Shown in pieces: positions 1-64,000 of a stretch of 64,000 nt of DNA. The DNA comes from Methylomonas koyamae (lineage in GTDB: Bacteria > Pseudomonadota > Gammaproteobacteria > Methylococcales > Methylomonadaceae). The stretch is from positions 2,046,001-2,110,000 of the forward strand of contig NZ_AP019777.1 in assembly GCF_019669905.1 (NCBI RefSeq), read 5' to 3'. Each line of letters begins with the position of its first letter. The first letter of the stretch is position 1. Under the pieces are notes generated by a model, which was not told the DNA's origin, ran no database searches, and saw only the letters and a list, made by a program, of their open reading frames with translations. A program made the position numbers and the translations under genes.

Positions 1-199
1 GTTCTCTGGCGAATTCCTGAATTTCGCCGGCCATGTGAAAGTTCAAGATCGCGTTCGTTTTCAGATCGACAACCGCGTATTCGACGAGTGGATTGTCGCT
101 TTTTAACCTTGGCTGGTATTTTAGTAATTTCTTCGATTCCTTAGCCAACTTCCGATTGATCCTGGCGGTCAGTGCCCGAATTGAAACCAATTTTTTCAT
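1..199 (-). CDS. Small basic protein, C-terminus cut off by window edge
   Basis: An open frame runs from an ATG at 199 to the left edge without a stop (66 codons visible). It starts MKKLVSIRALTARINRKLAK and is rich in Lys and Arg. A good Shine-Dalgarno (AAGGAG) lies a few bases upstream, which decides the start. The later part (VEYAVVDLKTNAILNFHMAG) looks like a compact folded segment rather than random frame. I do not recognise the family and no function is proposed. It is incomplete because the gene continues beyond position 1. Confidence 0.6.
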   Translation of the reverse strand, partial: MKKLVSIRALTARINRKLAKESKKLLKYQPRLKSDNPLVEYAVVDLKTNAILNFHMAGEIQEFARE

Positions 200-412
200 G
201 CTCAATCTCCTTAGGTTGTTAGGAGAGCTGAGTATAGTCCCGCTGGCCGCGAATTACACGCACCGATCGCAGCCGCGGCCGAACGCGCTACCGAGCCGGC
301 TCGGCCGCCGGCGCCTCGCGCCTTCCCACCGCCGCTCCGGCAGCAATCCCGGTTCCAGTTAGCCGGGATGCGAAAAAAACCGAAATGCCGGCCGGACACC
401 CGCGTCCGCAGC

Positions 413-468
413 CGGGTTCGCTAGCCCGAACCCGCTAGCCAACGCGGATTCCGGCACAGCGGAATCCG
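413..468. terminator. Two tandem hairpins 3' of the small Cys protein gene
   Basis: The first stem is CGGGTTCG (413-420) with CGAACCCG (427-434) and a 6-base loop. The second is CGGATTCCG (445-453) with CGGAATCCG (460-468) and a 6-base loop. They lie directly after the stop of the minus-strand gene at 482-688, so a transcription end or REP-like role is possible. There is no clear T-tract, so a simple intrinsic terminator is not proven. Confidence 0.4.
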
Positions 469-481
469 TTAGCGGGTGCGA

Positions 482-688
482 TCACGCGATATGGCAGGAG
501 GTCGCACACTGCGGGCAGCCGTTAACTTGGCGGAACGATTCGGCGGCTTTTTTGACCGCGCTGGCGCAACTGGCGATGGAACCTAAATAGCGGATGCCGT
601 CTTTGGCCGGCAACAGCGAACAAGCCGCGTTGTGAACCAGGTGATCTCCGTTTGCTTGGGCGTTAATTTCGACGTAAAACTCGGCCAT
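482..688 (-). CDS. Small Cys-containing conserved-looking protein (68 aa)
   Basis: This 68-residue protein has a protein-like composition and a plausible ribosome site (GAGGT about 8 bases before the ATG). It carries HNAACSLLP near the middle, an Ala-rich helix, and a C-terminal NGCPQCATSCH in which three Cys and one His could bind a metal. No signal peptide or membrane segment is seen. I do not recognise the family. The neighbour pattern (small gene, own hairpins downstream) suggests a single-gene unit. Function unknown. Confidence 0.65.
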   Translation of the reverse strand: MAEFYVEINAQANGDHLVHNAACSLLPAKDGIRYLGSIASCASAVKKAAESFRQVNGCPQCATSCHIA

Positions 689-1113
689 GGTCTGTACCTC
701 GTAAAGGATAGGTTTGTCGGAATCGGCTCGAGCGCCCGGCTACTGTTCTTGCAGCAGTAATTCTTTGAAATTAAACTGGAAAATGAAAGCCGGGCCAACC
801 TCGGGCTCGATTTTGCCCGAGCAATCGGCATGCCACATTTCAGGGCGGTGTGGCCGGGGCGGTTGCGGCGCAACGGCGGTTTCGCCGTCGCAACGCCGGA
901 AATTCGCGGCCTGCCGCGCCGTCGGCGCCGGGTGGTCATGGCTGTTGCGGTTCGCGGTTGCCGGAGCCAATCGGCGGCCTTGGTTTGTCGCATAACCGAC
1001 AAAATTGCTGGGTTTTGTCGTTTGCCGGCGCCAACCGGTCCGCGCAAACCGGCTAGCGTGGCATGGTGCGGTTTTTGCTGCATGCTTTCCCTCCGCCACA
1101 GAGGAAAATTGCC
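689..1113. other. No confident gene between 689 and 1113
   Basis: Several frames are open here because of high GC. One minus-strand frame (740-1099) ends in a natural-looking segment (FQFNFKELLLQEQ), but its first two-thirds is low-complexity Arg/Pro/Ala and its start lacks support. A ribosome-site-like GGAGGGAAAGC followed by ATG at 1083 (minus) opens a different frame. This could be a frameshifted or decayed small gene. I call nothing with confidence. Confidence 0.3.
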
Positions 1114-1521
1114 ATGCGCTACCAGCCCCATCGAGATGAAATTGCCGCCGTCCCGGATATGTCCGACGAGGAGCGGTTGGAGTATTTTTTGTACCGCGTG
1201 TTCGAGACCGACGAAGTTTGGTGTCTGAAAGATGCCGGGCAACCGGTCATACGCGACGTGGCTGGCCGGGACACGCTGCCGGTCTGGCCCTATAAAATCT
1301 TTGCCGAGGCCGCCGCCACCGGCGATTGGGAAGGGCTGCAGCCGGTGCCGGAATCGGTGGATTATTTCACCTACCAGACCCTGAACCGTGCCGCCGGCCA
1401 GGAGGTGACGCTGGAAATCATGCCGCGCGGTTCGGCGCCGGGATGTTTGATCGCGCCGCAGCGCCTGTTCGGCATGCTGGAAAACATGATGGAGTCGCGC
1501 GACTACACGGTCGGCGACTGA
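1114..1521 (+). CDS. DUF2750 domain protein
   Basis: A 135-residue soluble protein. It has the DUF2750 layout: an N-terminal helix (EERLEYFLYRVFETDEVWCL), a strand pair with LPVWPYKIFAEAAA, then a W-x-x-L and a final segment with the P-R-G-S-A-P-G loop and a helical end. I chose the ATG at 1114 because AGAGGAAA lies just before it. The upstream in-frame start at 1063 has no ribosome site and adds unlikely sequence. DUF2750 proteins are small and of unknown role, and no catalytic motif is visible. It appears to stand alone, with 118 bases to the next gene. Confidence 0.8.
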   Translation: MRYQPHRDEIAAVPDMSDEERLEYFLYRVFETDEVWCLKDAGQPVIRDVAGRDTLPVWPYKIFAEAAATGDWEGLQPVPESVDYFTYQTLNRAAGQEVTLEIMPRGSAPGCLIAPQRLFGMLENMMESRDYTVGD

Positions 1522-1639
1522 GCCGGTTACCGAACCCGAACCGTCGGCAACGCCAGTGGCGGCGGTCGTCGATAAAAGCGTGAACGGATAATGCCGAAGC
1601 GGTATAAATAGGGCTTTCGGCCATTTCTGATTTGTGCTT

Positions 1640-2245
1640 ATGCAAGAGCTTATGTACGACGTCAACGGTCTGCTGATCGCACTGGCGCTGTTTTTCTCGA
1701 TGATGTTGGCGATAGAGATCGGCTACCGTTTGGGCCGGCGCATCATGCCCACAGTGCACGACGACTTCAAGGCCCACGTCAACGCGAACTCGGCGTCGTT
1801 GCTCGGCATTCTGGCCTTGTTGCCGGGTTTTACCTTTCCGCTGTCCTTGCAGCGTTGCGATAGCCGCCGCGAGGCGGTGGTCGACGAGGCCAACGCCGGC
1901 GCACCGAGCCCGGTTGCCACCGGACTGTTCATTCCGGCGTTGCACGATCCGATCGACAATTTCGGCAAGCGCGACGCCGAGATGAACCGGCACGTATCGG
2001 AGTTCGTGCGGTTGTTGTATATCACCTTTCTGATGACCGGCACCATCGTTGGTTACGCCACCGGCCCGGCCGGGCACCGGGCGTCTTTCGTCACCCATAT
2101 TATGGTTGGCTTGATCGCGGTCCTGGTGTTCATCATCGTCGATCCGGATCGGCCGCACCGCGGCTTGATTCGGGTCAATCAGGATAGTTTGATCGGGTTG
2201 CAAGCCTTCATGCGCGAACCGGTTGCAAACGCAGGCAGCAATTGA
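1640..2245 (+). CDS. DUF4239-like (bestrophin-like) membrane protein, apparently shortened
   Basis: About 201 residues. The N-terminus has one hydrophobic segment (LLIALALFFSMMLAIEIGYRLG), then the family hallmark region: a small-residue membrane stretch, LSLQRCDSRREAVVDEANA and near the C-terminus VDPDRPHRGLIRVNQDSLIGLQ. In the family the DEAN motif is followed by a long helical segment of roughly 50 more residues. Here it jumps quickly to the later transmembrane part, so an internal deletion is likely. The start is uncertain (ATG 1640, GTG 1634 or ATG 1652; no strong ribosome site). The stop almost touches the permease gene. It may be functional but reduced, or decaying. Confidence 0.6.
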   Translation: MQELMYDVNGLLIALALFFSMMLAIEIGYRLGRRIMPTVHDDFKAHVNANSASLLGILALLPGFTFPLSLQRCDSRREAVVDEANAGAPSPVATGLFIPALHDPIDNFGKRDAEMNRHVSEFVRLLYITFLMTGTIVGYATGPAGHRASFVTHIMVGLIAVLVFIIVDPDRPHRGLIRVNQDSLIGLQAFMREPVANAGSN

Positions 2246-2262
2246 GCGGAGGGGTTAGGGGC

Positions 2263-3642
2263 ATGGACCCGCACGATACCGATAGATCCGACCGTGTCCG
2301 GCCCGACCGGCTGGCGCCCAGCTTGCACTGGTTTCATTTGGTCGCGCTCGGCGTCGGCGCCATCGTCGGCACCGGCATTCTGACCTTGATCGGGGTCGGT
2401 GCCGGCAAGGCCGGGCCGGCCGTGGTCGTGTCGTTTGTATTCGCCGGCCTGGTCTGCGCCAGCGCCGCGTTGGCGTATGCGGAAATGGCGACCGCGATTC
2501 CGCAGGCCGGCGGTGCCTACACCTACGCCAGGGTCATGCTCGGCGAGCGGATCGCCTGGCTGGTAGGTTGGAGCCTGATTTTGGAATATTCGCTGGTGGT
2601 CAGCGCCGTTGCCGTGGGTTGGTCGGGTTATGCCGCACCGTTGCTGCACGAGATGTGGGGCATGCCGATGCGTTGGATGCAAGCTCCCGACGCCGGCGGC
2701 GCGCTCAACCTGCCGGCCGTCGCCATCATCGCCGCGGTGGCGGCGGCTTTGGTTTACGGCACGCGGGAAAGCGCGACTTTCAACGCGCTGTTGGTCGGTT
2801 TGAAATTGATCGCGTTGCTGCTGTTCGTCGTACTGGCGGCGCGCGAGTTCGATCCGCACAATCTGCAACCTTTCATGCCGTTCGGTTTTGCCAAACAAAC
2901 CGGTGCCGACGGCGTCGAGCGCGGCGTAATGGTGGCCGCCGCCATCATTTTTTTTGCATTCTACGGCTTCGATGCGATTGCTACCGCAGCCGAGGAAGCC
3001 CACTATCCGGAACGGGATTTGGCGATAGGCATCGTCGGCTCGATGCTGGTCTGCGTGGCGATTTATCTTGCCGTGGCGCTGGCCGCGTTGGGCGCGCTGA
3101 GTTACGCGCGGTTTGCCGCCAGTCCGGAACCGTTGGCCTTGGTGCTGCGCGAACTGGGCCAGCCGTTGGCGGCGCGGTTTCTGGGCTTGTCGGCCGTGGT
3201 CGCGTTACCGACCGTGATCCTGGCGTTTTTTTACGGCCAGAGCCGGATTTTCTATGCGCTGGCGCGGGACGGCTTGTTACCCGCCGCGCTGGCCAAAATC
3301 TCCCGGCGCGGCACGCCGGCCGGCGCCACGGCGTTTACCGCGCTGCTGGTCGGCGCGATTGCCGGGACGTTTCCGTTAGCCGAGATCGCGGCATTGGCCA
3401 ATGCCGGAACCTTGCTGGCGTTTAGCGCGGTCGCCGCCAGCATGCTGATCGCCCGCCGGCAAGGTCCGCCGCCGCCGGGCCGCTTCCGCGCGCCGTTGCC
3501 CTGGCTGACCGGCCCGGTCGCCATTCTGGGCTGCGGCTATCTGTTCGTCAGCCTGCCTTGGCAAACCCAAGCCTATTTCCTGATCTGGAATTCATTGGGC
3601 GGTGTGGTGTACTGGATTGCCGCCAAACGCCGCCGATCTTGA
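2263..3642 (+). CDS. APC-superfamily amino acid permease
   Basis: A 459-residue inner-membrane transporter. It starts its first transmembrane helix with VALGVGAIVGTGILTLIG, the unwound-helix glycine motif of the APC superfamily. It continues with ALAYAEMATAIPQAGGAYTY, typical of the cationic amino acid / YfnA-like branch, and about 12 hydrophobic segments to the end. A conserved FFAFYGFDAIATAAEE segment lies near residue 240. The start at 2263 is preferred over a TTG at 2242 because GGAGGGG lies 8-9 bases upstream. It probably imports or exchanges amino acids by proton coupling. Exact substrate unknown. It is probably cotranscribed with the gene before it. Confidence 0.88.
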   Translation: MDPHDTDRSDRVRPDRLAPSLHWFHLVALGVGAIVGTGILTLIGVGAGKAGPAVVVSFVFAGLVCASAALAYAEMATAIPQAGGAYTYARVMLGERIAWLVGWSLILEYSLVVSAVAVGWSGYAAPLLHEMWGMPMRWMQAPDAGGALNLPAVAIIAAVAAALVYGTRESATFNALLVGLKLIALLLFVVLAAREFDPHNLQPFMPFGFAKQTGADGVERGVMVAAAIIFFAFYGFDAIATAAEEAHYPERDLAIGIVGSMLVCVAIYLAVALAALGALSYARFAASPEPLALVLRELGQPLAARFLGLSAVVALPTVILAFFYGQSRIFYALARDGLLPAALAKISRRGTPAGATAFTALLVGAIAGTFPLAEIAALANAGTLLAFSAVAASMLIARRQGPPPPGRFRAPLPWLTGPVAILGCGYLFVSLPWQTQAYFLIWNSLGGVVYWIAAKRRRS

Positions 3643-4551
3643 ATTTGCCTTAACCGGCGCCGGCCGTCCGGCTTTCCCTCGTTCCCACGCTCCGGCGCAC
3701 CCGGTAGGGCATAAACGGGAATGCATACCGGCCTCCTCAGTAAAGTCCGTGATAGACAAGTGCCGTCATGCCCGCAGGACGCGGGCATCCAGTGCCATCG
3801 ACGGCAGCTTCCAGCGATCCTTGCAGCCTGGATTCGCTTCGCGGTCTGCGGCTCCGGACTAAATCTGTCCGGAACGGATTTGCATTACCCGCAGGGTGTC
3901 AGGCAATCTCGTTAAGTTACGGATGGCCCGCTCCTACAGGATGTGAACCAGCCGTTCTGTTCCTTAACTTCACGGCATTGGGGGGTAAGGCAGGACTGCC
4001 TGACATGAATCCCTGCGTGAATGACGGTTATCAAACAACGATGTGTATAACGGCGAGCGAAGGACCGTCGGAATCAGTAAACCAGCTAGTCGTAACTTAA
4101 CTTTCCCCAGCTTCATCGCCGGCTCGACCGCCGCGAACCGGGCAATCGATTTGCGGCCACACTACTGCGCCAATTTATTTTCAAGTTTAACTGAGCCGTA
4201 ACATACCTCCCTTATTCTTTATCGCATTATTTGCATAAGGTGCCGCCAACGTCGTTAAACGGTCGCAAAATTGCGGGAAAAATTCGCCAATTTAACCGAA
4301 CGTGCCGGATTTTTGCGGTGCTGGGGTGGTTCCTGTCCCATTATCTAGGCCGCTAGCCAAGCGGAGCCTAGGGTAGGGCCCGTTTATGTCGTCAGCGGAT
4401 ATGTCTGTGAAAAATTTCACGAACTTTTGGATAAGTCCGTTACTGATTCGAAGTTCCAAAAAAAATATCGTAACGCTGCATCGGCGAACGATGAATTTGT
4501 TAGGCAAACCACCCCGATCCGAAACGAAGCAATTCCTGAAGAGTAAAACCC
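3643..4551. other. 0.9-kb intergenic region before the megasynthase operon
   Basis: No convincing gene. The first half (about 3680-4080) reads like remnants of interspersed repeats, including the palindrome at 3768-3788 and several broken short frames. The second half is AT-richer and must hold the promoter of the 37-kb operon. A hairpin with arms CTAGGC (4345-4350) and GCCTAG (4366-4371) lies about 180 bases before the first megasynthase start, in what is probably its long leader. I could not fix a -35/-10 pair with confidence. Confidence 0.5.
3768..3788. repeat. Short palindromic repeat (ATGCCCGC / GCGGGCAT)
   Basis: Arms ATGCCCGC (3768-3775) and GCGGGCAT (3781-3788) enclose the loop AGGAC. 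The surrounding text (gtc-ATGCCCGC-aggac-GCGGGCAT-ccag) is the form of a widespread bacterial interspersed repeat, so this is probably one copy of a genome-wide REP-like element. Confidence 0.55.
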
Positions 4552-7500
4552 GTGAGTAGCGATTCAATGAAAGCTGTGCCGGCTAACGAGCAAAACAAAG
4601 CAGATTCGAGCGGAGCCGGAGCGCCGGTTGCCGATTTGATGGGCTTGCTGGAGTACCGCGCCGAGACTCAGCCCGATTTTCCGATTTACCGTTACCTGCG
4701 CGACGGCGAGGACGTGGCGGAAACGCTGTCGTTTGCTGAGGTTGCGTTAAAGGCAAAAACCGTGGCCGCGGCCTTGCAAGGCATTGCCGCCGCGGGCGAG
4801 CGGGTCATGCTGCTGTATTTGCCGGGTATCGAATTCGTCACCTCTTACTTCGGTTGCGTTTACGCCAAGAACATCGCGATTCCGTTGCCGCCGCCGCGCC
4901 AATCGCGGATGCTGCAAACCCTGGAAAAAGTTCTGGAAATCGCCCGTTCGGCCCAGCCGGTAGCGGTTCTGACCACCCAGGCCGTCAAGGAAAAGGCCGA
5001 AGAACATTTCGCCAGCTTGCCCGAGTTCGCGGCGATGCGTTGGCTGGCGACCGACACGCTGGCCGCCGAGCTGGCCGCCGACTGGCGCCAACCGCAGATC
5101 GCCGCCGAAGATATCGCCTTCCTGCAATATACCTCGGGTTCGACCTCGTTGCCGAAGGGCGTGATCCTGACCCACGCCAACCTGATGCATAACATGCGCT
5201 ACTTCGACCAAAGCGGGATTCATAATAAAGAGTCCCGGCTGTTGACCTGGTTGCCGCCGTTTCACGATTTGGGTCTGATATACGGCCTGCTGACGCCGGT
5301 CTATTGCGGCATGGCCTGTTACATCCTGCCCAACGCTGCTTTCGTGCAACGCCCTGCGCGCTGGCTGGAAGCGATCAGCCGCTTCGGCATCACTCATACG
5401 ATGGGGCCGAACTTCGCCTTCGACCTGTGCTTGAACGGTGTCGGCGACGAGCAACTGGCCGGTCTGGACTTAAGCCGGTGGCAACACGCGTTGAACGGCG
5501 CCGAGCCGGTGCGGATGCAGACTATGCGCGCCTTCGCCGAACGTTTCGCCGCGGCGGGTTTCGATCTGCGGGTATTCAGCCCCAGTTGGGGGCTGGCCGA
5601 AGCGGCCTGTATCGTTACCGGTCTACACTATGCCGGCAGCGGCCAGCGGCGGCAGGAGCGGCCGGCGCCGCAAGAAGTCTGGGTACTCGCGGCTGAATTG
5701 CAGCGCAACCGCCTGGTATTCGCCAGCCCGGACGATCCGGCGGCTATGTCGCTGGCCGGTAGCGGCTATCCCATCGCCGATACCGAACTACTGATCGTCG
5801 ATCCCGAGACCTTGGCGCCTTGCCCGGCCGACCGGGTCGGCGAAGTCTGGGTGCGTAACGGTGCGGTGTCGCCGGGCTATTGGCAAAACCCGGAACAGAC
5901 CCAGGCCACTTTTCACGCCTGTGTGGCCGGCGACCCATCCGGCAAGCGCTGGATGCGCACCGGCGACCTGGGCTTTTTATACGACGGCCAACTTTATATT
6001 ACCGGCCGTTTTAAGGACGTCATCATCGTCCGCGGCCAAAACCATTACCCGCAGGACATCGAATGGACGGTGGACAAGGCCCACCCGCTATTGAAGATGG
6101 GCGGCGCCGCGGCGTTCACCGTCACGGCCGACGCCGAGGAACGCCTGGTCGTCGTCGCCGAAACCTCGCGCCGTTTCAAAGCCGAGCAGCATGCAGCGGA
6201 ATTGTTCGCGGCGATCCGCAAGGCGGTGGCCGACGGCCACGAACTGCAAACCGCCGCCATCGTGCTGTTGCGGGAAAGTGCGATTCCGAAAACCACCAGC
6301 GGCAAAATCCAGCGCGCGGCGACCAAACGCGGCTTTCTGCAACAGAGCCTGGCGCCGTTGGCGCAGTGGGTCAACCGCAATCTGGAACGGCAACTGGCGC
6401 TAGCCGAACCCGCCGCTGCCACAGCCCGGCCCGATAGCGAGGCGGTACGCAACTGGTTGCGGCGGCGGGTCGCCGAAATTGCCGGGTTGGACCGCGCAGA
6501 AATCGGTTGCGATGCTGCGTTCGGCGAGTTCGGTTTGGACTCGAATGCATCGGTGCGCCTGACCGACGAGTTGGCAAAAGCCTTCGGTTTCGGCTCGCTG
6601 CCGGCCAATTTGTTGTTCGACTATCCCAGCATCGACCGGGTCGCGGACTATTTATGCCGTGGCGAAGATGCCGCGGCGGCTGCCGGCGCCGATCAGGCGC
6701 CGGAGGCGGACATTGCCGTGGTCGGCATGGCTTGCCGTTTTCCCGGCGCCGATGGCACCGCGGCGTTCTGGGACTTGCTGAGTTCCGGAACCAGCGCGGT
6801 GCGGCCATTACCGGCGGAGCGCAAGGCCTTGCTGGCCGGCTTGGCGGACGACGTCGACGCATTGGGTGCTGCCGGCTGGCTGGACGGCATCGACTTGTTC
6901 GATCCGGCACCGTTCCATATCTCGCCGAAAGAGGCAGCGATTCTCGATCCGCAGCAACGCCTGTTATTGACTGCGGCCTGGTCGGCGTTGGAGCAGGCCG
7001 GCATTAGCCGTGAAGAATTGGCCGGTTCCGCCACCGGCGTGTTCATCGGCATCAGCGGTTCGGAATACGCACAATTGGCCTGGCACAGCGCCAGCGGCCA
7101 GGACGGCCACGCCGGCACCGGTACCGCATCGAGCATCGCCGCGAACCGGCTGTCTTATTTTCTGGATTTGCGCGGTCCCAGTCTGGCAGTGGACACCGCC
7201 TGTTCTTCGTCGCTGGTTGCGGTGCATCTGGCTTGCCGCAGCCTGCTGGCCGGCGAATGCGACACCGCGTTGGTCGGCGGCGTCAATCTGCTGTTGAACC
7301 CGGCCTTAACGCGGGCGCTGGCCAAGGCCGGCATGCTGTCGGCCAGCGCTGCTTGCCACAGTTTCGACAGCGCAGCCGACGGTTACGTGCGCGGCGAAGG
7401 CGTCGGCTTGGTGGTGTTGCGCCGCGCCGCGCTGGCCGCCGAGAGTGGTAATCCGCTGTTGGCTTTGATCGCCGGCAGCGCAATCAACCAGGACGGCCAT

Positions 7501-10500
7501 AGTTTCGGGCTGACCGCCCCCAACGGCGTTGCCCAACGCGCCTTGTTGCGCCAAGCTTACGCCGCCGCCAAACTCGCGCCGGGCGCAGTCGATTATCTGG
7601 AAGCGCACGGCACCGGCACCGCCTTGGGCGATCCGATAGAAGCCGGCGCATTGGCGGAAGTGCTGGGTGCCGGCCGCGAGCGGCCCTGTCTGCTCGGCTC
7701 GGTCAAGGCCAATATCGGCCACCTCGAGGCTGCGGCCGGTATCGCCGGCCTAATCAAGGCCGTGTTGTGCCTGCAACATAATGCGGTGCCGCCGTTGGCC
7801 GGTTTCCGCGGGTTGAATCCGCATATCCGCTTCGATCCGCAGGCGCTGGAGATCAATACCCAACTGCGCCGCTTCGCCGCCGAGCGGCCGTTACGCCATG
7901 TCGGCGTCACTTCGATGGGGTTCGGCGGCACCAACGCCCACGTCGTATTGCGCCGGGCGGATAGCGCCGCCGTCGCGGCTGCCGCGCCGCAACGCTCGTA
8001 TTACGCCTTACTGTTATCGGTCGAGCGTCCCACGGATTTGGCGCCGCTCGCCGCGAGTTATCTCGATGTACTGCAATCGCACCCCAAGCAATGGGCCAGC
8101 CTGTGCTACCGGGCCAATGCCGGCCGCAGCGGCTTAGCGTACCGCACCGCTTTACATGCCGCCGACGCCGGCGAAATGCTGGCCGGATTGGCGCGGCTGG
8201 CGCAAGGCACTGCAGCGGCAACCGCCTCGGTCGCCGGCACGCCGAAACCGCTGGCGTTCCTGTTCACCGGCCAGGGTAGCCAATATCCCGGCATGGCCCG
8301 CGATTTGTACGCCCACGCCCCGCGGTTCCGGGCCACGGTCGACGAATGCGATTTGTTGCTGAGCGGGGCCGGCATGGCGCCGGTAGCGCCGCTGCTGTAC
8401 GGTTCCGACGCGCTGGACGGCGACGGACTGGCCGAAACCGCGACCGCGCAACCGGCGTTGTTCGTGGTCGGCTACGCCCTGGCCCGCTATTTCGAAAGCT
8501 GCGGCTTGGCCCCGGCAGTCGTCGTCGGCCATAGCCTGGGCGAGTACGTCGCCGCCTGCTTTGCCGGCGCGATGTCGTTGGCCGACGCGCTGCGGCTGGT
8601 CGTGTTGCGCGCTCAATTGATGCAACGTTGTTCCGACCAAGGCGGCATGGTGGCGATGCTGGCGGACAAAGCCGCCGCGCTGGAGTTGATCGGCGCCGAT
8701 TCGGCACTGGCGTTGGCGGCCGACAACGGCCCGACCCAAGTCACGGTATCCGGCCCGCACCAATCGTTGGCGGCATTGGCCGAACGCGCCAAGGCGGCCG
8801 GTATCGCCGTGCTGCCGCTGAAAGTGAAACGCGCCTTCCACAGTGCCGACATGGAGCCGATACTCGCCGAATTCCGCACCGTCGCCGCCCAAGTGGCCTG
8901 GCAGCCGCCGCGTCTGCCGGTAATCGGCAACCTGACCGCCGCGGCGGTGGACCGTTTCGACGCCGACTACTGGGTCGAACATTTACGCCGCCCGGTGCGC
9001 TTTCGCGAATGCATCGCCGCCGCCGAGGCGCTCGGCGCCGGGATGTTTCTGGAGATCGGCGCCCAGCCGGCTTTGACGGCGATGCTGCGCCGTTTCGATC
9101 CGGCGCCGGCCGCGGTAGCCAGCCTGGATGGGCAACGCCCGGACTGGCTGGCGGTCAATTCGGCACTGGCCGAACTTTGGCGCGCCGGCCACCGCGTCGA
9201 TTTCCGTAAGGCTTGGGCCGGCGAAACTTTCGACCGCGTCGAACTGCCCGGCTATCCGTTTCAACCCAGCCGTTTTTGGCTCGAACCCACCACCAGGAAA
9301 CCCATGACGACCGCGACCGCCACTAACCCGACCGGCGAACTTGCCCGTTTGCTTGCTCCCTTGCTGAAATGCGCACCCGAAGATATAGCCGCCAGCCGCT
9401 CGTTCCTGGAACTGGGCGCCGATTCTTTGGTGTTAGTGGAATTTCTGCGCCAGGTGCAAGGCCGTTACGGCGTGCAAGTCGCGATGCACAGTTTGTTCGA
9501 GGACTTGCGCGACCTCACCGCGCTGGCCGCCTGGCTGGCGGAGCAGGGCGCCGACTTCGGCGATAGTCCGGCGGCGGCAGACCGCGTCGAGCCGCAGGTC
9601 GCCGGCTGGTTGCAACAGCAACTCGGCCTATTGTTGAAACGTCCGGCCGCCGAACTCGACCCGCGGCGCAGTTTCCTGGAATTGGGCGCCGACTCGCTGG
9701 TGTTGACCGAACTGCTGCGGCTGATCGGCGAACGCTACGCCGTCGATATCGGCATGGCGCGCTTGTTCGCCGAGCTGTCCAGCATCGAAAGCTTGGCCCC
9801 GGCTATCGCCGCCGTCAGCCCGAAACTCGAATCCGCGCCCGCCGCCATCGCCGCGCAGCCGGCTGCGGCCGCTCGCGTGGCTCAGCCGTTACCGGCCGCC
9901 GCACCAAACGCCGTTGCATCCAGCGAATTGCAAGGCCTGTTGGCACGGCAATTGGACGCCTTCAACCAATTGGTGCAAGGCCAGCTCGGCCTGTTGCACG
10001 GCGCTGCCGCGCCGCTGGCGTTGGAACCGGCAGCACCGGCAGCGAGTCCGGCGCCGGCCGCAGTTCAGCCGTTAACGGCAGCAATACCGTTGCCGACCGC
10101 CGCCAAGGCCGCGGCCGGCGGTCTGAATCCGGCGCAACAGCAACACCTGCGCGAGCTGGCTGCGGCCTACCAAGCCAAACATGCCGCCTCGAAACGTTAC
10201 GCCGAAACCTACCGCGAGGTATTCGCCGATTACCGCAGTTCGCTCGGCTTTCGCCAGGCCACCAAAGAAATGATTTTCCCGCTGGTGGTCAATACCGCCG
10301 CCGGTTCCCGGATTTACGATTTGGACGGTAACGAGCTGATCGACCTGACCATGGCCTTCGGTTCCAGTCTGCTCGGCTACAACCCGGATTTGGTCAAGCA
10401 AGCCTTGTCGGCCCAGCTCGAACAGGGTATCCAGGTCGGGCCGAAAAGCCCGTTGGTCGGCGAGGCTGCGCAATTGGTGCGGGACCTGACCGGCTGCGAA

Positions 10501-13500
10501 CGGGTCGCCTTCGCCAATTCCGGCACCGAAGCGGTGATGACGGCGGTGCGCATGGCGCGCGCCGTCACCGGCCGGACCCGCATCGTCCGTTTCGCCGGCT
10601 CCTACCATGGTCATTCGGATACCATGCTGGTCAAAGCCGGAGGCGAGGGCGGCAGCGGTTTGCCGATTGCGCCCGGCGTGCCGCTGTCGGTGGCGCAGGA
10701 TGCCATCGTGCTGGCCTACGGCGACGACGCCTCGCTGGAAACGATACGGCGCCATGCCGGCGAACTGGCCGCAATCGTGGTCGAACCGGTGCAAAGCCGG
10801 CGCCCCGGCCTGCAACCGCGCGAATTTCTGCATAGTCTGCGGGAAATCGCCAGCGCCGCCGGTTGCGCATTGATATTCGACGAAATCATCACCGGTTTCC
10901 GTTTGGCGCCGGGCGGGGCTCAGGAATACTTCGGCGTCCGCGCCGATCTGGTGACCTATGGCAAAGTCGCCGGCGGCGGCATGCCGCTCGGCATCGTCGC
11001 CGGCAACGCCCGTTTCATGAACGCTATCGACGGCGGCCCCTGGCAATTCGGCGACGCCTCTTATCCGGCAGCCACCGCGACCTTTTTCGCCGGCACCTTC
11101 AGCGGCCATCCGCTGACCATGGCGGCCTCGGTCGCGGTATTGCGCCATTTGCGCGATGCCGGTCCGGCCTTGCAGGCCGGCATCACCGCCAAGACTGCGC
11201 GCTTGGTGCGGGAACTGAACGACTATTTCGCCGCCGAGGGCTTTGCCATTCGGGTCAACCATGCCGGATCGTTGTTCCGCTTCGTGTTTTTCGACAATTA
11301 CAGCGTCGAATTCCAACCCATCGAAGCCAATCTGTTTTTCTACCAGATGACGCAGCGCGGCGTGTACATCTGGGAAGGCCACACCTGCTTCCTCAGCAGC
11401 GCCCACAGTGAGGCCGACGTCGACGCCATCGTCCGCGCCGGCCGCGAATCGGCCCAGGCTCTGCGCCAGGGCGGATTCTTCCCGCCGGCCGGCGGATTAC
11501 CGCCGCAACCCGGCCAAGCCAAGGCCGATGCCGACGCGGCGGCGCAGGCATTGAACGCCTTGGCTACTGCGCTGGCGGCGCAGAGCTTGCAAGAGTTGCA
11601 GGTATTGCCGGCCCAGGTCGGCGGTTTGTGCAACGTCGATAAAGCCGCGGCGGCAATCGGAGTGGCGCCGAATCGCCGCCGCCTGTTCGGCCGCTTGTTC
11701 GCGCTGCTGGCCGAGGCCGGCTGGCTGCGCGCCGCCGGCGAAGACTGGGAGCTGCGGCAATCGGCGCCGAGTACGACCGCGAATCTGGAACGCGAGGCGC
11801 GCAGTTCGGCCGACGCTGCAGCGGTCGACTTATTGCTGCATTGCGCTGCGGCCTTGCCGGACGTTTTGCGCGGCCGCAGCGATGCGGCGCAAGTACTGTT
11901 CGGCGGCGAAAACTACGCCTTATTGCAGCGGCTGTACCGCCAAGCTCCCGGCGCCGCAGCGGCCAACCAGGCTCTGGCGCGCGCCGCATCGGCCGCCGTC
12001 GCCAATGTCTCCGGCAACGCCGCAGTATTGGAGGTCGGCGCCGGCACCGGTTCGGCCACCGCGCAACTTTTGCCCGATCTGAGCCGGCAGCAACTGCGCT
12101 ATGTATTTACCGATCTCTCCAGCGCCTTCCTGCACCGGGCCGAACGCGAATTCGCGGCTTATCCGCAAGTCGAATACGCGACGCTGGACATCGAACGCGA
12201 TCCGCTACAGCAAGGCTTCTCCGCGCAATCCTTCGATTTGATCGTCGCCTCCAACGTACTGCACGCCACTGCCGACCTGAGCCGAACCTTACGCCATCTG
12301 CACAGCCTGCTGGCGCCGCACGGCCGCTTGCTATTGCTTGAATGCGTCGGCCGCCAACCCTGGCTGGATCTGATCTTCGGCCTGACCGACGGCTGGTGGG
12401 CTTTCGCCGACGCCGAACTGCGCGCCGACTATCCGCTGCTATCCGCTGCGGCCTGGACCGAGCTGCTACAGCGCTGCGGCTTTACCGAGGCCGCCGCCGA
12501 AGTCTACGCCGGTTACCAAGCCGTCGTCACCGCGGCAACTGCGCCGGCCGCAGCCGCATTGCCGCTGAATAGCGCGCAGCAGGACATCCTGGTGCACCTG
12601 GAGTTAAGCGAGGAAGTACATGCGGCTTACAACGAAGTGGTGTTGTTCGAATTGGCCGGAACCCCGGACCGCGCCAAACTGCAGCAGGCCTTTCGCGGCG
12701 TGTTGGCGCGGCACGATTCGTTGCGCGCCGCGTTGAGCGAGGACCGCAAGCAGATTCTGATCGCTGCGGAAGCGGACGCCACGCTGGCCGAAGCCGATTT
12801 CGCCGATTTGCCGGCGGCACTGGCCGAAGCCAAGGCACGGGAGTGGGTGTTGGCGCGCAGCGCCGAACCGTTCGATCTGACCCGGCCGCCGCTGGTGAAA
12901 GCCTTTCTGGCGCGCCTGGCCGACGACCGCTATTGGTTGCTGTTCCTGGCCCACCACATGATTATCGACGGCATTTCCTACGGCTTGCTGATCCAGGAAG
13001 TCGTGGCGTATTACCGCCATCTGCGCGAAGGTTCCGCGTTGGCCTTGCCCAAACCGGTCACGCTGGCCGAAGCCAACCGCCGGCTTGCCGCGCAGCGGCC
13101 GCAGGACCGCGAATTCTGGTTGCAACAGTTCGGCCAAGGGGTGCCGGCGCTGGATTTGCCGACCGACTATCCGCGGCCGTTGGAACAACGTTTCGCCGCG
13201 CAGCGCTGCTGTCTGGCCCTGGATAGCAGTGTCGCCGCAGCGTTGAAAGACCTGAGCCAACGCAGCAATGCGACGCCGTTCATGGTGATGCTGGCGGTAT
13301 ACCGCTTGCTGCTGAATCGATTGAGCGGCCAGCAGCGTTCGGTGGTCGGCGTGCCGGTGTCGATGCACGGCGACCGGCCCGGCGAAAGTTTTATCGGTTT
13401 CGGCGTCAACGTCTTGCCTATCGTCGGCAGCAGCGACAGCCGGGTTACTTTCGCCGACTATCTGCAGCAGGCCAAACAGGAGTTTTTGCAAGCTTTCGAA

Positions 13501-15687
13501 CATCGGGCTTTTCCGTTCGCCGAATTGGTACGTGCGGTCAACCCGGAACGCGATCCGAGCCGGCCGGCGCTGGTCAGCGCAGTGTTCAACTACGAGGCGG
13601 TCGGCTCGCTGGCAGGCGGCGGTTTGCGCTGCACGCCGCTGGTACCGCCCAGCGCGCATACCAAATACGAATTGACCTTGGACGTGGTGGCCGACGCCAG
13701 CCAAACCGTGCTGGTTCTGACCGCCAACAGCGCGCTGTTCAGCCGCGAGACCGCAGAACGCCTGCTGGCCCGTTACGCCAAGCTGCTGGCGCAACTGGCA
13801 TCCAAGCCGGAAACCCGTCTCGGCAGCATCGACCTGTTGCTCGACGCCGAGCGCGCCAGCCTGGGGATGAATCCGAACAAGCCTTACCACAATCGCTGCC
13901 TGCACGATCTGGTCGCAGACCAAGTTGGGCGCAGTCCGGATCGGGCCGCATTGCGCTGGCACGATAGCGAGTTGAGTTACCGGGAACTGGATGCCAAGGC
14001 CAACCGGCTGGCGCATCTGCTGCAAGGCCAGGGCGTCGGCGTGGAAGATCGGGTGGCGGTGTGCCTGGCGCGCGGCCCGGAGTTGGTGGTGGCCCTGCTG
14101 GCGGTGTTGAAAGCCGGCGCCTGCTACGTGCCGGTCGACCCGAATTATCCGGCCGAACGCCGCGAAGCGATTTTGCGCTGCGCTCAGGCCAAATTGCTGA
14201 TCGCCGCCGGCAACGAAATAACGGCGGCGGCCGACGCCCCGGTGTTGAGCCCGGCCGATCCGCGCCTGGCGGACTGCCCGGACACGGCGCCGGGCAGCGC
14301 GGTGCGCCCGGAACATCTGGCCTACATCATTTTCACCTCCGGCTCCACCGGCACGCCCAAAGGCGTGGCAATCGAACACCGCAACGCGGCGTCGATGATC
14401 GAATGGGCGGCGCAGGAATTCGATTTGGCGGCCGGCGACGGCATGTTGGCCTCGACTTCGGTGTGTTTCGACCTGTCGGTTTACGAAATCTTTTATCCGC
14501 TGGCGCACGGCGCCAAGGTGGTCGTCGTCGACAACATCCTGCATCTGCCGGAACTGGCGCGGCAGGACGATATCGCCGTGATCAACACGGTGCCGTCGGC
14601 GATGGAAGAAATCCTGCGCCAGCGGGCGGTGCCGGCCTCGGTGCGCTACATCAATCTGGCCGGAGAAGCGCTGCCGCTGGCCCTGGTGCAAGGCATCCAG
14701 CAGCACTATCCCGGCGTCGCGGTCTACAACCTGTACGGCCCGTCGGAAGATACCACCTACAGCACTTTTGTCCGTTTCCCGGACCGGTTCCAGGGGCCGG
14801 TCACGGTGGGCCGGCCGCTGCCCGGCAGCCAGCTTTACCTGTTGGACGCCGATCTGAATCCGGTGCCGGCCGGTAGCAAAGGCGAGATTTATCTGGCCGG
14901 CAACGGTTTGTGCCGGGGCTATTTCGGCAATGCCGCCGCGACCGCAGCGGCCTTCCTGCCGGACCCGTTTTCGGGCGTGGCCGGTGGCCGCATGTACCGC
15001 ACCGGCGACCTGGGACGAATGACGGCGGACGGCATGGTCGAATACCTGGGCCGCTCCGATTATCAAGTCAAGATTCGCGGCCACCGCATAGAGCTGGGCG
15101 AAATCGAAACCGTACTGGCGCAAGTACCGGGCGTACAGCGGGCCATCGTTATCGCCGACGGCGAAGCCGGCCGCCAACGCCTGCTGGCGTTCTACACCGG
15201 CGCCGGCGAGTTGCAGGACGCCTTGAAGCAGGCCGCCGCGGCCAAACTGCCGCAGTTCATGCTACCCAGCGTCTGGACCCAACTGGCTGAATTTCCGTTG
15301 AGCCCGAACGGCAAGATCGACCGCCGCCAACTGGCGCAACTGGCTCATAGCCTGGAGCAGGCCGAGGCCTCGGCGGACGCGGAACTGCCGCGCAATGCGC
15401 TGGAAAGCGAAATCGCCGCAATCTGGGCCGAGCACCTGCAATTGGAGCGCATCCACATCGGCGACGATTTCTTTGCCCTGGGCGGCCATTCGCTGCTGGC
15501 CACGCAAATTCTGTACGAAATCAACCGCCGCCACGGCTGCCGTTTGCGGCTGACCGACATCATGAAACATCCGACCGTGGCCGAACTGGCGGAGTGCGTG
15601 TTGGAACAGGCGCTGCAGGATTCGCCGGAACTGCAGGAACTGCTGGCGGAACTGGCGCGCGACGGCGCCGAATTGGCCGCGTCCTAA
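4552..15687 (+). CDS. Hybrid PKS/NRPS loading protein: FAAL-ACP-KS-AT-ACP-ACP-AMT-MT-C-A-PCP
   Basis: A 3711-residue megasynthase that starts the lipopeptide. Domains in order: fatty-acyl-AMP ligase 25-600 (YTSGSTSLPKG near 192); ACP (Ser664); KS 718-1140 (Cys884, His1019, His1057); AT 1232-1530 (Ser1328 in GHSLGEY, RAFHS near 1430, malonyl-like); tandem ACPs (Ser1625, Ser1715); class III PLP aminotransferase 1875-2320 (Lys2138); SAM methyltransferase 2420-2660 (LEVGAGTGS near 2493); condensation domain 2670-3110 (HHMIIDG, His2801); adenylation domain 3120-3610; PCP (Ser3647). The adenylation pocket reads D-L-Y-N-N-A-L-T-Y-K, close to known Ala codes. The FAAL-ACP-KS-AT-ACP-AMT order matches the mycosubtilin/iturin logic for beta-amino fatty acids. 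No KR or DH is present, fitting transamination of a beta-keto group. GTG 4552 is chosen for the GAAGAG about 9 bases upstream; ATG 4567 is the alternative. Confidence 0.93.
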   Translation: MSSDSMKAVPANEQNKADSSGAGAPVADLMGLLEYRAETQPDFPIYRYLRDGEDVAETLSFAEVALKAKTVAAALQGIAAAGERVMLLYLPGIEFVTSYFGCVYAKNIAIPLPPPRQSRMLQTLEKVLEIARSAQPVAVLTTQAVKEKAEEHFASLPEFAAMRWLATDTLAAELAADWRQPQIAAEDIAFLQYTSGSTSLPKGVILTHANLMHNMRYFDQSGIHNKESRLLTWLPPFHDLGLIYGLLTPVYCGMACYILPNAAFVQRPARWLEAISRFGITHTMGPNFAFDLCLNGVGDEQLAGLDLSRWQHALNGAEPVRMQTMRAFAERFAAAGFDLRVFSPSWGLAEAACIVTGLHYAGSGQRRQERPAPQEVWVLAAELQRNRLVFASPDDPAAMSLAGSGYPIADTELLIVDPETLAPCPADRVGEVWVRNGAVSPGYWQNPEQTQATFHACVAGDPSGKRWMRTGDLGFLYDGQLYITGRFKDVIIVRGQNHYPQDIEWTVDKAHPLLKMGGAAAFTVTADAEERLVVVAETSRRFKAEQHAAELFAAIRKAVADGHELQTAAIVLLRESAIPKTTSGKIQRAATKRGFLQQSLAPLAQWVNRNLERQLALAEPAAATARPDSEAVRNWLRRRVAEIAGLDRAEIGCDAAFGEFGLDSNASVRLTDELAKAFGFGSLPANLLFDYPSIDRVADYLCRGEDAAAAAGADQAPEADIAVVGMACRFPGADGTAAFWDLLSSGTSAVRPLPAERKALLAGLADDVDALGAAGWLDGIDLFDPAPFHISPKEAAILDPQQRLLLTAAWSALEQAGISREELAGSATGVFIGISGSEYAQLAWHSASGQDGHAGTGTASSIAANRLSYFLDLRGPSLAVDTACSSSLVAVHLACRSLLAGECDTALVGGVNLLLNPALTRALAKAGMLSASAACHSFDSAADGYVRGEGVGLVVLRRAALAAESGNPLLALIAGSAINQDGHSFGLTAPNGVAQRALLRQAYAAAKLAPGAVDYLEAHGTGTALGDPIEAGALAEVLGAGRERPCLLGSVKANIGHLEAAAGIAGLIKAVLCLQHNAVPPLAGFRGLNPHIRFDPQALEINTQLRRFAAERPLRHVGVTSMGFGGTNAHVVLRRADSAAVAAAAPQRSYYALLLSVERPTDLAPLAASYLDVLQSHPKQWASLCYRANAGRSGLAYRTALHAADAGEMLAGLARLAQGTAAATASVAGTPKPLAFLFTGQGSQYPGMARDLYAHAPRFRATVDECDLLLSGAGMAPVAPLLYGSDALDGDGLAETATAQPALFVVGYALARYFESCGLAPAVVVGHSLGEYVAACFAGAMSLADALRLVVLRAQLMQRCSDQGGMVAMLADKAAALELIGADSALALAADNGPTQVTVSGPHQSLAALAERAKAAGIAVLPLKVKRAFHSADMEPILAEFRTVAAQVAWQPPRLPVIGNLTAAAVDRFDADYWVEHLRRPVRFRECIAAAEALGAGMFLEIGAQPALTAMLRRFDPAPAAVASLDGQRPDWLAVNSALAELWRAGHRVDFRKAWAGETFDRVELPGYPFQPSRFWLEPTTRKPMTTATATNPTGELARLLAPLLKCAPEDIAASRSFLELGADSLVLVEFLRQVQGRYGVQVAMHSLFEDLRDLTALAAWLAEQGADFGDSPAAADRVEPQVAGWLQQQLGLLLKRPAAELDPRRSFLELGADSLVLTELLRLIGERYAVDIGMARLFAELSSIESLAPAIAAVSPKLESAPAAIAAQPAAAARVAQPLPAAAPNAVASSELQGLLARQLDAFNQLVQGQLGLLHGAAAPLALEPAAPAASPAPAAVQPLTAAIPLPTAAKAAAGGLNPAQQQHLRELAAAYQAKHAASKRYAETYREVFADYRSSLGFRQATKEMIFPLVVNTAAGSRIYDLDGNELIDLTMAFGSSLLGYNPDLVKQALSAQLEQGIQVGPKSPLVGEAAQLVRDLTGCERVAFANSGTEAVMTAVRMARAVTGRTRIVRFAGSYHGHSDTMLVKAGGEGGSGLPIAPGVPLSVAQDAIVLAYGDDASLETIRRHAGELAAIVVEPVQSRRPGLQPREFLHSLREIASAAGCALIFDEIITGFRLAPGGAQEYFGVRADLVTYGKVAGGGMPLGIVAGNARFMNAIDGGPWQFGDASYPAATATFFAGTFSGHPLTMAASVAVLRHLRDAGPALQAGITAKTARLVRELNDYFAAEGFAIRVNHAGSLFRFVFFDNYSVEFQPIEANLFFYQMTQRGVYIWEGHTCFLSSAHSEADVDAIVRAGRESAQALRQGGFFPPAGGLPPQPGQAKADADAAAQALNALATALAAQSLQELQVLPAQVGGLCNVDKAAAAIGVAPNRRRLFGRLFALLAEAGWLRAAGEDWELRQSAPSTTANLEREARSSADAAAVDLLLHCAAALPDVLRGRSDAAQVLFGGENYALLQRLYRQAPGAAAANQALARAASAAVANVSGNAAVLEVGAGTGSATAQLLPDLSRQQLRYVFTDLSSAFLHRAEREFAAYPQVEYATLDIERDPLQQGFSAQSFDLIVASNVLHATADLSRTLRHLHSLLAPHGRLLLLECVGRQPWLDLIFGLTDGWWAFADAELRADYPLLSAAAWTELLQRCGFTEAAAEVYAGYQAVVTAATAPAAAALPLNSAQQDILVHLELSEEVHAAYNEVVLFELAGTPDRAKLQQAFRGVLARHDSLRAALSEDRKQILIAAEADATLAEADFADLPAALAEAKAREWVLARSAEPFDLTRPPLVKAFLARLADDRYWLLFLAHHMIIDGISYGLLIQEVVAYYRHLREGSALALPKPVTLAEANRRLAAQRPQDREFWLQQFGQGVPALDLPTDYPRPLEQRFAAQRCCLALDSSVAAALKDLSQRSNATPFMVMLAVYRLLLNRLSGQQRSVVGVPVSMHGDRPGESFIGFGVNVLPIVGSSDSRVTFADYLQQAKQEFLQAFEHRAFPFAELVRAVNPERDPSRPALVSAVFNYEAVGSLAGGGLRCTPLVPPSAHTKYELTLDVVADASQTVLVLTANSALFSRETAERLLARYAKLLAQLASKPETRLGSIDLLLDAERASLGMNPNKPYHNRCLHDLVADQVGRSPDRAALRWHDSELSYRELDAKANRLAHLLQGQGVGVEDRVAVCLARGPELVVALLAVLKAGACYVPVDPNYPAERREAILRCAQAKLLIAAGNEITAAADAPVLSPADPRLADCPDTAPGSAVRPEHLAYIIFTSGSTGTPKGVAIEHRNAASMIEWAAQEFDLAAGDGMLASTSVCFDLSVYEIFYPLAHGAKVVVVDNILHLPELARQDDIAVINTVPSAMEEILRQRAVPASVRYINLAGEALPLALVQGIQQHYPGVAVYNLYGPSEDTTYSTFVRFPDRFQGPVTVGRPLPGSQLYLLDADLNPVPAGSKGEIYLAGNGLCRGYFGNAAATAAAFLPDPFSGVAGGRMYRTGDLGRMTADGMVEYLGRSDYQVKIRGHRIELGEIETVLAQVPGVQRAIVIADGEAGRQRLLAFYTGAGELQDALKQAAAAKLPQFMLPSVWTQLAEFPLSPNGKIDRRQLAQLAHSLEQAEASADAELPRNALESEIAAIWAEHLQLERIHIGDDFFALGGHSLLATQILYEINRRHGCRLRLTDIMKHPTVAELAECVLEQALQDSPELQELLAELARDGAELAAS

Positions 15688-15714
15688 GCGCACGGCTTAA
15701 TTGGAGACAACGAG

Positions 15715-18700
15715 ATGGCAAACACGCAAACACTGATCGCCGAACTGAGCAACGAACAACGCCAGCGTCTGATGGCCAGGTTGCAACAACGCTCGCAGAA
15801 CGACAGGACGGCGGCGCAAACCGAGTTCTACGTGCCGAAACTGCAACCGATGGGCGAGGCCCGCTTCGAACCGTTTCCGCTGACCGACATCCAGCAGGCT
15901 TACTGGGTGGGGCGGCAGGCGGCGTTCGACCTGGGCAATATCGCCGCCCACGGTTATATGGAAGTGGATTGCCGCGGTCTGGATTTGGCGCGGCTGGAAA
16001 CGGCTTTCAACCGCTTGATCCTACGCCACGACATGCTGCGCGCCGTGGTCAATCCCGACGGCCGCCAACAGATTTTAAAAACGGTCCCCGACTACCGCTT
16101 CGCGCGGCTGGACGCCAGTGCAGCGGGGGAGGAGAGCGACGCTAACCTAGAACAAGTACGCCGGGAAATGTCGCACCAGGTACTGGACACCGCAGTGTGG
16201 CCGCTGTTCGACATCCGCGCCAGCTTATTGGCGGACGGCGTGGTGCGGCTGCATCTGAGCATAGACGTGCTGATTTTCGACGCGTTGAGCTTCGACATCC
16301 TCAGCGAGGAATGGCGCCGCCTTTATCAGGGCGAGGAGCTGCCGCCGCTGGAACTGTCCTACGCCGATTACGTGCACGGGCTGAGCTTGATGAAGGACAC
16401 CGCCGCCTACCGCGAATCCTGCGTGTATTGGCGCGAAAAAATCAAAGACTTGCCGCCCGGTCCGGATTTTGCGTTGGCCGTGGCGCCGGAAAGCATCGCC
16501 CGCCCCGAGTTTAGAAGGCTGTCCTCTACCCTGGACGCCGAGCGCTGGGGCCAAATCAAAAGCCGGGCCCAACGCCTGGGTGTGACGCCGTCGGCGGTGT
16601 TGCTGGCGGCCTACGGCGCCGTGGTCGCCCGCTGGAGCAGCCGCAAACGTTTTACCCTGAACCTGACGCTGTTCAACCGCTTGCCGTTTCACCCGCAAGT
16701 CAACGCGCTGGTCGGCGACTTTACCTCGGTGGTATTGCTGGAGCTGGATTATTCCAAGCCGGCCAGCTTCGCCGAGCGGGTCAAGTCGGTGCAGGCCCAG
16801 TTATGGCGCGACATGGACCACCGTTACGTCAGCGGCGTGCAAGTGTTACGGGAATTGACCGAACAGCGCCGCGATGCCAATGCCTCGTTGTTTCCGGTGG
16901 TGTTCACCAGCGCGATCAAACCGAATCCGGCCGACGACAGCCCGGCGGCGATGGCCTGGCTGGGCGACGTGCATTACACCATCACCCAAACGCCGCAGGT
17001 GTGGCTGGACCACCAAGTCACCGAAGACGCCGGCAAACTGGAATACGATTGGGACTCGGTGAGCGGACTGTTCCCGGACGGCTTTCTGGAAGCGATGTTC
17101 GACGCCTACCGGCAACTGGTGGCCGGTCTGGCCCACGACGACGTGCTGTGGCAACGGCCGGAACTGGATCTGTTGCCGCGCGAGCAACGGCAACTGCTGG
17201 CCGAGGCCAACGCTACCGCGGCGCCGGTGCCGGCCGGTTTGTTGCACGAACCCTTCGTCCGCCAGGCCCACGCAACTCCGGAGCGGATCGCGGTCATCGA
17301 TGCCGAAGCCGAACTCAGCTACGGCGAGTTATACCGCTTGGCCAATCTGCTGGCCCAGCGCTTGTGGCAGAGCGGCGCCGGCAGCGGCGAACTGGTCGGC
17401 ATTCTGTTGCCGAAAGGCCGCTGGCAGGTCGTGGCCGCGCTGGGCATCCTCGAAGCCGGCGGCGCTTACATGCCGATAGAGCCAAGCTACGGCCAGGACC
17501 GCATCGCCCAAATCCTAGCGCTGTCCGGCGTCAAGCGGGTGGTAGCGGCCGATGCCGCCGCCGCATTGCGCTTGCCGGCCGGAACCGAAGTGCTGCCGGT
17601 CGCCGAATTGGCCGGGTCCGCGCTTCCGGTCAAAGCCTTGCCCACGCTGCGGCGGCCGACCGATCTTGCCTACGTGATTTATACCTCCGGCTCCACCGGC
17701 ACGCCGAAAGGGGTCATGATCGACCATCGCGGCGCCTTGAACACTTGCGTCGATGTCAACCAACGCTTCGCGGTCGGCCCGGACGACCGGGTGCTGGGTT
17801 TGTCGGCACTGAATTTCGACTTGTCGGTTTACGACATTTTCGGCGTGCTCGGCGCCGGCGGCGCCCTGGTGTTGCCGGATGCCGACAAACAGCGCGACCC
17901 CGGCCACTGGGACGAGATGGTGCAACGCCACGGCGTCACGCTGTGGAACACCGTGCCGGCGCTGATGGACATTTACACCACCTACCTGGACGAAGTGGCG
18001 CGGCAGCCTAACCATAGCCTGCGCCTGGTCATGATGAGCGGCGACTGGATTCCGTTGCCGCTGCCGCAGGCGATTCGGCGCAGTTGCCCCAACGCGCAGC
18101 AGTTCAGCTTGGGCGGCGCCACCGAAGCCTCGATTTGGTCCATCGTCTATCCGATCGGCGAGATCAGCCCGCAATGGCACAGCATCCCCTACGGCAAGGC
18201 CATGCTCAATCAAAGCTTTCAGGTATTGGACGAGCAGATGCAAGCCTGCCCGGTCTGGGTGCCGGGCGAGCTTTACATCGGCGGTATCGGCGTGGCAATG
18301 GGCTACTGGCGCGATGCCGAGCGGACCGCGGCCCAATTCGTCACCCATCCGCGCAGCGGCGAAAAACTGTACCGGACCGGCGATCTGGGCCGGCTGCTGC
18401 CTTGCGGCAACATCGAATTTCTCGGCCGCAAGGATTTTCAAGTCAAGATCAACGGTTTCCGGGTCGAGTTGGGCGAAGTCGAAATCAATATGGCGCGCTT
18501 TCCCGGCGTCAAAGCCGCGGTCTGCGCCGTCAGCGGCGACAGCGGCCGCGCCCGGCAGTTGATCGCTTATTACGTGCGCGATGCGGACCAGCCGGCCGCC
18601 AAAGCCGAGGACAACGCAAAAATCCGCTTTCGCCTGTCGCAGCCCGGCCTGCGCCGTTTCGGCGCCGATAGCGAGGCGACCGCGCTGGCCAGCGATGCCG

Positions 18701-19809
18701 CTCTGGCAGCGGAAAGCTACCGCCGCCGTTCGCAGCGGCTGTATCCGGACACGGCGGTCGATCTCGACAGCCTGGGCCGGCTATTGAGCCACTTGCGCCG
18801 CAATCCGCAGGCGGCCAGCCCCAAATACCGTTACGGTTCGGCCGGCTCGCTGTATCCGGTGCAGCTTTATCTGTACGCGGTGCCGGGCCGGATCGCCGGT
18901 CTGGCCGGCGGCATGCACTACTACGACCCGGACCAGCATCGGCTGGTGCGTTTGCCCGGCAGCGGCCGGATCGACGCCGGTTACTACGGCAGTTGGAACG
19001 CGGCCATGGTCGACAGCGCCGCCTTCCATCTGTTTCTGGTCGCCAATCTGGAGGCGATAGAACCGCTGTACGGCGCCGATGCCATGCACTTGTGCCGGAT
19101 CGAGAGCGGCCTGATCACGCAAATTCTGGAACAGGAAGCGCACCGCTTCGGTTTGGCCACCTGCCAACTCGGCGGTTTCGATTTCGAACGCGCCAAGCCG
19201 CTGTTCTGCCTGGAGCAACGTTCGGCTTATCTGCATGCGCTGGTCGGCGGCGTCGAACTGAGCGAGGCCGAACTGCGCGAACTGCAACTGGAACAAGCCC
19301 GTTTCGACCATTCCGACGCCGGTTTCGAAAGCCGGCTGCGCGACTATCTGAGCCAAAAACTGCCGGATTACATGGTGCCGGCTGTGTTTTGCCGCTTGGC
19401 AGAGCTGCCGCTGTCGGCCAACGGCAAACTCGACCGCAAAGCCTTGCCGCAGCCGCGCAAGGAAACCGAAACCGTCGCGGCCGCGGCAGTAACCGATTCC
19501 GAATTGGCTCGGCAAATCCGCGAGGTGTGGCGCGAGGTATTGAACGTCGACAGCGTCGGCCCCAGCGACAACTTCTTCGATTTGGGCGGCACCTCGGTGG
19601 ACATGATCAAGATCCATACCCGGCTGCGGCCCTTGCTGAGCAAGGACGTGCCGTTGCTGGACATGTTCTTCGTCTATCCGACCATCGCCGCGCTGGTCGA
19701 CTACCTGCAACCGAAACCAGCGGACGCGCCGGCGGCCGCAGCAACCGGAGCCAGCGCGCGCCGGGAGCGGGCCGGCCGGGCGCCGCGCCGCCGCAGCGGC
19801 AACGACTAA
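15715..19809 (+). CDS. NRPS thiazole module: Cy-A(Cys)-Ox-PCP
   Basis: A 1364-residue single module. The heterocyclization domain (about 40-470) carries D-V-L-I-F-D (Asp184 and Asp189), the DxxxxD signature that replaces HHxxxDG in Cy domains. The adenylation domain (about 500-1245, TSGSTGTPKG near 655) has the pocket D-L-Y-N-M-S-L-I-W-K, a near match to the Cys code. A SagB/McbC-type FMN nitroreductase-like oxidase (about 967-1190) is embedded between the late adenylation motifs, as in EpoB and BlmIII, so the thiazoline should be oxidised to a thiazole. The PCP follows (FDLGGTS, Ser1294). It ends in a basic Arg-rich tail that may be a docking segment. It starts 27 bases after the previous stop with GGAGA upstream and belongs to the same operon. 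Confidence 0.93.
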   Translation: MANTQTLIAELSNEQRQRLMARLQQRSQNDRTAAQTEFYVPKLQPMGEARFEPFPLTDIQQAYWVGRQAAFDLGNIAAHGYMEVDCRGLDLARLETAFNRLILRHDMLRAVVNPDGRQQILKTVPDYRFARLDASAAGEESDANLEQVRREMSHQVLDTAVWPLFDIRASLLADGVVRLHLSIDVLIFDALSFDILSEEWRRLYQGEELPPLELSYADYVHGLSLMKDTAAYRESCVYWREKIKDLPPGPDFALAVAPESIARPEFRRLSSTLDAERWGQIKSRAQRLGVTPSAVLLAAYGAVVARWSSRKRFTLNLTLFNRLPFHPQVNALVGDFTSVVLLELDYSKPASFAERVKSVQAQLWRDMDHRYVSGVQVLRELTEQRRDANASLFPVVFTSAIKPNPADDSPAAMAWLGDVHYTITQTPQVWLDHQVTEDAGKLEYDWDSVSGLFPDGFLEAMFDAYRQLVAGLAHDDVLWQRPELDLLPREQRQLLAEANATAAPVPAGLLHEPFVRQAHATPERIAVIDAEAELSYGELYRLANLLAQRLWQSGAGSGELVGILLPKGRWQVVAALGILEAGGAYMPIEPSYGQDRIAQILALSGVKRVVAADAAAALRLPAGTEVLPVAELAGSALPVKALPTLRRPTDLAYVIYTSGSTGTPKGVMIDHRGALNTCVDVNQRFAVGPDDRVLGLSALNFDLSVYDIFGVLGAGGALVLPDADKQRDPGHWDEMVQRHGVTLWNTVPALMDIYTTYLDEVARQPNHSLRLVMMSGDWIPLPLPQAIRRSCPNAQQFSLGGATEASIWSIVYPIGEISPQWHSIPYGKAMLNQSFQVLDEQMQACPVWVPGELYIGGIGVAMGYWRDAERTAAQFVTHPRSGEKLYRTGDLGRLLPCGNIEFLGRKDFQVKINGFRVELGEVEINMARFPGVKAAVCAVSGDSGRARQLIAYYVRDADQPAAKAEDNAKIRFRLSQPGLRRFGADSEATALASDAALAAESYRRRSQRLYPDTAVDLDSLGRLLSHLRRNPQAASPKYRYGSAGSLYPVQLYLYAVPGRIAGLAGGMHYYDPDQHRLVRLPGSGRIDAGYYGSWNAAMVDSAAFHLFLVANLEAIEPLYGADAMHLCRIESGLITQILEQEAHRFGLATCQLGGFDFERAKPLFCLEQRSAYLHALVGGVELSEAELRELQLEQARFDHSDAGFESRLRDYLSQKLPDYMVPAVFCRLAELPLSANGKLDRKALPQPRKETETVAAAAVTDSELARQIREVWREVLNVDSVGPSDNFFDLGGTSVDMIKIHTRLRPLLSKDVPLLDMFFVYPTIAALVDYLQPKPADAPAAAATGASARRERAGRAPRRRSGND

Positions 19810-19865
19810 CGCCGGCTTAAGCCGCCGCCAACCTTATCGAAACATAGACAACGGAAGCAAAGCAC

Positions 19866-22800
19866 ATGCAAGCGAATCAAGCCAACTCGGGCGCCATTGC
19901 CATCATCGGCCTTGCCGGCCGCTTTCCGGGAGCGAATTCGGTCAGCGAATTCTGGGACAATCTGGTCGCCGGCCGCGACGCGTTGCGGCATTACACTCAG
20001 GACGAAGTGCAGCAGGGGATCGCCGCCCACGACGTCGCCTCCATTCCCTACGTGCGCAAGCAAGTGGCGGGCGGCTCCTGGGTCGCCGCCGGTTATTACC
20101 TGGACGACGTCGACAAATTCGACGCCGGTTTCTTCGGCTATACCCCGGCCGAAGCCGAGCTGCTCGATCCGCAGCAGCGCTTGTTCCTGGAGTGCGCCTG
20201 GGCGGCGCTGGAAGATGCCGGTTATATCCCGGACGACTGTCCCGGCACGGTCGGCGTCTATGCCGGCACCGCGTTGTCGCGCTACTTCTTCAATAACATC
20301 TTTCCGAACCGGGACATCATGTTCGCCTCGTCCAAGGACTTGATCGCCGGCATCGGCAACGAACCGGATTACATCACCAACCGCACCGCCTACAAGCTGA
20401 ACCTGACCGGACCGTCGATCACGGTGCAAACCGCCTGTTCGACCTCGTTGGTCGCGATCCACCTGGCCTGCCGGGCCTTGCGCGCCGGCGAATGCGACTC
20501 GGCGCTGGCCGGCGGCGCGTTGGCGACCGTACCCGGCGGCCTGGGCTACCAATACCAGGAAGGCAGCATGGCGTCGCCGGACGGCCTGCTGCGTACCTTC
20601 GACGCCAACGCCGAAGGCACCGTGTTCAGCGAGGGCGGCGTCGGTATCGTCGTGTTGAAGCGGCTGGAAGACGCGGTGGCCGACCACGACCGGATTTACG
20701 CGGTGATCCGCGGTACCGCCGTCACCAACGACGGCGCCTTCAAGGCCGGTTACACCGCGCCCGGCATCGACGGCCAGATGCACGTGATCGAACGGGCCTT
20801 GGCCGACGCCGGCGTCGATCCCGAGCAAATCAGTTATGTCGAAGCCCACGGCACCTCGACCCCGCTGGGCGACCCGATCGAAATCACCGCACTGGCGCGG
20901 GCCTGGCGCAAGCATACCGAGCGCACCGGCTACTGCGCGCTGGGTTCGTTGAAAACCAACGTCGGCCACTTGGCGCCGGTGGCCGGCGTCGCCGCGGTGA
21001 TCAAGACCGCATTGGCGCTGTGGCACCGCACCATCCCGCCCAGCCTGCATTTCGCTACCCCCAATCCGCGCATCGATTTCGAAAACAGCCCGTTCTTCGT
21101 CAACGACACCCTGCGCGACTGGGACTGTGCCGGTACCCGTTACGCCGCGGTCAGTTCGTTCGGCATCGGCGGCACCAACGCCCACGCCATCATGGAACAG
21201 GCGCCGCCGCAGCCGGTTACCCAATCCGGCGACAAATTGCGCACCTTCGTGCTGTCGGCCAAGTCGGCCAAGGCCTTGAGCCGGGCCGCCGACAATCTGG
21301 ACAATTTTCTGCGGCGCGAACCCGGCGCCGACCTGGACGACGTAGCCTTTACGCTGCAAGAGGGTCGCAAAGCCTTCCCGGTCCGCGCCGCCGTCGCTGC
21401 CGACAATCTGGCCGCGTTGCAGCAAGGGCTGGCCGCGATTCGCGACAATCCGAGCAAGGCCAAGGCGTTGCCGGCCGACGCCAAGAAGGTATTTCTGTTT
21501 ACCGGCCAGGGCAGCCAGTATCTGGCGATGGGGCGCGGGCTGTACCAAAATCTGCCGGTGTTCCGCCAGGTATTCGACGATTGCTGCGACAAACTGCACG
21601 GCCACTTGGGGCTGGATTTGCGCGAGTTCGTATTGGCCGCCGACGCTAACGATGCGGCGCTGGCCGAGCGCCTGGGCCAGACCCGCCTGGCGCAGCCGAT
21701 GCTGTTCGCCTTCGAATACGCGCTGGCCAAACAAATGCAGGCGCTCGGCATCGAGCCGGACGCGATGATCGGCCATAGCCTGGGCGAATATGTCGCGGCT
21801 TGCCTGGCCGACGTGTTCGATTTGGATGCGGCCTTGGGCCTGGTGGCCTTGCGCGGGGCGTTGATGCAGGCCATGCCGTCCGGGGCGATGCTGTCGGTGT
21901 CGCTGGACGAAGCGGCCGCGTCGGCCTATGTCGGCGGCGAGGTCAGTCTGGCCGCCGTCAACAGCCCCAACGCCTGCGTATTGTCCGGCCCGCACGAAGC
22001 GATTGCCGCAGTGCGGGAAACGCTGGAAGCGGCCGGCGTCGGCTGCCGGCCGCTAATGACCTCGCATGCCTTCCATTCGGCGATGATGCAGCCGATGATC
22101 GCCGACTTTACCGCCGCGGTGCGCCGGGCGGCACCGAAAGCGCCAAGCCGGCCCTATGTGTCGAATCTGACCGGCGGCTGGATGGCCGCCGCCGACGCGG
22201 TCGATCCCGATTACTGGGCCAAACATTTGCTCGGTTGCGTCCGCTTCCGCCAGGGCATGGAGACCCTGTTGGCCGGCGGCTGCAGCTATTTCATCGAAAT
22301 CGGCCCCGGCAACGTGTTGAGCACCTTTGCCCGCCACGCGATCAATGCCGCCAAATCGGCGGCGGCGGTGGTGCAAACCGTGCGCCATCCCAAGGAGGCC
22401 AAAGCCGACGCGCTGGTGCTGCGCCAAGCGTTGGCCGATTTGTGGGCGGCCGGGCTGGAACTGGATTGGGAACGGGTGGATAGCGACAACCAAGGCCGGC
22501 GCATCTCGCTGCCGACCTATCCGTTTGCTCGCGAACGCCACTGGCTGGAACCGCCTAAAGCCGGCGACGCCGGCAGCGAAAACCCGGCGCAACGCCTGGC
22601 CGATCCGGCGCAGTGGTTTTATGCGCCGTCGTGGAAACGCCAGCCCGGCCGTTTGCCGGACTGCGGCGATTGGTCCGGCGAACGGGTGTTGATCCTGGCC
22701 GAGCGCAACGGCTTGAGCCGGGCTTTGGCGCAGCGCATCGAGGCCGCCGGCGGCAGCGCGTTAATCGTCGCGCCCGGCGCCGGCTTTGCCGACGATGCCG

Positions 22801-25800
22801 ATAAAGGCTTCAGTTTGGACATCGGCGCCGGTGCCGATTTCGAACGGCTGGCGGCCGCTTTGGATCAGGCTCAGCCGACCGCAATCGTGCATGCACTGTG
22901 CGCGACGCCGCGCTCAACCGCCGGCTTGGACAACGAAGACGATTGGCTGGAACGCAGTTTTCACAGTCTGGTGTTTCTGGCGCAGCAGTTCTCGGCCGAG
23001 GCCGGCGAACGCAATCTGCCGTTGTTGACGCTGTCCAGCGAAATCCACGACGTGCTGCCGGGCGAGCCGCTGAATCCGTTGAAGGCGGCGTTGCTGGGCG
23101 TGCATTTGTGCCTGGGCCACGAATACCGCAAATTCCGCAGCCGCAACCTGGATTTTTGCCCGGACGATCTGAACGATGCCGACGCCATCGCCGATTGCGC
23201 CTTGAGCGAATTGGCGCAATTGCGCCGGGAAACCAAACCGCTGTTGGCGCCGGCCGACCATTTCGTCGCCTGCCGCCACGGTTACCGCTGGGCCGCGCAT
23301 TGCGAACCGACCCGGATCGAAGCGGCGGCTCTGGATTTCAAGGCGGAAGGCGCCTATCTGGTCACCGGCGGCCTGGGCGGTTTGGGCCTGGCCGTGGCCG
23401 ACTACATGGCCGCCCGCGGCGCCAAACATATCGTGCTGCTCGGCCGCTCCGGCCTGCCGGCCAAAGCCGAATGGCCGCGTTGGCTGGCCGAACACGAGGC
23501 GCAGGACCGTACTGCCGAGCGCATCCGCAAACTGATGGCGATAGAAGCCCGCGGCGCCGAAGTCGAAATATGCCGGGGCGACGTGGTCGATGCCGAGCGG
23601 ATGGCCGAATTGGTCGCCGAGTTAGTGCAAAACTACGGTCGGATTGCCGGTGTGGTGCATTCTGCCGGCGTCGCCGGCGGCGGCCTGATGCAATTGAAAA
23701 CCCGCGCCGCGGCCGAAACCGTGTTGCGGCCCAAGGTGCGCGGCATTTTGGCTTTGGAGCGGGCCTTCCGCGCCGCCGACGCCGAGCCCGGTTTCGTCGT
23801 GTTGTTCTCGTCCTTGTTCGCCGTGATCGGCGGTATCGGCCAGGTCGATTATTCCGCCGCCAATAACGTGTTGGACGCCTACGCCCGCGCCGGTTTCGGC
23901 GCCGGCAAGGTGCTGTCGTTGAATTTCGGCGGCTGGCGCGAAACCGGCATGGCGGTCGACGCCGGCCTGTACGCCCGCCGCGAATTGCCGCCGCTACCGG
24001 CCGGCAAGACCTTGTCGCATCCGTATCTGCATTCCTGCCGGGAAAAATCGGCGCAACATGCCGCTTACACGGCATGGTTGCGCGAGCCCGACCACTGGGC
24101 GCTGATCGAACACCGGATCGAAGGCGTCGCGACGATGCCCGGTACCGGCCTGGTGGAAATGGTGCGGGCGGCGTTCCAGGATTACCGCGGCGCCGAGCAG
24201 TTGGCGATAGACAATCTGTATTTCTACCGGCCGTTGATGGTGCCGGCGGCGGACATGGCCGAAGTGCATTGCGACTTTAACGCGTTGCCCGGCGGCGGCT
24301 ACGGTTTCGAGGTCTATACCCGCGAAGCCGGAGTCAAGGCGCCGCTGTTGGCCGGCGACATTTACGCCGCCGAACTGGCGGTGGCCCGGATCGATCCGCA
24401 GGCATTGGCGGCCAGTTGCGACGGCGAACTGCTGGATTTCAGCGACGGCCGGCCGCAGGCGGTGCAGGACGATTCCGGCTTTTTGAGCCTGGGGCCGCGC
24501 TGGCAGGCGCTGCGCGAAATCCGCTGCGGCGGCGACCATTTGCTGGGCAAATTGCAGTTGCCGGAGGCCTTTGTTGGCGACCTGCAACAGTTCGTTTTGC
24601 ATCCCAGCCTGCTGGATATGGCCAGCGGCCCGATCACCGGCCATCTGTTGCGGCGGCTGGATTTGGACATCGACGGCGAATACCTGCCGTTCGGTTACGG
24701 CCGGCTGACGATAGCTGCGCCGCTGCCGGCCGAGTTTCTCAGCCACGTCTGTTTCCGCGGCCTGAGCGGCGACCGCGAATCGCTCGGTTTCGATATTGCC
24801 TTGTACGACATGTCGGGCCGGCGTCTGGCGCAAATCGACGAATTCACGTTGAAAAGAGTGCCGGCCGGCGCCTTTGCCGCGCCGCCGGCTGCGGCCGGCG
24901 ACAGCCACGCCGAAGACGACAGCCTGTCCACCGCCGAAGGCCTGGAGATTTTCCAACGCGCCTTGGCCAGCGCCGGATCGCCGCAATGGGTGATCAGCCC
25001 GCAGCCGCTGGATGCCTTGCTTAGCCGGATGCAGGCGCAACGCGCCGCCGAGGAAGCCGGCGTGCAGGGCGGCAAGCCCAAGCTGCAGCGCGAGGACGCC
25101 GATGTTGCCCCGCCGACCAATCCCACCGAAGAAATCCTGGTCGGCATCATGGAAGGGGTGTTGGGCATCGAGCCGGTCGGCATTCACGACAATTTCTTCG
25201 ACATGGGCGTCGATTCGGTGATGGGGATACAGGTCGTGTCGCAAGCCAAGCGTTTCGGCCTGACCGTCAAACCCAACCAATTGTTCGAACACCAGACCGT
25301 CGCCGCGTTGGCGGCGGCCATCGGCGATGCGGCGGATGCGCTAGCCGAACCGGCCTGGCTGACCTTCGGCCAGCGCGAATTGCTGGCGGCCGGTCCGGGC
25401 TGGGACAGCTTGCATGTGGAACTGGCCGATGCGCTGGCCAGCACCGATTTGGCCGCGGCATTGGCAGCCGTCGCGGCGGACTATCCGTTGGTCAAAGCCC
25501 GGATCGAGACTGCCGGCGATGCGCCGTATTGGGCGCAAGCGGCAGCCGTCGAAATCCTGGCGCCCAGCGCGGCGGCCGCAACCGAGAGCCGGGCGGCGTT
25601 CCGGGTACTGGCCGACGGTGGTGCGCTGGTGTTGCAAGCCCGGCCGGTGCTAGGTTTGGATGCCGGCGGGTTGGGCCGAATCGGCGCCGCGCTGAGCGCG
25701 CGTTTGTCCGGTGCGGCCGCTGCGGCGCCGGTGAAACCTTGGCGCCCGGCTGCCGCCGCCGATCTGGCCGCTGCGGCCGGCGAGCGCGGCGGCCCAGCCG

Positions 25801-26501
25801 ATGCGGCCGCCTTTGCCGCGCTGCTGGAGCAATCCTTAAGTCTGGCAGCGAGCGGGGTCTGTGCCGCCGCGGCCGATGTCCGCATCGACGCCGGCCAACT
25901 CCAGGGGCTGCAACGCTTGCGCGCCGCCTTGAATCTGGACGCCGAAGACCTGCTGCTGGCGGCCTTGGCGGCCAGCGTCGGCGAATGCTTCGGTTCGGCG
26001 CCGCTAGTCTTGCGTTACGTGCAAACCCGGATCGGCGACGACTCCGGCGCGGTGTTGCGCTACGGCGTTCCGCTCAGCCTGGCAGCAGACGCCGATGCGC
26101 TGGCGGCGATGACCCAGGCCAAGGCCGCACGCAAGGCCGAGCCCGACGCCGGTTTCGGTTTCGAGCGAGTAGCGGCCGAGCTGGCGCAACGGCCGGCGCT
26201 GCGCTTCACCTGGCTCGGAGACTACGGCTGCGGCCGGTTCGAGCCGGATGCCGCGCTCGCCGCCGGCGAGGCGTTTTCGGTCAGTGCCTGTCTGGCACCG
26301 GACGGCTTGTTGTTGCGGCTGGCCGCCGATGCCGAGCAGGCCGAGCAACTGCCGCGCTTGGCGGCGGCGCTGGAGCGGACCGTAATCGCCTATCTGGCGG
26401 CGGCCGCGCAGGCCCAGGGTCGGGGCTTTACCGCCGCCGACTTCGGCGACGCCGGTTTGTCCGAAGAAGACTTCGATACCTTGTTCCAAACCATCGAATA
26501 A
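19866..26501 (+). CDS. PKS module KS-AT-KR-DH-ACP with a decayed C-terminal epimerase-like domain
   Basis: A 2211-residue protein. KS with Cys191 (QTACSTS) and His328 (EAHGTST); AT with Ser638 (GHSLGEY) and HAFHS (His737), pointing to malonyl-CoA; KR about 1160-1345 (VTGGLGGLG, Tyr1329 in DYSAANN); DH about 1395-1640 after the KR (His1416 in HRIEGVATMP, Asp1584 in HPSLLDMASG); ACP Ser1784. The module should give an alpha,beta-unsaturated two-carbon unit on the thiazole. Residues about 1830-2211 resemble an NRPS epimerization/condensation fold (LLLAALAAS, GFGFERV, RFTWLGDYG, ending DAGLSEEDFDTLF). The catalytic HHxxxDG is replaced by unrelated residues (near 1921-1945), so this part is judged inactive. 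Same operon; the next gene starts 15 bases later. Confidence 0.92.
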   Translation: MQANQANSGAIAIIGLAGRFPGANSVSEFWDNLVAGRDALRHYTQDEVQQGIAAHDVASIPYVRKQVAGGSWVAAGYYLDDVDKFDAGFFGYTPAEAELLDPQQRLFLECAWAALEDAGYIPDDCPGTVGVYAGTALSRYFFNNIFPNRDIMFASSKDLIAGIGNEPDYITNRTAYKLNLTGPSITVQTACSTSLVAIHLACRALRAGECDSALAGGALATVPGGLGYQYQEGSMASPDGLLRTFDANAEGTVFSEGGVGIVVLKRLEDAVADHDRIYAVIRGTAVTNDGAFKAGYTAPGIDGQMHVIERALADAGVDPEQISYVEAHGTSTPLGDPIEITALARAWRKHTERTGYCALGSLKTNVGHLAPVAGVAAVIKTALALWHRTIPPSLHFATPNPRIDFENSPFFVNDTLRDWDCAGTRYAAVSSFGIGGTNAHAIMEQAPPQPVTQSGDKLRTFVLSAKSAKALSRAADNLDNFLRREPGADLDDVAFTLQEGRKAFPVRAAVAADNLAALQQGLAAIRDNPSKAKALPADAKKVFLFTGQGSQYLAMGRGLYQNLPVFRQVFDDCCDKLHGHLGLDLREFVLAADANDAALAERLGQTRLAQPMLFAFEYALAKQMQALGIEPDAMIGHSLGEYVAACLADVFDLDAALGLVALRGALMQAMPSGAMLSVSLDEAAASAYVGGEVSLAAVNSPNACVLSGPHEAIAAVRETLEAAGVGCRPLMTSHAFHSAMMQPMIADFTAAVRRAAPKAPSRPYVSNLTGGWMAAADAVDPDYWAKHLLGCVRFRQGMETLLAGGCSYFIEIGPGNVLSTFARHAINAAKSAAAVVQTVRHPKEAKADALVLRQALADLWAAGLELDWERVDSDNQGRRISLPTYPFARERHWLEPPKAGDAGSENPAQRLADPAQWFYAPSWKRQPGRLPDCGDWSGERVLILAERNGLSRALAQRIEAAGGSALIVAPGAGFADDADKGFSLDIGAGADFERLAAALDQAQPTAIVHALCATPRSTAGLDNEDDWLERSFHSLVFLAQQFSAEAGERNLPLLTLSSEIHDVLPGEPLNPLKAALLGVHLCLGHEYRKFRSRNLDFCPDDLNDADAIADCALSELAQLRRETKPLLAPADHFVACRHGYRWAAHCEPTRIEAAALDFKAEGAYLVTGGLGGLGLAVADYMAARGAKHIVLLGRSGLPAKAEWPRWLAEHEAQDRTAERIRKLMAIEARGAEVEICRGDVVDAERMAELVAELVQNYGRIAGVVHSAGVAGGGLMQLKTRAAAETVLRPKVRGILALERAFRAADAEPGFVVLFSSLFAVIGGIGQVDYSAANNVLDAYARAGFGAGKVLSLNFGGWRETGMAVDAGLYARRELPPLPAGKTLSHPYLHSCREKSAQHAAYTAWLREPDHWALIEHRIEGVATMPGTGLVEMVRAAFQDYRGAEQLAIDNLYFYRPLMVPAADMAEVHCDFNALPGGGYGFEVYTREAGVKAPLLAGDIYAAELAVARIDPQALAASCDGELLDFSDGRPQAVQDDSGFLSLGPRWQALREIRCGGDHLLGKLQLPEAFVGDLQQFVLHPSLLDMASGPITGHLLRRLDLDIDGEYLPFGYGRLTIAAPLPAEFLSHVCFRGLSGDRESLGFDIALYDMSGRRLAQIDEFTLKRVPAGAFAAPPAAAGDSHAEDDSLSTAEGLEIFQRALASAGSPQWVISPQPLDALLSRMQAQRAAEEAGVQGGKPKLQREDADVAPPTNPTEEILVGIMEGVLGIEPVGIHDNFFDMGVDSVMGIQVVSQAKRFGLTVKPNQLFEHQTVAALAAAIGDAADALAEPAWLTFGQRELLAAGPGWDSLHVELADALASTDLAAALAAVAADYPLVKARIETAGDAPYWAQAAAVEILAPSAAAATESRAAFRVLADGGALVLQARPVLGLDAGGLGRIGAALSARLSGAAAAAPVKPWRPAAAADLAAAAGERGGPADAAAFAALLEQSLSLAASGVCAAAADVRIDAGQLQGLQRLRAALNLDAEDLLLAALAASVGECFGSAPLVLRYVQTRIGDDSGAVLRYGVPLSLAADADALAAMTQAKAARKAEPDAGFGFERVAAELAQRPALRFTWLGDYGCGRFEPDAALAAGEAFSVSACLAPDGLLLRLAADAEQAEQLPRLAAALERTVIAYLAAAAQAQGRGFTAADFGDAGLSEEDFDTLFQTIE

Positions 26502-26516
26502 CGAGTTAACAGAACC

Positions 26517-29500
26517 ATGACCATCGATCGCGCCAACATCGCCGACATTTACAAGCTGACTCCGATCCAGGAAGGCATGCTGTTTCATTCCTTGAGCAGC
26601 CCCGAGTCGGGGGTGTACGTCGAACAGTTCAGCCAAACCGTGCCGTTCGGCGTCGACGCCGACCTGTGGCAGCAAGCCTGGAATCGGGTGATTGCCCACC
26701 ACGACATACTGCGCAGCGGATTTTTCTGGGAAGGCCTGGAAAAACCGGTGCAAGTGGTGCAACGCCAAGCCGAAATCCAGGTTAGGGAAGCGGATTGGTC
26801 GGATCTGGCCGAAGTGGAACGCGCGCAACGGCTGCAAGCCCTGCGCGCCGCCGACGCCAAACAGCCGTTCGATTTGGCCAAAGCGCCATTGCTGCGGCTG
26901 CAAGTGATTCGCACTGGTGCGGAACAGAGCGTGTTGCTGTGGACCTACCACCACATTCTGCTCGACGGTTGGTCCGCTTTTATCGTGCTGGACCAGGCCC
27001 TGCAAGCCTATATGGCCTTGGCGGACGGCCGCGAGCCGGCGCTGCCGGTCAGCGCGCCGTATAAAAATTACCTGCGCTGGCTGGGGCAACAGGACCGGGC
27101 AGCGGCGGAAACCTTCTGGCGTTCCTATCTGGCCGGCTTTGCCGCGCCGACGCCGCTCGGTCTGGTCGAGGGCAATCCCGGCGCCGAGCCTGACTGCGAC
27201 TACGCCGTGGTTCGCCGGGCGCTGGGCCAGGCGCGGGCGGAGCGCCTGCGCGAATTCGCCCGCGCCGCGCGCTTGACGCCGAATAGCGTGATTCAAGGCG
27301 CCTACGGCTACTTGCTGGCCTTGTACAGTGGCGAAGACGACGTCGTGTTCGGCTGCACCGTATCCGGCCGGCCGCCGGAACTGGAACACTCGCAGAATAT
27401 GGTCGGCCTGTTCATCAACACGCTGCCGTTACGGCTGCGCATCCGCCCCGGCCAGCCGGTGGCGGCCTGGTTGCGCGAGCTGCAGGACGGTTTGCTGGCC
27501 TTGCGCAATTACGAACACAGCCCGTTGGTCGAGATCCAGGCCTGGAGCCCGATTGGAGCGGGGTTGCCCTTGTTCGATTCGATGCTGGCCGTGGAATCGT
27601 TTCCGCAGTCCAGTCAGGTACAGTTGCCGGACGTGACCGTGGCGCAGAAAACCAACTATGCCTTGACGCTGGTGGTCGAACCGGTGGGAGAGATGAACGT
27701 ACGCGCCATGTTCGATCCGCGCCGCTATGCGCCGGCCGTGGTCGAGCGTTTGCTCGACCATTGGCAAACCGTGTTGGACGAAATGATGCTGGACGGCGAG
27801 CGGCCGTTGGCCACGCTCAGTGCGATGAGTGCAGCCGAGCGCCTGCGCCAAGCGGCCTGGAATGCCACCGCCGCCGATTTTCCGCGCGAACGGGATTTGG
27901 CCGTGCTGTTCGCCGAACGGGCGGCGCAGCACCCCGAGCGCACCGCGCTGGTGGTCGGTGCCGAGCGCTTGAATTATGCCGAATTGGATCGGCGCGCCAA
28001 TTGTCTGGCCCATTTTCTGCTGGCGCGCGGCGCCGTAGCCGGCGGCCAAATCGCGCTGTTGCTGGAGCCGTCCGTCGAACTGATTATTGCGATACTGGCC
28101 GTGGTCAAAACCGGCAACGCTTACGCGCCGCTGGATCCGAAGGCGCCCGATACCCGTCTGGCCGGCATGTTGCAAGACCTGCGCTTCGGTTTGCTGTTGA
28201 GCCACCGCGGCCGCGGCGACGGGTTGGCGGCGGACGGCTTGCAGATTATCGATCTGGACCGCAGCGGCGCCGACTGGGCCGGACAAGCGGACACCGCGCC
28301 GGCCGTGGCTATCGACACCCGCCGCCTGTTTTACGTGATCCATACCTCCGGTTCCACCGGCAAGCCCAAAGCCGCCGGCGTCTACCACGACAGTTTCATC
28401 AACTTTATCTTGTGGTGGAACCGCGAATTCGGTTTCGGCAATGCCGACAAATGCCTGTTGATTAACAAAATTACCTTCGATTTGGCGCAGAAAAACGTCT
28501 GGGGCGCGTTGCTGACCGGCGGCGAATTGCATCTTGCCGTCGGCGACCATTTCGATCCGGAATACGTCCGGCAAACCGTGGCCGGGCAGGGCATCACCTG
28601 GATCAATTGCACGCCGAGCATGGCTTACGCACTGGTCGAAGGCGACGATATCGACTACCGCGACTTGGCGTCGCTGCGTTATCTGCTGCTGGGCGGCGAG
28701 CCGGTCAATAAAGCCAGGCTGGCGCCGTGGCTGTTGTCGGAGCATAGCCGCTGCGAATTGGTCAACACCTACGGCCCGACCGAATGCACCGATTTGTGCA
28801 CCACCCACCGTTTCAGCCGCGAGGAGTTAGAGCAGCCGCAGTGGCCGGTCACGGTCGGCAAAAACCTGCCCAACGTGCGCATGCTGGTATTGGACCGCTT
28901 CAACAATCCGTTGCCGGCCGGCATCGCCGGCGAGGTCATGATAGGCGGCGCCTCGCTCGGCGTCGGCTATCTGAACAATCCGGGCCTGACCGCCTGCCAG
29001 TTCATTCCGCATCCGCAGCCGGAAATCGCCGGCGAACGCTTATACCGTACCGGCGACTTGGGCTATTTCCGCGAGGACGGCAGCATCGTCGTCAAGGGCC
29101 GGGTGGATTTTCAAGTCAAGCTGCGCGGCTACCGGATCGAGCTGGAGGAAATCGATACGGTACTGCGCGGCCACGCCGACGTGCAGGATGCCGTGACTGT
29201 GGTCGGCGGCGGCGAGCGGCAACAATTGGTGAGTTACTTGGTGCCGGCGGCGGGCGCGGCGGAAGCGGCCGAATTTCGCGCCGGCCTGCGCGAATATCTG
29301 GCGCAACGGCTGCCGGATTACATGGTGCCCAGCGTCTTCGTGCCGCTGGCGGCGATTCCGTTGAACGCCAACGGCAAGGCCGACCGCTCGGCGCTGCCGG
29401 CGCCGGACGAGGCCGATGCGGTGCAGTCCGGGCCGATGCAGGCCCCGGCCGACGCGGTGGAGGAGGCCTTGCTCGGCATCTGGCAAAAAGTGCTGGGCCG

Positions 29501-32500
29501 CGACGACATCGGCGTCAACGACAATTTCTTTGCCTTGGGCGGCCATTCGCTGACCATCACCCAGGTTTTTTCGCGGATTCCGAAGCTGTTCGACGTTAAG
29601 CTGGGTTTGTCCGAGCTGTTCCAACATCCGACCGTCGCCGGCCAGGCGGCACTGATTCGCAACCGGCAAGCCGGCGGCGCGGCATCCTATCCGGCCTTGA
29701 CCCGTAAGGAACGGCCCGAGCCGTTGCCGTTGTCTTATGCCCAGAGCCGGCTTTGGTTCGTGCAGGAATTCGAACCGGGCAACCCGGCCTACCACGTGCC
29801 GAACGCGGTGGCCTTCGCCGAACCGGTCGCGGTCGAGGCGATGCGCCAGGCGTTGGTCTGGCTGACCGACCGCCACGAGTCCTTGCGCACCCGCTTTCCG
29901 GCCGCAGCCGGCGAACCGCGCCAGGAGATTTTGGCCGACTTCGTGCCGGCGCTGGCCGTCGACGATTTGACTGCGCTGGCGGAAGCCGAGCTGGAGCAGC
30001 GCATGGCCGAGATCGCCACAACGGAAGCGCGTACGCCGTTCGATTTGGCGGCAGCGCCGCCGGTCCGGTACCGGCTGCTGCTCGGTAGCGACAGCGCCGT
30101 ATTGCTGGCGACCTTGCACCACATCGTCACCGACGGCTGGTCCACCGATATTTTCGTGCGCGAGTTGCGCACCGCCTATGCCGCGTTCCGTAACGGCGGC
30201 GAGCCCAATCTGCCGGAGCTGGCCGTGCAATATGCCGATTACGCCTTGTGGCAGCGCGAGTTTTTGCGCGGCGAAATCCGCGAGCGGCAGTTGGCCTACT
30301 GGCGCCGCGAACTGGACGGCGCGGTGCATAGCATCAGCCTGCCTTACGACTTTCCGCGCCCGGCGCAATTGTCCTGGCAGGGCGGCATGGTCCGCGACCG
30401 CTATGCGCCGGAACTGGCGCAGGGCTTGAAAGCGCTGGCCGAATCGCAGGGCGCGACCTTGTTCATGGCGCTGATGGCGGCCTTCGAGCTGCTGTTGTAC
30501 CGCTGGTCGGGCCAGGACGATTTCGTGCTGGGCACGCCTATCGCCAACCGCCACCATGAAGAAGTGGAGCCGGTGATCGGCTTCTTCGTCAACACCTTGC
30601 CGATCCGGGCCAGAATAGAGGCCGGCACCAGTTTCAACGACCTGTTGGCGGCGGTGAAACAAGCCGCGCACGGCGCTTACGAGCATCAGGACCTGCCGTT
30701 CGAAATGCTGGTCGACGAATTGAAGCCGGCGCGCAGCGCTGCCTACAACCCGTTCTTCCAGGTCTGCTTTGCCTTGCGTAGCGCTTACGAGGACATGTCG
30801 CTGGTCGACAGCGGCGATTGGATTGCGCGCTGGGATTTGTACGTAGTGTTCAACGAGCAGGACGGCCTCAGCGGGCAATGGGAATTCAGCCGCGCGCTGT
30901 TCCGCCCGGAAACCGTAGAACGTCTGGCGCAAGCGTTCGCGGTGCTGTTGCCGCAACTGGTGGCCGATCCCGACCGGGCTTTGGCCGATTACGAGCTGTT
31001 GGACCAACGCGGCGCCGCGGAAATGCTGGCATTGGGCAAAGGGCCGCAGCTCGATTTGGCGCAACGCCTGTTTCCGCACATGTGGCTGGAACAAGTCCGC
31101 GACCGGCCGGAAGCCCCAGCGGTCCTGTTTCAGGATAGCGCTATCAGTTACGCCGAGTTGAACCGGCGCGCCAATCGCTTGGCGCATTATTTAATCCGCC
31201 TGGGCGCCGGCAGCGAACTGCGGGTCGGCATATGCCTGGAGCGCAGCCCCGACTGGATCGTGTCTATCCTGGCCGTGTTGAAATCCGGCGCTGCTTATGT
31301 GCCGCTGGACCCGAACTACCCGGCGGACCGCCAGCAATTCATGCTGGAAGATTCCGGCTGCTGCTGGTTGCTGGGCCATAGCCATCTGGCGGAACGCATC
31401 TCGTTGCCGGCCGGCATTCGGGTGTTGGCTTTGGACGGCGCCTATCTGCAACAGGCGATTGCCGGCGAATCGGTCGAGGAACCGGACGTTGCCGCGATAC
31501 CGCCGCAGCAACTGGCGTACATCATCTATACCTCCGGCTCGACCGGCCGTCCGAAAGGGACGTTGATCGAACACCGCAACCTGGCGCTGGTCAGTGCGGC
31601 GTTGGCGCAACGCTTCGAGTTTCGCGGCGGTAGCCGCATGTTGCAATTTGCCTCGTTCAGCTTCGACGCCTCGGTCTGGGAGTGGGCCGTGGCCTTGGCC
31701 AACGGCGGCTGTTTGTGCATGGCGGCCGACGACGTGATCAAAAGCCCGGAGCGCTTGGCCGACTTTATCGCCGCCGCCGCGACCAGCCATGCTTTACTGC
31801 CGCCGTCGCTTTTGGCCTATCTCGACCCGGCGAAATTGGCTTGCCTCGACCATATGCTGGTCGGCGGCGAGGCTTACCAGCAGGCGTTGGCCGAGGCCTG
31901 GAGCCCGAACCGGCGCTTTTTCAACGCCTACGGCCCGACCGAAACCACCGTGATTTGCATGGCCGCCGATTATCGGCCGGGCGATGCCAAATTAAGCTTG
32001 GGCCATGCCGTGGCCAATACCGAGTTGTTTATCCTCGACGCCAAGCAGCGGCCGGTGCCGCTCGGCGTGCCGGGCGAATTGTGTATCGGCGGCGGCGGCG
32101 TCTGCCGCGGCTACCTGAACCGGCCCGAATTGAATAGCGAAAAATTCATCGCCCATCCGTTCCGGCCGGACAGCGGCGAGCGCTTGTACCGCAGCGGCGA
32201 CTTGGTGCGCTGGCTGGCGGACGGCAGCATAGAATTCCTCGGCCGCATCGACAACCAGATCAAAATCCGCGGTTTCCGCATCGAGCTGGGCGAAATCGAA
32301 GCCCGGCTGATGGAGCATGCCCAGGTCCGCGATGCGCTGGTGCTGGCGCGCGATATTACTGCCGGCAACCGGCAATTGGTCGGCTATGTGCTGGCCGATG
32401 CGGTGCCAGGTTTATCTGCCGAGCTAATGGCGCGGCTGAAACAGAACTTGCCGCAGTTCATGGTGCCGATGGCGGTGATCGTGCTGGACGCCTGGCCGAT

Positions 32501-34040
32501 GACGGCCAACGCCAAGATCGACCGGCGGGCGCTGCCTCTGCCGGCCGAGACCGATGCCACCGGCGGCGTTTGCGAACCGGCAGCCAACGAGCGCGAACGC
32601 TGGTTGGTCGAGCTGTGGCAGGAAATCCTTGGCGTCGATACGGTCGGCGCCACCGACGACTTTTTCGCGCTGGGCGGCCACTCGCTGAGTGCGACCCGGC
32701 TGATGGCGCGGGTGCGGGAGGAGAGCGGGCGTTCGATGCCGCTGAAAGACTTCTTCGTGGCGCCGACCGTGCGCAGCATGGCCGCCTATCTGGACGCGGC
32801 CGGATCGGAGTTGTCAGCCGACGCGGCGGAAATCGAGCTGAACTTGCCGCCGCGGCCGGTGGATTTGGAGGCCGAGTCGGCCATCGCGTTGCCGACGCCG
32901 TTACCGCCGTCCGGCGGCATGATGCAAAACGTATTGCTGACCGGCGTTACCGGTTTCGTCGGCGCCTATCTGCTGGAACAAATGCTGGAACGCTGGCCCG
33001 GCGCCACGGTGCATTGCCTGGTGCGGGCCGATTCGGCGGAGGACGGTTTGCGCCGCATCCGCGCCAATCTGGAGGAATACGGCTTGTGGTGGGACGGTTA
33101 TGCGCCGCGGATCAAGGTGGTGGTCGGCGATTTGGCCAAGCCCAACCTCGGCCTGAGCGGCGAGGTGCGCGACTACCTGGCGTCCGAGATCGACCTGATT
33201 ATGCATAACGGCTCGCATCTGAACCACGTGTTGCGCTACGGCCAACTGGCCGCGGCCAACGTCGGCTCGACCAAGGCGCTGTTGGAATTGGCCGCCTACA
33301 ACCGGCTGAAACGTTTCGCCTACGTCTCGACCGGCGGCGTGTTCAATACCGAGATCGGCGGCCGCCGCAAAGTCGACGAAGACACCGATTTGTCCGGCGA
33401 AGGCTTTACCGATATCGAGGGCTACAACGCTACCAAATGGGTAGCGGAAGCGGCGGTCAGAAAGGCAGGGCGCATGGGCCTGCCGATCCAGATCTTCCGC
33501 CTGGGCCGGGTCGCGGTGGACAGCCGCAGCGGCGCCGGCCGGGCTGACGATTTTATTGCTTTGTATCTGCGCACCTGCATCCAAATCGGGGCCTACCCGG
33601 ATTATCCGCTGGTGGAAAAAGCCGTGCCGGTGGATTACGCGGCGCGGGCGATTATCGCGCTGGCAGGCCAACCCGGCGGCGGCGAAGTGTTCCACTTGAT
33701 GGGCGACGAGGCGTTCGACTGGAGCAAGCTGCTGGCGCGCCACGTGGCCGGCAGCGTCGGCCTGAAACGCCTCCGCGCCGACCAATGGGTGGACCGGGTT
33801 AAACAGGCTTCCACCGAAACGCCGCTGCCGTTTGCGCCCTACCTGTTTTATTGGGATACCGACCGCGGCGCGCCGGACAAACGCCGGTTGGAGATCGATC
33901 AAGCGAAAACCCAACGCCGCTTGGCCGAGTTGGAGCTGCCGGCGCCGCGCATCGACCAAGATGCCTGGCAACGCTTCATCGGCCGCTTGTTCGTTATCGA
34001 GGGCCGCGATGTGGCGTTCAAACGCCGCGGCTGGTTTTAG
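26517..34040 (+). CDS. Dimodular NRPS with reductive release: C-A-PCP-C-A-PCP-R
   Basis: A 2507-residue protein. First C domain: opening motif LTPIQEGMLFHS and HHILLDG (His145/146). First A domain: TSGSTGKPK near 610, with an unusual FDLAQKNVWG and pocket read as D-L-K-N-L-G-T-D-L-K, substrate unassigned. PCP Ser1011. Second C domain: HHIVTDG (His1201/1202). Second A domain: TSGSTGRPKG near 1672, pocket D-A-W-L-L-G-A-V-I-K, hydrophobic and Leu-like. PCP Ser2056. Terminal thioester reductase about 2130-2500: Rossmann LLTGVTGFVGAYLL, catalytic Tyr2303 and Lys2307 in GYNATKW. No thioesterase domain is present, so the product should leave as an aldehyde or alcohol by NAD(P)H reduction. The opening C domain is of the type that usually follows an epimerization domain, which fits the decayed epimerase at the end of the preceding protein. 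Confidence 0.93.
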   Translation: MTIDRANIADIYKLTPIQEGMLFHSLSSPESGVYVEQFSQTVPFGVDADLWQQAWNRVIAHHDILRSGFFWEGLEKPVQVVQRQAEIQVREADWSDLAEVERAQRLQALRAADAKQPFDLAKAPLLRLQVIRTGAEQSVLLWTYHHILLDGWSAFIVLDQALQAYMALADGREPALPVSAPYKNYLRWLGQQDRAAAETFWRSYLAGFAAPTPLGLVEGNPGAEPDCDYAVVRRALGQARAERLREFARAARLTPNSVIQGAYGYLLALYSGEDDVVFGCTVSGRPPELEHSQNMVGLFINTLPLRLRIRPGQPVAAWLRELQDGLLALRNYEHSPLVEIQAWSPIGAGLPLFDSMLAVESFPQSSQVQLPDVTVAQKTNYALTLVVEPVGEMNVRAMFDPRRYAPAVVERLLDHWQTVLDEMMLDGERPLATLSAMSAAERLRQAAWNATAADFPRERDLAVLFAERAAQHPERTALVVGAERLNYAELDRRANCLAHFLLARGAVAGGQIALLLEPSVELIIAILAVVKTGNAYAPLDPKAPDTRLAGMLQDLRFGLLLSHRGRGDGLAADGLQIIDLDRSGADWAGQADTAPAVAIDTRRLFYVIHTSGSTGKPKAAGVYHDSFINFILWWNREFGFGNADKCLLINKITFDLAQKNVWGALLTGGELHLAVGDHFDPEYVRQTVAGQGITWINCTPSMAYALVEGDDIDYRDLASLRYLLLGGEPVNKARLAPWLLSEHSRCELVNTYGPTECTDLCTTHRFSREELEQPQWPVTVGKNLPNVRMLVLDRFNNPLPAGIAGEVMIGGASLGVGYLNNPGLTACQFIPHPQPEIAGERLYRTGDLGYFREDGSIVVKGRVDFQVKLRGYRIELEEIDTVLRGHADVQDAVTVVGGGERQQLVSYLVPAAGAAEAAEFRAGLREYLAQRLPDYMVPSVFVPLAAIPLNANGKADRSALPAPDEADAVQSGPMQAPADAVEEALLGIWQKVLGRDDIGVNDNFFALGGHSLTITQVFSRIPKLFDVKLGLSELFQHPTVAGQAALIRNRQAGGAASYPALTRKERPEPLPLSYAQSRLWFVQEFEPGNPAYHVPNAVAFAEPVAVEAMRQALVWLTDRHESLRTRFPAAAGEPRQEILADFVPALAVDDLTALAEAELEQRMAEIATTEARTPFDLAAAPPVRYRLLLGSDSAVLLATLHHIVTDGWSTDIFVRELRTAYAAFRNGGEPNLPELAVQYADYALWQREFLRGEIRERQLAYWRRELDGAVHSISLPYDFPRPAQLSWQGGMVRDRYAPELAQGLKALAESQGATLFMALMAAFELLLYRWSGQDDFVLGTPIANRHHEEVEPVIGFFVNTLPIRARIEAGTSFNDLLAAVKQAAHGAYEHQDLPFEMLVDELKPARSAAYNPFFQVCFALRSAYEDMSLVDSGDWIARWDLYVVFNEQDGLSGQWEFSRALFRPETVERLAQAFAVLLPQLVADPDRALADYELLDQRGAAEMLALGKGPQLDLAQRLFPHMWLEQVRDRPEAPAVLFQDSAISYAELNRRANRLAHYLIRLGAGSELRVGICLERSPDWIVSILAVLKSGAAYVPLDPNYPADRQQFMLEDSGCCWLLGHSHLAERISLPAGIRVLALDGAYLQQAIAGESVEEPDVAAIPPQQLAYIIYTSGSTGRPKGTLIEHRNLALVSAALAQRFEFRGGSRMLQFASFSFDASVWEWAVALANGGCLCMAADDVIKSPERLADFIAAAATSHALLPPSLLAYLDPAKLACLDHMLVGGEAYQQALAEAWSPNRRFFNAYGPTETTVICMAADYRPGDAKLSLGHAVANTELFILDAKQRPVPLGVPGELCIGGGGVCRGYLNRPELNSEKFIAHPFRPDSGERLYRSGDLVRWLADGSIEFLGRIDNQIKIRGFRIELGEIEARLMEHAQVRDALVLARDITAGNRQLVGYVLADAVPGLSAELMARLKQNLPQFMVPMAVIVLDAWPMTANAKIDRRALPLPAETDATGGVCEPAANERERWLVELWQEILGVDTVGATDDFFALGGHSLSATRLMARVREESGRSMPLKDFFVAPTVRSMAAYLDAAGSELSADAAEIELNLPPRPVDLEAESAIALPTPLPPSGGMMQNVLLTGVTGFVGAYLLEQMLERWPGATVHCLVRADSAEDGLRRIRANLEEYGLWWDGYAPRIKVVVGDLAKPNLGLSGEVRDYLASEIDLIMHNGSHLNHVLRYGQLAAANVGSTKALLELAAYNRLKRFAYVSTGGVFNTEIGGRRKVDEDTDLSGEGFTDIEGYNATKWVAEAAVRKAGRMGLPIQIFRLGRVAVDSRSGAGRADDFIALYLRTCIQIGAYPDYPLVEKAVPVDYAARAIIALAGQPGGGEVFHLMGDEAFDWSKLLARHVAGSVGLKRLRADQWVDRVKQASTETPLPFAPYLFYWDTDRGAPDKRRLEIDQAKTQRRLAELELPAPRIDQDAWQRFIGRLFVIEGRDVAFKRRGWF

Positions 34041-34095
34041 CGGCACGTTTGGCCGCAGGCATTGAACTTAATTTAAGCATTGGAGAATGGTCGTT

Positions 34096-34287
34096 ATGGC
34101 TGAAGAATTGGAAACGCGTTTCGTCGTGGTCTGCAACCACGAACAGCAACACGCCTTATGGCCGGCTTTCAAGCCGGTACCCGCCGGTTGGCAACAGGTC
34201 AAGTCTGCCGACAGCCGGGAAAACTGTCTGGATTACGTCAACCGGAGCTGGACCGACATCCGGCCGCTGAGCTTGCAAGCCTTATGA
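34096..34287 (+). CDS. MbtH-like NRPS accessory protein
   Basis: A 63-residue protein with the family core: NHEQQHALWPAFKPVPAGW, then ENCLDYVNRSWTDIRPLSL. The invariant Trp residues, the Pro-x-Gly-Trp and the W-T-D-I-R-P-L-S-L end are all present. MbtH proteins bind adenylation domains and support their folding and activity, so it most likely serves the four A domains of this operon. ATG 34096 is chosen because GGAGA (34082-34086) lies about 9 bases upstream; ATG 34087 would touch that site. The stop overlaps the start of the next gene (ATGA). Confidence 0.95.
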   Translation: MAEELETRFVVVCNHEQQHALWPAFKPVPAGWQQVKSADSRENCLDYVNRSWTDIRPLSLQAL

Positions 34288-35573
34288 AGCCGATGAACGC
34301 TGACGAAGATTTCAACGCGCGGCCGCCGTCGCCGGTGGTGCGCACCGTCACCTTGGGAATGAACCTGGACCCGGACCAGCCGGAGCGCGGCGCGGAATCG
34401 GCCCGGCGTTTTTTCGGCCGGGCCGGCAACCGCCTGGCGGAAAGCGGCTTGCGCGCCCGTTGTTTCCGGCTGGCCGGACAACCGCTCGACCGTTTGCTGC
34501 ACGGCCGGCGGATTCGGGCCAATGCCGCGGCCGAATTCGCGGTGCGGATGGAGAACGCGCTCGGCGATATCTGGTTCTGCATGCCCGGCCCGTTTTTCGT
34601 CGATGCCGGCGACGATCCCGAGTTGCTGGCGCTGGTGCCGGCCGTGATCGGCGCCACCCGCCACGTGTTCATGAACACGCTGGTCAGTTCGGCCGCCGGC
34701 ATGCACCGCGGCGCGCTGCGCCGGGCCGCCGCCGTGGTGCGCGAACTGGCGCTGTTGGACGAACAGCACCAGGCCAATTTCCGCTTTGCGGTAATGTCCA
34801 ACGTCCAATCGAATACGCCGTTTTTCCCGGCCTCCTGGCACCAGGGCGAAGCCGGATTCAGTATCGCTTTGGAATTGTCGGAATTGGCCAACGCCGCGTT
34901 TTCGCAGCCGTTGCCGTTCGACGAGAAACTGGCCCTATTTCGCAATCAGGTGCGGCGCTCGGCGCAGGAGGCAGCGGATTGCGCCGCCGTGCTGGCCGCC
35001 GAGACCGGCGTCGGTTTTCGCGGCATCGATTTCTCGCTGGCGCCTTACCCCGGCGAGGACACCAGCGCGGTCAGCGCAATCGAGGCGTTGGCCGGCAGTC
35101 CGGTCGGCAGTTTCCAATTCCTGTTTTCGCTGTATGCGGTGAATAATTTGCTGAAGCAGGGTTTGGCCGATTTTCCGCAAGTCGGCTACAACGGCACGAT
35201 GCTGTCGGTGTTGGAAGACAGCCATCTGGCGCGGGCGGTCGGCAACGGTAGCGTCGATGTCAAGGATTTGCTGCTGTACTCGACGGTGTGCGGCTGCGGT
35301 CTGGATATGGTGCCGTTGCCGTTGGATGTCGGCGTCGGCCAAATCGCGGCGTTGATCGAAGCGATTTGCACCGAAGCCATCAAATGGAACAAACCGTTGA
35401 TTACCCGCTTGTTGCCGAGCAGCGTCGGCGCCAACGGCGAGACCAATTTCAACCACCCGTTCATCGTCAATACCCGGCCCATCGCCTTGAACCGCAACGC
35501 GTTCGCGCCGGCCAACGATAGCGAGGCCTTTTTCGATCCGCAACGCTGGGCGCCGACGGCGCTGCCGGCTTAA
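34284..35573 (+). CDS. DUF711 family protein inside the biosynthetic operon
   Basis: A 429-residue soluble protein with the DUF711 (UPF0210) pattern: N-terminal VRTVTLGMNLDPD, a central conserved FRGIDFSLAPYPGEDTSAVS followed by IEALAGSPVGSFQF, and a late CGCGLDMVPLPLD. The family is related in fold to glycyl-radical enzymes but lacks a known activity. The ATG overlaps the mbtH stop by ATGA, so translation is coupled. That makes a role in the pathway likely, for example tailoring, editing or handling a precursor, but this is inference. Upstream in-frame starts inside mbtH are rejected. A DUF711 gene is an unusual member of an NRPS cluster. Confidence 0.82.
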   Translation: MKPMNADEDFNARPPSPVVRTVTLGMNLDPDQPERGAESARRFFGRAGNRLAESGLRARCFRLAGQPLDRLLHGRRIRANAAAEFAVRMENALGDIWFCMPGPFFVDAGDDPELLALVPAVIGATRHVFMNTLVSSAAGMHRGALRRAAAVVRELALLDEQHQANFRFAVMSNVQSNTPFFPASWHQGEAGFSIALELSELANAAFSQPLPFDEKLALFRNQVRRSAQEAADCAAVLAAETGVGFRGIDFSLAPYPGEDTSAVSAIEALAGSPVGSFQFLFSLYAVNNLLKQGLADFPQVGYNGTMLSVLEDSHLARAVGNGSVDVKDLLLYSTVCGCGLDMVPLPLDVGVGQIAALIEAICTEAIKWNKPLITRLLPSSVGANGETNFNHPFIVNTRPIALNRNAFAPANDSEAFFDPQRWAPTALPA

Positions 35574-35598
35574 TTCCACTATTGGGCAAGACATACCG

Positions 35599-36408
35599 AT
35601 GATTACCGACAACTGGTTTACCGATTTCAATCTGGGCGGCAGGGCGCCTTATCTGCTGATTTGCTTCCCGTATTCCGGCGCCGGCGCCAACGTGTTCCGC
35701 AGTTGGGCCGGTGCGCTGGACAACGCCGACGTGCTGGCCGCGCTGCTGCCGGGCCGGGAACGCCGCATCGCCGAGCCGGCAATCGGCGATTTGGAGGAAC
35801 TGGTCGCCGCGTTGCTGCCGGCGCTGCTTGCACGCCTGGACCGGCCTTATCTGCTGTTCGGCCACAGCATGGGGGCGTTGATCGCTTACCGGGTGGCGCT
35901 GGAACTGGGCCGGCGCGGGGTGCGGCCGCCGAAACGCCTGATCGTGTCCGGCTACCGCTCGCCGGAATTGAGCAGCCGCAACCGCTTGTTGCATACCTTG
36001 AGCGACAGCGAATTCGTCGTCGAACTGCAACGCTACGGCGGCACACCCAACGAAGTGTTGCAGCACGAGGAAACCATGCAGTTGTTGTTGCCGATGCTGC
36101 GCGCCGATTTTCGCATCCACGAAACCTACCGCCACGCGCCGCAACCGGCGGTCGAGTTTCCGATTGCGGCCTTCACCGGCCGGGCCGACCATCTGGTGCC
36201 GGGCGAGGACATGGCGGCCTGGCGCGACAAAACCGAGTCTGATTTCCAACATCGCCTGTTCGACGGCGGCCACTTTTTTATCAGCGAGCAGCGCCAGGCC
36301 GTGCTCGCTGCGCTGCAAGACATCGTCAACGAGCATATCAAGGACGATATTTTGTTGCCGTTGGCGGGTATCACCCATGCCGCCGCCGGTTTCGAACCGG
36401 CGGTTTAA
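35599..36408 (+). CDS. Type II (editing) thioesterase
   Basis: A 269-residue alpha/beta hydrolase of the external NRPS/PKS thioesterase family. It opens with LLICFPYSGAGANVFRSWAG, has the nucleophile elbow GHSMGA (Ser90), a later TGRADHLVPGED with the likely acid, and GGHFF with the catalytic His. Such enzymes remove wrongly primed or stalled acyl groups from carrier proteins. Because the last megasynthase ends in a reductase, this is best seen as an editing enzyme rather than the chain-release enzyme. It starts 25 bases after the DUF711 gene. Confidence 0.92.
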   Translation: MITDNWFTDFNLGGRAPYLLICFPYSGAGANVFRSWAGALDNADVLAALLPGRERRIAEPAIGDLEELVAALLPALLARLDRPYLLFGHSMGALIAYRVALELGRRGVRPPKRLIVSGYRSPELSSRNRLLHTLSDSEFVVELQRYGGTPNEVLQHEETMQLLLPMLRADFRIHETYRHAPQPAVEFPIAAFTGRADHLVPGEDMAAWRDKTESDFQHRLFDGGHFFISEQRQAVLAALQDIVNEHIKDDILLPLAGITHAAAGFEPAV

Positions 36409-36426
36409 TTGACGAGACTATTATTT

Positions 36427-37137
36427 ATGACGCAACCGATCATCAAATTGGAACATATCAGTAAGTCCTACGGCCACGGCGACGGTGCCGTGACGGTGTT
36501 GCAGGACTTGAGCCTGTCGATTCAGCAGGGCGAGTTCACCTGCATTTGGGGCGCTTCCGGCAGCGGCAAATCGACGCTGCTGAACCTGATGGGCTTGCTG
36601 GACCGGCCCGAGCAGGGCCGCATCATCATCAAAAACGAGGCGGTGCTGGGCTTGAACGACAATCGCCTGGCCGATTTCCGCAGCCGCCACCTGGGCTTTA
36701 TCTTCCAAAGCTTTAATCTGGTGCCGGTGTTGTCGGCCCAGGAAAATACCATGCTGCCGTTGCAAATTCGCGGCGAAGCCGACAATACCGCCCGGCGCAA
36801 GGCGCGCGATTTATTGGCGGAACTGGGGCTGGAGCGGCATTTGCACAAGCGCCCGGACGAAATGAGCGGCGGCCAGCGGCAACGGGTGGCGATTGCCCGC
36901 GCCCTGATCGGCGACCCCGACATCGTGCTGGCCGACGAACCGACCGCGAATCTGGATTCGGCCAATAGCGACGCGATCATTTTGTTGATGCAAAAGCTCA
37001 ATCAAAAACGCAAAGTCACGTTTCTGTTCGCCACCCACGACACCCATTTGTTGTCCTACGCGGCGCGCTCGATCCAGGTCCGCGACGGCCGCATCGTCGA
37101 CGACCGCCACAACACCTATTTGAGAGAGGCCTCCTGA
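36427..37137 (+). CDS. ABC transporter ATPase, LolD/MacB type
   Basis: A 236-residue nucleotide-binding subunit. Walker A GASGSGKST, Q-loop in FIFQSFNLVP, signature MSGGQRQRVAIARAL, Walker B IVLADEPTANLDS, and H-loop in FATHD are all present. The Q-loop region and short length place it with LolD, MacB and FtsE-type ATPases, which drive mechanotransmission exporters rather than ordinary importers. ATG 36427 is chosen over TTG 36409. It overlaps by one base (TGATG) with the permease gene, so the two are coupled. Probably energises export of the lipopeptide. Confidence 0.92.
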   Translation: MTQPIIKLEHISKSYGHGDGAVTVLQDLSLSIQQGEFTCIWGASGSGKSTLLNLMGLLDRPEQGRIIIKNEAVLGLNDNRLADFRSRHLGFIFQSFNLVPVLSAQENTMLPLQIRGEADNTARRKARDLLAELGLERHLHKRPDEMSGGQRQRVAIARALIGDPDIVLADEPTANLDSANSDAIILLMQKLNQKRKVTFLFATHDTHLLSYAARSIQVRDGRIVDDRHNTYLREAS

Positions 37138-38378
37138 TGTCCATGTCACTCGCAATGCGCTGCAAACTGGCGGCGCGCAACGTTCTGAAAAACCGGCGCA
37201 GGAGCCTGGTCACCGTGCTGTCGGTGGCGATCGGCTTTCTGGCCCTGAGTTTGTTCGAAGGTTATTTCACCTACGTCTACCGGATTTTGAAAGACCAAGC
37301 CATCGTCGGCGAGCGCCTGGGCCATTTGACCGTGGTTCGCCGAGGTTTCTTCGACCAGGGCACGCTGGACCCGGAAAAATTCCAACTCGATGCCGCGGCG
37401 CTGGAACTGGTGACCCGTACCGTGCGCGAGGTGCCGGGCGTGAAATTGGTCAGCCCGCGTCTGGCCGTCAGCGGCTTGGTCAGTAACGGCACCACCTCGC
37501 ACATCTTCATCGGCGAAGCCATTTCGGCGGAAGACCAGATGGCGCTGCGCGGCGCCGAATACGCCTACTTGCCCGGCAAGCTGGCGCCGGGCCAGGACGA
37601 TGCGGTCGTGATCGGCCAGAAGATGGCGAAAATCATGGGCTTGCAGCAGGGCCGCGACGGCGTGTTGATGGCGTCCACGCTGTCCGGCATGGTCAACGCG
37701 GTCGATTTCCGGGTCGGCGAAGTGGCCAATACCGGTTCGATGGGCACCGACGACAAGTTCGCGTTGCTGCCGTTGGCTTTGGCGCGCAAGCTATACGGCA
37801 GCGACGGCGCCGACCGGGTCGTTGTGTTGCTGGATTCGGTCGAGTCGATTCCGGCCGTGAAGCCGGTATTGCTGGAGAAACTGAAGGCGGCCGGCTTCGA
37901 CGCCGAGATCAAGGAATGGAGCGAGTTGTCGGTGTATTACACCCAAGTCAAAGGTTTGTTCGACATGATGTATTTGTTCATCATGGTCGTGGTGGTGATG
38001 GTGGCGATGACCAGCGTGGTCAATACCATGACGATGGCCATCGCCGAGCGTACCCGCGAAATCGGCACTTTGCGCGCCATCGGCATGCGCTCGATGACGA
38101 TCAAGAGCCTGTTCGTCATCGAAGGCGTCATCATCGTCTTCGTCGGCTCGCTGGCCGGCATGGCGCTGTCCTATGCCGTCGGCGCCGGCATCAATCTGGC
38201 CGAGATTACCTACTCGCCGCCGGATTCGTCGGAACAAGCCGCGCTGGTGATCGAATTGTTGTTTAATAACATGTTCGGTTCTTTATTCACTCTGTCGGTG
38301 CTGGCCGCGGTCGCTTCTTATTTCCCGGCCCGCCACGCCACGCAAAAAACCATTGTCGGAGCCCTAGGCCATGTTTGA
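37137..38378 (+). CDS. ABC transporter permease, FtsX/MacB/LolCE type
   Basis: A 413-residue membrane protein. One N-terminal transmembrane segment (RSLVTVLSVAIGFLALSLFEG) is followed by a periplasmic domain of about 230 residues. Three more membrane segments follow, containing the FtsX-family stretch NTMTMAIAERTREIGTLRAIG and a final one before ARHATQKTIVGALGHV. This topology is that of the MacB/LolC/LolE permeases, which move lipoproteins or toxins from the outer face of the inner membrane. No separate MacA-type adaptor is encoded next to it; a LolA-like protein follows instead. The last bases overlap the next gene by eight. Confidence 0.9.
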   Translation: MSMSLAMRCKLAARNVLKNRRRSLVTVLSVAIGFLALSLFEGYFTYVYRILKDQAIVGERLGHLTVVRRGFFDQGTLDPEKFQLDAAALELVTRTVREVPGVKLVSPRLAVSGLVSNGTTSHIFIGEAISAEDQMALRGAEYAYLPGKLAPGQDDAVVIGQKMAKIMGLQQGRDGVLMASTLSGMVNAVDFRVGEVANTGSMGTDDKFALLPLALARKLYGSDGADRVVVLLDSVESIPAVKPVLLEKLKAAGFDAEIKEWSELSVYYTQVKGLFDMMYLFIMVVVVMVAMTSVVNTMTMAIAERTREIGTLRAIGMRSMTIKSLFVIEGVIIVFVGSLAGMALSYAVGAGINLAEITYSPPDSSEQAALVIELLFNNMFGSLFTLSVLAAVASYFPARHATQKTIVGALGHV

Positions 38379-39120
38379 ATACGTCCGCACCCTTTTTCTT
38401 GCTACATCCATGCTGGTTGCCACCGCCGCCGTTGCCGACCCGACGCCGCTGGAACTGTTGCAAGCCAGCGACCGCGCCCGCGGCGGCGAGATCGGCGGTA
38501 TTACGATGACCAGTACCGTGATTGCCTACCAAGACAACGTCGAGGATAAAAGCTACACGCTGAAGATCGAGGCCGACCAGGACAATTCCCTGGTTACTTT
38601 CCTGAAGCCGGCCACGTCGGCCGGCAAGATGATGCTGATGCAGAACCGCAATATGTGGTTCCTGTCGCCCGACGTCAGCAAACCGGTGCCGATCTCGCCG
38701 CGGCAACGCCTGCTCGGCGAAGCCAGCAACGGCGACGTCGCCACTACCAATTACAGCCGCGATTACGACGCGACGCCGGCCGGCGAAGCGGACGTGGCCG
38801 GGCAGCCGTGTTACGTGCTGGAATTGAAAGCCAAGGACGCCAACGTGGCCTACGACAAGATCAAGTATTACGTCGCCAAGGACAGCCAACTGGCGTTGAA
38901 AGCCGAATACATGACGGTTTCCGACAAGCATTTCAAAACGGCATCGATGGAGTACGCCAACCGGATCGACTTCGCCGGCAAAAGCATGCCTTTCGTCAGC
39001 AAGATCGAAATTCAGGACGAAGTGCAAACCGGCCAGAAAACCGTATTGCTCTACGACAAGGTCGAAGCCGCCGCAGTACCGCCGAGTCGCTTCGATTTGC
39101 GGGCCTTGCTCAGCCGCTAA
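38371..39120 (+). CDS. LolA-like periplasmic outer-membrane lipoprotein-sorting protein
   Basis: 249 residues with a clear signal peptide (hydrophobic stretch then VATAAVADP). The mature part begins ELLQASDRARGGE and resembles the broad LolA-like family (beta-sheet half-barrel able to bind acyl chains), including the FLKPATSAGKMMLMQNRNMW segment. These proteins are often encoded beside MacB/LolCE-type transporters. Here it probably carries an acylated substrate from the permease across the periplasm. The overlap with the permease gene supports co-function. The actual ligand is inference. Confidence 0.85.
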   Translation: MFEYVRTLFLATSMLVATAAVADPTPLELLQASDRARGGEIGGITMTSTVIAYQDNVEDKSYTLKIEADQDNSLVTFLKPATSAGKMMLMQNRNMWFLSPDVSKPVPISPRQRLLGEASNGDVATTNYSRDYDATPAGEADVAGQPCYVLELKAKDANVAYDKIKYYVAKDSQLALKAEYMTVSDKHFKTASMEYANRIDFAGKSMPFVSKIEIQDEVQTGQKTVLLYDKVEAAAVPPSRFDLRALLSR

Positions 39121-39126
39121 CGGCAA

Positions 39127-40419
39127 ATGGTTTCGGTGAACGCTCTACGCGGCTTGCGGCCGGCGTTGCTGGCCGCATCGCTGCCGGGCCTCGCCGCCGC
39201 CGCGGATAACGCCTTCGAGTTCGAACACAGCTTCATGTTGCAAAGTTTCGGCGCGATTTACGACATTGCCGAGAACAGCAACTTGAACCCGGACAACCAA
39301 CTGGCGCAACTGGACAACTTTCAGCAGGGTACCCGGCTGCGCTCCAAGTTCACCGCCCGCTACGGCGGCTTCAGCGCCAAGCTCAGCCCGCGCTTCGGTT
39401 ACTTTTTAAGCAACCAAGCCGACGGCGGCAACGTCGTCGCCGGCGAGCATTATTTCCAGGATTGGCTGGTGCAATATGCGACCGACGACCTTAGCCTGTC
39501 CTACAGCCGCGAGCTGCTGTATTGGGGGCCGTCGCTGTTCGCCTCGCCGTCCAACCCGTTTTTCCCGAACAGCAACCAGACCAACCCCTTCATCGAACCC
39601 GGCGCCCAGGATTTCGTGCAATTGCAGTATTTTCACGATTATTCCAACACGCTGGCATTGATCGGCAGTCTGGCCCGGGGCCGTTCGACCATGGTGACGC
39701 CGGATTTCCAGCGGTCGGTGGCGGTGAAGTACGACCATCGCGGCGACGATTATTCGTTGAGCGCAATCGCCGGCTACCGCGAAACCGACGGCTTGCCGCA
39801 GGGCGGCATGTTCGGCCAGTGGACGCTGAACGATTCCACGCTGCTGTATTTCGACGTGGGCATGAAGGGCAAAAGCTACGGCCTGTATCCGCATGCCTCG
39901 GATTCGCCGTTGGGCTACGAATTGGCGCCGAACGGCGACGGCCGCGGCTGGTTCGTCGATTTTCTGGTCGGCGGTTCCTATACCTTCGGTAATGGCGACG
40001 TTTTGAATCTGGAATACCGCCACACCAACGAAGGCTACGGCGCCGCCGATTCCGCCGCCTACCGGCGCATGGCGCAGAACGCCGCCGGCATGCTGCAGGG
40101 TGCCGATCCCAATTTGCAAGGTTTGGCCGCCGGCACCTTGGCCCAGGCCTCGTCGGTACAAATCCGCTCGTTGAACCAGAACTACCTATACGCCAATTAC
40201 CGGGTGCACGAAATCGTCGAAGACCTCAGCCTTAATGTGCTGTATTCGCAAAACCTGCAGGACGGCGGCGCGCAATTGGTGCCGATAGTCGAGTACAACC
40301 TGTTTGGCCAGGTCAATTTGGCCGCCAATCTGGTGTTCAATCTGGGCGGCAGCGATACCGAATTCGGCGGGTATCTGAATAACATCTACTTTCTCGGCGT
40401 CAAATACTACTTCGATTGA
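39127..40419 (+). CDS. Outer-membrane beta-barrel protein of the export system
   Basis: 430 residues with an N-terminal signal (LRGLRPALLAASLPGLAAAADN) and a mature part of alternating aromatic/polar strands (for example RSKFTARYGGFSAKLSPRFGYFL) ending in YFLGVKYYFD, close to the C-terminal aromatic signature of barrels. No plug, POTRA or TolC coiled coil is seen. It starts 6 bases after the LolA-like gene. In this context it may be an outer-membrane partner that accepts or releases the lipopeptide. I cannot name a family. Such barrels next to LolA-like/ABC genes recur in other bacteria. Confidence 0.8.
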   Translation: MVSVNALRGLRPALLAASLPGLAAAADNAFEFEHSFMLQSFGAIYDIAENSNLNPDNQLAQLDNFQQGTRLRSKFTARYGGFSAKLSPRFGYFLSNQADGGNVVAGEHYFQDWLVQYATDDLSLSYSRELLYWGPSLFASPSNPFFPNSNQTNPFIEPGAQDFVQLQYFHDYSNTLALIGSLARGRSTMVTPDFQRSVAVKYDHRGDDYSLSAIAGYRETDGLPQGGMFGQWTLNDSTLLYFDVGMKGKSYGLYPHASDSPLGYELAPNGDGRGWFVDFLVGGSYTFGNGDVLNLEYRHTNEGYGAADSAAYRRMAQNAAGMLQGADPNLQGLAAGTLAQASSVQIRSLNQNYLYANYRVHEIVEDLSLNVLYSQNLQDGGAQLVPIVEYNLFGQVNLAANLVFNLGGSDTEFGGYLNNIYFLGVKYYFD

Positions 40420-40531
40420 TTGCCCGCCGATGCCTACAAATACCGCTACCTGCCGCCAACCGGGAAATGTCGCGGCCGTCGGCCCAATTGGGCGCTTATC
40501 CGGCTTTAGTCCGGCGATAGGGAGCGCTTGA

Positions 40532-41356
40532 ATGGCCGCTGCGGTTTCCGCAATAACCGAGCGCCTTCCGCCGCCGGCACACGGCGAGGCGCACGTCTGG
40601 CTGGCCTGGACCGAGCGCTTTGCCGCCGCCGAAACCCTGGATTATTGCCGCACGCTGTTGGCACAGGATGAGCTGGAAAAGTGGCGCCGGTTTCATTTCG
40701 AACGCGACCGTCAACTTTACTTGGTTGCCCATGCCATGGTCCGCCAGGTGCTGGCCGCTTATCTGGCTATCGCCCCGGAACGTTTGCAGTTCGCGGCCAA
40801 TCGCTACGGCCGCCCGGAACTGGTCCGCGAACCGGGCATGCCCGACCTGCGCTTCAATCTGTCGCATGCCCGTGGCTTGGCGGCGCTGGTCGTGACCCGT
40901 TCGGCGGATTGCGGTATCGATGTCGAGGTCCGGCGCGAGCTGGGCGATCTGGCGGCCATGGCCGGCCAAGTGCTGACCGCAGCAGAACGCGATTATCTTT
41001 GGCGCTTGCCGGACACGGAGCGGAATTGGGCGTTTCTGAAGCTTTGGACGCTGAAGGAAGCCTACATCAAAGCAGTGGGCAAGGGGCTGTCGCTGGCATT
41101 GCATGAAATTGGATTTGCCCTCGGCGCGGACATCTCAATCCGCTTCCAAACCGGCAGCGGCGACGCTGCCGGCGAGTGGCAGTTCGCGCAACGCTTTCCG
41201 GGGCCGGACCACGTGTTGGCGCTGGCGTTGCGTAGCGGCGACGGCCCGGAACTGCATAAGTCTTATTACGAATGGCTACCGCAGCGGCCGGTTGGATCGC
41301 GCGTTGCCGCGTGGCAAAAGGAAAACACCGCGATAATTCGATATCCCGATAGTTAG
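40532..41356 (+). CDS. 4'-phosphopantetheinyl transferase, Sfp type
   Basis: A 274-residue enzyme that converts apo- to holo-carrier proteins with coenzyme A. Hallmarks: FNLSHARGLAALV, GIDVEVRR (Mg-binding acids, near 128-132), and LWTLKEAYIKAVGKG (near 172-186). The length is that of the two-lobed Sfp group, which serves secondary-metabolite synthases. It should activate all eight carrier domains of this operon. A GGGAG lies about 8 bases before the ATG. It is 112 bases after the barrel gene and is the last gene before the base composition drops, so it probably ends the operon. Confidence 0.95.
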   Translation: MAAAVSAITERLPPPAHGEAHVWLAWTERFAAAETLDYCRTLLAQDELEKWRRFHFERDRQLYLVAHAMVRQVLAAYLAIAPERLQFAANRYGRPELVREPGMPDLRFNLSHARGLAALVVTRSADCGIDVEVRRELGDLAAMAGQVLTAAERDYLWRLPDTERNWAFLKLWTLKEAYIKAVGKGLSLALHEIGFALGADISIRFQTGSGDAAGEWQFAQRFPGPDHVLALALRSGDGPELHKSYYEWLPQRPVGSRVAAWQKENTAIIRYPDS

Positions 41357-41642
41357 ATTATCAGGGGATTGGGGTTAAATTTTTCAGACTTAAGGAAATT
41401 GGACAGCCGGTTACGACCCCAAGGCGCTTTCGAGAAACCTTTTGAATGTCGCCATCCCATTCATAAGCGAACAATCATTATATCAAAAGACACCAGCGCT
41501 CTTTTTTTGCCATATCAACGAAAATACTTCGTAAACTGAAAAATACTATAACCATTATCAACAAGAAAAAGCTAAACCCACCTTTAGGCCATAGTTACGA
41601 CGGCGGACTTTTTCTTCAAACCCGCTCTATTCGTAAAGATTT

Positions 41643-42221
41643 TTATTCCTTAATCGCCGCCATCAATGCACCGCTTTGCTTGCGCATGTTGTCGATTGCT
41701 GGGTGCATGATTTTTAATGCTTCTTCTGCTCGTTTTCTGTCGATTTTTGGTTTTGACCCCGTAATGTTCACCGCTTCATATTCATCGTTGAGTGAATGGC
41801 CCGCAGAATCGAATTCACGTACTGATTTCATGAAGGAATCAAATTGACTAGCTTCGTTTTTCCCCCAATATTTCCTAACCCAAGACTGGAAAACAAATTC
41901 TTTTTTGCGAAGCGTCTTGATGGATTCGTTATAGTTGTTCAACAAATTTGTCATTGCGGTTTTGGTTGTCCAATCATGCTCAATAAATTCCGTGACCAAC
42001 TCGGCTGCAAACAAATACTGACTGACTTCAGTTGCTAATTCTTCGTATTGTTTTGTCCGTAGATCAACCCGATTCAGCGTAAATTTTACTTTTTCTGTAA
42101 TTTGCTCGGGGAAAACTCCAAAAAATCCGATGAAAAATGCAATCAGCCAAGTCACTGTTTGGGTCTTTATCGATGATTTTATGTTGCTAAGCCAGCTATC
42201 TTGATTGTCAGTGACCGTCAT
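41643..42221 (-). CDS. Unknown membrane-anchored protein (192 aa)
   Basis: One hydrophobic segment near the N-terminus (TVTWLIAFFIGFFGVFP) is followed by a mainly helical, charged part, probably coiled, with repeated Lys/Glu and a C-terminal PAIDNMRKQSGALMAAIKE. No known motif is recognised. It lies 6 bases after the gene at 42228-43241 on the same strand, so the two are probably one unit. Codon use is much AT-richer than the lipopeptide operon, suggesting separate acquisition. Function unknown. About 285 bases of AT-rich DNA without a gene separate it from the operon end. Confidence 0.65.
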   Translation of the reverse strand: MTVTDNQDSWLSNIKSSIKTQTVTWLIAFFIGFFGVFPEQITEKVKFTLNRVDLRTKQYEELATEVSQYLFAAELVTEFIEHDWTTKTAMTNLLNNYNESIKTLRKKEFVFQSWVRKYWGKNEASQFDSFMKSVREFDSAGHSLNDEYEAVNITGSKPKIDRKRAEEALKIMHPAIDNMRKQSGALMAAIKE

Positions 42222-42227
42222 AACTAG

Positions 42228-43241
42228 TTACTCCGCTTTTCCTGGCTCAGGCTCTCTAACCTGCCTGGACGGCCGATTACCTTGGCCGATTTGATCCTTC
42301 GATTTTCCAAGGACATAACCAGCAATTGCAGCAAGGAGCGTTCCTATTTGTTCGGAGCCAAGCGTGTCCAAGATACCCAAAATTAGTGCAGAAAAAATGA
42401 TGACAACGATGGCCGTAAATTCTAAAACGAACGCAGGCCCCCGTCCTCTGAAAATAGAAATATCGACGTCGGCGGCTTTGTCTGAAGCTTTTTTTGCCTC
42501 CTTTCGCACTTGATCAAGTTCCTGGTGATAAAGATCATCTGCTTCTTTGTTCAACTTTTGGTTCCAAATCTGATTATGTTTGGTCGCATCATTCCATTCT
42601 TTTTTAAACGCTTCATATGATGCCCTATAACCCTCGAACTTAGTGATGTCACTGCCTTCCGGGGGGGTGTAGATTCTATTAACATCCAAAAATGTCGATG
42701 GATGATAAGTCTCATCATCGAGAGTTGTACATCCAGCTTTGTCGTATCCGCCGTAGCCGGGAGCAGAACCGAGTCCGCCCGAGCCACTTTGTCTATTTGG
42801 ACCGCCATATCCACCGTCTCGTGTTTTACGAAATTGATCCAACTCTGGCGGTAGTATTGGAAGTGCTCTCTCAGGGTTATCTCTAAGCCAGTCGACTTTT
42901 AGACGAGCCTCTCTTTTATATTCACCATCCATCATTTTTTGGACAATATTCACTTTTCGTCTATTGAACTCGAATGCTAATACTGTTTCAGAATATATTT
43001 CTCCCAAGTAACTTGCCTGTTCATTTCGTTGCGACCATTTGAATAAAAGGTAAAAAAGCACGGCTAATAACAGCAACATCGCAACGGCAAGGACTACCTG
43101 CTCCTCAGAGTAGTGCTTAAATTTATTAACTACAGGGTCGTCACAAAGAGCAATGCCCGGAATAATTAAGGCAAAAGCCCCCGCGAAGCTGACGAAGTCT
43201 GTTCTGAAATGAACCAAGCTGGAAAACGATTTATTAACCAT
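42228..43241 (-). CDS. Unknown two-membrane-segment protein with Gly-rich linker (337 aa)
   Basis: The N-terminus is a hydrophobic, signal-like segment (SFAGAFALIIPGIALCDD), then a transmembrane helix (VVLAVAMLLLLAVLFYLLFKW), a charged region, a Gly-rich linker (GGYGGPNRQSGSGGLGSAPG), a coiled Lys/Glu-rich section (about 200-255), and a second hydrophobic pair near 268-310 (AFVLEFTAIVVIIFSALILG). It ends in a polar tail. I do not recognise the family. With its 192-aa partner it may form a membrane complex; no enzyme motif is visible. It sits in the AT-rich segment. Confidence 0.68.
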   Translation of the reverse strand: MVNKSFSSLVHFRTDFVSFAGAFALIIPGIALCDDPVVNKFKHYSEEQVVLAVAMLLLLAVLFYLLFKWSQRNEQASYLGEIYSETVLAFEFNRRKVNIVQKMMDGEYKREARLKVDWLRDNPERALPILPPELDQFRKTRDGGYGGPNRQSGSGGLGSAPGYGGYDKAGCTTLDDETYHPSTFLDVNRIYTPPEGSDITKFEGYRASYEAFKKEWNDATKHNQIWNQKLNKEADDLYHQELDQVRKEAKKASDKAADVDISIFRGRGPAFVLEFTAIVVIIFSALILGILDTLGSEQIGTLLAAIAGYVLGKSKDQIGQGNRPSRQVREPEPGKAE

Positions 43242-43403
43242 GGCATAAACTCCTTAAATTGAATTATTGATAATAGTAAACTTGTCGTGAAGCGAGACAA
43301 ACTAATTAGATCAAGGACACTATTGCCTGAAATGAGTTGATCACCCCGCGTAGCGAATACAAAATTTATCTCTCAAAGCTTACCAAGAGTTGGTATTGAA
43401 TAG

Positions 43404-44150
43404 CTAAAAGGCGCGAACAAAACGCAGTTTGCACGTTGCGGCTTTACCGTTGCTAACCAAACTCCCATTTGCAAAGTTCAGAGACCACGCCGTATGGTCA
43501 CCGCTATCGTTTGAACTCCAATAAAAGCCGTCAGAAAAACTCCCTACAATGTTTTTTTGTTGATATAACAAACTTAGCTCAGCTTTTGACGGTAAATACC
43601 AATCTCCATAACAAATTTCTCCGTACTCACCGAAACAGAGATCACCGTCTTCCCTTCTACTATAGTCTGCAGCAAATTTTGCAGCAAAGTTACCCCCTGG
43701 ATAATCGCTGATTTGCATTGCTACTAAGATAGCTGTATTCATTTCGCCAGCATAAACTCCATCGCCGGAAGTTCCCGTAGTTTTATCAACTCGGTTATGC
43801 CATGTAGCTAGAGCGCCATAATCATTTAAAGCTGCAATTAAACCGTGTTGTCCAGTATCATCCACGTAAAAGATTCTTCCCCCAGCATAAAAATCGCCTA
43901 CATAGTGTTGCCGTCTATTTATATCGGAAATTTGATTTTGAAGGTTATTGTGAACATTAGAGTTAACGACTGATTCACCATAAATTAAATTGCGTAAGTT
44001 ATTGTCCGAATTTGTTCGATAGGTGGTTTCAGTATTCAAGTCGTTGCGAAGAGCCTCCAGGGAATCCCTTGCCAGAGCGGTCAATGATGCTGCCGACAAG
44101 GCCAGAAAAACGATGAATAATTTTATGATCGAGTTGTTCTGTTCTTTCAT
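43404..44150 (-). CDS. Secreted DUF1566 protein, paralogue 1
   Basis: 248 residues. The signal peptide ends near ALA and is followed at once by RDSLEALRNDLN, a stretch shared with the two neighbours. A helical spacer leads to a C-terminal DUF1566 (Lcl-type) domain: GGRIFYVDD, GDWYLPSKAELSLLY, GFYWSSND and a final LRFVRAF. The start at 44150 is chosen because GGAGTACGAC precedes the ATG, the same leader as in paralogue 3. DUF1566 has a C-type-lectin-like fold and is found in surface or secreted proteins; binding of a surface ligand is plausible but unproven. It has the weakest match in the glycine-rich opening. Confidence 0.82.
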   Translation of the reverse strand: MKEQNNSIIKLFIVFLALSAASLTALARDSLEALRNDLNTETTYRTNSDNNLRNLIYGESVVNSNVHNNLQNQISDINRRQHYVGDFYAGGRIFYVDDTGQHGLIAALNDYGALATWHNRVDKTTGTSGDGVYAGEMNTAILVAMQISDYPGGNFAAKFAADYSRREDGDLCFGEYGEICYGDWYLPSKAELSLLYQQKNIVGSFSDGFYWSSNDSGDHTAWSLNFANGSLVSNGKAATCKLRFVRAF

Positions 44151-44192
44151 GTCGTACTCCAAATCCAAATCAAGGGTGAATAAGTGGAGGGT

Positions 44193-44897
44193 TTAAAAAG
44201 TCCTGATAGCTCGCACGTTGTAGTTTTCATTCTTCAGGTGAGTGCCTTGAGAACCCGTATTGAAGCCCTGTGTCCAAGAACTTACGGCACTAGATTCTGT
44301 AGAAGACCAGTAGTAGCCTAAGGCAAAACCACCTGCATTTGTTAAAGGGCCTGCCGCCCCTCTGCCTATGTTTTTGTACATCAAATCCAGTTCGAACTTG
44401 GAAGGTAAATACCAGTCATCAAAGCTATTATGGCTATACGTATCAACGGCTTGAGCCGCAATGCCTGGCTCTTGGCAAAAGCTCATTATCATTGCAGTAT
44501 TTTTTTTGCCATCGTATTCAATAAGAAATGGGGCATCTGAAAGAATACTTTGTCCATAACATCCCCATACAGCATTACTTTGATCCACGGACGCTGCTTC
44601 TAAGCCATGCATGCCGGTTGTGTCAGAAAGGTAAAAAACAATGCCTCCAGCTGGTCCCATGTCACCAATGTGATAAATGGTCGAAGGCGCTAATTTATCG
44701 ACTTGTGCCTGCAGAGAATTGATTTGTATTTGTTGTGTCGCATTTTGATTTTGCAAGGCATTGATTTTGGTTGCTGCCGTGTTTAAATCGTTTCGCAGAG
44801 ATTCCAACGAATCGCGAGCCTGAGCAGTTAATGGTGTTTGCAATAAGGTGAAAGCTAATATAGATAATTTTTTTATTGTTAACAAATGTTGTTTCAT
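44193..44897 (-). CDS. Secreted DUF1566 protein, paralogue 2
   Basis: 234 residues. A signal peptide (LSILAFTLLQTPLTAQA) is followed by RDSLESLRNDLN and a short coiled heptad-like spacer (INALQNQNATQQIQINSLQ), probably oligomerising. The DUF1566 domain follows: IGDMGPAGGIVFYLSD, DDWYLPSKFELDLMY, GYYWSSTESS and a final VRAIRTF. It has the full family opening missing in paralogue 1. Same strand and close spacing to both neighbours indicate tandem duplication and divergence. Confidence 0.85.
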   Translation of the reverse strand: MKQHLLTIKKLSILAFTLLQTPLTAQARDSLESLRNDLNTAATKINALQNQNATQQIQINSLQAQVDKLAPSTIYHIGDMGPAGGIVFYLSDTTGMHGLEAASVDQSNAVWGCYGQSILSDAPFLIEYDGKKNTAMIMSFCQEPGIAAQAVDTYSHNSFDDWYLPSKFELDLMYKNIGRGAAGPLTNAGGFALGYYWSSTESSAVSSWTQGFNTGSQGTHLKNENYNVRAIRTF

Positions 44898-44934
44898 ATG
44901 GCGCTCCGGCTGTAGTAATTTAAGGACTGAATTG

Positions 44935-45576
44935 TTAAAAAGCCCGAATAGGAATCACCTGTAGCGCAGAATTTTTATCGCCACTGTAATATTGAAAGCC
45001 ATTCAAAAAGGATTGTCTCCACGCTGAACTAGCGCTGATTTCCGTAGAAGACCAGAATTCACCACCAGTAACTCCGATCACTGATCTTTGTAAATACAGT
45101 AAATTTAACTCATCTCTAGAAGGCAAAAACCAATCGCTATATCCATTTAAGCTGTATGAATGGACAAAACCAGCGGCACTGTAAGTATTCTGGCATCCCG
45201 CCAATATATCAGAAGTATTTTGTGCACCACTACCAACTCCTCTATCATAGGCACCTTGTATTTCTACTCCATTACACCCCCAAGGATAAATCTGGATAAT
45301 AGGCGCGGCTTCTAAACCGTGTGTACCACCATAAGTTAGATGAAACACAATGCCGCCAGACGGCCCCGTATCACCGATTTCATAAACCACGGGTGTTAGT
45401 GCATCGACTTTTGCTTGTAATGACATAATCTGATTTTGCAAACCAGTTACCGCTACATTTAAATCATTGCGAAGCGCCTCCAGAGAATCGCGAGCCTGTA
45501 CCGTAAAAGACACAAGCGACATTGCAAAGAACAATATCAATGGTTTTAATTTTTTACTTTTTGAATTTAAGTTCAT
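44935..45576 (-). CDS. Secreted DUF1566 protein, paralogue 3
   Basis: 213 residues from the ATG at 45576, preceded by GGAGTACGAC. A longer upstream frame without a ribosome site is rejected. The signal peptide (LILFFAMSLVSFTVQA) leads into RDSLEALRNDLN, a short coiled spacer and the DUF1566 domain: IGDTGPSGGIVFHLTYGG, SDWFLPSRDELNLLYLQR, GEFWSSTEIS and a final VIPIRAF. The three proteins differ mostly in the surface-loop region between the glycine motif and the W-[YF]-L-P-S motif, as expected if they bind different partners. Confidence 0.85.
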   Translation of the reverse strand: MNLNSKSKKLKPLILFFAMSLVSFTVQARDSLEALRNDLNVAVTGLQNQIMSLQAKVDALTPVVYEIGDTGPSGGIVFHLTYGGTHGLEAAPIIQIYPWGCNGVEIQGAYDRGVGSGAQNTSDILAGCQNTYSAAGFVHSYSLNGYSDWFLPSRDELNLLYLQRSVIGVTGGEFWSSTEISASSAWRQSFLNGFQYYSGDKNSALQVIPIRAF

Positions 45577-45728
45577 GTCGTACTCCCTAATGATGGTGAT
45601 GACTCGGCGTTTCTGTTTTATAATCCGATCACCATATTGTTTGGAACAGCTAGAAAGCCTTTGCTCTGGCGTCTTGCCTAGCGGGCAAAAAACTGGAGCA
45701 TTCAAAGATTGAATATTGCTCCGTTTGG

Positions 45729-46406
45729 TTACGATCTGGCTTTAATGTTACCTAGCATTGGGATCAAACCAGCCATCAGCAGCCATATTACCGAGGGTGT
45801 TGGGACCGAGTTTGATGACATTTTCGCTGTGGTGATGTCGTCCACGTTATATAAAAAGCAACCTCCGCAACTCAGGGAGGAAACCTCCACGCTGCTAAAC
45901 GTATTGGTATCGTCGACTATTCCCAAAAAATAGGCATTGTTCACGGCATCCAAGGCTATTGCTTCACTGGCAATTAAGGAGGCAGTCGTTGAATTGACGA
46001 TTAGTTCTATGTCATGGTCGAACATTGCGTCGGCACTAATAAAAAACATACCGATCGCATGGCTAGCAGAGAAACTTAAACTAAAGCCATCACCCGCCTG
46101 AAATAAGTCGCCATCATCGGTTCCAAGAAAATTTAGGCCGGAAGCCGTAGGTGAGCCGGTAACTATTTGCATCGACACGCCGAATGAGGCCAGGGTTGGA
46201 TAGTTAAAAGTTATGCCACCGAATATGCCGCCATTTGCGATTAGGCTGCCGGCAGAGCTTCCGTCAAAATTCAATGTCGACTTTGAATAGCTATTAATTT
46301 CAGCATCGAAGGCTGCTGAATTGGTATAAACAACCGGTGCAGCTTGCGCGGTGATAGAGCAAAGTAAAATGAGTAGAAAACTGAGTTTTTTTGTAATTGC
46401 GTTCAT
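45729..46406 (-). CDS. Exported protein with PEP-CTERM-like sorting tail
   Basis: 225 residues. Signal peptide (LSFLLILLCSITAQAAP), a beta-rich body with NFDGSSAGSLIANGGIFGG and GLNFLGTDDGD, and a C-terminal tripartite tail: VPTPS, a hydrophobic helix (VIWLLMAGLIPMLG) and a basic end (KARS). PEP-CTERM proteins usually show V-P-E-P at this place; here it is V-P-T-P. Such tails are processed by an exosortase (EpsH/XrtA type), which is not in the window. Probably an envelope or exopolysaccharide-associated protein. AT-rich like its neighbours. Confidence 0.75.
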   Translation of the reverse strand: MNAITKKLSFLLILLCSITAQAAPVVYTNSAAFDAEINSYSKSTLNFDGSSAGSLIANGGIFGGITFNYPTLASFGVSMQIVTGSPTASGLNFLGTDDGDLFQAGDGFSLSFSASHAIGMFFISADAMFDHDIELIVNSTTASLIASEAIALDAVNNAYFLGIVDDTNTFSSVEVSSLSCGGCFLYNVDDITTAKMSSNSVPTPSVIWLLMAGLIPMLGNIKARS

Positions 46407-47217
46407 GACTTTATCCTTGGCCTGAAATGTTGTAATTTTTTATCCCTTGAATTAGATTTAATATTGAATTATCAATGGTTTGTCGGCGCAGCCTATCCAT
46501 GAAACATAATTTCTTCCTGATTAGCCCAGAAATTATTCTCCTGGGAATTTGTGATCCTTGTCGCACAATTTATTTAACATTTCAACTGAGCGGATTTGTC
46601 GGGTATTTAACTATCTGATTAATTTAATCAATGGGTAATGCATGACGAATGAGTAACGCGAAAAGTAAATTGCATGGCTGAAGTTGCTTGAGATGAGCAG
46701 CGTTCGAAAGAGCCATCGAAATGCCAATTTTTCTGGTTGCTTGCTCCGGACTTCACTGCTGACGATGGCTGGAAGACTCCGGCTTTCCGTTAGTAACCGA
46801 TTCCAGACGAATCTCATCCCTAGCCTCTAGCAAGCCAGTGTAGTGAGCCCACGGAGAAATCGGCCTTACATCCCCTTATTGTCGGCAAGCGCGCATCCGC
46901 TACTAGGCCTCGGCCTGAATCTCACTTGTCCTGCCTTAACCAGCTCTATTTGTGCGTCGAACCGACAATAACGCCCATCAGACGGCAGACTTACCGATCT
47001 TCCCTAACATCCCAAGTCTCCAGGTTAATAACTGCACAGCCGGGCAGTGCAATTTGTCACTGCCTGCGGCCGGGCGGCGTCTCTAAAGTATCTACACCCG
47101 CCGCCGGCTAGCGGCTGCAGGCGGGGGCGGTTGCGAGGCGGCCCGATGGCTGTATCCGCGCCGCATGTTTCCGACGCCGGACCCGGTCCGGATTTTTCTT
47201 TCCGATGGAGCAAGCAC
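46407..47217. other. 0.8-kb region without a supported gene
   Basis: The first 200 bases stay AT-rich; the composition returns to GC-rich by about 46900. Only short frames without ribosome sites occur. The stretch 47150-47217 should hold the leader of the double-glycine peptide genes. No tRNA-like or repeat end marking an island border was found. Confidence 0.5.
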
Positions 47218-47409
47218 ATGTCCAAACCACAAACATTTACCACTGACCTTAAGGTGTTGTCGGCTCAGGAGTTGAACTTGGTCGCCGGCGGCCTGATCGG
47301 TCCCGAAGGCGATTTGAGCCAATTTCCGCGCAAATTCTGGCCGGTAATCAATCCCGGCGCGAATGTGATCAACGTTAAAACCTTGGCCCAGAACGTTCTG
47401 GTGCGCTAG
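47218..47409 (+). CDS. Double-glycine leader peptide precursor 1 (63 aa)
   Basis: Leader: residues 1-25, ending LSAQELNLVAGG, with the hydrophobic spacing and Gly24-Gly25 of class II bacteriocin/microcin leaders. The core of 38 residues starts LIGPEGDLSQFPRKFW and has no Cys, so no disulphide or lanthionine. GGAG lies about 8 bases before the ATG. Longer upstream starts are rejected. The core is neutral to basic with two Pro-rich turns. The exporter with a C39 peptidase that cuts after Gly-Gly is encoded 2 kb downstream on the same strand. Role as bacteriocin or signal peptide is inferred. Confidence 0.8.
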   Translation: MSKPQTFTTDLKVLSAQELNLVAGGLIGPEGDLSQFPRKFWPVINPGANVINVKTLAQNVLVR

Positions 47410-47440
47410 GGATTTTGTAACCGCAGTCTGGAGAACAGTC

Positions 47441-47722
47441 ATGTCAAACAAAACAACCCGGATTTCCGCCGACGATTTGTCCGCTTTCGCCGAACAAGGC
47501 AAGCAACGTGCATTGCAGGCCCGCGCCGAAGCCGGCAGCGAATTGAGCGCTGCCGAGCTGGAGCAAGTCAGCGGCGGCGCCGCGGCCAGCCTGGTGCTGA
47601 GCAAAGGCATCATCGCCGGCGGCCCATGGTTCGACCAATTCAAAGCCGTCAACGGCTTGGCCACCAACCCGGCCGCCGGCGGACTGGCGGCCGGCATTCA
47701 AGGAGCAACCCTGCAGGGTTGA
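47441..47722 (+). CDS. Double-glycine leader peptide precursor 2 (93 aa)
   Basis: The leader ends SELSAAELEQVSGG (Gly45-Gly46), close to the first precursor's motif. The core of about 47 residues begins AAASLVLSKGIIAGG and is Gly/Ala-rich without Cys. It contains a G-L-A-A-G (GxxxG) motif, typical of two-peptide bacteriocins that pair helices in membranes. The gene starts 31 bases after precursor 1, so the two may act as a pair. The longer leader differs from usual class II lengths. Confidence 0.8.
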   Translation: MSNKTTRISADDLSAFAEQGKQRALQARAEAGSELSAAELEQVSGGAAASLVLSKGIIAGGPWFDQFKAVNGLATNPAAGGLAAGIQGATLQG

Positions 47723-47729
47723 GCGCGCC

Positions 47730-48164
47730 ATGGCCTCGGATAACGCAGTGTTATGCCCCAGCGCCCAGCCGGAATGGGAAGGAGCCCAGGTGATCGGCGT
47801 GATGGCCGGCACCCCGGAGCGGCCGGAAATGGCGTATTTGAATACGCCGCAACCGGTCACCGAGCACGTGCTGGCGATGGCCGGCCCGGTGACGCCGGCC
47901 GAAGTGTTTCGTTTCTCGGCGCCTTGCGCCTGCAGCGGCTGCGGGCATTTTGCCGCCGAAGCATCGAAATGCCGGCTGGCCGAGAAGGTGGTGCGATTCA
48001 CGCCGTCGGTTACCGAGCAATTGCCGGTGTGCGCGATCCGCGCCGATTGCCGTTGGTGGAACCAAGAGGGGAAGGCGGCCTGTTTCAGATGTCCGCAAGT
48101 GGTGACCAATAACCTCAAACCCAGCGACGAGATGCGGCTGGCGGCCGATTACGGCGTTATCTGA
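47730..48164 (+). CDS. Cys-rich small protein, probable metal or Fe-S binding
   Basis: 144 residues with two four-Cys groups: Cys66, 68, 71 and 81, then Cys101, 107, 118 and 121, plus Cys9. The spacing suits two metal or Fe-S sites. No signal peptide or membrane segment. It sits between the precursors (8 bases after the second) and the HlyD gene, so it is probably part of the locus. A role in peptide maturation, immunity or redox sensing is possible; nothing in the sequence decides. I do not recognise a named family. Confidence 0.72.
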   Translation: MASDNAVLCPSAQPEWEGAQVIGVMAGTPERPEMAYLNTPQPVTEHVLAMAGPVTPAEVFRFSAPCACSGCGHFAAEASKCRLAEKVVRFTPSVTEQLPVCAIRADCRWWNQEGKAACFRCPQVVTNNLKPSDEMRLAADYGVI

Positions 48165-48195
48165 GCGCTTTGGTCTTGGTCAGGGGAAAGGCAGC

Positions 48196-49443
48196 ATGAA
48201 ACAACCATTATTTCGACAACAAGCCTTGGATTTTAAAAAAGACAAGCCTTTGGGGGAGGTGATACGCGTGGAAGCTTTGCCGTTTTCCGTTCTGACCGCG
48301 TTGGCGGTCGGCAGCGCCGCGCTGCTGATCGCTTTCGCCTTTTGGGGCGAATATACCCGCAAATCCCATGTCAGCGGCTATTTGGCGCCGAGCATGGGTT
48401 TGATCAAGGTTTACCCGCCGCAAGCCGGCACCTTGATCGAAAAACACGTCAAGGAAGGCCAAACCGTAAAAGCCGGCGATACGCTGTTCGTGCTGTCCAC
48501 CGACAGCAGTTCCCGCGACACGCCGCAGGCCCAGGCCGCGGCGATCGAACAACTGAAACAGCGCCGGGAAAGCCTGGAAGCCGAATTGGGCCAGCAGGAA
48601 CACATCGACCGAATCCAATACCGTGCCTTGCTGGACCGCTTGCACGGTATGCAACGCGAACTGCAGCAAGTCAACAGCGAGATCGCGACCCAGCAGCAAC
48701 GCCTGGCCGGCGCTGAAGCCACGTTGCAGCGCTACCAACAATTACTGCCGACCAAATTCGTCTCGGCGGTACAGGCCCAGCAAAAACAGGACGAATGGCT
48801 GGACCACCAAGCCAAACTGCAAGCCTTGCAACGGCTGCAAATGACCTTGGAACGCGACATCCGCGCTACGCAACTGGAAGTGGACAGCAGCCAGATGAAG
48901 TTTAAAAACCAGCGCGCGGCGATAGAACGCAGTATCTCGACCTTGAACCAGAACATCACCGAATCCGAGTCGCGCCGCAACATCGTCATTACCGCACCGC
49001 ACGACGGCACCGCGACGGCGATTCTGGCCGAACAGGGCCAGAATGCCGGCACCGCCAACCCTTTACTGTCGATCCTGCCGGCCGGGGCCGAGCTGCGCGC
49101 CCAGTTGCTGGTGCCGTCCAGCGCGGTCGGTTTCGTCGAGACCGGCCAAACCGTGGCGATCCGTTACCAGGCCTTTCCGTACCAGCGTTTCGGCAGCCAG
49201 CGCGGCCGCATCGTCGAGATCGCCAAGACCCTTATAACGCCGAAGGACGCCGACTTACCGGTGGCGTTGCAGGAAGCGGTATACCGCGTCACGGTGGTGC
49301 TGGATAAACAGTCGGTGCAGGCTTACCGCCAGGAGATTCCGTTGCAGTCCGGCATGCTGCTGGACGCCGATATTTGGCTGGACCACCGTCGTTTGATCGA
49401 CTGGATCTTCGAACCGCTCTACAGCATTGCCGGACGGGTGTAA
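48196..49443 (+). CDS. HlyD-family membrane-fusion protein for peptide export
   Basis: 415 residues. One N-terminal transmembrane segment (VLTALAVGSAALLIAFAFWG), then a lipoyl/barrel half (SGYLAPSMGLIKVYPPQAG), a long coiled-coil hairpin (about 115-250, many Gln/Glu/Leu), a second lipoyl half (IVITAPHDGTATAILAEQG), and a final beta-barrel part. This is the adaptor of type I secretion/bacteriocin exporters (CvaA/HlyD class). It ends 2 bases before the exporter gene, so they are translationally linked. Confidence 0.93.
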   Translation: MKQPLFRQQALDFKKDKPLGEVIRVEALPFSVLTALAVGSAALLIAFAFWGEYTRKSHVSGYLAPSMGLIKVYPPQAGTLIEKHVKEGQTVKAGDTLFVLSTDSSSRDTPQAQAAAIEQLKQRRESLEAELGQQEHIDRIQYRALLDRLHGMQRELQQVNSEIATQQQRLAGAEATLQRYQQLLPTKFVSAVQAQQKQDEWLDHQAKLQALQRLQMTLERDIRATQLEVDSSQMKFKNQRAAIERSISTLNQNITESESRRNIVITAPHDGTATAILAEQGQNAGTANPLLSILPAGAELRAQLLVPSSAVGFVETGQTVAIRYQAFPYQRFGSQRGRIVEIAKTLITPKDADLPVALQEAVYRVTVVLDKQSVQAYRQEIPLQSGMLLDADIWLDHRRLIDWIFEPLYSIAGRV

Positions 49444-49445
49444 CG

Positions 49446-51566
49446 ATGAGCATACAAGCCATGCTGGATTTTTCCGGCCGCAAGAAAACCCCGCTGATTC
49501 TGCAAACCGAAGCCGCCGAATGCGGGCTGGCCTGTCTGGCGATGGTGGCATCCCACCACGGCCACCGGCTCGACATCGCCAGCTTGCGCCGCAAGTTTTC
49601 GGTGTCGCTGAAAGGCTCGACTTTGAACCATATGATCCGTATCGCCGACCAGTTGCATCTGGCCTCGCGTCCGGTCAAGCTGGATTTGCCCGAGCTGGGC
49701 AAGCTGAGCCTGCCGGCGATTCTGCATTGGGATTTCAACCACTTCGTGGTGTTGGCTCAGGTCAAGCGCGGCGTGGCGACGATACACGATCCGGCCAAAG
49801 GCCTGTTGAATCTGCCGTTTAGCGAAATCTCCAAACATTTTACCGGTATCGCTTTGGAACTGGCGCCTACCCAAAGCTTTACGCCGAAAACCGAACGTCA
49901 ACAAATCAAGCTCTCCCGCCTGATTGGCCAGTTGGATGGGGCCGCCGGCGCGATTTGGCAAATCGTTTTATTGGCTGCGGCCATTGAAGCGTTTGCCATC
50001 GTCGCGCCGTTTTTTATGCAATTGGTGGTCGATAACGCAGTCGTGTCCCGCGACGACAATCTGCTGACGGTGCTGGGTTTGGGCTTTTTGTTGCTGTTTC
50101 TGATCCAGACCGCGATTACCGCGTTGCGCTCCTGGGTGGTCCTGGTTTTGAGCACGTCGGCCAATCTGCAATTGTTGGGCAATCTGTTCGGACACTTATT
50201 GCAACTGCCGATGAGTTTTTTCGAAAAACGCCATCTGGGCGACATCGTCTCCCGCTTCGAATCGCTGAACGTGATCCAACGCACGCTGACCACCAGTTTT
50301 CTGGAAGCCATCGTCGACGGCGCGATGGCAATCGTCACGTTGGCGATGATGTTGGTCTACAGCTGGAAACTGGCCGCCATCGTCTGTCTGGCGGCTGCGC
50401 TATACGGTTTATTAAGGCTCGGTCTGTTCACGCCGTTAAGGCTGGCGACCGAGGAGCAAATCCTGCGCGGCGCCAAACAGCAGAGCAATCTGCTGGAAAC
50501 TGTGCGCGGCATGCAGAGCGTGAAGCTGTTCAACCGCGAGTTGCAGCGCCGGGCCGGTTACCAAAATCTGATGGTGGACCATTTCAACGCCGGCATCCGC
50601 GTGCAAAAGCTGGGCATCGTCTACAAGGCGCTGAACAGCCTGTTGTTCGGCCTGGAAAACATCGCCGTGGTCTGGCTCGGCGCGCTGTTCATTCTGGACG
50701 GCGGCTTTTCGGTGGGGATGCTGTTTGCCTTCATGTCGTTCAAGGACCAATTTACGCATCGGGTCGGCAGCTTCATCGAGAAAAGCATCGAATTCAAAAT
50801 GCTGGGCCTGCATACCGAGCGGGTGGCCGATATCGCCCTGGCCGACACCGAGCGCAACGGCTTGGGCTGCGGCCAGCGCGACTTGCCGGCCTGCGTGCAA
50901 ATCCGCGATTTGGAGTTCAGTTACGCCCCGTCCGAACCGCCGGTGATCAGCAATTTGAGTCTGGATATACAGGCCGGCGAGTCGGTGGCCATCGTCGGTC
51001 CGTCCGGCTACGGCAAGACCACGCTGGCCAAATTGATCCTCGGTCTGTTGCAACCGAGTTCCGGCGAAATCCTGGTCGGCGGCGTGCGTTTGCCGCAAAT
51101 CGACAACCGCGATTACCGCGACATGGTTGCGGCGGTGATGCAGGAAGACCAGCTCTTCGCCGGGTCGATTGCCGACAACATCTGTTTCTTCGATCCGGAA
51201 CCGGACCAGGCTTGGATCGAAACCTGCGCCCAACTGGCGGCGGTACACCAGGATATCGTGGCGATGCCGATGACCTACAACACGCTGATCGGCGATATGG
51301 GCACCGTGTTGTCCGGCGGCCAGAAACAGCGGGTATTGCTGGCGCGGGCCTTGTACAAGCGGCCGAAGATTCTGGTATTGGACGAAGCCACCAGCCATTT
51401 GGACGTGGCGCGGGAGCGCTTGGTCAACGGCGCGATTCAGCAATTGAAACTGACTCGCATCATCATCGCCCACCGTCCGGAAACCATTGCCTCGGTGGAC
51501 CGGGTGATCGATTTGCAGGCCCTGGCGCAGCGCGGCCGGCGCGAGGCGGTATCTCAGCCGGCCTGA
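49446..51566 (+). CDS. Peptidase-containing ABC exporter (C39, PCAT)
   Basis: 706 residues. N-terminal C39 peptidase: Gln20, Cys26 in TEAAECGLACLAM, a His in HWDFNHFVV (near 105) and Asp in IHDPAKG. Six transmembrane helices follow (about 160-450), then an ATPase: Walker A GPSGYGKTT, signature LSGGQKQRVLLARAL, Walker B ILVLDEATSHLD. It cleaves leaders after Gly-Gly while exporting the peptide. ATG 49446 is chosen over a longer frame overlapping the HlyD gene. Partner of the HlyD protein; an outer-membrane TolC would be supplied elsewhere. Confidence 0.95.
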   Translation: MSIQAMLDFSGRKKTPLILQTEAAECGLACLAMVASHHGHRLDIASLRRKFSVSLKGSTLNHMIRIADQLHLASRPVKLDLPELGKLSLPAILHWDFNHFVVLAQVKRGVATIHDPAKGLLNLPFSEISKHFTGIALELAPTQSFTPKTERQQIKLSRLIGQLDGAAGAIWQIVLLAAAIEAFAIVAPFFMQLVVDNAVVSRDDNLLTVLGLGFLLLFLIQTAITALRSWVVLVLSTSANLQLLGNLFGHLLQLPMSFFEKRHLGDIVSRFESLNVIQRTLTTSFLEAIVDGAMAIVTLAMMLVYSWKLAAIVCLAAALYGLLRLGLFTPLRLATEEQILRGAKQQSNLLETVRGMQSVKLFNRELQRRAGYQNLMVDHFNAGIRVQKLGIVYKALNSLLFGLENIAVVWLGALFILDGGFSVGMLFAFMSFKDQFTHRVGSFIEKSIEFKMLGLHTERVADIALADTERNGLGCGQRDLPACVQIRDLEFSYAPSEPPVISNLSLDIQAGESVAIVGPSGYGKTTLAKLILGLLQPSSGEILVGGVRLPQIDNRDYRDMVAAVMQEDQLFAGSIADNICFFDPEPDQAWIETCAQLAAVHQDIVAMPMTYNTLIGDMGTVLSGGQKQRVLLARALYKRPKILVLDEATSHLDVARERLVNGAIQQLKLTRIIIAHRPETIASVDRVIDLQALAQRGRREAVSQPA

Positions 51567-51666
51567 ACGGTTCCGGAGCGGAAGCCTTGCCCGAAGGGGG
51601 TAAGTTCCTGATCAGAACCGGTTCGGGTGTCGCTTCCGCCCCGGACCGAAACCGAGGAAACCCGAA

Positions 51667-52035
51667 ATGAAAGCCCTAATAACTTATCTATTGGTTGCAT
51701 TCGGCGTATTCGCCAGTGCCGCAGCGGTTTCGGCGCCGGCCGACATCGCCAAACTATTCGGCCGGCTGCCGACGATTACCAAATACGAGCGCAGTTGCGT
51801 GGTGAGCGCGGCGACGCCCGCCGAATTGCGCGCTTGTATCAACAATCTGCCGAATACCGAGTATTACAGCCGGGAACGCAGCCGCAGTCTGGCGCGGCTG
51901 GAGAGCTTGAATACCATCGTCGCCGATTTGAATGCGGTACCGGAGCTGACTCCAATCGAGAAATTCTGTTTGTTCACCTCAACGCCGGCCTGTATGGAGG
52001 CCTGTATTCAAGGTTGGGTTTGTTCCGCCGATTAG
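51667..52035 (+). CDS. Small secreted Cys-containing protein
   Basis: 122 residues with a signal peptide ending near SAAAVSA-PA. The mature part has six Cys (for example CVVSA, LRACINN, EKFCLF, PACMEACIQGWVC), enough for three disulphides in the periplasm or outside. GAGGAAA precedes the ATG. It follows the exporter by 100 bases on the same strand. It could be an immunity or accessory protein of the peptide locus, but there is no recognisable family. Confidence 0.7.
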   Translation: MKALITYLLVAFGVFASAAAVSAPADIAKLFGRLPTITKYERSCVVSAATPAELRACINNLPNTEYYSRERSRSLARLESLNTIVADLNAVPELTPIEKFCLFTSTPACMEACIQGWVCSAD

Positions 52036-52066
52036 CGGCGCGGCTTCGAGTTAAGGAACGGCTTTA

Positions 52067-52136
52067 GGCTGCGCCATCGAGCGGACGCAGCCAAAAGCCG
52101 ATGCCGGGCCGGCGGTAAGGATGCGGCCGGCCCGGC
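52067..52136. terminator. Tandem hairpins closing the peptide-export operon
   Basis: Stem GGCTGCG (52067-52073) with CGCAGCC (52086-52092). A second, stronger stem GCCGGGCCGGC (52103-52113) with GCCGGCCCGGC (52126-52136) and a 12-base loop. They sit just after the secreted Cys protein. No T-run follows, so Rho-independent termination is only likely, not certain. Confidence 0.5.
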
Positions 52137-52265
52137 CAAGGACGATTTCTCCCGGCTAAATCCGCAACGCCGGCCAAACTTCACCTTCGCTTCACCATCC
52201 CGACATCATGGTTTCACCTCCGGCGCGCATGCTACGCAGCGTATTCAAACCTGTGGAGAACTACG

Positions 52266-53642
52266 ATGCGAAACAAACTCTGGCAAAAATTGGTGGCGAT
52301 GGCGCTATTGACGCTGTTGCTATTGATCCCGATAGGCATGGTCAAGGATCTGGCCAACGAACGCGAGAACCGGCAGTTGCAGGCGGTGAACGATATCGCC
52401 GCCAGCTCGGCCGGGCCGCAAAAATTGTTCGGCCCGGTGTTGGTGGTGCCGTACCGCGAAATTTGGAGCGAAGTCTCCGAAACCATCCGCGACTGCACGG
52501 CGGTGCGCGAGGTGTTGCAACGTAGCGAGTCGCGTTATTTGTATTTCCTGCCCGAGCAACTAAAGCTGTCCGGCGAGCTGGCCACCGAGACCAAGCGCCG
52601 CGGCTTGTTCGAGGTCCGCTCTTACGTGGTGAATCTGTCCGGCAAAGGCGAGATCAAATTGCCCGGCGGCTACGGCAATCCGGCGCCGTTGCACGGCGGC
52701 CGCATTGAATTCGGCACGCCTTATCTCGGCATCGCCTTGTCGGATATGCGCGGCGTGTTGCAGGCGCCGGGCGTGGAATGGGCCGGCAAAACCTATGGCT
52801 TCGAACAAGGTTCGAATTTGCCGCTGGAGGATGCCAGCGGCATGCATGCCAATCTGGAGCCGATGCCGGTCGAATTCGGGCCGATCTCGATTCCGTTCGG
52901 GTTCGATTTGAAACTGCGCGGCATCGAAGCGCTGGAATTCGTCCCGGCCGGCAAGCATACCCAAGTCGAACTGGCCTCGGCCTGGCAACATCCCAGTTTT
53001 TTCGGCCGGTTTTTGCCGGACCCGAGCAGCCAGCAGACCGGCACCGACGGCTTTCGCGCCGCCTGGAGCGTGGACGCCTTGGCTTCCAACGTCGGCCGCA
53101 ATCTGAGCGGAGTGCGCCATATCGCCAGCTACGACAGTTTCGGCGTGCGCCTGATCGAACCGATCAACGTCTATTCGTTGTCGGATCGTGCCGCCAAATA
53201 CGGTTTCTTGTTCGTCTGCCTGACCTTCGCTGCGATTTTTCTGTTCGAACTGCTGAAAAAACTGGCAATCCATCCGGCCCAATATGCCTTGGTCGGTCTG
53301 GCATTGGCGATGTTCTTTTTACTGCTGCTCAGCCTGTCGGAACATCTTCGGTTCGGCGTGGCTTATTGCCTGGCGAGCGGGGCTTGCGTGGCGTTGATTG
53401 CCGTCTACCTGAGCGCGGTCTTGCGCAGCGCGACGCGGGGCGCCGCGGCCGGCGTGTCGCTGGCGGCCTTGTTCGCCAGCCTGTACGGTTTGCTGGAATC
53501 GGAAGATAACGCGCTGATGCTGGGTTCGTTGCTGTTATTTGCGGTGCTGAGCATAGCGATGCTGGCGACGCGCAAACTGGATTGGTATGCGTTAGCCGAA
53601 ACCGGCGCTGGCTCCGTAGCAAGCGGGAGGGAATCATGCTGA
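52266..53642 (+). CDS. creD: Cell-envelope integrity protein CreD family
   Basis: 458 residues. N-terminal transmembrane helix (LVAMALLTLLLLIPIGMV), then a large periplasmic region with ENRQLQAVNDIAASSAGPQKLFGPVLVVPY, the CreD hallmark, and about six C-terminal membrane segments starting at AAKYGFLFVCLTFAAIFLFELL. CreD proteins are linked to envelope stress and beta-lactam or colicin tolerance in other bacteria. No CreB/CreC two-component system is adjacent. The stop overlaps the next start (ATGCTGA). Ordinary length for the family. Confidence 0.93.
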   Translation: MRNKLWQKLVAMALLTLLLLIPIGMVKDLANERENRQLQAVNDIAASSAGPQKLFGPVLVVPYREIWSEVSETIRDCTAVREVLQRSESRYLYFLPEQLKLSGELATETKRRGLFEVRSYVVNLSGKGEIKLPGGYGNPAPLHGGRIEFGTPYLGIALSDMRGVLQAPGVEWAGKTYGFEQGSNLPLEDASGMHANLEPMPVEFGPISIPFGFDLKLRGIEALEFVPAGKHTQVELASAWQHPSFFGRFLPDPSSQQTGTDGFRAAWSVDALASNVGRNLSGVRHIASYDSFGVRLIEPINVYSLSDRAAKYGFLFVCLTFAAIFLFELLKKLAIHPAQYALVGLALAMFFLLLLSLSEHLRFGVAYCLASGACVALIAVYLSAVLRSATRGAAAGVSLAALFASLYGLLESEDNALMLGSLLLFAVLSIAMLATRKLDWYALAETGAGSVASGRESC

Positions 53643-54187
53643 TCGCCCATTTGCCGGCCGGCTATATCGTCTCGGTGCTGACCTATCCGCTGCTCAGGAT
53701 GCCGCAAGTCGATGGCAAAACCTATCTGCGTTGCGGCATGTTCGGTGCGGTGGCGCCGGATCTGGACATGATTTACTTCTATTTGGTGGACGGCGGCAGG
53801 CATCCACACCACAGTTACTTCAGCCATTTTCCGCTGACTTGGCTGCTGCTGGCACTGGCGGCCGGCGTTTACTACCGGTGCAGCGCGAACCGGCGGCTGC
53901 CGGTGCTGGCCTTGGTATTCGCCGGCAACGGCTTGCTGCACATGGTGTTGGATTATCTGGCCAGCAATATTTATTGGCTGGCGCCGTTCGTGCTGAAGCC
54001 GTTTTCGTTGACGCTAGTGGAACGGGTGTACCAGCCCTGGTGGCTGAACTTTCTGTTTCACCGCTCGTTTGTGTTGGAGATCGCGATAGTGGCAACGGCC
54101 TTGCTGATTCGGCACCGGCGGCGTTCGCAGCCATCCGAACCGCCGGCCTTAGCGGCGCCAGCCGCTGCGGGCGGGGAAGGTTCCTGA
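53636..54187 (+). CDS. YdjM-like integral membrane metal-dependent hydrolase family
   Basis: 183 residues. The start at 53636 overlaps the creD stop; GGGAGGG lies upstream. Motifs: VAPDLDMIYF, HPHHSYFSH and GNGLLHMVLDYLASNIYW, the His/Asp pattern of the YdjM/PF04307 family, with four hydrophobic segments. The family is named metal-dependent hydrolase by similarity but has no firm substrate. Translational coupling with creD suggests a joint envelope role. Confidence 0.8.
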   Translation: MLIAHLPAGYIVSVLTYPLLRMPQVDGKTYLRCGMFGAVAPDLDMIYFYLVDGGRHPHHSYFSHFPLTWLLLALAAGVYYRCSANRRLPVLALVFAGNGLLHMVLDYLASNIYWLAPFVLKPFSLTLVERVYQPWWLNFLFHRSFVLEIAIVATALLIRHRRRSQPSEPPALAAPAAAGGEGS

Positions 54188-55406
54188 TCTACCGGCCCCC
54201 CCCTGCATGTGTTAAGCGTTGGCGCCCGATCTATCCCTCTTTGAAAAAGTAGCTGTAAGGCATTTAAGGGGCAGCAGGGGATTTAGCAGGCTGGTGAAAA
54301 ACCCACTGATATTTCCCCTTACCCACGGTTTCCGTGATTTTTTCGTGTTGAAATCGGTCATGACATCGAGTTTCAACCGTTTTGCCCCTGTTTCAAGGGC
54401 TTTTTATTCGCCTGAAGCCGTCTGTGGACGGTTTTCAGGCGTACTTCACCCTAGGTGGGCACACTCCACGCCGGTTTTGGTGTGAACACCAGCAGCTTGA
54501 GCAACCGCGTCAGGTTATAGGCGGCGAAGCAAAACAAGGCTTGGCCAGCGACTTTGGCTAAGCCAATGTGACGGGTTTTGCGCAGGCCACCGACCGTTTT
54601 GACCCAGCCAAAGGCTTCTTCGACGATTTTGCGGCGCTTGAGGCTTTGGGCATAGCCTTTGCCGCGCGCGGTGCATCGACGGCACTGCCGGTCTTTTTGC
54701 GAGCAACATGGGCTTTGATGTCTTGCGTCTTGAGTTTGTTGACGAACGCCGGTTGGTTATAGCCTTTGTCGGCACCGACGCTACCGCCTTTGGGAACACG
54801 GCGTTTGATCATTGTTTGCGCGGCTTCGATTTCAGCGGTGCCGGTGGCTTGGGTGGTTTCAACATCAACGATCAAACCGTTACGATTCTCGGATAGGGCA
54901 TGGGTGATGTAACGCAGTTTGGCCTCGGTGTATTCGCCTTTTTTGTAAAGCCGGGCTTCGGGGTCGGTCGTACTTTGGTGGGTGGCGTTGCTGCGCTTTT
55001 CGCCGCTGAAGTCGACCTCGGGATTGCGGCCGGCGGGTTTATCGGGACCGCTGCCGTCTTTCTTCACGAAGCTTTTGTGCGAGGCCCAGGCTTCGATCAG
55101 GCTGCCATCGACACTGAAGTGCTCGTCGGAAACGAGGTTTTGCCACTCGGCTATGGCCAGTACCCGCTCAAAAAATTCGCGACTCAGCGCTTCGGACAGC
55201 AGGCGTTCGCGGTTGGCGCTGAACACGCTGCGTTCCCAGACAGCATCGTCGATGCCCAGACCGACAAACCAGCGAAACAGCAGGTTGTAGTCCAGCTGTT
55301 CCATCAACTGGCGTTCGCTACGAACGGTGTACAGCACTTGCAACAGCAAGGCGCGCAGCAATTTTTCGGGCGCAATCGACGGACGGCCAGTGTGCGAGTA
55401 ACGCTC

Positions 55407-56619
55407 GGGAACCTCTAAAAATTGCGCCCGGCGAGTAAAATGAGTCGGAGCTAAAGACCTGGAGAGCAGAGATGACGGTGGCACAAGACGACCTTTTCGG
55501 TTCCCTGTTTGAACATCGAGATCGTCGGATCGATCGTTTGGGCAATCCGTTGTTGGAATTGGACGCGCAAGTGGATTGGGAGGCGTTCCGTCCGTTGCTG
55601 GATCAAGTGCGTCACAAAGTCCGTAAATCGTCTGCCGGGCGAAAGCCTTGGGATGGGGTGTTGATGTTCAAAGCGTTGGTCATCGCCAGCCTCTACAATC
55701 TGAGCGACGAGCAACTGGAGTTCCAAATCGAAGACCGGCGCAGCTTCCAGCGATTTATTGGTTTGTCGGATGCCAAGCACGCGCCGGATCGCAACAGTTT
55801 CTGGCTGTTTCGTGAGTCACTCAAAGCACTGAAACTCACCGAGACGTTATTCAACGAATTCAACCGACAATTGGACCGTGCCGGCTTGATCGCCCGCAAG
55901 GGTCAACTGATTGACGCCAGCTTCGTCAAGGCGCCGGTGCAGCGTAATACCCCGGACGAGAACGCCCGGATTAAAGCCGGCGAAACCGTCGAGGACTGGT
56001 CAGTCGCCAAACGCAGTCAGAAGGATACCGATGCGCGCTGGACCAAGAAAGGTGACAAGAGTTATTACGGGTACAAGAATCACGTCAACGTTGATAATGC
56101 CCACAAGCTGGTACGCAAATACACGGTCACCGATGCCAGCGTCCACGACTCTCAAACCCTGAACGGCTTGCTCGATAGCGGCAATACCAGCCGGGATTTG
56201 TGGGCCGACAGTGCCTATCGTTCCGAAGCGGTGGAAGAACAGTTAAAAGTCCAAGGCTACCGCAGCCGGATTCACCGCAAAGGGGTGCGCGGCAAACCGC
56301 TGACCGACCGGGAAAAACAAGGCAACAGCACCCGCTCCAAAACCCGTTGCCGGGTCGAGCACGTGTTTGCCTGGATGGCGCAATGGGGCGGTAAGGCGAT
56401 CCGTTGCATTGGCCTAGCCCGCGCCGAAGTACGTATCGGCTTCATGAATCTGGTGTACAACATGCGACGTTTTTGCGCCATTCGCAGGGTAGCTGCGTCT
56501 TGATGCCGCCCATCGGAGCTGAAAAGGCTTCGAGTTGAAGGTAGTCCGCTTGGAAATGTCAGCTTTCGAGCGCGTTTTACGCCCCGAATCTGATTAATCG
56601 TGGATTTTTAGAGGCTCCC
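55407..56619 (+). mobile_element. Inner IS5-family insertion sequence
   Basis: Ends GGGAACCTCTAAAAAT (55407) and ATTTTTAGAGGCTCCC (up to 56619) form an inverted repeat with one mismatch. The flanks carry GCTC on both sides (55403-55406 and 56620-56623), a 4-bp target duplication. If the outer G is excluded the duplication reads CGCTCG. Length about 1.21 kb with one intact transposase gene. Confidence 0.85.
55472..56503 (+). CDS. IS5-family transposase (inner element, intact)
   Basis: 343 residues. N-terminal FEHRDRRIDRLGNPLLELDA, DUF772-like region (GRKPWDGVLMFKALVIASLY), first Asp in GQLIDASFVKAPVQR, second Asp in LWADSAYRS, and catalytic Glu region RCRVEHVFAWMAQWGG (the Y-R-E/K motif of IS5). 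Full length and uninterrupted, hence potentially active. It lies in opposite orientation to the outer transposase. Confidence 0.92.
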   Translation: MTVAQDDLFGSLFEHRDRRIDRLGNPLLELDAQVDWEAFRPLLDQVRHKVRKSSAGRKPWDGVLMFKALVIASLYNLSDEQLEFQIEDRRSFQRFIGLSDAKHAPDRNSFWLFRESLKALKLTETLFNEFNRQLDRAGLIARKGQLIDASFVKAPVQRNTPDENARIKAGETVEDWSVAKRSQKDTDARWTKKGDKSYYGYKNHVNVDNAHKLVRKYTVTDASVHDSQTLNGLLDSGNTSRDLWADSAYRSEAVEEQLKVQGYRSRIHRKGVRGKPLTDREKQGNSTRSKTRCRVEHVFAWMAQWGGKAIRCIGLARAEVRIGFMNLVYNMRRFCAIRRVAAS

Positions 56620-57150
56620 GCTCGGCAAAGACGGCATCCATAGAGGCCAATACGCCATCGACGAGTAGACGTAAACGACGCAACGGATGCTGTTTGGGAA
56701 TACGTTCTTCCAGGCTAACGTAGCTGAACCAGCTATTTTGAATGGCATCGTGTCCGCGCATGGGGGGCTTCTCCAATTTAGATGCGCTATTTTACTTGTT
56801 TGCTGAGGCTATGCGCCTTGATGACTGCAGCTTTGGGAGTTTTTCACCAGCCTGCTAGCGGAATAAATCCCCTGCGTTCCCCTTTGCAAAGGGGAGTATT
56901 GCTTAACTTAGCGGTACGGCACCATCGGCAGCCGTACGCGAGGATGCAAAAAATAATTTGGTATCGAATCGATATTTAACTACAATCATGCCGAATCCGT
57001 CGAGACACTTCACCCCCCAAGGGAATGCCGGCGGATTTTCCGCTGATGGCGGGCTTTCAGCACGCCATCACGGCCGAACAATCTGCGGCCGGCGCTCACG
57101 GCGTCCGGTACTTGAAACGATGAGTTATCGCTGATTAAGGAGGCACAGGC

Positions 57151-57576
57151 ATGATTAAGCAACATCTGGATTTAATAGCCGTGGCCGGCCTCGGAGCCGG
57201 TGTGGCAATGTACGACGTGACGATAGACCTGGTTTTCGGTGTCGCTCATTTCTTGTTCGAGATGCTGCATCTGGCATTCGAATGGTTCGAACTCGGTATC
57301 GAACATGCCGTGGAGCATACCTTTCACACCACGCGCCACGGCAGCCAGATCGTGACCTTTTATATCTTGTTGGCACTGGGCAGTGCGGCGCTTTACGCGT
57401 TGTGGAAAGCCTTGCCGCGGATACGGCGGCGCTTGCAGCAGGCGGCCATGAATGCCTGGGTGCGGCGGAAAACCGAATGCGAGCTGTATTGGCAATCGCT
57501 GACTTTGCCCAACAAACTCGGCTTGGTGTCCACGCTGTTGGGCGCGGTCTACCTGAGTACCTTTTTCGCGATGTGA
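57151..57576 (+). CDS. Small inner-membrane protein, unknown
   Basis: 141 residues with three hydrophobic segments (LIAVAGLGAGVAMYDVTIDLVFG, VTFYILLALGSAALYALW, LGLVSTLLGAVYLSTFF) and an Arg-rich loop between the last two. A His-rich stretch (HAVEHTFHTTRH) lies between the first and second. AAGGAGG is well placed before the ATG. I do not recognise a family. It is convergent with the GspE-like gene. The 293 bases between the outer IS end and this start hold no gene. Confidence 0.68.
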   Translation: MIKQHLDLIAVAGLGAGVAMYDVTIDLVFGVAHFLFEMLHLAFEWFELGIEHAVEHTFHTTRHGSQIVTFYILLALGSAALYALWKALPRIRRRLQQAAMNAWVRRKTECELYWQSLTLPNKLGLVSTLLGAVYLSTFFAM

Positions 57577-57599
57577 CGGAATAGGGCGAGCGGGTCGGG

Positions 57600-59381
57600 C
57601 TAGAACTCGATCCGCTCCGGCGCGACCCTGAGTATCTCGTCGATGGTGGTGATGCCGGCCGCCACTTTCTCTGCGCCGCTGAGCCGCAACGGCCGCATGC
57701 CTTCCTTGATCGCCTGTTTTTGCAGCAGTGCGGTGTCGCAGCCTTCCACAATCAACTTTTCCAGCGCCGGGCTGTTTTCGAAAATTTCGTAAATGCCGAC
57801 CCGGCCGGCAAAACCGGTATTGCGGCATTCCTTGCAGCCGACGGCTTTGTATAACTGCTTGGGTGGCGCCACCTTGAACGGCGCCACCAGCGCCCGCCAC
57901 TGGTTTTCGTCGGTCGCTACCGCCGCTTTGCAATGTTTGCATAACACCCGGATCAGGCGCTGGGCCATGATGCCGAGCACGGTTTGCTGGATCAGGTAAC
58001 CCGGCACGCCGATATCCAGCAAGCGGGTCACCGCGGCGGGCGCGTTGTTGGTGTGCAGCGTCGAGATCACCAAATGCCCGGTCAGCGAGGCTTGCACTGC
58101 CATTTCCGCCGTTTCCAGGTCGCGTATCTCGCCGACCATGATGATGTCCGGGTCCTGCCGCAGCAAGGTGCGGATGCCGCTGGCGAAATCCAGGCCGATG
58201 TTGGCCTGCACCTGCATCTGGTTGAAGGCCGGTTCGATTTGCTCGATCGGGTCTTCGACGGTGCACAGATTGATTTCCGGCGTCGCCAGCCGTTTCAAGG
58301 TGGAATACAGCGTCGTGGTCTTGCCGGACCCGGTCGGACCGGTGACCAGAATGATGCCGTGGGTGTGGCCGACCAGACGGTTCCACAACGCCAATTCCTG
58401 CTTGCTGAAGCCGAGTTGTTCGTAATCGCGCAGCAACACTTCCGGGTCGAAAATCCGCATCACCAGCTTCTCGCCGAACGCGGTCGGCATCGTCGATAGC
58501 CGCAGTTCGATTTCCTTGCCGTTGCTGTTTTGGGTTTTGATCCGGCCGTCCTGCGGCAGCCGCTTTTCGGCGATGTTCATCCGGCCCAGAATTTTCAAGC
58601 GGCTCAACACCGCATTCATGATCGGCGTCGGCAATTGGTAGACGTTGTGCAGAATGCCGTCGATCCGAAAGCGGACGTTGCCTTGCAAACGGCGCGGTTC
58701 GATGTGAATGTCGCTGGCGCGCTGGTCGAAGGCGTATTGCAACAGCCAGTTCACCAGATTGACCACGTGCTGGTTGTTGGCGTCCAGATCGGCCATCTTG
58801 CTTAGCTCGACCAGTTGCTCGAAATTCTGGCCCTCGGCGGCACGGCCGTCGTTGTGGCTTTGCGCGCCCTTCAACGACTTGGAAAAATTATAAAACTCGT
58901 CCAGGTAGCGCTTGATTTCGTCGGGATTGGAGAACACGCAACGAATCTTGCCGTGGTGCATTTTCGCCAGATCGTTCTGCCAGGCTCGGATGAAAGGCTC
59001 GGCGGTGGCGACCACGATTTCGTCGTCGCTGATCTTGATCGGCAAAATGTTGTAATTGGCGGCGTAAGCCTTGCTGAACAAGGCCGTCACGGTAGGCACG
59101 TCGATTTTCAACGGATCGAAATAGTAGTAGGGCAGGGCCAGTTTCTTCGCCAGCCACTGGGTCAAATCCTCCTGCGACAGCGCCTTGCCCAGCTGGGTTT
59201 GGTCGGACAGCTCGCACTCGGCCAGCACCTTGAGCGGATGTTTGTGCAGATTGATCTTGGCCACCGCATACTGCCGGCATTTCTGCAAATCCTGCGCCGA
59301 CAGAATCCTATCCTCCTGCAACCACTTGATGACCTGTTGAATCTCCAGTTTTCTGTCTTCGGTTTTGCTTTCTTCCCGCAT
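57600..59381 (-). CDS. GspE/PilB-type secretion or pilus assembly ATPase
   Basis: 593 residues. N-terminal GspE_N/MshEN-like region (about 20-180), then the core: DIHIEPRRLQGNVRFRIDGI, Walker A GPTGSGKTT near 350, Asp box DPDIIMVGEIRD, Walker B / His box LVISTLHTNNA, and a Cys motif CKHC...CKEC near 478-527, the zinc site of PilB/GspE. It powers pilus extension or type II secretion from the cytoplasm. No pilin or secretin gene is next to it, so the system is encoded elsewhere. Divergent from cas1, with 132 bases between them. Confidence 0.93.
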   Translation of the reverse strand: MREESKTEDRKLEIQQVIKWLQEDRILSAQDLQKCRQYAVAKINLHKHPLKVLAECELSDQTQLGKALSQEDLTQWLAKKLALPYYYFDPLKIDVPTVTALFSKAYAANYNILPIKISDDEIVVATAEPFIRAWQNDLAKMHHGKIRCVFSNPDEIKRYLDEFYNFSKSLKGAQSHNDGRAAEGQNFEQLVELSKMADLDANNQHVVNLVNWLLQYAFDQRASDIHIEPRRLQGNVRFRIDGILHNVYQLPTPIMNAVLSRLKILGRMNIAEKRLPQDGRIKTQNSNGKEIELRLSTMPTAFGEKLVMRIFDPEVLLRDYEQLGFSKQELALWNRLVGHTHGIILVTGPTGSGKTTTLYSTLKRLATPEINLCTVEDPIEQIEPAFNQMQVQANIGLDFASGIRTLLRQDPDIIMVGEIRDLETAEMAVQASLTGHLVISTLHTNNAPAAVTRLLDIGVPGYLIQQTVLGIMAQRLIRVLCKHCKAAVATDENQWRALVAPFKVAPPKQLYKAVGCKECRNTGFAGRVGIYEIFENSPALEKLIVEGCDTALLQKQAIKEGMRPLRLSGAEKVAAGITTIDEILRVAPERIEF

Positions 59382-59513
59382 GTGCGCGCCGTTCCTGATT
59401 GGTTTGGCGATAGTCTAGCCAAATATTTCCGGCCCGGTTCGGATTTAGCGCGGATTGACGCTAACGGAAAGGGTCAGCAATAATCCGGGCTCCCGCAAAA
59501 GGAAAAACCCGGC

Positions 59514-60500
59514 ATGGAACAACTCACCGACCTGAAAGCCATCCTCCACTCCAAGCGCGCCAACATTTACTATCTGGAAAAATGCCGGGTGATGCAAAAA
59601 GACGGCCGCGTGCTGTATCTAACCGAAGCCAAGGACGAAAACCTGTATTGGAACATTCCCATCGCCAATACCACCGTCATCCTGCTCGGCACCGGCACCT
59701 CGATTACCCAAGCCGCGATGCGCATGCTGGCCAGCGCCGGCGTGTTGGTCGGCTTTTGCGGCGGCGGAGGCACGCCCTTGTTTAGCGGCAGCGAAATCGA
59801 ATGGCTAACGCCGCAAAGCGAATACCGCCCTACCGAATACATCCAGGGTTGGCTTAAATTTTGGTTCGACGACGGCCAACGCCTGAATGTCGCCAAAGCC
59901 TTTCAACTAGCCCGCGTCGACTATATCCGCAAGGTCTGGAGCAAGGACCGCGAACTGCAAGCCGAAAACATCTTCGCCGACGACAGCGCCATCGCCGCCG
60001 CGCTGGACAATTACGCCGGCAACATCGGTAGCGCGGAAAAAACCGGCGACCTGCTGCAACGCGAAGCGCTATTGACCAAACAACTCTATCGCTACGCCGC
60101 CAAGGCCACCCAACACGGCGATTTCACGCGCGATCACGACGCCAGCGACCTTGCCAACGGCTTCCTGAACCACGGCAATTATCTGGCTTACGGCCTGGCA
60201 GCAACAACGCTTTGGGTACTCGGCATCCCGCACGGCTTCGCGGTGATGCACGGCAAAACCCGCCGCGGCGCCTTGGTGTTCGACGTCGCCGACTTGGTCA
60301 AGGACGCCATCGTCCTGCCCTGGGCCTTCGTCTGCGCCAAGGAAAAAATGAGCGAGCAGGAGTTCCGTCAGCAAATCCTGCAAAAATTCACCGACCATAA
60401 AGCGCTGGATTTCATGTTTGAGCAGGTCAAACAGCAAGCGATTCAATCCCCTCCGAGAGAGCAAGCCACTCAGTCCCCTCTCCCTGAGGGAGAGGGCTAG
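59514..60500 (+). CDS. cas1: Cas1, type I-F CRISPR integrase
   Basis: 328 residues, close to the usual type I-F length. N-terminal beta domain starts DLKAILHSKRANIYYLEKCR and contains LLGTGTSITQAAMR. The C-terminal helical domain has HGKTRRGALVFDVADLVKD with His246, Asp257 and Asp260 of the metal site. It integrates spacers with the Cas2 part of the next protein. The last about 17 residues (SPPREQATQSPLPEGEG) are encoded by an interspersed repeat and are not part of the family core. Cas2-3 follows after 18 bases. Confidence 0.95.
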   Translation: MEQLTDLKAILHSKRANIYYLEKCRVMQKDGRVLYLTEAKDENLYWNIPIANTTVILLGTGTSITQAAMRMLASAGVLVGFCGGGGTPLFSGSEIEWLTPQSEYRPTEYIQGWLKFWFDDGQRLNVAKAFQLARVDYIRKVWSKDRELQAENIFADDSAIAAALDNYAGNIGSAEKTGDLLQREALLTKQLYRYAAKATQHGDFTRDHDASDLANGFLNHGNYLAYGLAATTLWVLGIPHGFAVMHGKTRRGALVFDVADLVKDAIVLPWAFVCAKEKMSEQEFRQQILQKFTDHKALDFMFEQVKQQAIQSPPREQATQSPLPEGEG

Positions 60501-60510
60501 GGTGAGGGGG
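60475..60510 (+). repeat. Interspersed palindromic repeat at the end of cas1
   Basis: CCCTCTCCC (60476-60484) and GGGAGAGGG (60488-60496) form a hairpin with a 3-base loop, followed by GCTAGGGTGAGGGG. This is the form of a repeat common in many proteobacterial genomes. It supplies the end of the cas1 reading frame including its TAG stop. Confidence 0.75.
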
Positions 60511-60518
60511 GAAAATAC

Positions 60519-63500
60519 ATGATGGTCACCTTCGTCAGCCAATGCCAGAAAAAAGCCCTGGCCCGCACCCGCCGCGTCCTCGACGCCTTCGCCAACCGCA
60601 TCGGCGACAACACCTGGCAAACGGTGATAACCGAAGAAGGCCTGATCGCCGTCAAAACCCTGCTGCGCAAGACCGCCACCAAAAATACCGCCGTGGCCTG
60701 CCATTGGATCAGGTCGCGCAGTAGGAGCGAGTTGGTCTGGATAGTCGGTAACCGTAAGTGTTTTAACAAAGAAGGTTTCGTGCCGGTCAACACTACGCAG
60801 AAAAGTTTGTTGAACAGCCAATGGGAAAATAACTGGACCTATCTGCCCGCCATCAAAGCCTTGGTGGCGGTTGCGGCTTTGCTGCACGATTGGGGCAAAG
60901 CCACAGCCTTGTTCCAGAGTAAGCTTAAATCCTCGACTAACCAAGGCGACCCGCTACGCCATGAATGGATTTCCTGCCTGCTGCTGAATGCTTTGGTGCG
61001 CATGGCTGGCGGCGAAGATGAAGCTTGGCTAAGGCTGTTAGGGGATGACAACTGGGATGAAGCGGCGCTAAAAAATCTTACCGCCGAAAGCCTGAAAAAC
61101 CCGTTGGCTGATCTACCGCCGATTGCGCAATTGGTTAGCTGGTTAATCATGAGCCATCACCGCTTGCCGAGTCGCTTCAAGCCGAACGACGAATCGGGAC
61201 AGAAAAGGGAAAGTCTGGCGCGGATGCTGAAAAGTTTGAATGCCGACTGGGGTTACCAAAATCCGAATGACGACGATAAGCGTCTGAAGGCCTGCTTCGA
61301 ATTTCCACAAGGTTTGTTGTCGCAATCCGCGCCGTGGCGCAAACAACTCAAAAAATGGTCGGCCAAATTGTTGCAAAACCAGGCGTCTATCCAAGCGTTA
61401 CTCGACAACGGCGCCTATCGCCTGTTGCTGCACCATGCCCGCTTATGCCTGATGCTGGGCGACCATTATTACTCGTCCTGCCAAGCCGACGGCGAATGGC
61501 AGTCGGCCATCGACCTTTACGCCAACACCGACAGCCAAAAACGGCTGAAGCAAAAATTGGACGAACATTTGGTCCGCGTCGGCGATCAAGCCTTGAAAAT
61601 CAGCCAAACCTTGTCGCGCTTCAGTAGCGAGATGGATGCGGCCTACGACATCAAAAGTCTCAAGCAAAAAAGTCCCGCCGGCTTCGAATGGCAAGATAAA
61701 GCCGTGGACGGCATTGTCCGCTTCAAAGCCCAACACCAAACCTTGCAAGAACAGGGTTACGGTTGGTTTGTGGTGAATATGGCCAGCACCGGTTGCGGCA
61801 AAACCGTGGCCAATGCCAAAGTCATGCGTGCGCTGGCGGACGACGGCGACAGCTTGCGCTACGTGCTGGCCTTGGGTTTGCGAACCTTGACCTTGCAAAC
61901 CGGCAACGAATACCGCAACCGCTTGGGTTTGACGGACCAGGACCTGGCGGTTTTGATCGGCTCGGCGGCAATCAAACAGCTTTACGACAAAGTCGCGCGG
62001 GAAAAAGACCAGCCGCCGGGTTACGAAGATATCGGTTCCGAGTCCCGAGAGCAATTATTGGCGGAGGATTTGGATTTCGGCGACATGCCGCACGCCGAAT
62101 TTCTCGACGTGCTGTTTCCCAAGCATCAACCCAAGCTGGCCGAGAAGCACAAGGCGTTTTTATACAAGCCGGTGTTGGCTTGCACGATAGACCACATCAT
62201 CGCCGCCACCGAAACCCGGCGCGGCGGAAAATTCATCCTGCCGTGCCTGCGCCTGTTGTCGTCCGATCTAGTGATCGACGAAGTGGATGACTTTGATGGC
62301 ACCGATTTGATCGCCATCGGTCGTTTGATCCATTTGGCCGGCATGTTGGGCCGCAAGGTGATGATTTCTTCCGCCACGATTCCGCCGGATTTGGCCGAAG
62401 GTTTTTTCCATGCCTATCAGGCCGGTTGGCAATTGCACAGCCATTTCAAAACCGCTCATCCGTTGGTGGCGTGCGCCTGGATCGACGAGTTCGGTACGCA
62501 AGTCGAGCGATTGGACAACGTAGACTCCGATAGCCGTTGCCGGCAATACGCGCAGTTACACCGGCAGTTCGTTGCCAAACGAGTCGGCCATCTGCACAAG
62601 CAACTCGTCAAACGTAAAGCCATTATCGAGCGTTGCGACGAGTTGTTGGCCTTGAAGAACCAGCCTGCGGAACAGCGCCAACAGTATTTCGCCAAAATCC
62701 GCCAGGCTGCCGAACACTTGCACTCTCACCACCACAGCGTCGATGCCAAAACCGGCAAGCGGGTTTCGTTCGGCGCGGTGCGGATGGCAAACATTCCGCC
62801 CTGTATCGCGCTGACACGCTACCTGTTGCAAGCGGATTGGGGCAACGGCATCGAACCGAAAATCATGGCCTACCACAGCCGGCAAGTGCTGTTATTACGT
62901 CATGAACAGGAAAAACATCTGGACGAAATTTTGCAGCGCAAGGAAAAGCCGGGCCAAACACCGAAAGCATTTCAGGACCCGGTAATCCGCCGGCATTTGG
63001 ATTCCGCGGCAGCCGATGACGTCTTGTTCATACTGGTAGCGACACCGGTGGAAGAAGTCGGCCGCGACCACGAATTCGATTGGGCCGTCATCGAACCGTC
63101 GTCGTTTCGATCCATCATCCAGTTGGCGGGGCGCGTGTTACGCCATCGCCGCATTTTGGCCGATGTCGAACATGCCAATATTGCCGTGATGCAATACAAC
63201 CTGAAAGCCTTGCGTCAAGCGGGTGGCCCGGCCTATTGCCGGCCGGGTTACGAAAACGGCAAGAGTTTGAGGCTGACCAGCCATGACTTCGCTCGATTGG
63301 TGGACGAAGCCGCGTTGAACCAAGTCGTCAACGCCGTGCCGCGCATTCAACGCCCGGAAAAGCTGGAGCCGAAACAGCGTCTGGCCGACCTGGAACACCA
63401 AGCCCTGCATCAAAGCCTGACCGATTACCGGCAACAAGGTCCGCAAGCCTTGCAGGCTTGGCTACACGAAAGCTGGTGGCTGACCGCCGTGCCGCAGCAA

Positions 63501-63857
63501 ATCAACCCGTTTCGGGCGGGCAATCCGGAAACTTCGCTATTTTTGGTTTGGCGAGATGGTAAAGCGCTGTTTTGCGAGAAAGATGAACGCGGCCAGTTCA
63601 TCGCCCGCCAAGCCGTGCACAAGATCGTGGTGGCTGAACCACTACCGGAGCTGGAACAAGCCCGATTATGGCTGGATAGAGCTTATGAAAATATCTTGCG
63701 CCAACACGCCGAAACCGAACCGTCCGGGGACGATGCCGATTCGGAACAACGATTGCAAACCGCATCCGAGCGTTATGGCGAAATCATGGTACGTCCGAAC
63801 AGCGACAAACCTTGGTTTTATTCGGACCAGTTAGGTTTGTTTCAAGATATGAATTAG
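60519..63857 (+). CDS. cas2-3: Cas2-Cas3 fusion, type I-F helicase-nuclease
   Basis: 1112 residues. The N-terminal Cas2-like part (about 1-95) begins MMVTFVSQCQKKALARTRRV. The HD nuclease has LLHDWGKA near 121 and MSHHRLPSR near 210. The SF2 helicase has STGCGKTVANAK near 421, LVIDEVDDFDG near 584, SSATIPPD near 622 and VEEVGRD then QLAGRVLRHR near 846-875. It unwinds and degrades target DNA recruited by the Csy complex and joins Cas1 in spacer uptake. The csy genes and CRISPR array are not in the window. Two ATGs (60519, 60522) are possible. Confidence 0.95.
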   Translation: MMVTFVSQCQKKALARTRRVLDAFANRIGDNTWQTVITEEGLIAVKTLLRKTATKNTAVACHWIRSRSRSELVWIVGNRKCFNKEGFVPVNTTQKSLLNSQWENNWTYLPAIKALVAVAALLHDWGKATALFQSKLKSSTNQGDPLRHEWISCLLLNALVRMAGGEDEAWLRLLGDDNWDEAALKNLTAESLKNPLADLPPIAQLVSWLIMSHHRLPSRFKPNDESGQKRESLARMLKSLNADWGYQNPNDDDKRLKACFEFPQGLLSQSAPWRKQLKKWSAKLLQNQASIQALLDNGAYRLLLHHARLCLMLGDHYYSSCQADGEWQSAIDLYANTDSQKRLKQKLDEHLVRVGDQALKISQTLSRFSSEMDAAYDIKSLKQKSPAGFEWQDKAVDGIVRFKAQHQTLQEQGYGWFVVNMASTGCGKTVANAKVMRALADDGDSLRYVLALGLRTLTLQTGNEYRNRLGLTDQDLAVLIGSAAIKQLYDKVAREKDQPPGYEDIGSESREQLLAEDLDFGDMPHAEFLDVLFPKHQPKLAEKHKAFLYKPVLACTIDHIIAATETRRGGKFILPCLRLLSSDLVIDEVDDFDGTDLIAIGRLIHLAGMLGRKVMISSATIPPDLAEGFFHAYQAGWQLHSHFKTAHPLVACAWIDEFGTQVERLDNVDSDSRCRQYAQLHRQFVAKRVGHLHKQLVKRKAIIERCDELLALKNQPAEQRQQYFAKIRQAAEHLHSHHHSVDAKTGKRVSFGAVRMANIPPCIALTRYLLQADWGNGIEPKIMAYHSRQVLLLRHEQEKHLDEILQRKEKPGQTPKAFQDPVIRRHLDSAAADDVLFILVATPVEEVGRDHEFDWAVIEPSSFRSIIQLAGRVLRHRRILADVEHANIAVMQYNLKALRQAGGPAYCRPGYENGKSLRLTSHDFARLVDEAALNQVVNAVPRIQRPEKLEPKQRLADLEHQALHQSLTDYRQQGPQALQAWLHESWWLTAVPQQINPFRAGNPETSLFLVWRDGKALFCEKDERGQFIARQAVHKIVVAEPLPELEQARLWLDRAYENILRQHAETEPSGDDADSEQRLQTASERYGEIMVRPNSDKPWFYSDQLGLFQDMN

Positions 63858-63860
63858 CGG

Positions 63861-63937
63861 GTAGGCCGGAATAAGCCGATAGGCGTTTCCGGCAGATAGG
63901 CTTTGCCGGAAACGCCTATCGGCTTATTCCGGCCTAC
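63861..63937. repeat. Perfect 34-bp inverted repeat (REP/BIME-like) after cas2-3
   Basis: The arm at 63861-63894 starts GTAGGCCGGAATAAGCC and ends TTTCCGGCA. Its exact complement is at 63904-63937, with a 9-base loop (gataggctt). The GTAGGCCGGA...TTCCGGCA form is that of REP/BIME units known in enterobacteria. It can act as a transcription end for cas2-3 or be an RAYT-mobilised repeat. The last 63 bases after it show no feature. Confidence 0.85.
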
Positions 63938-64000
63938 TGGATTTGGCGTTATTCAAACCAATCCGGTTTGATCAAAGAATTGAATCATCCAGCTCACAAA

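Follow-up and report, generated by a model that had tools for sequence, protein, structure and literature searches.

A FAAL-PKS-NRPS assembly line of Methylomonas predicted to make a linear, thiazole-containing lipopeptide alcohol

In a 64,000-nucleotide stretch of Methylomonas koyamae DNA (the window), eleven genes on one strand encode a FAAL-PKS-NRPS line that probably makes a linear (3-amino-2-methyl-fatty acyl)-Ala-thiazole-acryloyl-homoserine-(leucinol-like alcohol), likely exported by the products of adjacent Lol-like genes. All pathway steps are inferred from domain homology. The four megasynthase ORFs (P1-P4), all on the plus strand, are separated by intergenic gaps of 15-56 bases (Table 1). 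No sigma-70-like promoter was found at positions 3600-4700.

Results

At the sequence level, the block is conserved in four Methylomonas species. It is present in four of 37 Methylomonas genomes, its own included, being complete in three and cut by contig ends in the fourth (G011). Because the same genes occur in the same order in three other Methylomonas genomes (G011, G020 and G035, with a gene order identical to that of our block), the block is more than a chance arrangement. P1 is complete in G035 and G020, while in G011, cut by contig ends, residues 1860-3711 were seen and residues 1-1859 were not. G020 is M. koyamae SM2, which carries the entire block. The limited presence within the genus would suit a decaying remnant, but the orthologous frames contain no internal stops, and dN/dS is 0.05-0.19 for 10 of the 11 genes (0.21-0.29 for the PPTase gene). 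With intact frames and low dN/dS, we rejected decay of the locus, which we regard as scarcely credible.

Pfam and NCBIfam profiles give the order FAAL-ACP-KS-AT-ACP-ACP-AMT-MT-C-A-PCP for P1, C/Cy-A-Ox-PCP for P2, KS-AT-KR-DH-ACP for P3 and C-A-PCP-C-A-PCP-R for P4. Together with motifs, they recover every domain named in the preliminary description, in the order given there, and the gammaproteobacterial host that it proposed is indeed a Methylomonas. Alignment of the FAAL, AMT and Ox domains with their families had been set beforehand as a test that could refute that description; all three align (with 7r7g, 6kfm and 7ly5, respectively). RAFH and HAFH are malonyl motifs of AT domains, and we take AT1 of P1 to be of the malonyl type. 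The ten-residue A-domain codes follow an assumed residue numbering.

Table 1. Positions in the window of the genes and domains of the locus
Feature	Position	Strand	Basis
P1 megasynthase, 3711 aa, FAAL-ACP-KS-AT-ACP-ACP-AMT-cMT-C-A-PCP	4552..15687	+	Pfam/NCBIfam
FAAL domain of P1	4624..6366	+	profile and structure-sequence match
KS1 of P1	6709..7986	+	family profile, motifs
AT1 of P1, motif RAFH	8257..9093	+	family profile, motifs
Tandem ACP2-ACP3 of P1	9349..9831	+	family profile, motifs
AMT of P1, PLP aminotransferase of the MycA kind	10189..11487	+	PDB sequence match
PKS-kind C-methyltransferase of P1	11629..12516	+	PDB sequence match
C1 of P1	12559..13863	+	family profile
A1 of P1, code DLYNNALTYK, Ala predicted	13918..15351	+	specificity code
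P2, 1364 aa, Cy-A-Ox-PCP with A2 code DLYNMSLIWK, predicted to form a thiazole	15715..19809	+	Pfam/NCBIfam, motifs
Ox domain within A2	18721..19236	+	family profile, PDB match
P3 KS-AT-KR-DH-ACP with E-like tail, 2211 aa	19866..26501	+	Pfam/NCBIfam, motifs
E-like tail of P3, without HHxxxDG; tip of 28 residues with 27/28 identity in three relatives	25341..26498	+	motif, alignment, structure model
P4 C-A-PCP-C-A-PCP-R, 2507 aa; A3 DLKNLGTDLK (homoserine predicted), A4 DAWLLGAVIK (Leu-like)	26517..34040	+	profiles, codes
R, thioester reductase domain, nearest MxaA	32931..33977	+	family profile, pairwise score
DUF711 protein, 92.6-93.2% identical in relatives	34158..35573	+	Pfam/NCBIfam
Stand-alone (type II) thioesterase	35599..36408	+	family profile
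LolD-like ABC ATPase	36409..37137	+	profile, under LolD equivalog cut-off
LolC/E-like FtsX-family permease	37137..38378	+	profile, under LolCE cut-off
LolA_like periplasmic carrier	38371..39120	+	PF17131
430-aa protein, signal-peptide-like start, probable outer-membrane barrel	39127..40419	+	sequence features
Phosphopantetheinyl transferase (PPTase), HetI-like	40532..41356	+	family profile

Among PDB sequences, the best solved relative of the FAAL is 7r7g (2.1e-151), an acyl-AMP ligase of a polyketide synthase, and that of the AMT is the mycosubtilin aminotransferase MycA (6kfm, 9.4e-136). P1 thus carries a FAAL and a MycA-type aminotransferase within one PKS-NRPS protein, a trait of the iturin family. 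From this pair the preliminary description had derived a beta-amino fatty acid of the mycosubtilin/iturin family; the beta-amino acyl group is supported by the family evidence, and the membership is not (see Discussion).

The methyltransferase occupies an unusual position in P1, downstream of the AMT. Its best solved relatives are PKS-associated methyltransferases, with CurJ first (8.3e-68), and the first N-methyltransferase appears only at 1.2e-05. In addition, its NVLHAT motif and a downstream Glu align with CurJ, the His and Glu presumably being the catalytic residues. On the basis of family and motifs, the domain is predicted to be a PKS C-methyltransferase, and because it is of this type, we expect a methyl group on the alpha carbon, giving a 2-methyl-3-amino fatty acid. 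The slot between the AMT and C domains is occupied by a luciferase-type monooxygenase in a same-genus cluster (G012) and contains nothing in G120 and G029. In puwainaphycin, a monooxygenase in this slot is linked to a 2-hydroxy-3-amino acyl group (PMC4219810), so the G012 arrangement fits tailoring of the alpha carbon. The order AMT then MT could also mean that the new beta-amine is methylated, giving an N-methyl beta-amino fatty acid; this is unlikely, given both the distance to the first N-methyltransferase and the G012 counterpart, whose puwainaphycin equivalent accompanies an alpha-hydroxyl. We therefore rejected N-methylation as first choice on the family of the domain, and retain C-methylation. 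A search for the AMT-MT pair over the named genomes returned nine loci, two of which are the same cluster and seven of which match the MT part only (34-42%). The Ala predicted for A1 is in part an assumption for the code as a whole.

P2 is predicted to add Cys as a thiazole. The traits of a thiazole-forming module are all present, namely DxxxxDxxS, the motif that distinguishes Cy from C, a Cys code and a flavin oxidase domain. The best solved relative of Ox is the oxidase BmdC (7ly5, 1.3e-26), and the A2 code is one that PMC12283262 gives for Ox-containing Cys domains. This family evidence is in line with the thiazole previously proposed from the Cy-A(Cys)-Ox arrangement. Among plasmid records, 1831 match P2, two at 60-80% identity and the others below 60%; the ten matches listed correspond to NRPS places and are 39-48% identical.

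P3 places KR before DH, the usual PKS order being DH before KR, and ends in an E-like tail. The tail has no match in Pfam and NCBIfam at E<=10 or among PDB sequences at E<=1, shows no profile match to the C domains of its own cluster (hhalign), and retrieves only orthologues by hmmsearch over the loci collected. HHxxxDG is absent from all three copies that cover the tail. We accordingly rejected an active E domain; the (E*) of the preliminary description is kept as an E-like tail that lacks the catalytic motif. All 50 structure matches listed belong to the condensation/epimerase superfamily, for a model of low confidence (pLDDT 48.8, TM about 0.35). These matches could also mean that the tail is no docking relic but an active domain or one of condensation type, a reading that is highly improbable in view of the loss of HHxxxDG in every covering copy and of a conservation of 73-74%, the lowest among catalytic-size domains, the others being at 82-98%. 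Because the catalytic motif is absent, the C-terminal tip is conserved and P4 begins with a C domain of the E-following kind, the tail likely serves as a docking device to P4. The tip would resemble COM-type docking tips, and the C domains of McyB, TycB1 and surfactin follow E domains.

Apart from one of its ten positions, the A3 code of P4 equals a homoserine code printed in PMC12283262, where the printed Hse codes often come with Ser/Dha too. The A4 code shares seven of ten positions with DAWFLGNVVK, weakly suggesting a Leu-like residue. The R domain contains YxxxK and scores 222 bits against the MxaA R domain versus 46 bits against that of AusA. MxaA-type reductases give alcohols, and nostocyclopeptide-type reductases give aldehydes (PMC2835699). 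Since R resembles MxaA, an alcohol-forming enzyme, much more than it does AusA, an alcohol is the likelier product, on a presumed electron count. The reductive release suggested previously, to an aldehyde or alcohol, is upheld by family evidence, with the alcohol favored and the aldehyde rejected as first-choice product. With an amine-forming domain at one end of the line and a reductase at the other, R might instead stop at the aldehyde, as nostocyclopeptide-type reductases do (PMC2835699), and the free beta-amine might attack it, closing a macrocyclic imine where iturins rely on cyclisation by a thioesterase. We doubt this outcome, given the bit scores of R and a chain that would be stiffened by thiazole and alkene, and favor the linear alcohol.

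The LolD-like and LolC/E-like proteins miss the NCBIfam equivalog cut-offs (233.8 vs 307.75 bits for LolD; 97.5 vs 362.45 bits for LolCE). The 430-aa protein matches no family in Pfam/NCBIfam, and its structure model has a pLDDT of 27.7. KS-AT genes lie alongside five of the six full four-gene transport cassettes found elsewhere, in the same order, one KS-AT match being weak. The Lol-like genes would likely export the lipopeptide, their putative substrate.

The DUF711 protein was rejected as a cluster marker, as its matches outside the four Methylomonas genomes are <=34% identical. The exception is a 41-residue match in G006, 51% identical and with an internal stop; the surrounding stretch (L063) contains an NRPS with a reductase-like end, and no further DUF711 was seen in it. 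In the open-access literature searched, DUF711 is named in one paper, where the passage concerns its fold family. The proposed biosynthetic scheme gives the DUF711 protein no step.

Discussion

In the proposed pathway, the FAAL would load a fatty acid onto ACP1, KS1/AT1 would extend it by a single malonyl unit so that a beta-ketone remains on the tandem ACPs, the C-methyltransferase would methylate the alpha carbon, and the aminotransferase would convert the ketone to an amine. C1/A1 would add Ala, and Cy/A2/Ox would add Cys and form the thiazole. P3 would add one malonyl unit, with reduction and dehydration to an enoyl, and its dead E-like tail would dock to P4, which would add homoserine and then a Leu-like residue before R releases the chain reductively, more probably as the alcohol. 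The PPTase would arm the carriers, any stalled ones being cleared by the type II thioesterase.

More tentatively, the locus may combine a new lipopeptide scaffold (2-methyl-3-amino lipid, aminoethyl-thiazole-acryloyl, homoserine and amino alcohol), a gammaproteobacterial reuse of a LolD-LolCE-LolA-barrel cassette that carries PKS/NRPS lipids across the envelope, and a dead epimerase acting as a PKS/NRPS docking plug; this combination is possible rather than probable. The preliminary description knew of no compound uniting a beta-amino acyl group, a thiazole and a reduced end, and among matches listed by title in the open-access literature, there was no Methylomonas lipopeptide of such a kind. 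A conserved line in culturable methanotrophs provides a sharp mass prediction, testable by a single deletion. Calculated [M+H]+ values of the predicted alcohol are 582.3684, 610.3997, 638.4310 and 666.4623 with C8, C10, C12 and C14 starters; the aldehyde would lie 2.0157 lower (608.3840 with decanoyl), and the macrocyclic imine with a decanoyl starter would give 590.3735. The locus further suggests that the tailoring place between AMT and C is exchangeable, with a C-methyltransferase in our cluster, a monooxygenase in G012 and no domain in G120 or G029. It also points to PKS-to-NRPS hand-over via a dead E domain and to a Lol-like route, open to testing, by which lipid metabolites may be exported.

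As in MycA of the Bacillus mycosubtilin/iturin systems, its best solved AMT match, P1 has a FAAL, a KS and an aminotransferase before the first C-A module. Unlike those systems, the locus has a C-methyltransferase after the AMT, thiazole and enoyl units, and an AT within P1, the mycosubtilin AT being the separate protein FenF. It ends in a reductase, with no thioesterase domain in P4, whereas iturin ends in a thioesterase. Its first residue is Ala-type, whereas that of iturin is Asn, also the first residue of mycosubtilin (PMC4219810). On the Ala-type first residue, the terminal R and the lack of a P4 thioesterase, we rejected iturin-family membership in favor of similar working only. The puwainaphycin synthetase of cyanobacteria (PuwC/D/B/E) likewise has a FAAL start and an AMT plus tailoring domain before the first C (PMC4219810), but its slot holds a monooxygenase where our locus has a C-methyltransferase, its FAAL is a separate protein and its release is by thioesterase.

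P2 resembles the Cy-A-Ox modules of bacillamide and epothilone in its Cy motif, Cys code and BmdC-like oxidase, but sits inside a lipopeptide line. P4 shares with the terminal module of myxalamid MxaA the C-A-PCP-R ending and the R domain, for which MxaA is the best match, while its last residue is Leu-like and that of MxaA is Ala-type. Finally, the cassette is reminiscent of LolCDE-LolA lipoprotein sorting in its LolD-like ATPase, LolC/E-like permease and LolA_like carrier, and differs in scoring under the equivalog cut-offs, in being linked to megasynthase genes and in being followed by a barrel-like protein.

Domain order and conservation of the locus

The four megasynthases P1–P4 belong to a cluster in a 5.10 Mb genome (window at G000:C1:2046001-2110000). 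Pfam and NCBIfam reproduced the domain order that the preliminary description had given for the four proteins, apart from the (E*) at the end of P3, and the motifs sought were found. Specifically, all three KS active-site residues are found in KS1 and the Cys alone in KS2; GHSLGEY is found in AT1 and in the P3 AT, and the carrier serines, AMT lysine and SAM motif are all present. HHxxxDG is present in three C domains, while the Cy domain reads DVLIFDALS; KR has S-Y-N, DH has HxxxGxxxxP, and R has TGxTGFVG and YNxxK. Outside the P3 tail, these motifs are nearly all letter-identical across every relative copy covering them. In P3, KR sits ahead of DH, the reverse of the usual PKS module order.

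Features of the window, with adenylation codes read by motif (FAAL, fatty-acyl-AMP ligase; AMT, aminotransferase; MT, methyltransferase; Cy, cyclisation; Ox, oxidase; R, reductase)
Feature	Position	Strand	Content
Cluster	4552-41356	+	11 genes, intergenic gaps ≤117 bases
P1	4552-15687	+	FAAL-ACP-KS-AT-ACP-ACP-AMT-MT-C-A-PCP
P2	15715-19809	+	C/Cy-A-Ox-PCP
P3	19866-26501	+	KS-AT-KR-DH-ACP, then ~386 C-terminal residues without family
P3 KR and DH	22608-24872	+	KR, DH
P4	26517-34040	+	C-A-PCP-C-A-PCP-R
A1	in P1	+	DLYNNALTYK
A2	in P2	+	DLYNMSLIWK
A3	in P4	+	DLKNLGTDLK
A4	in P4	+	DAWLLGAVIK
Transport cassette	36409-40419	+	LolD-like, LolC/E-like, LolA_like, 430-aa protein
Gene run	41643-46406	−	GC ~42%; three genes with weak Lcl_C matches slightly under cut-off
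Exporter	48196-51566		HlyD-family adaptor, C39-peptidase ABC exporter; short unassigned ORFs directly upstream
Repeated segment	54284-55412		88% identical copy in relative G035 (L016:9199-10332)
Transposase ORFs	54558-56503	opposite	two adjacent (DUF772/DDE)
cas genes	59514-63857		cas1 and cas2-cas3 fusion, type I-F

The same genes are found on NZ_PPPU01000016.1 (Methylomonas koyamae SM2) and NZ_JANIBM010000058.1 (Methylomonas sp. SURF-1). An AMT-MT query matches 237/237 family genomes searched, since it also picks up ordinary aminotransferases; a match over all 781 residues occurs in four, every one in the window's genus (37 genomes). Similarity to the window spans ~4396 to 41287 in two Methylomonas relatives, G035 and G020, and in a third, G011, the cluster is split over two contigs, with P1 residues 1-1859 not seen there. 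Whole-gene dN/dS is 0.05–0.19 in 10 of the 11 genes and 0.21–0.29 in the PPTase. GC content is 65.0% in the megasynthases, 59.9% on the left side and 53.8% on the right, and a flanking amino acid permease is 67–73% identical in four cluster-less genomes; the cluster may have arrived horizontally.

C39-peptidase ABC exporters with HlyD adaptors are of the kind that export leader-bearing peptides. In L063, a locus of genome G006, a 56-base stretch (13838-13892) shows 84% similarity to the first part of the window's DUF711 gene (34222-34276) and sits near an NRPS ending in a reductase-like domain.

Predicted residues and chain release

The ten code positions of A1–A4 are unchanged in every relative covering them. 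A4 may specify Leu, within the Leu/Ile/Val group. The Ox domain has BmdC as its nearest relative. In PMC12283262, the exact A2 code is listed among Cys codes with Ox-modified moieties; DLKNLGTDVK, from which A3 has one difference, is named for homoserine/homoserine-lactone domains, often with Ser/Dha alongside; D-L-Y/W-N at the first four positions is tied to Ala domains; and DAWFLGNVVK, which shares 7/10 positions with A4, comes first among the commonest Leu/Ile/Val codes.

The R domain scores 222 bits against MxaA, but 46 bits against AusA. According to PMC2835699, myxalamid, myxochelin and gramicidin reductases yield alcohols, and nostocyclopeptide, Lys2 and saframycin reductases yield aldehydes. 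Judged by sequence, an alcohol is the likelier product here.

The C-terminal tail of P3

The tail (residues 1826-2211) has matches in 5/311 order genomes, comprising the four cluster genomes and G004, where the match is weak and interrupted by stops. Sequence searches returned orthologues only. The expected HHxxxDG place reads LVLQARPVLGLDAGGLGRI. The structure model is weak (pLDDT 48.8, pTM 0.41); with it, the best 50 of 498 structure matches (E≤10) all hold a condensation/epimerase-superfamily domain at TM ~0.35, and the matches listed include tyrocidine E domains and a bacitracin E-COM-C structure. In G011, dN/dS is 0.074 for the first piece of P3 (886 codons) and 0.305 for the tail piece (239 codons). 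Over its final 28 residues the tail agrees with each of three relatives at 27/28 positions; for the remainder of the tail, identity is 257/357, 255/357 and 150/211. C2 of P4 is nearest to McyB, PvdL (E2-C3 entries), bacitracin synthase 3 and TycB1, unlike C1 of P1, which is nearest to TycC. We infer that the tail is a vestigial E domain retained for docking.

A Lol-like transport cassette

The first three cassette proteins resemble the LolCDE-LolA system; scores fall under the Lol equivalog cut-offs of NCBIfam. The 430-aa protein has a signal-peptide-like start and YYFD at its end; it matches in 10/237 family genomes, four cluster genomes at 94–100% and six at 21–34%. A class search for LolA was positive in 87/369 genomes. 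We compared 23 loci, namely the best LolA place in 20 top-ranked other class genomes and three family loci found via the 430-aa protein; G163 (a family locus on a 3.2-kb contig), G114 and G119 lie outside this set. All four genes occur in the same order in six loci (L102, L103, L104, L135, L137 and L138), five with a KS-AT match (one weak, 40 bits); the other 17 have KS-AT in 0/17 and an NRPS match in 1/17. Recurrence of this LolD-LolCE-LolA_like-probable barrel cassette near KS-AT genes in other Gammaproteobacteria is suggestive only, since the stretches and contigs compared were of unequal length and two of the six loci also supplied genes as extra queries. Three of the six (G039, G110, G186) were recovered with the same four genes using the window's own genes. 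In L103 the cassette has KS-AT-ACP-KR, chalcone/KASIII-like and DH-ACPS genes on one side and two glycosyltransferases on the other, and the row from PKS through glycosyltransferases (L103:10-15697) is possibly a glycolipid locus.

The lipid end

The best solved match of FAAL is 7r7g (2.1e-151), with FadD23, FadD32 and FadD28 ligases ranking lower. AMT is closest to mycosubtilin MycA (456 bits), whereas glutamate semialdehyde aminomutases reach at most 243 bits, and MT is closest to CurJ (8.3e-68), followed by other PKS-associated methyltransferases, the first N-methyltransferase appearing at 1.2e-05. From these nearest matches, the lipid unit is predicted to be a 3-amino-2-methyl fatty acyl group. 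No Methylomonas lipopeptide of such kind is among the matches listed in open-access literature; PMC11964084 breaks cluster counts down by class.

AMT is also present, at 49–53%, within large ORFs of eight further family genomes. Pfam scans of three of these eight show a luciferase-type monooxygenase separating AMT from C in G012 and no domain at this place in G120 and G029. In puwainaphycin, a monooxygenase in such a place is linked to a 3-amino-2-hydroxy acyl group (PMC4219810). P1 of the window has a C-methyltransferase-type MT in that position.
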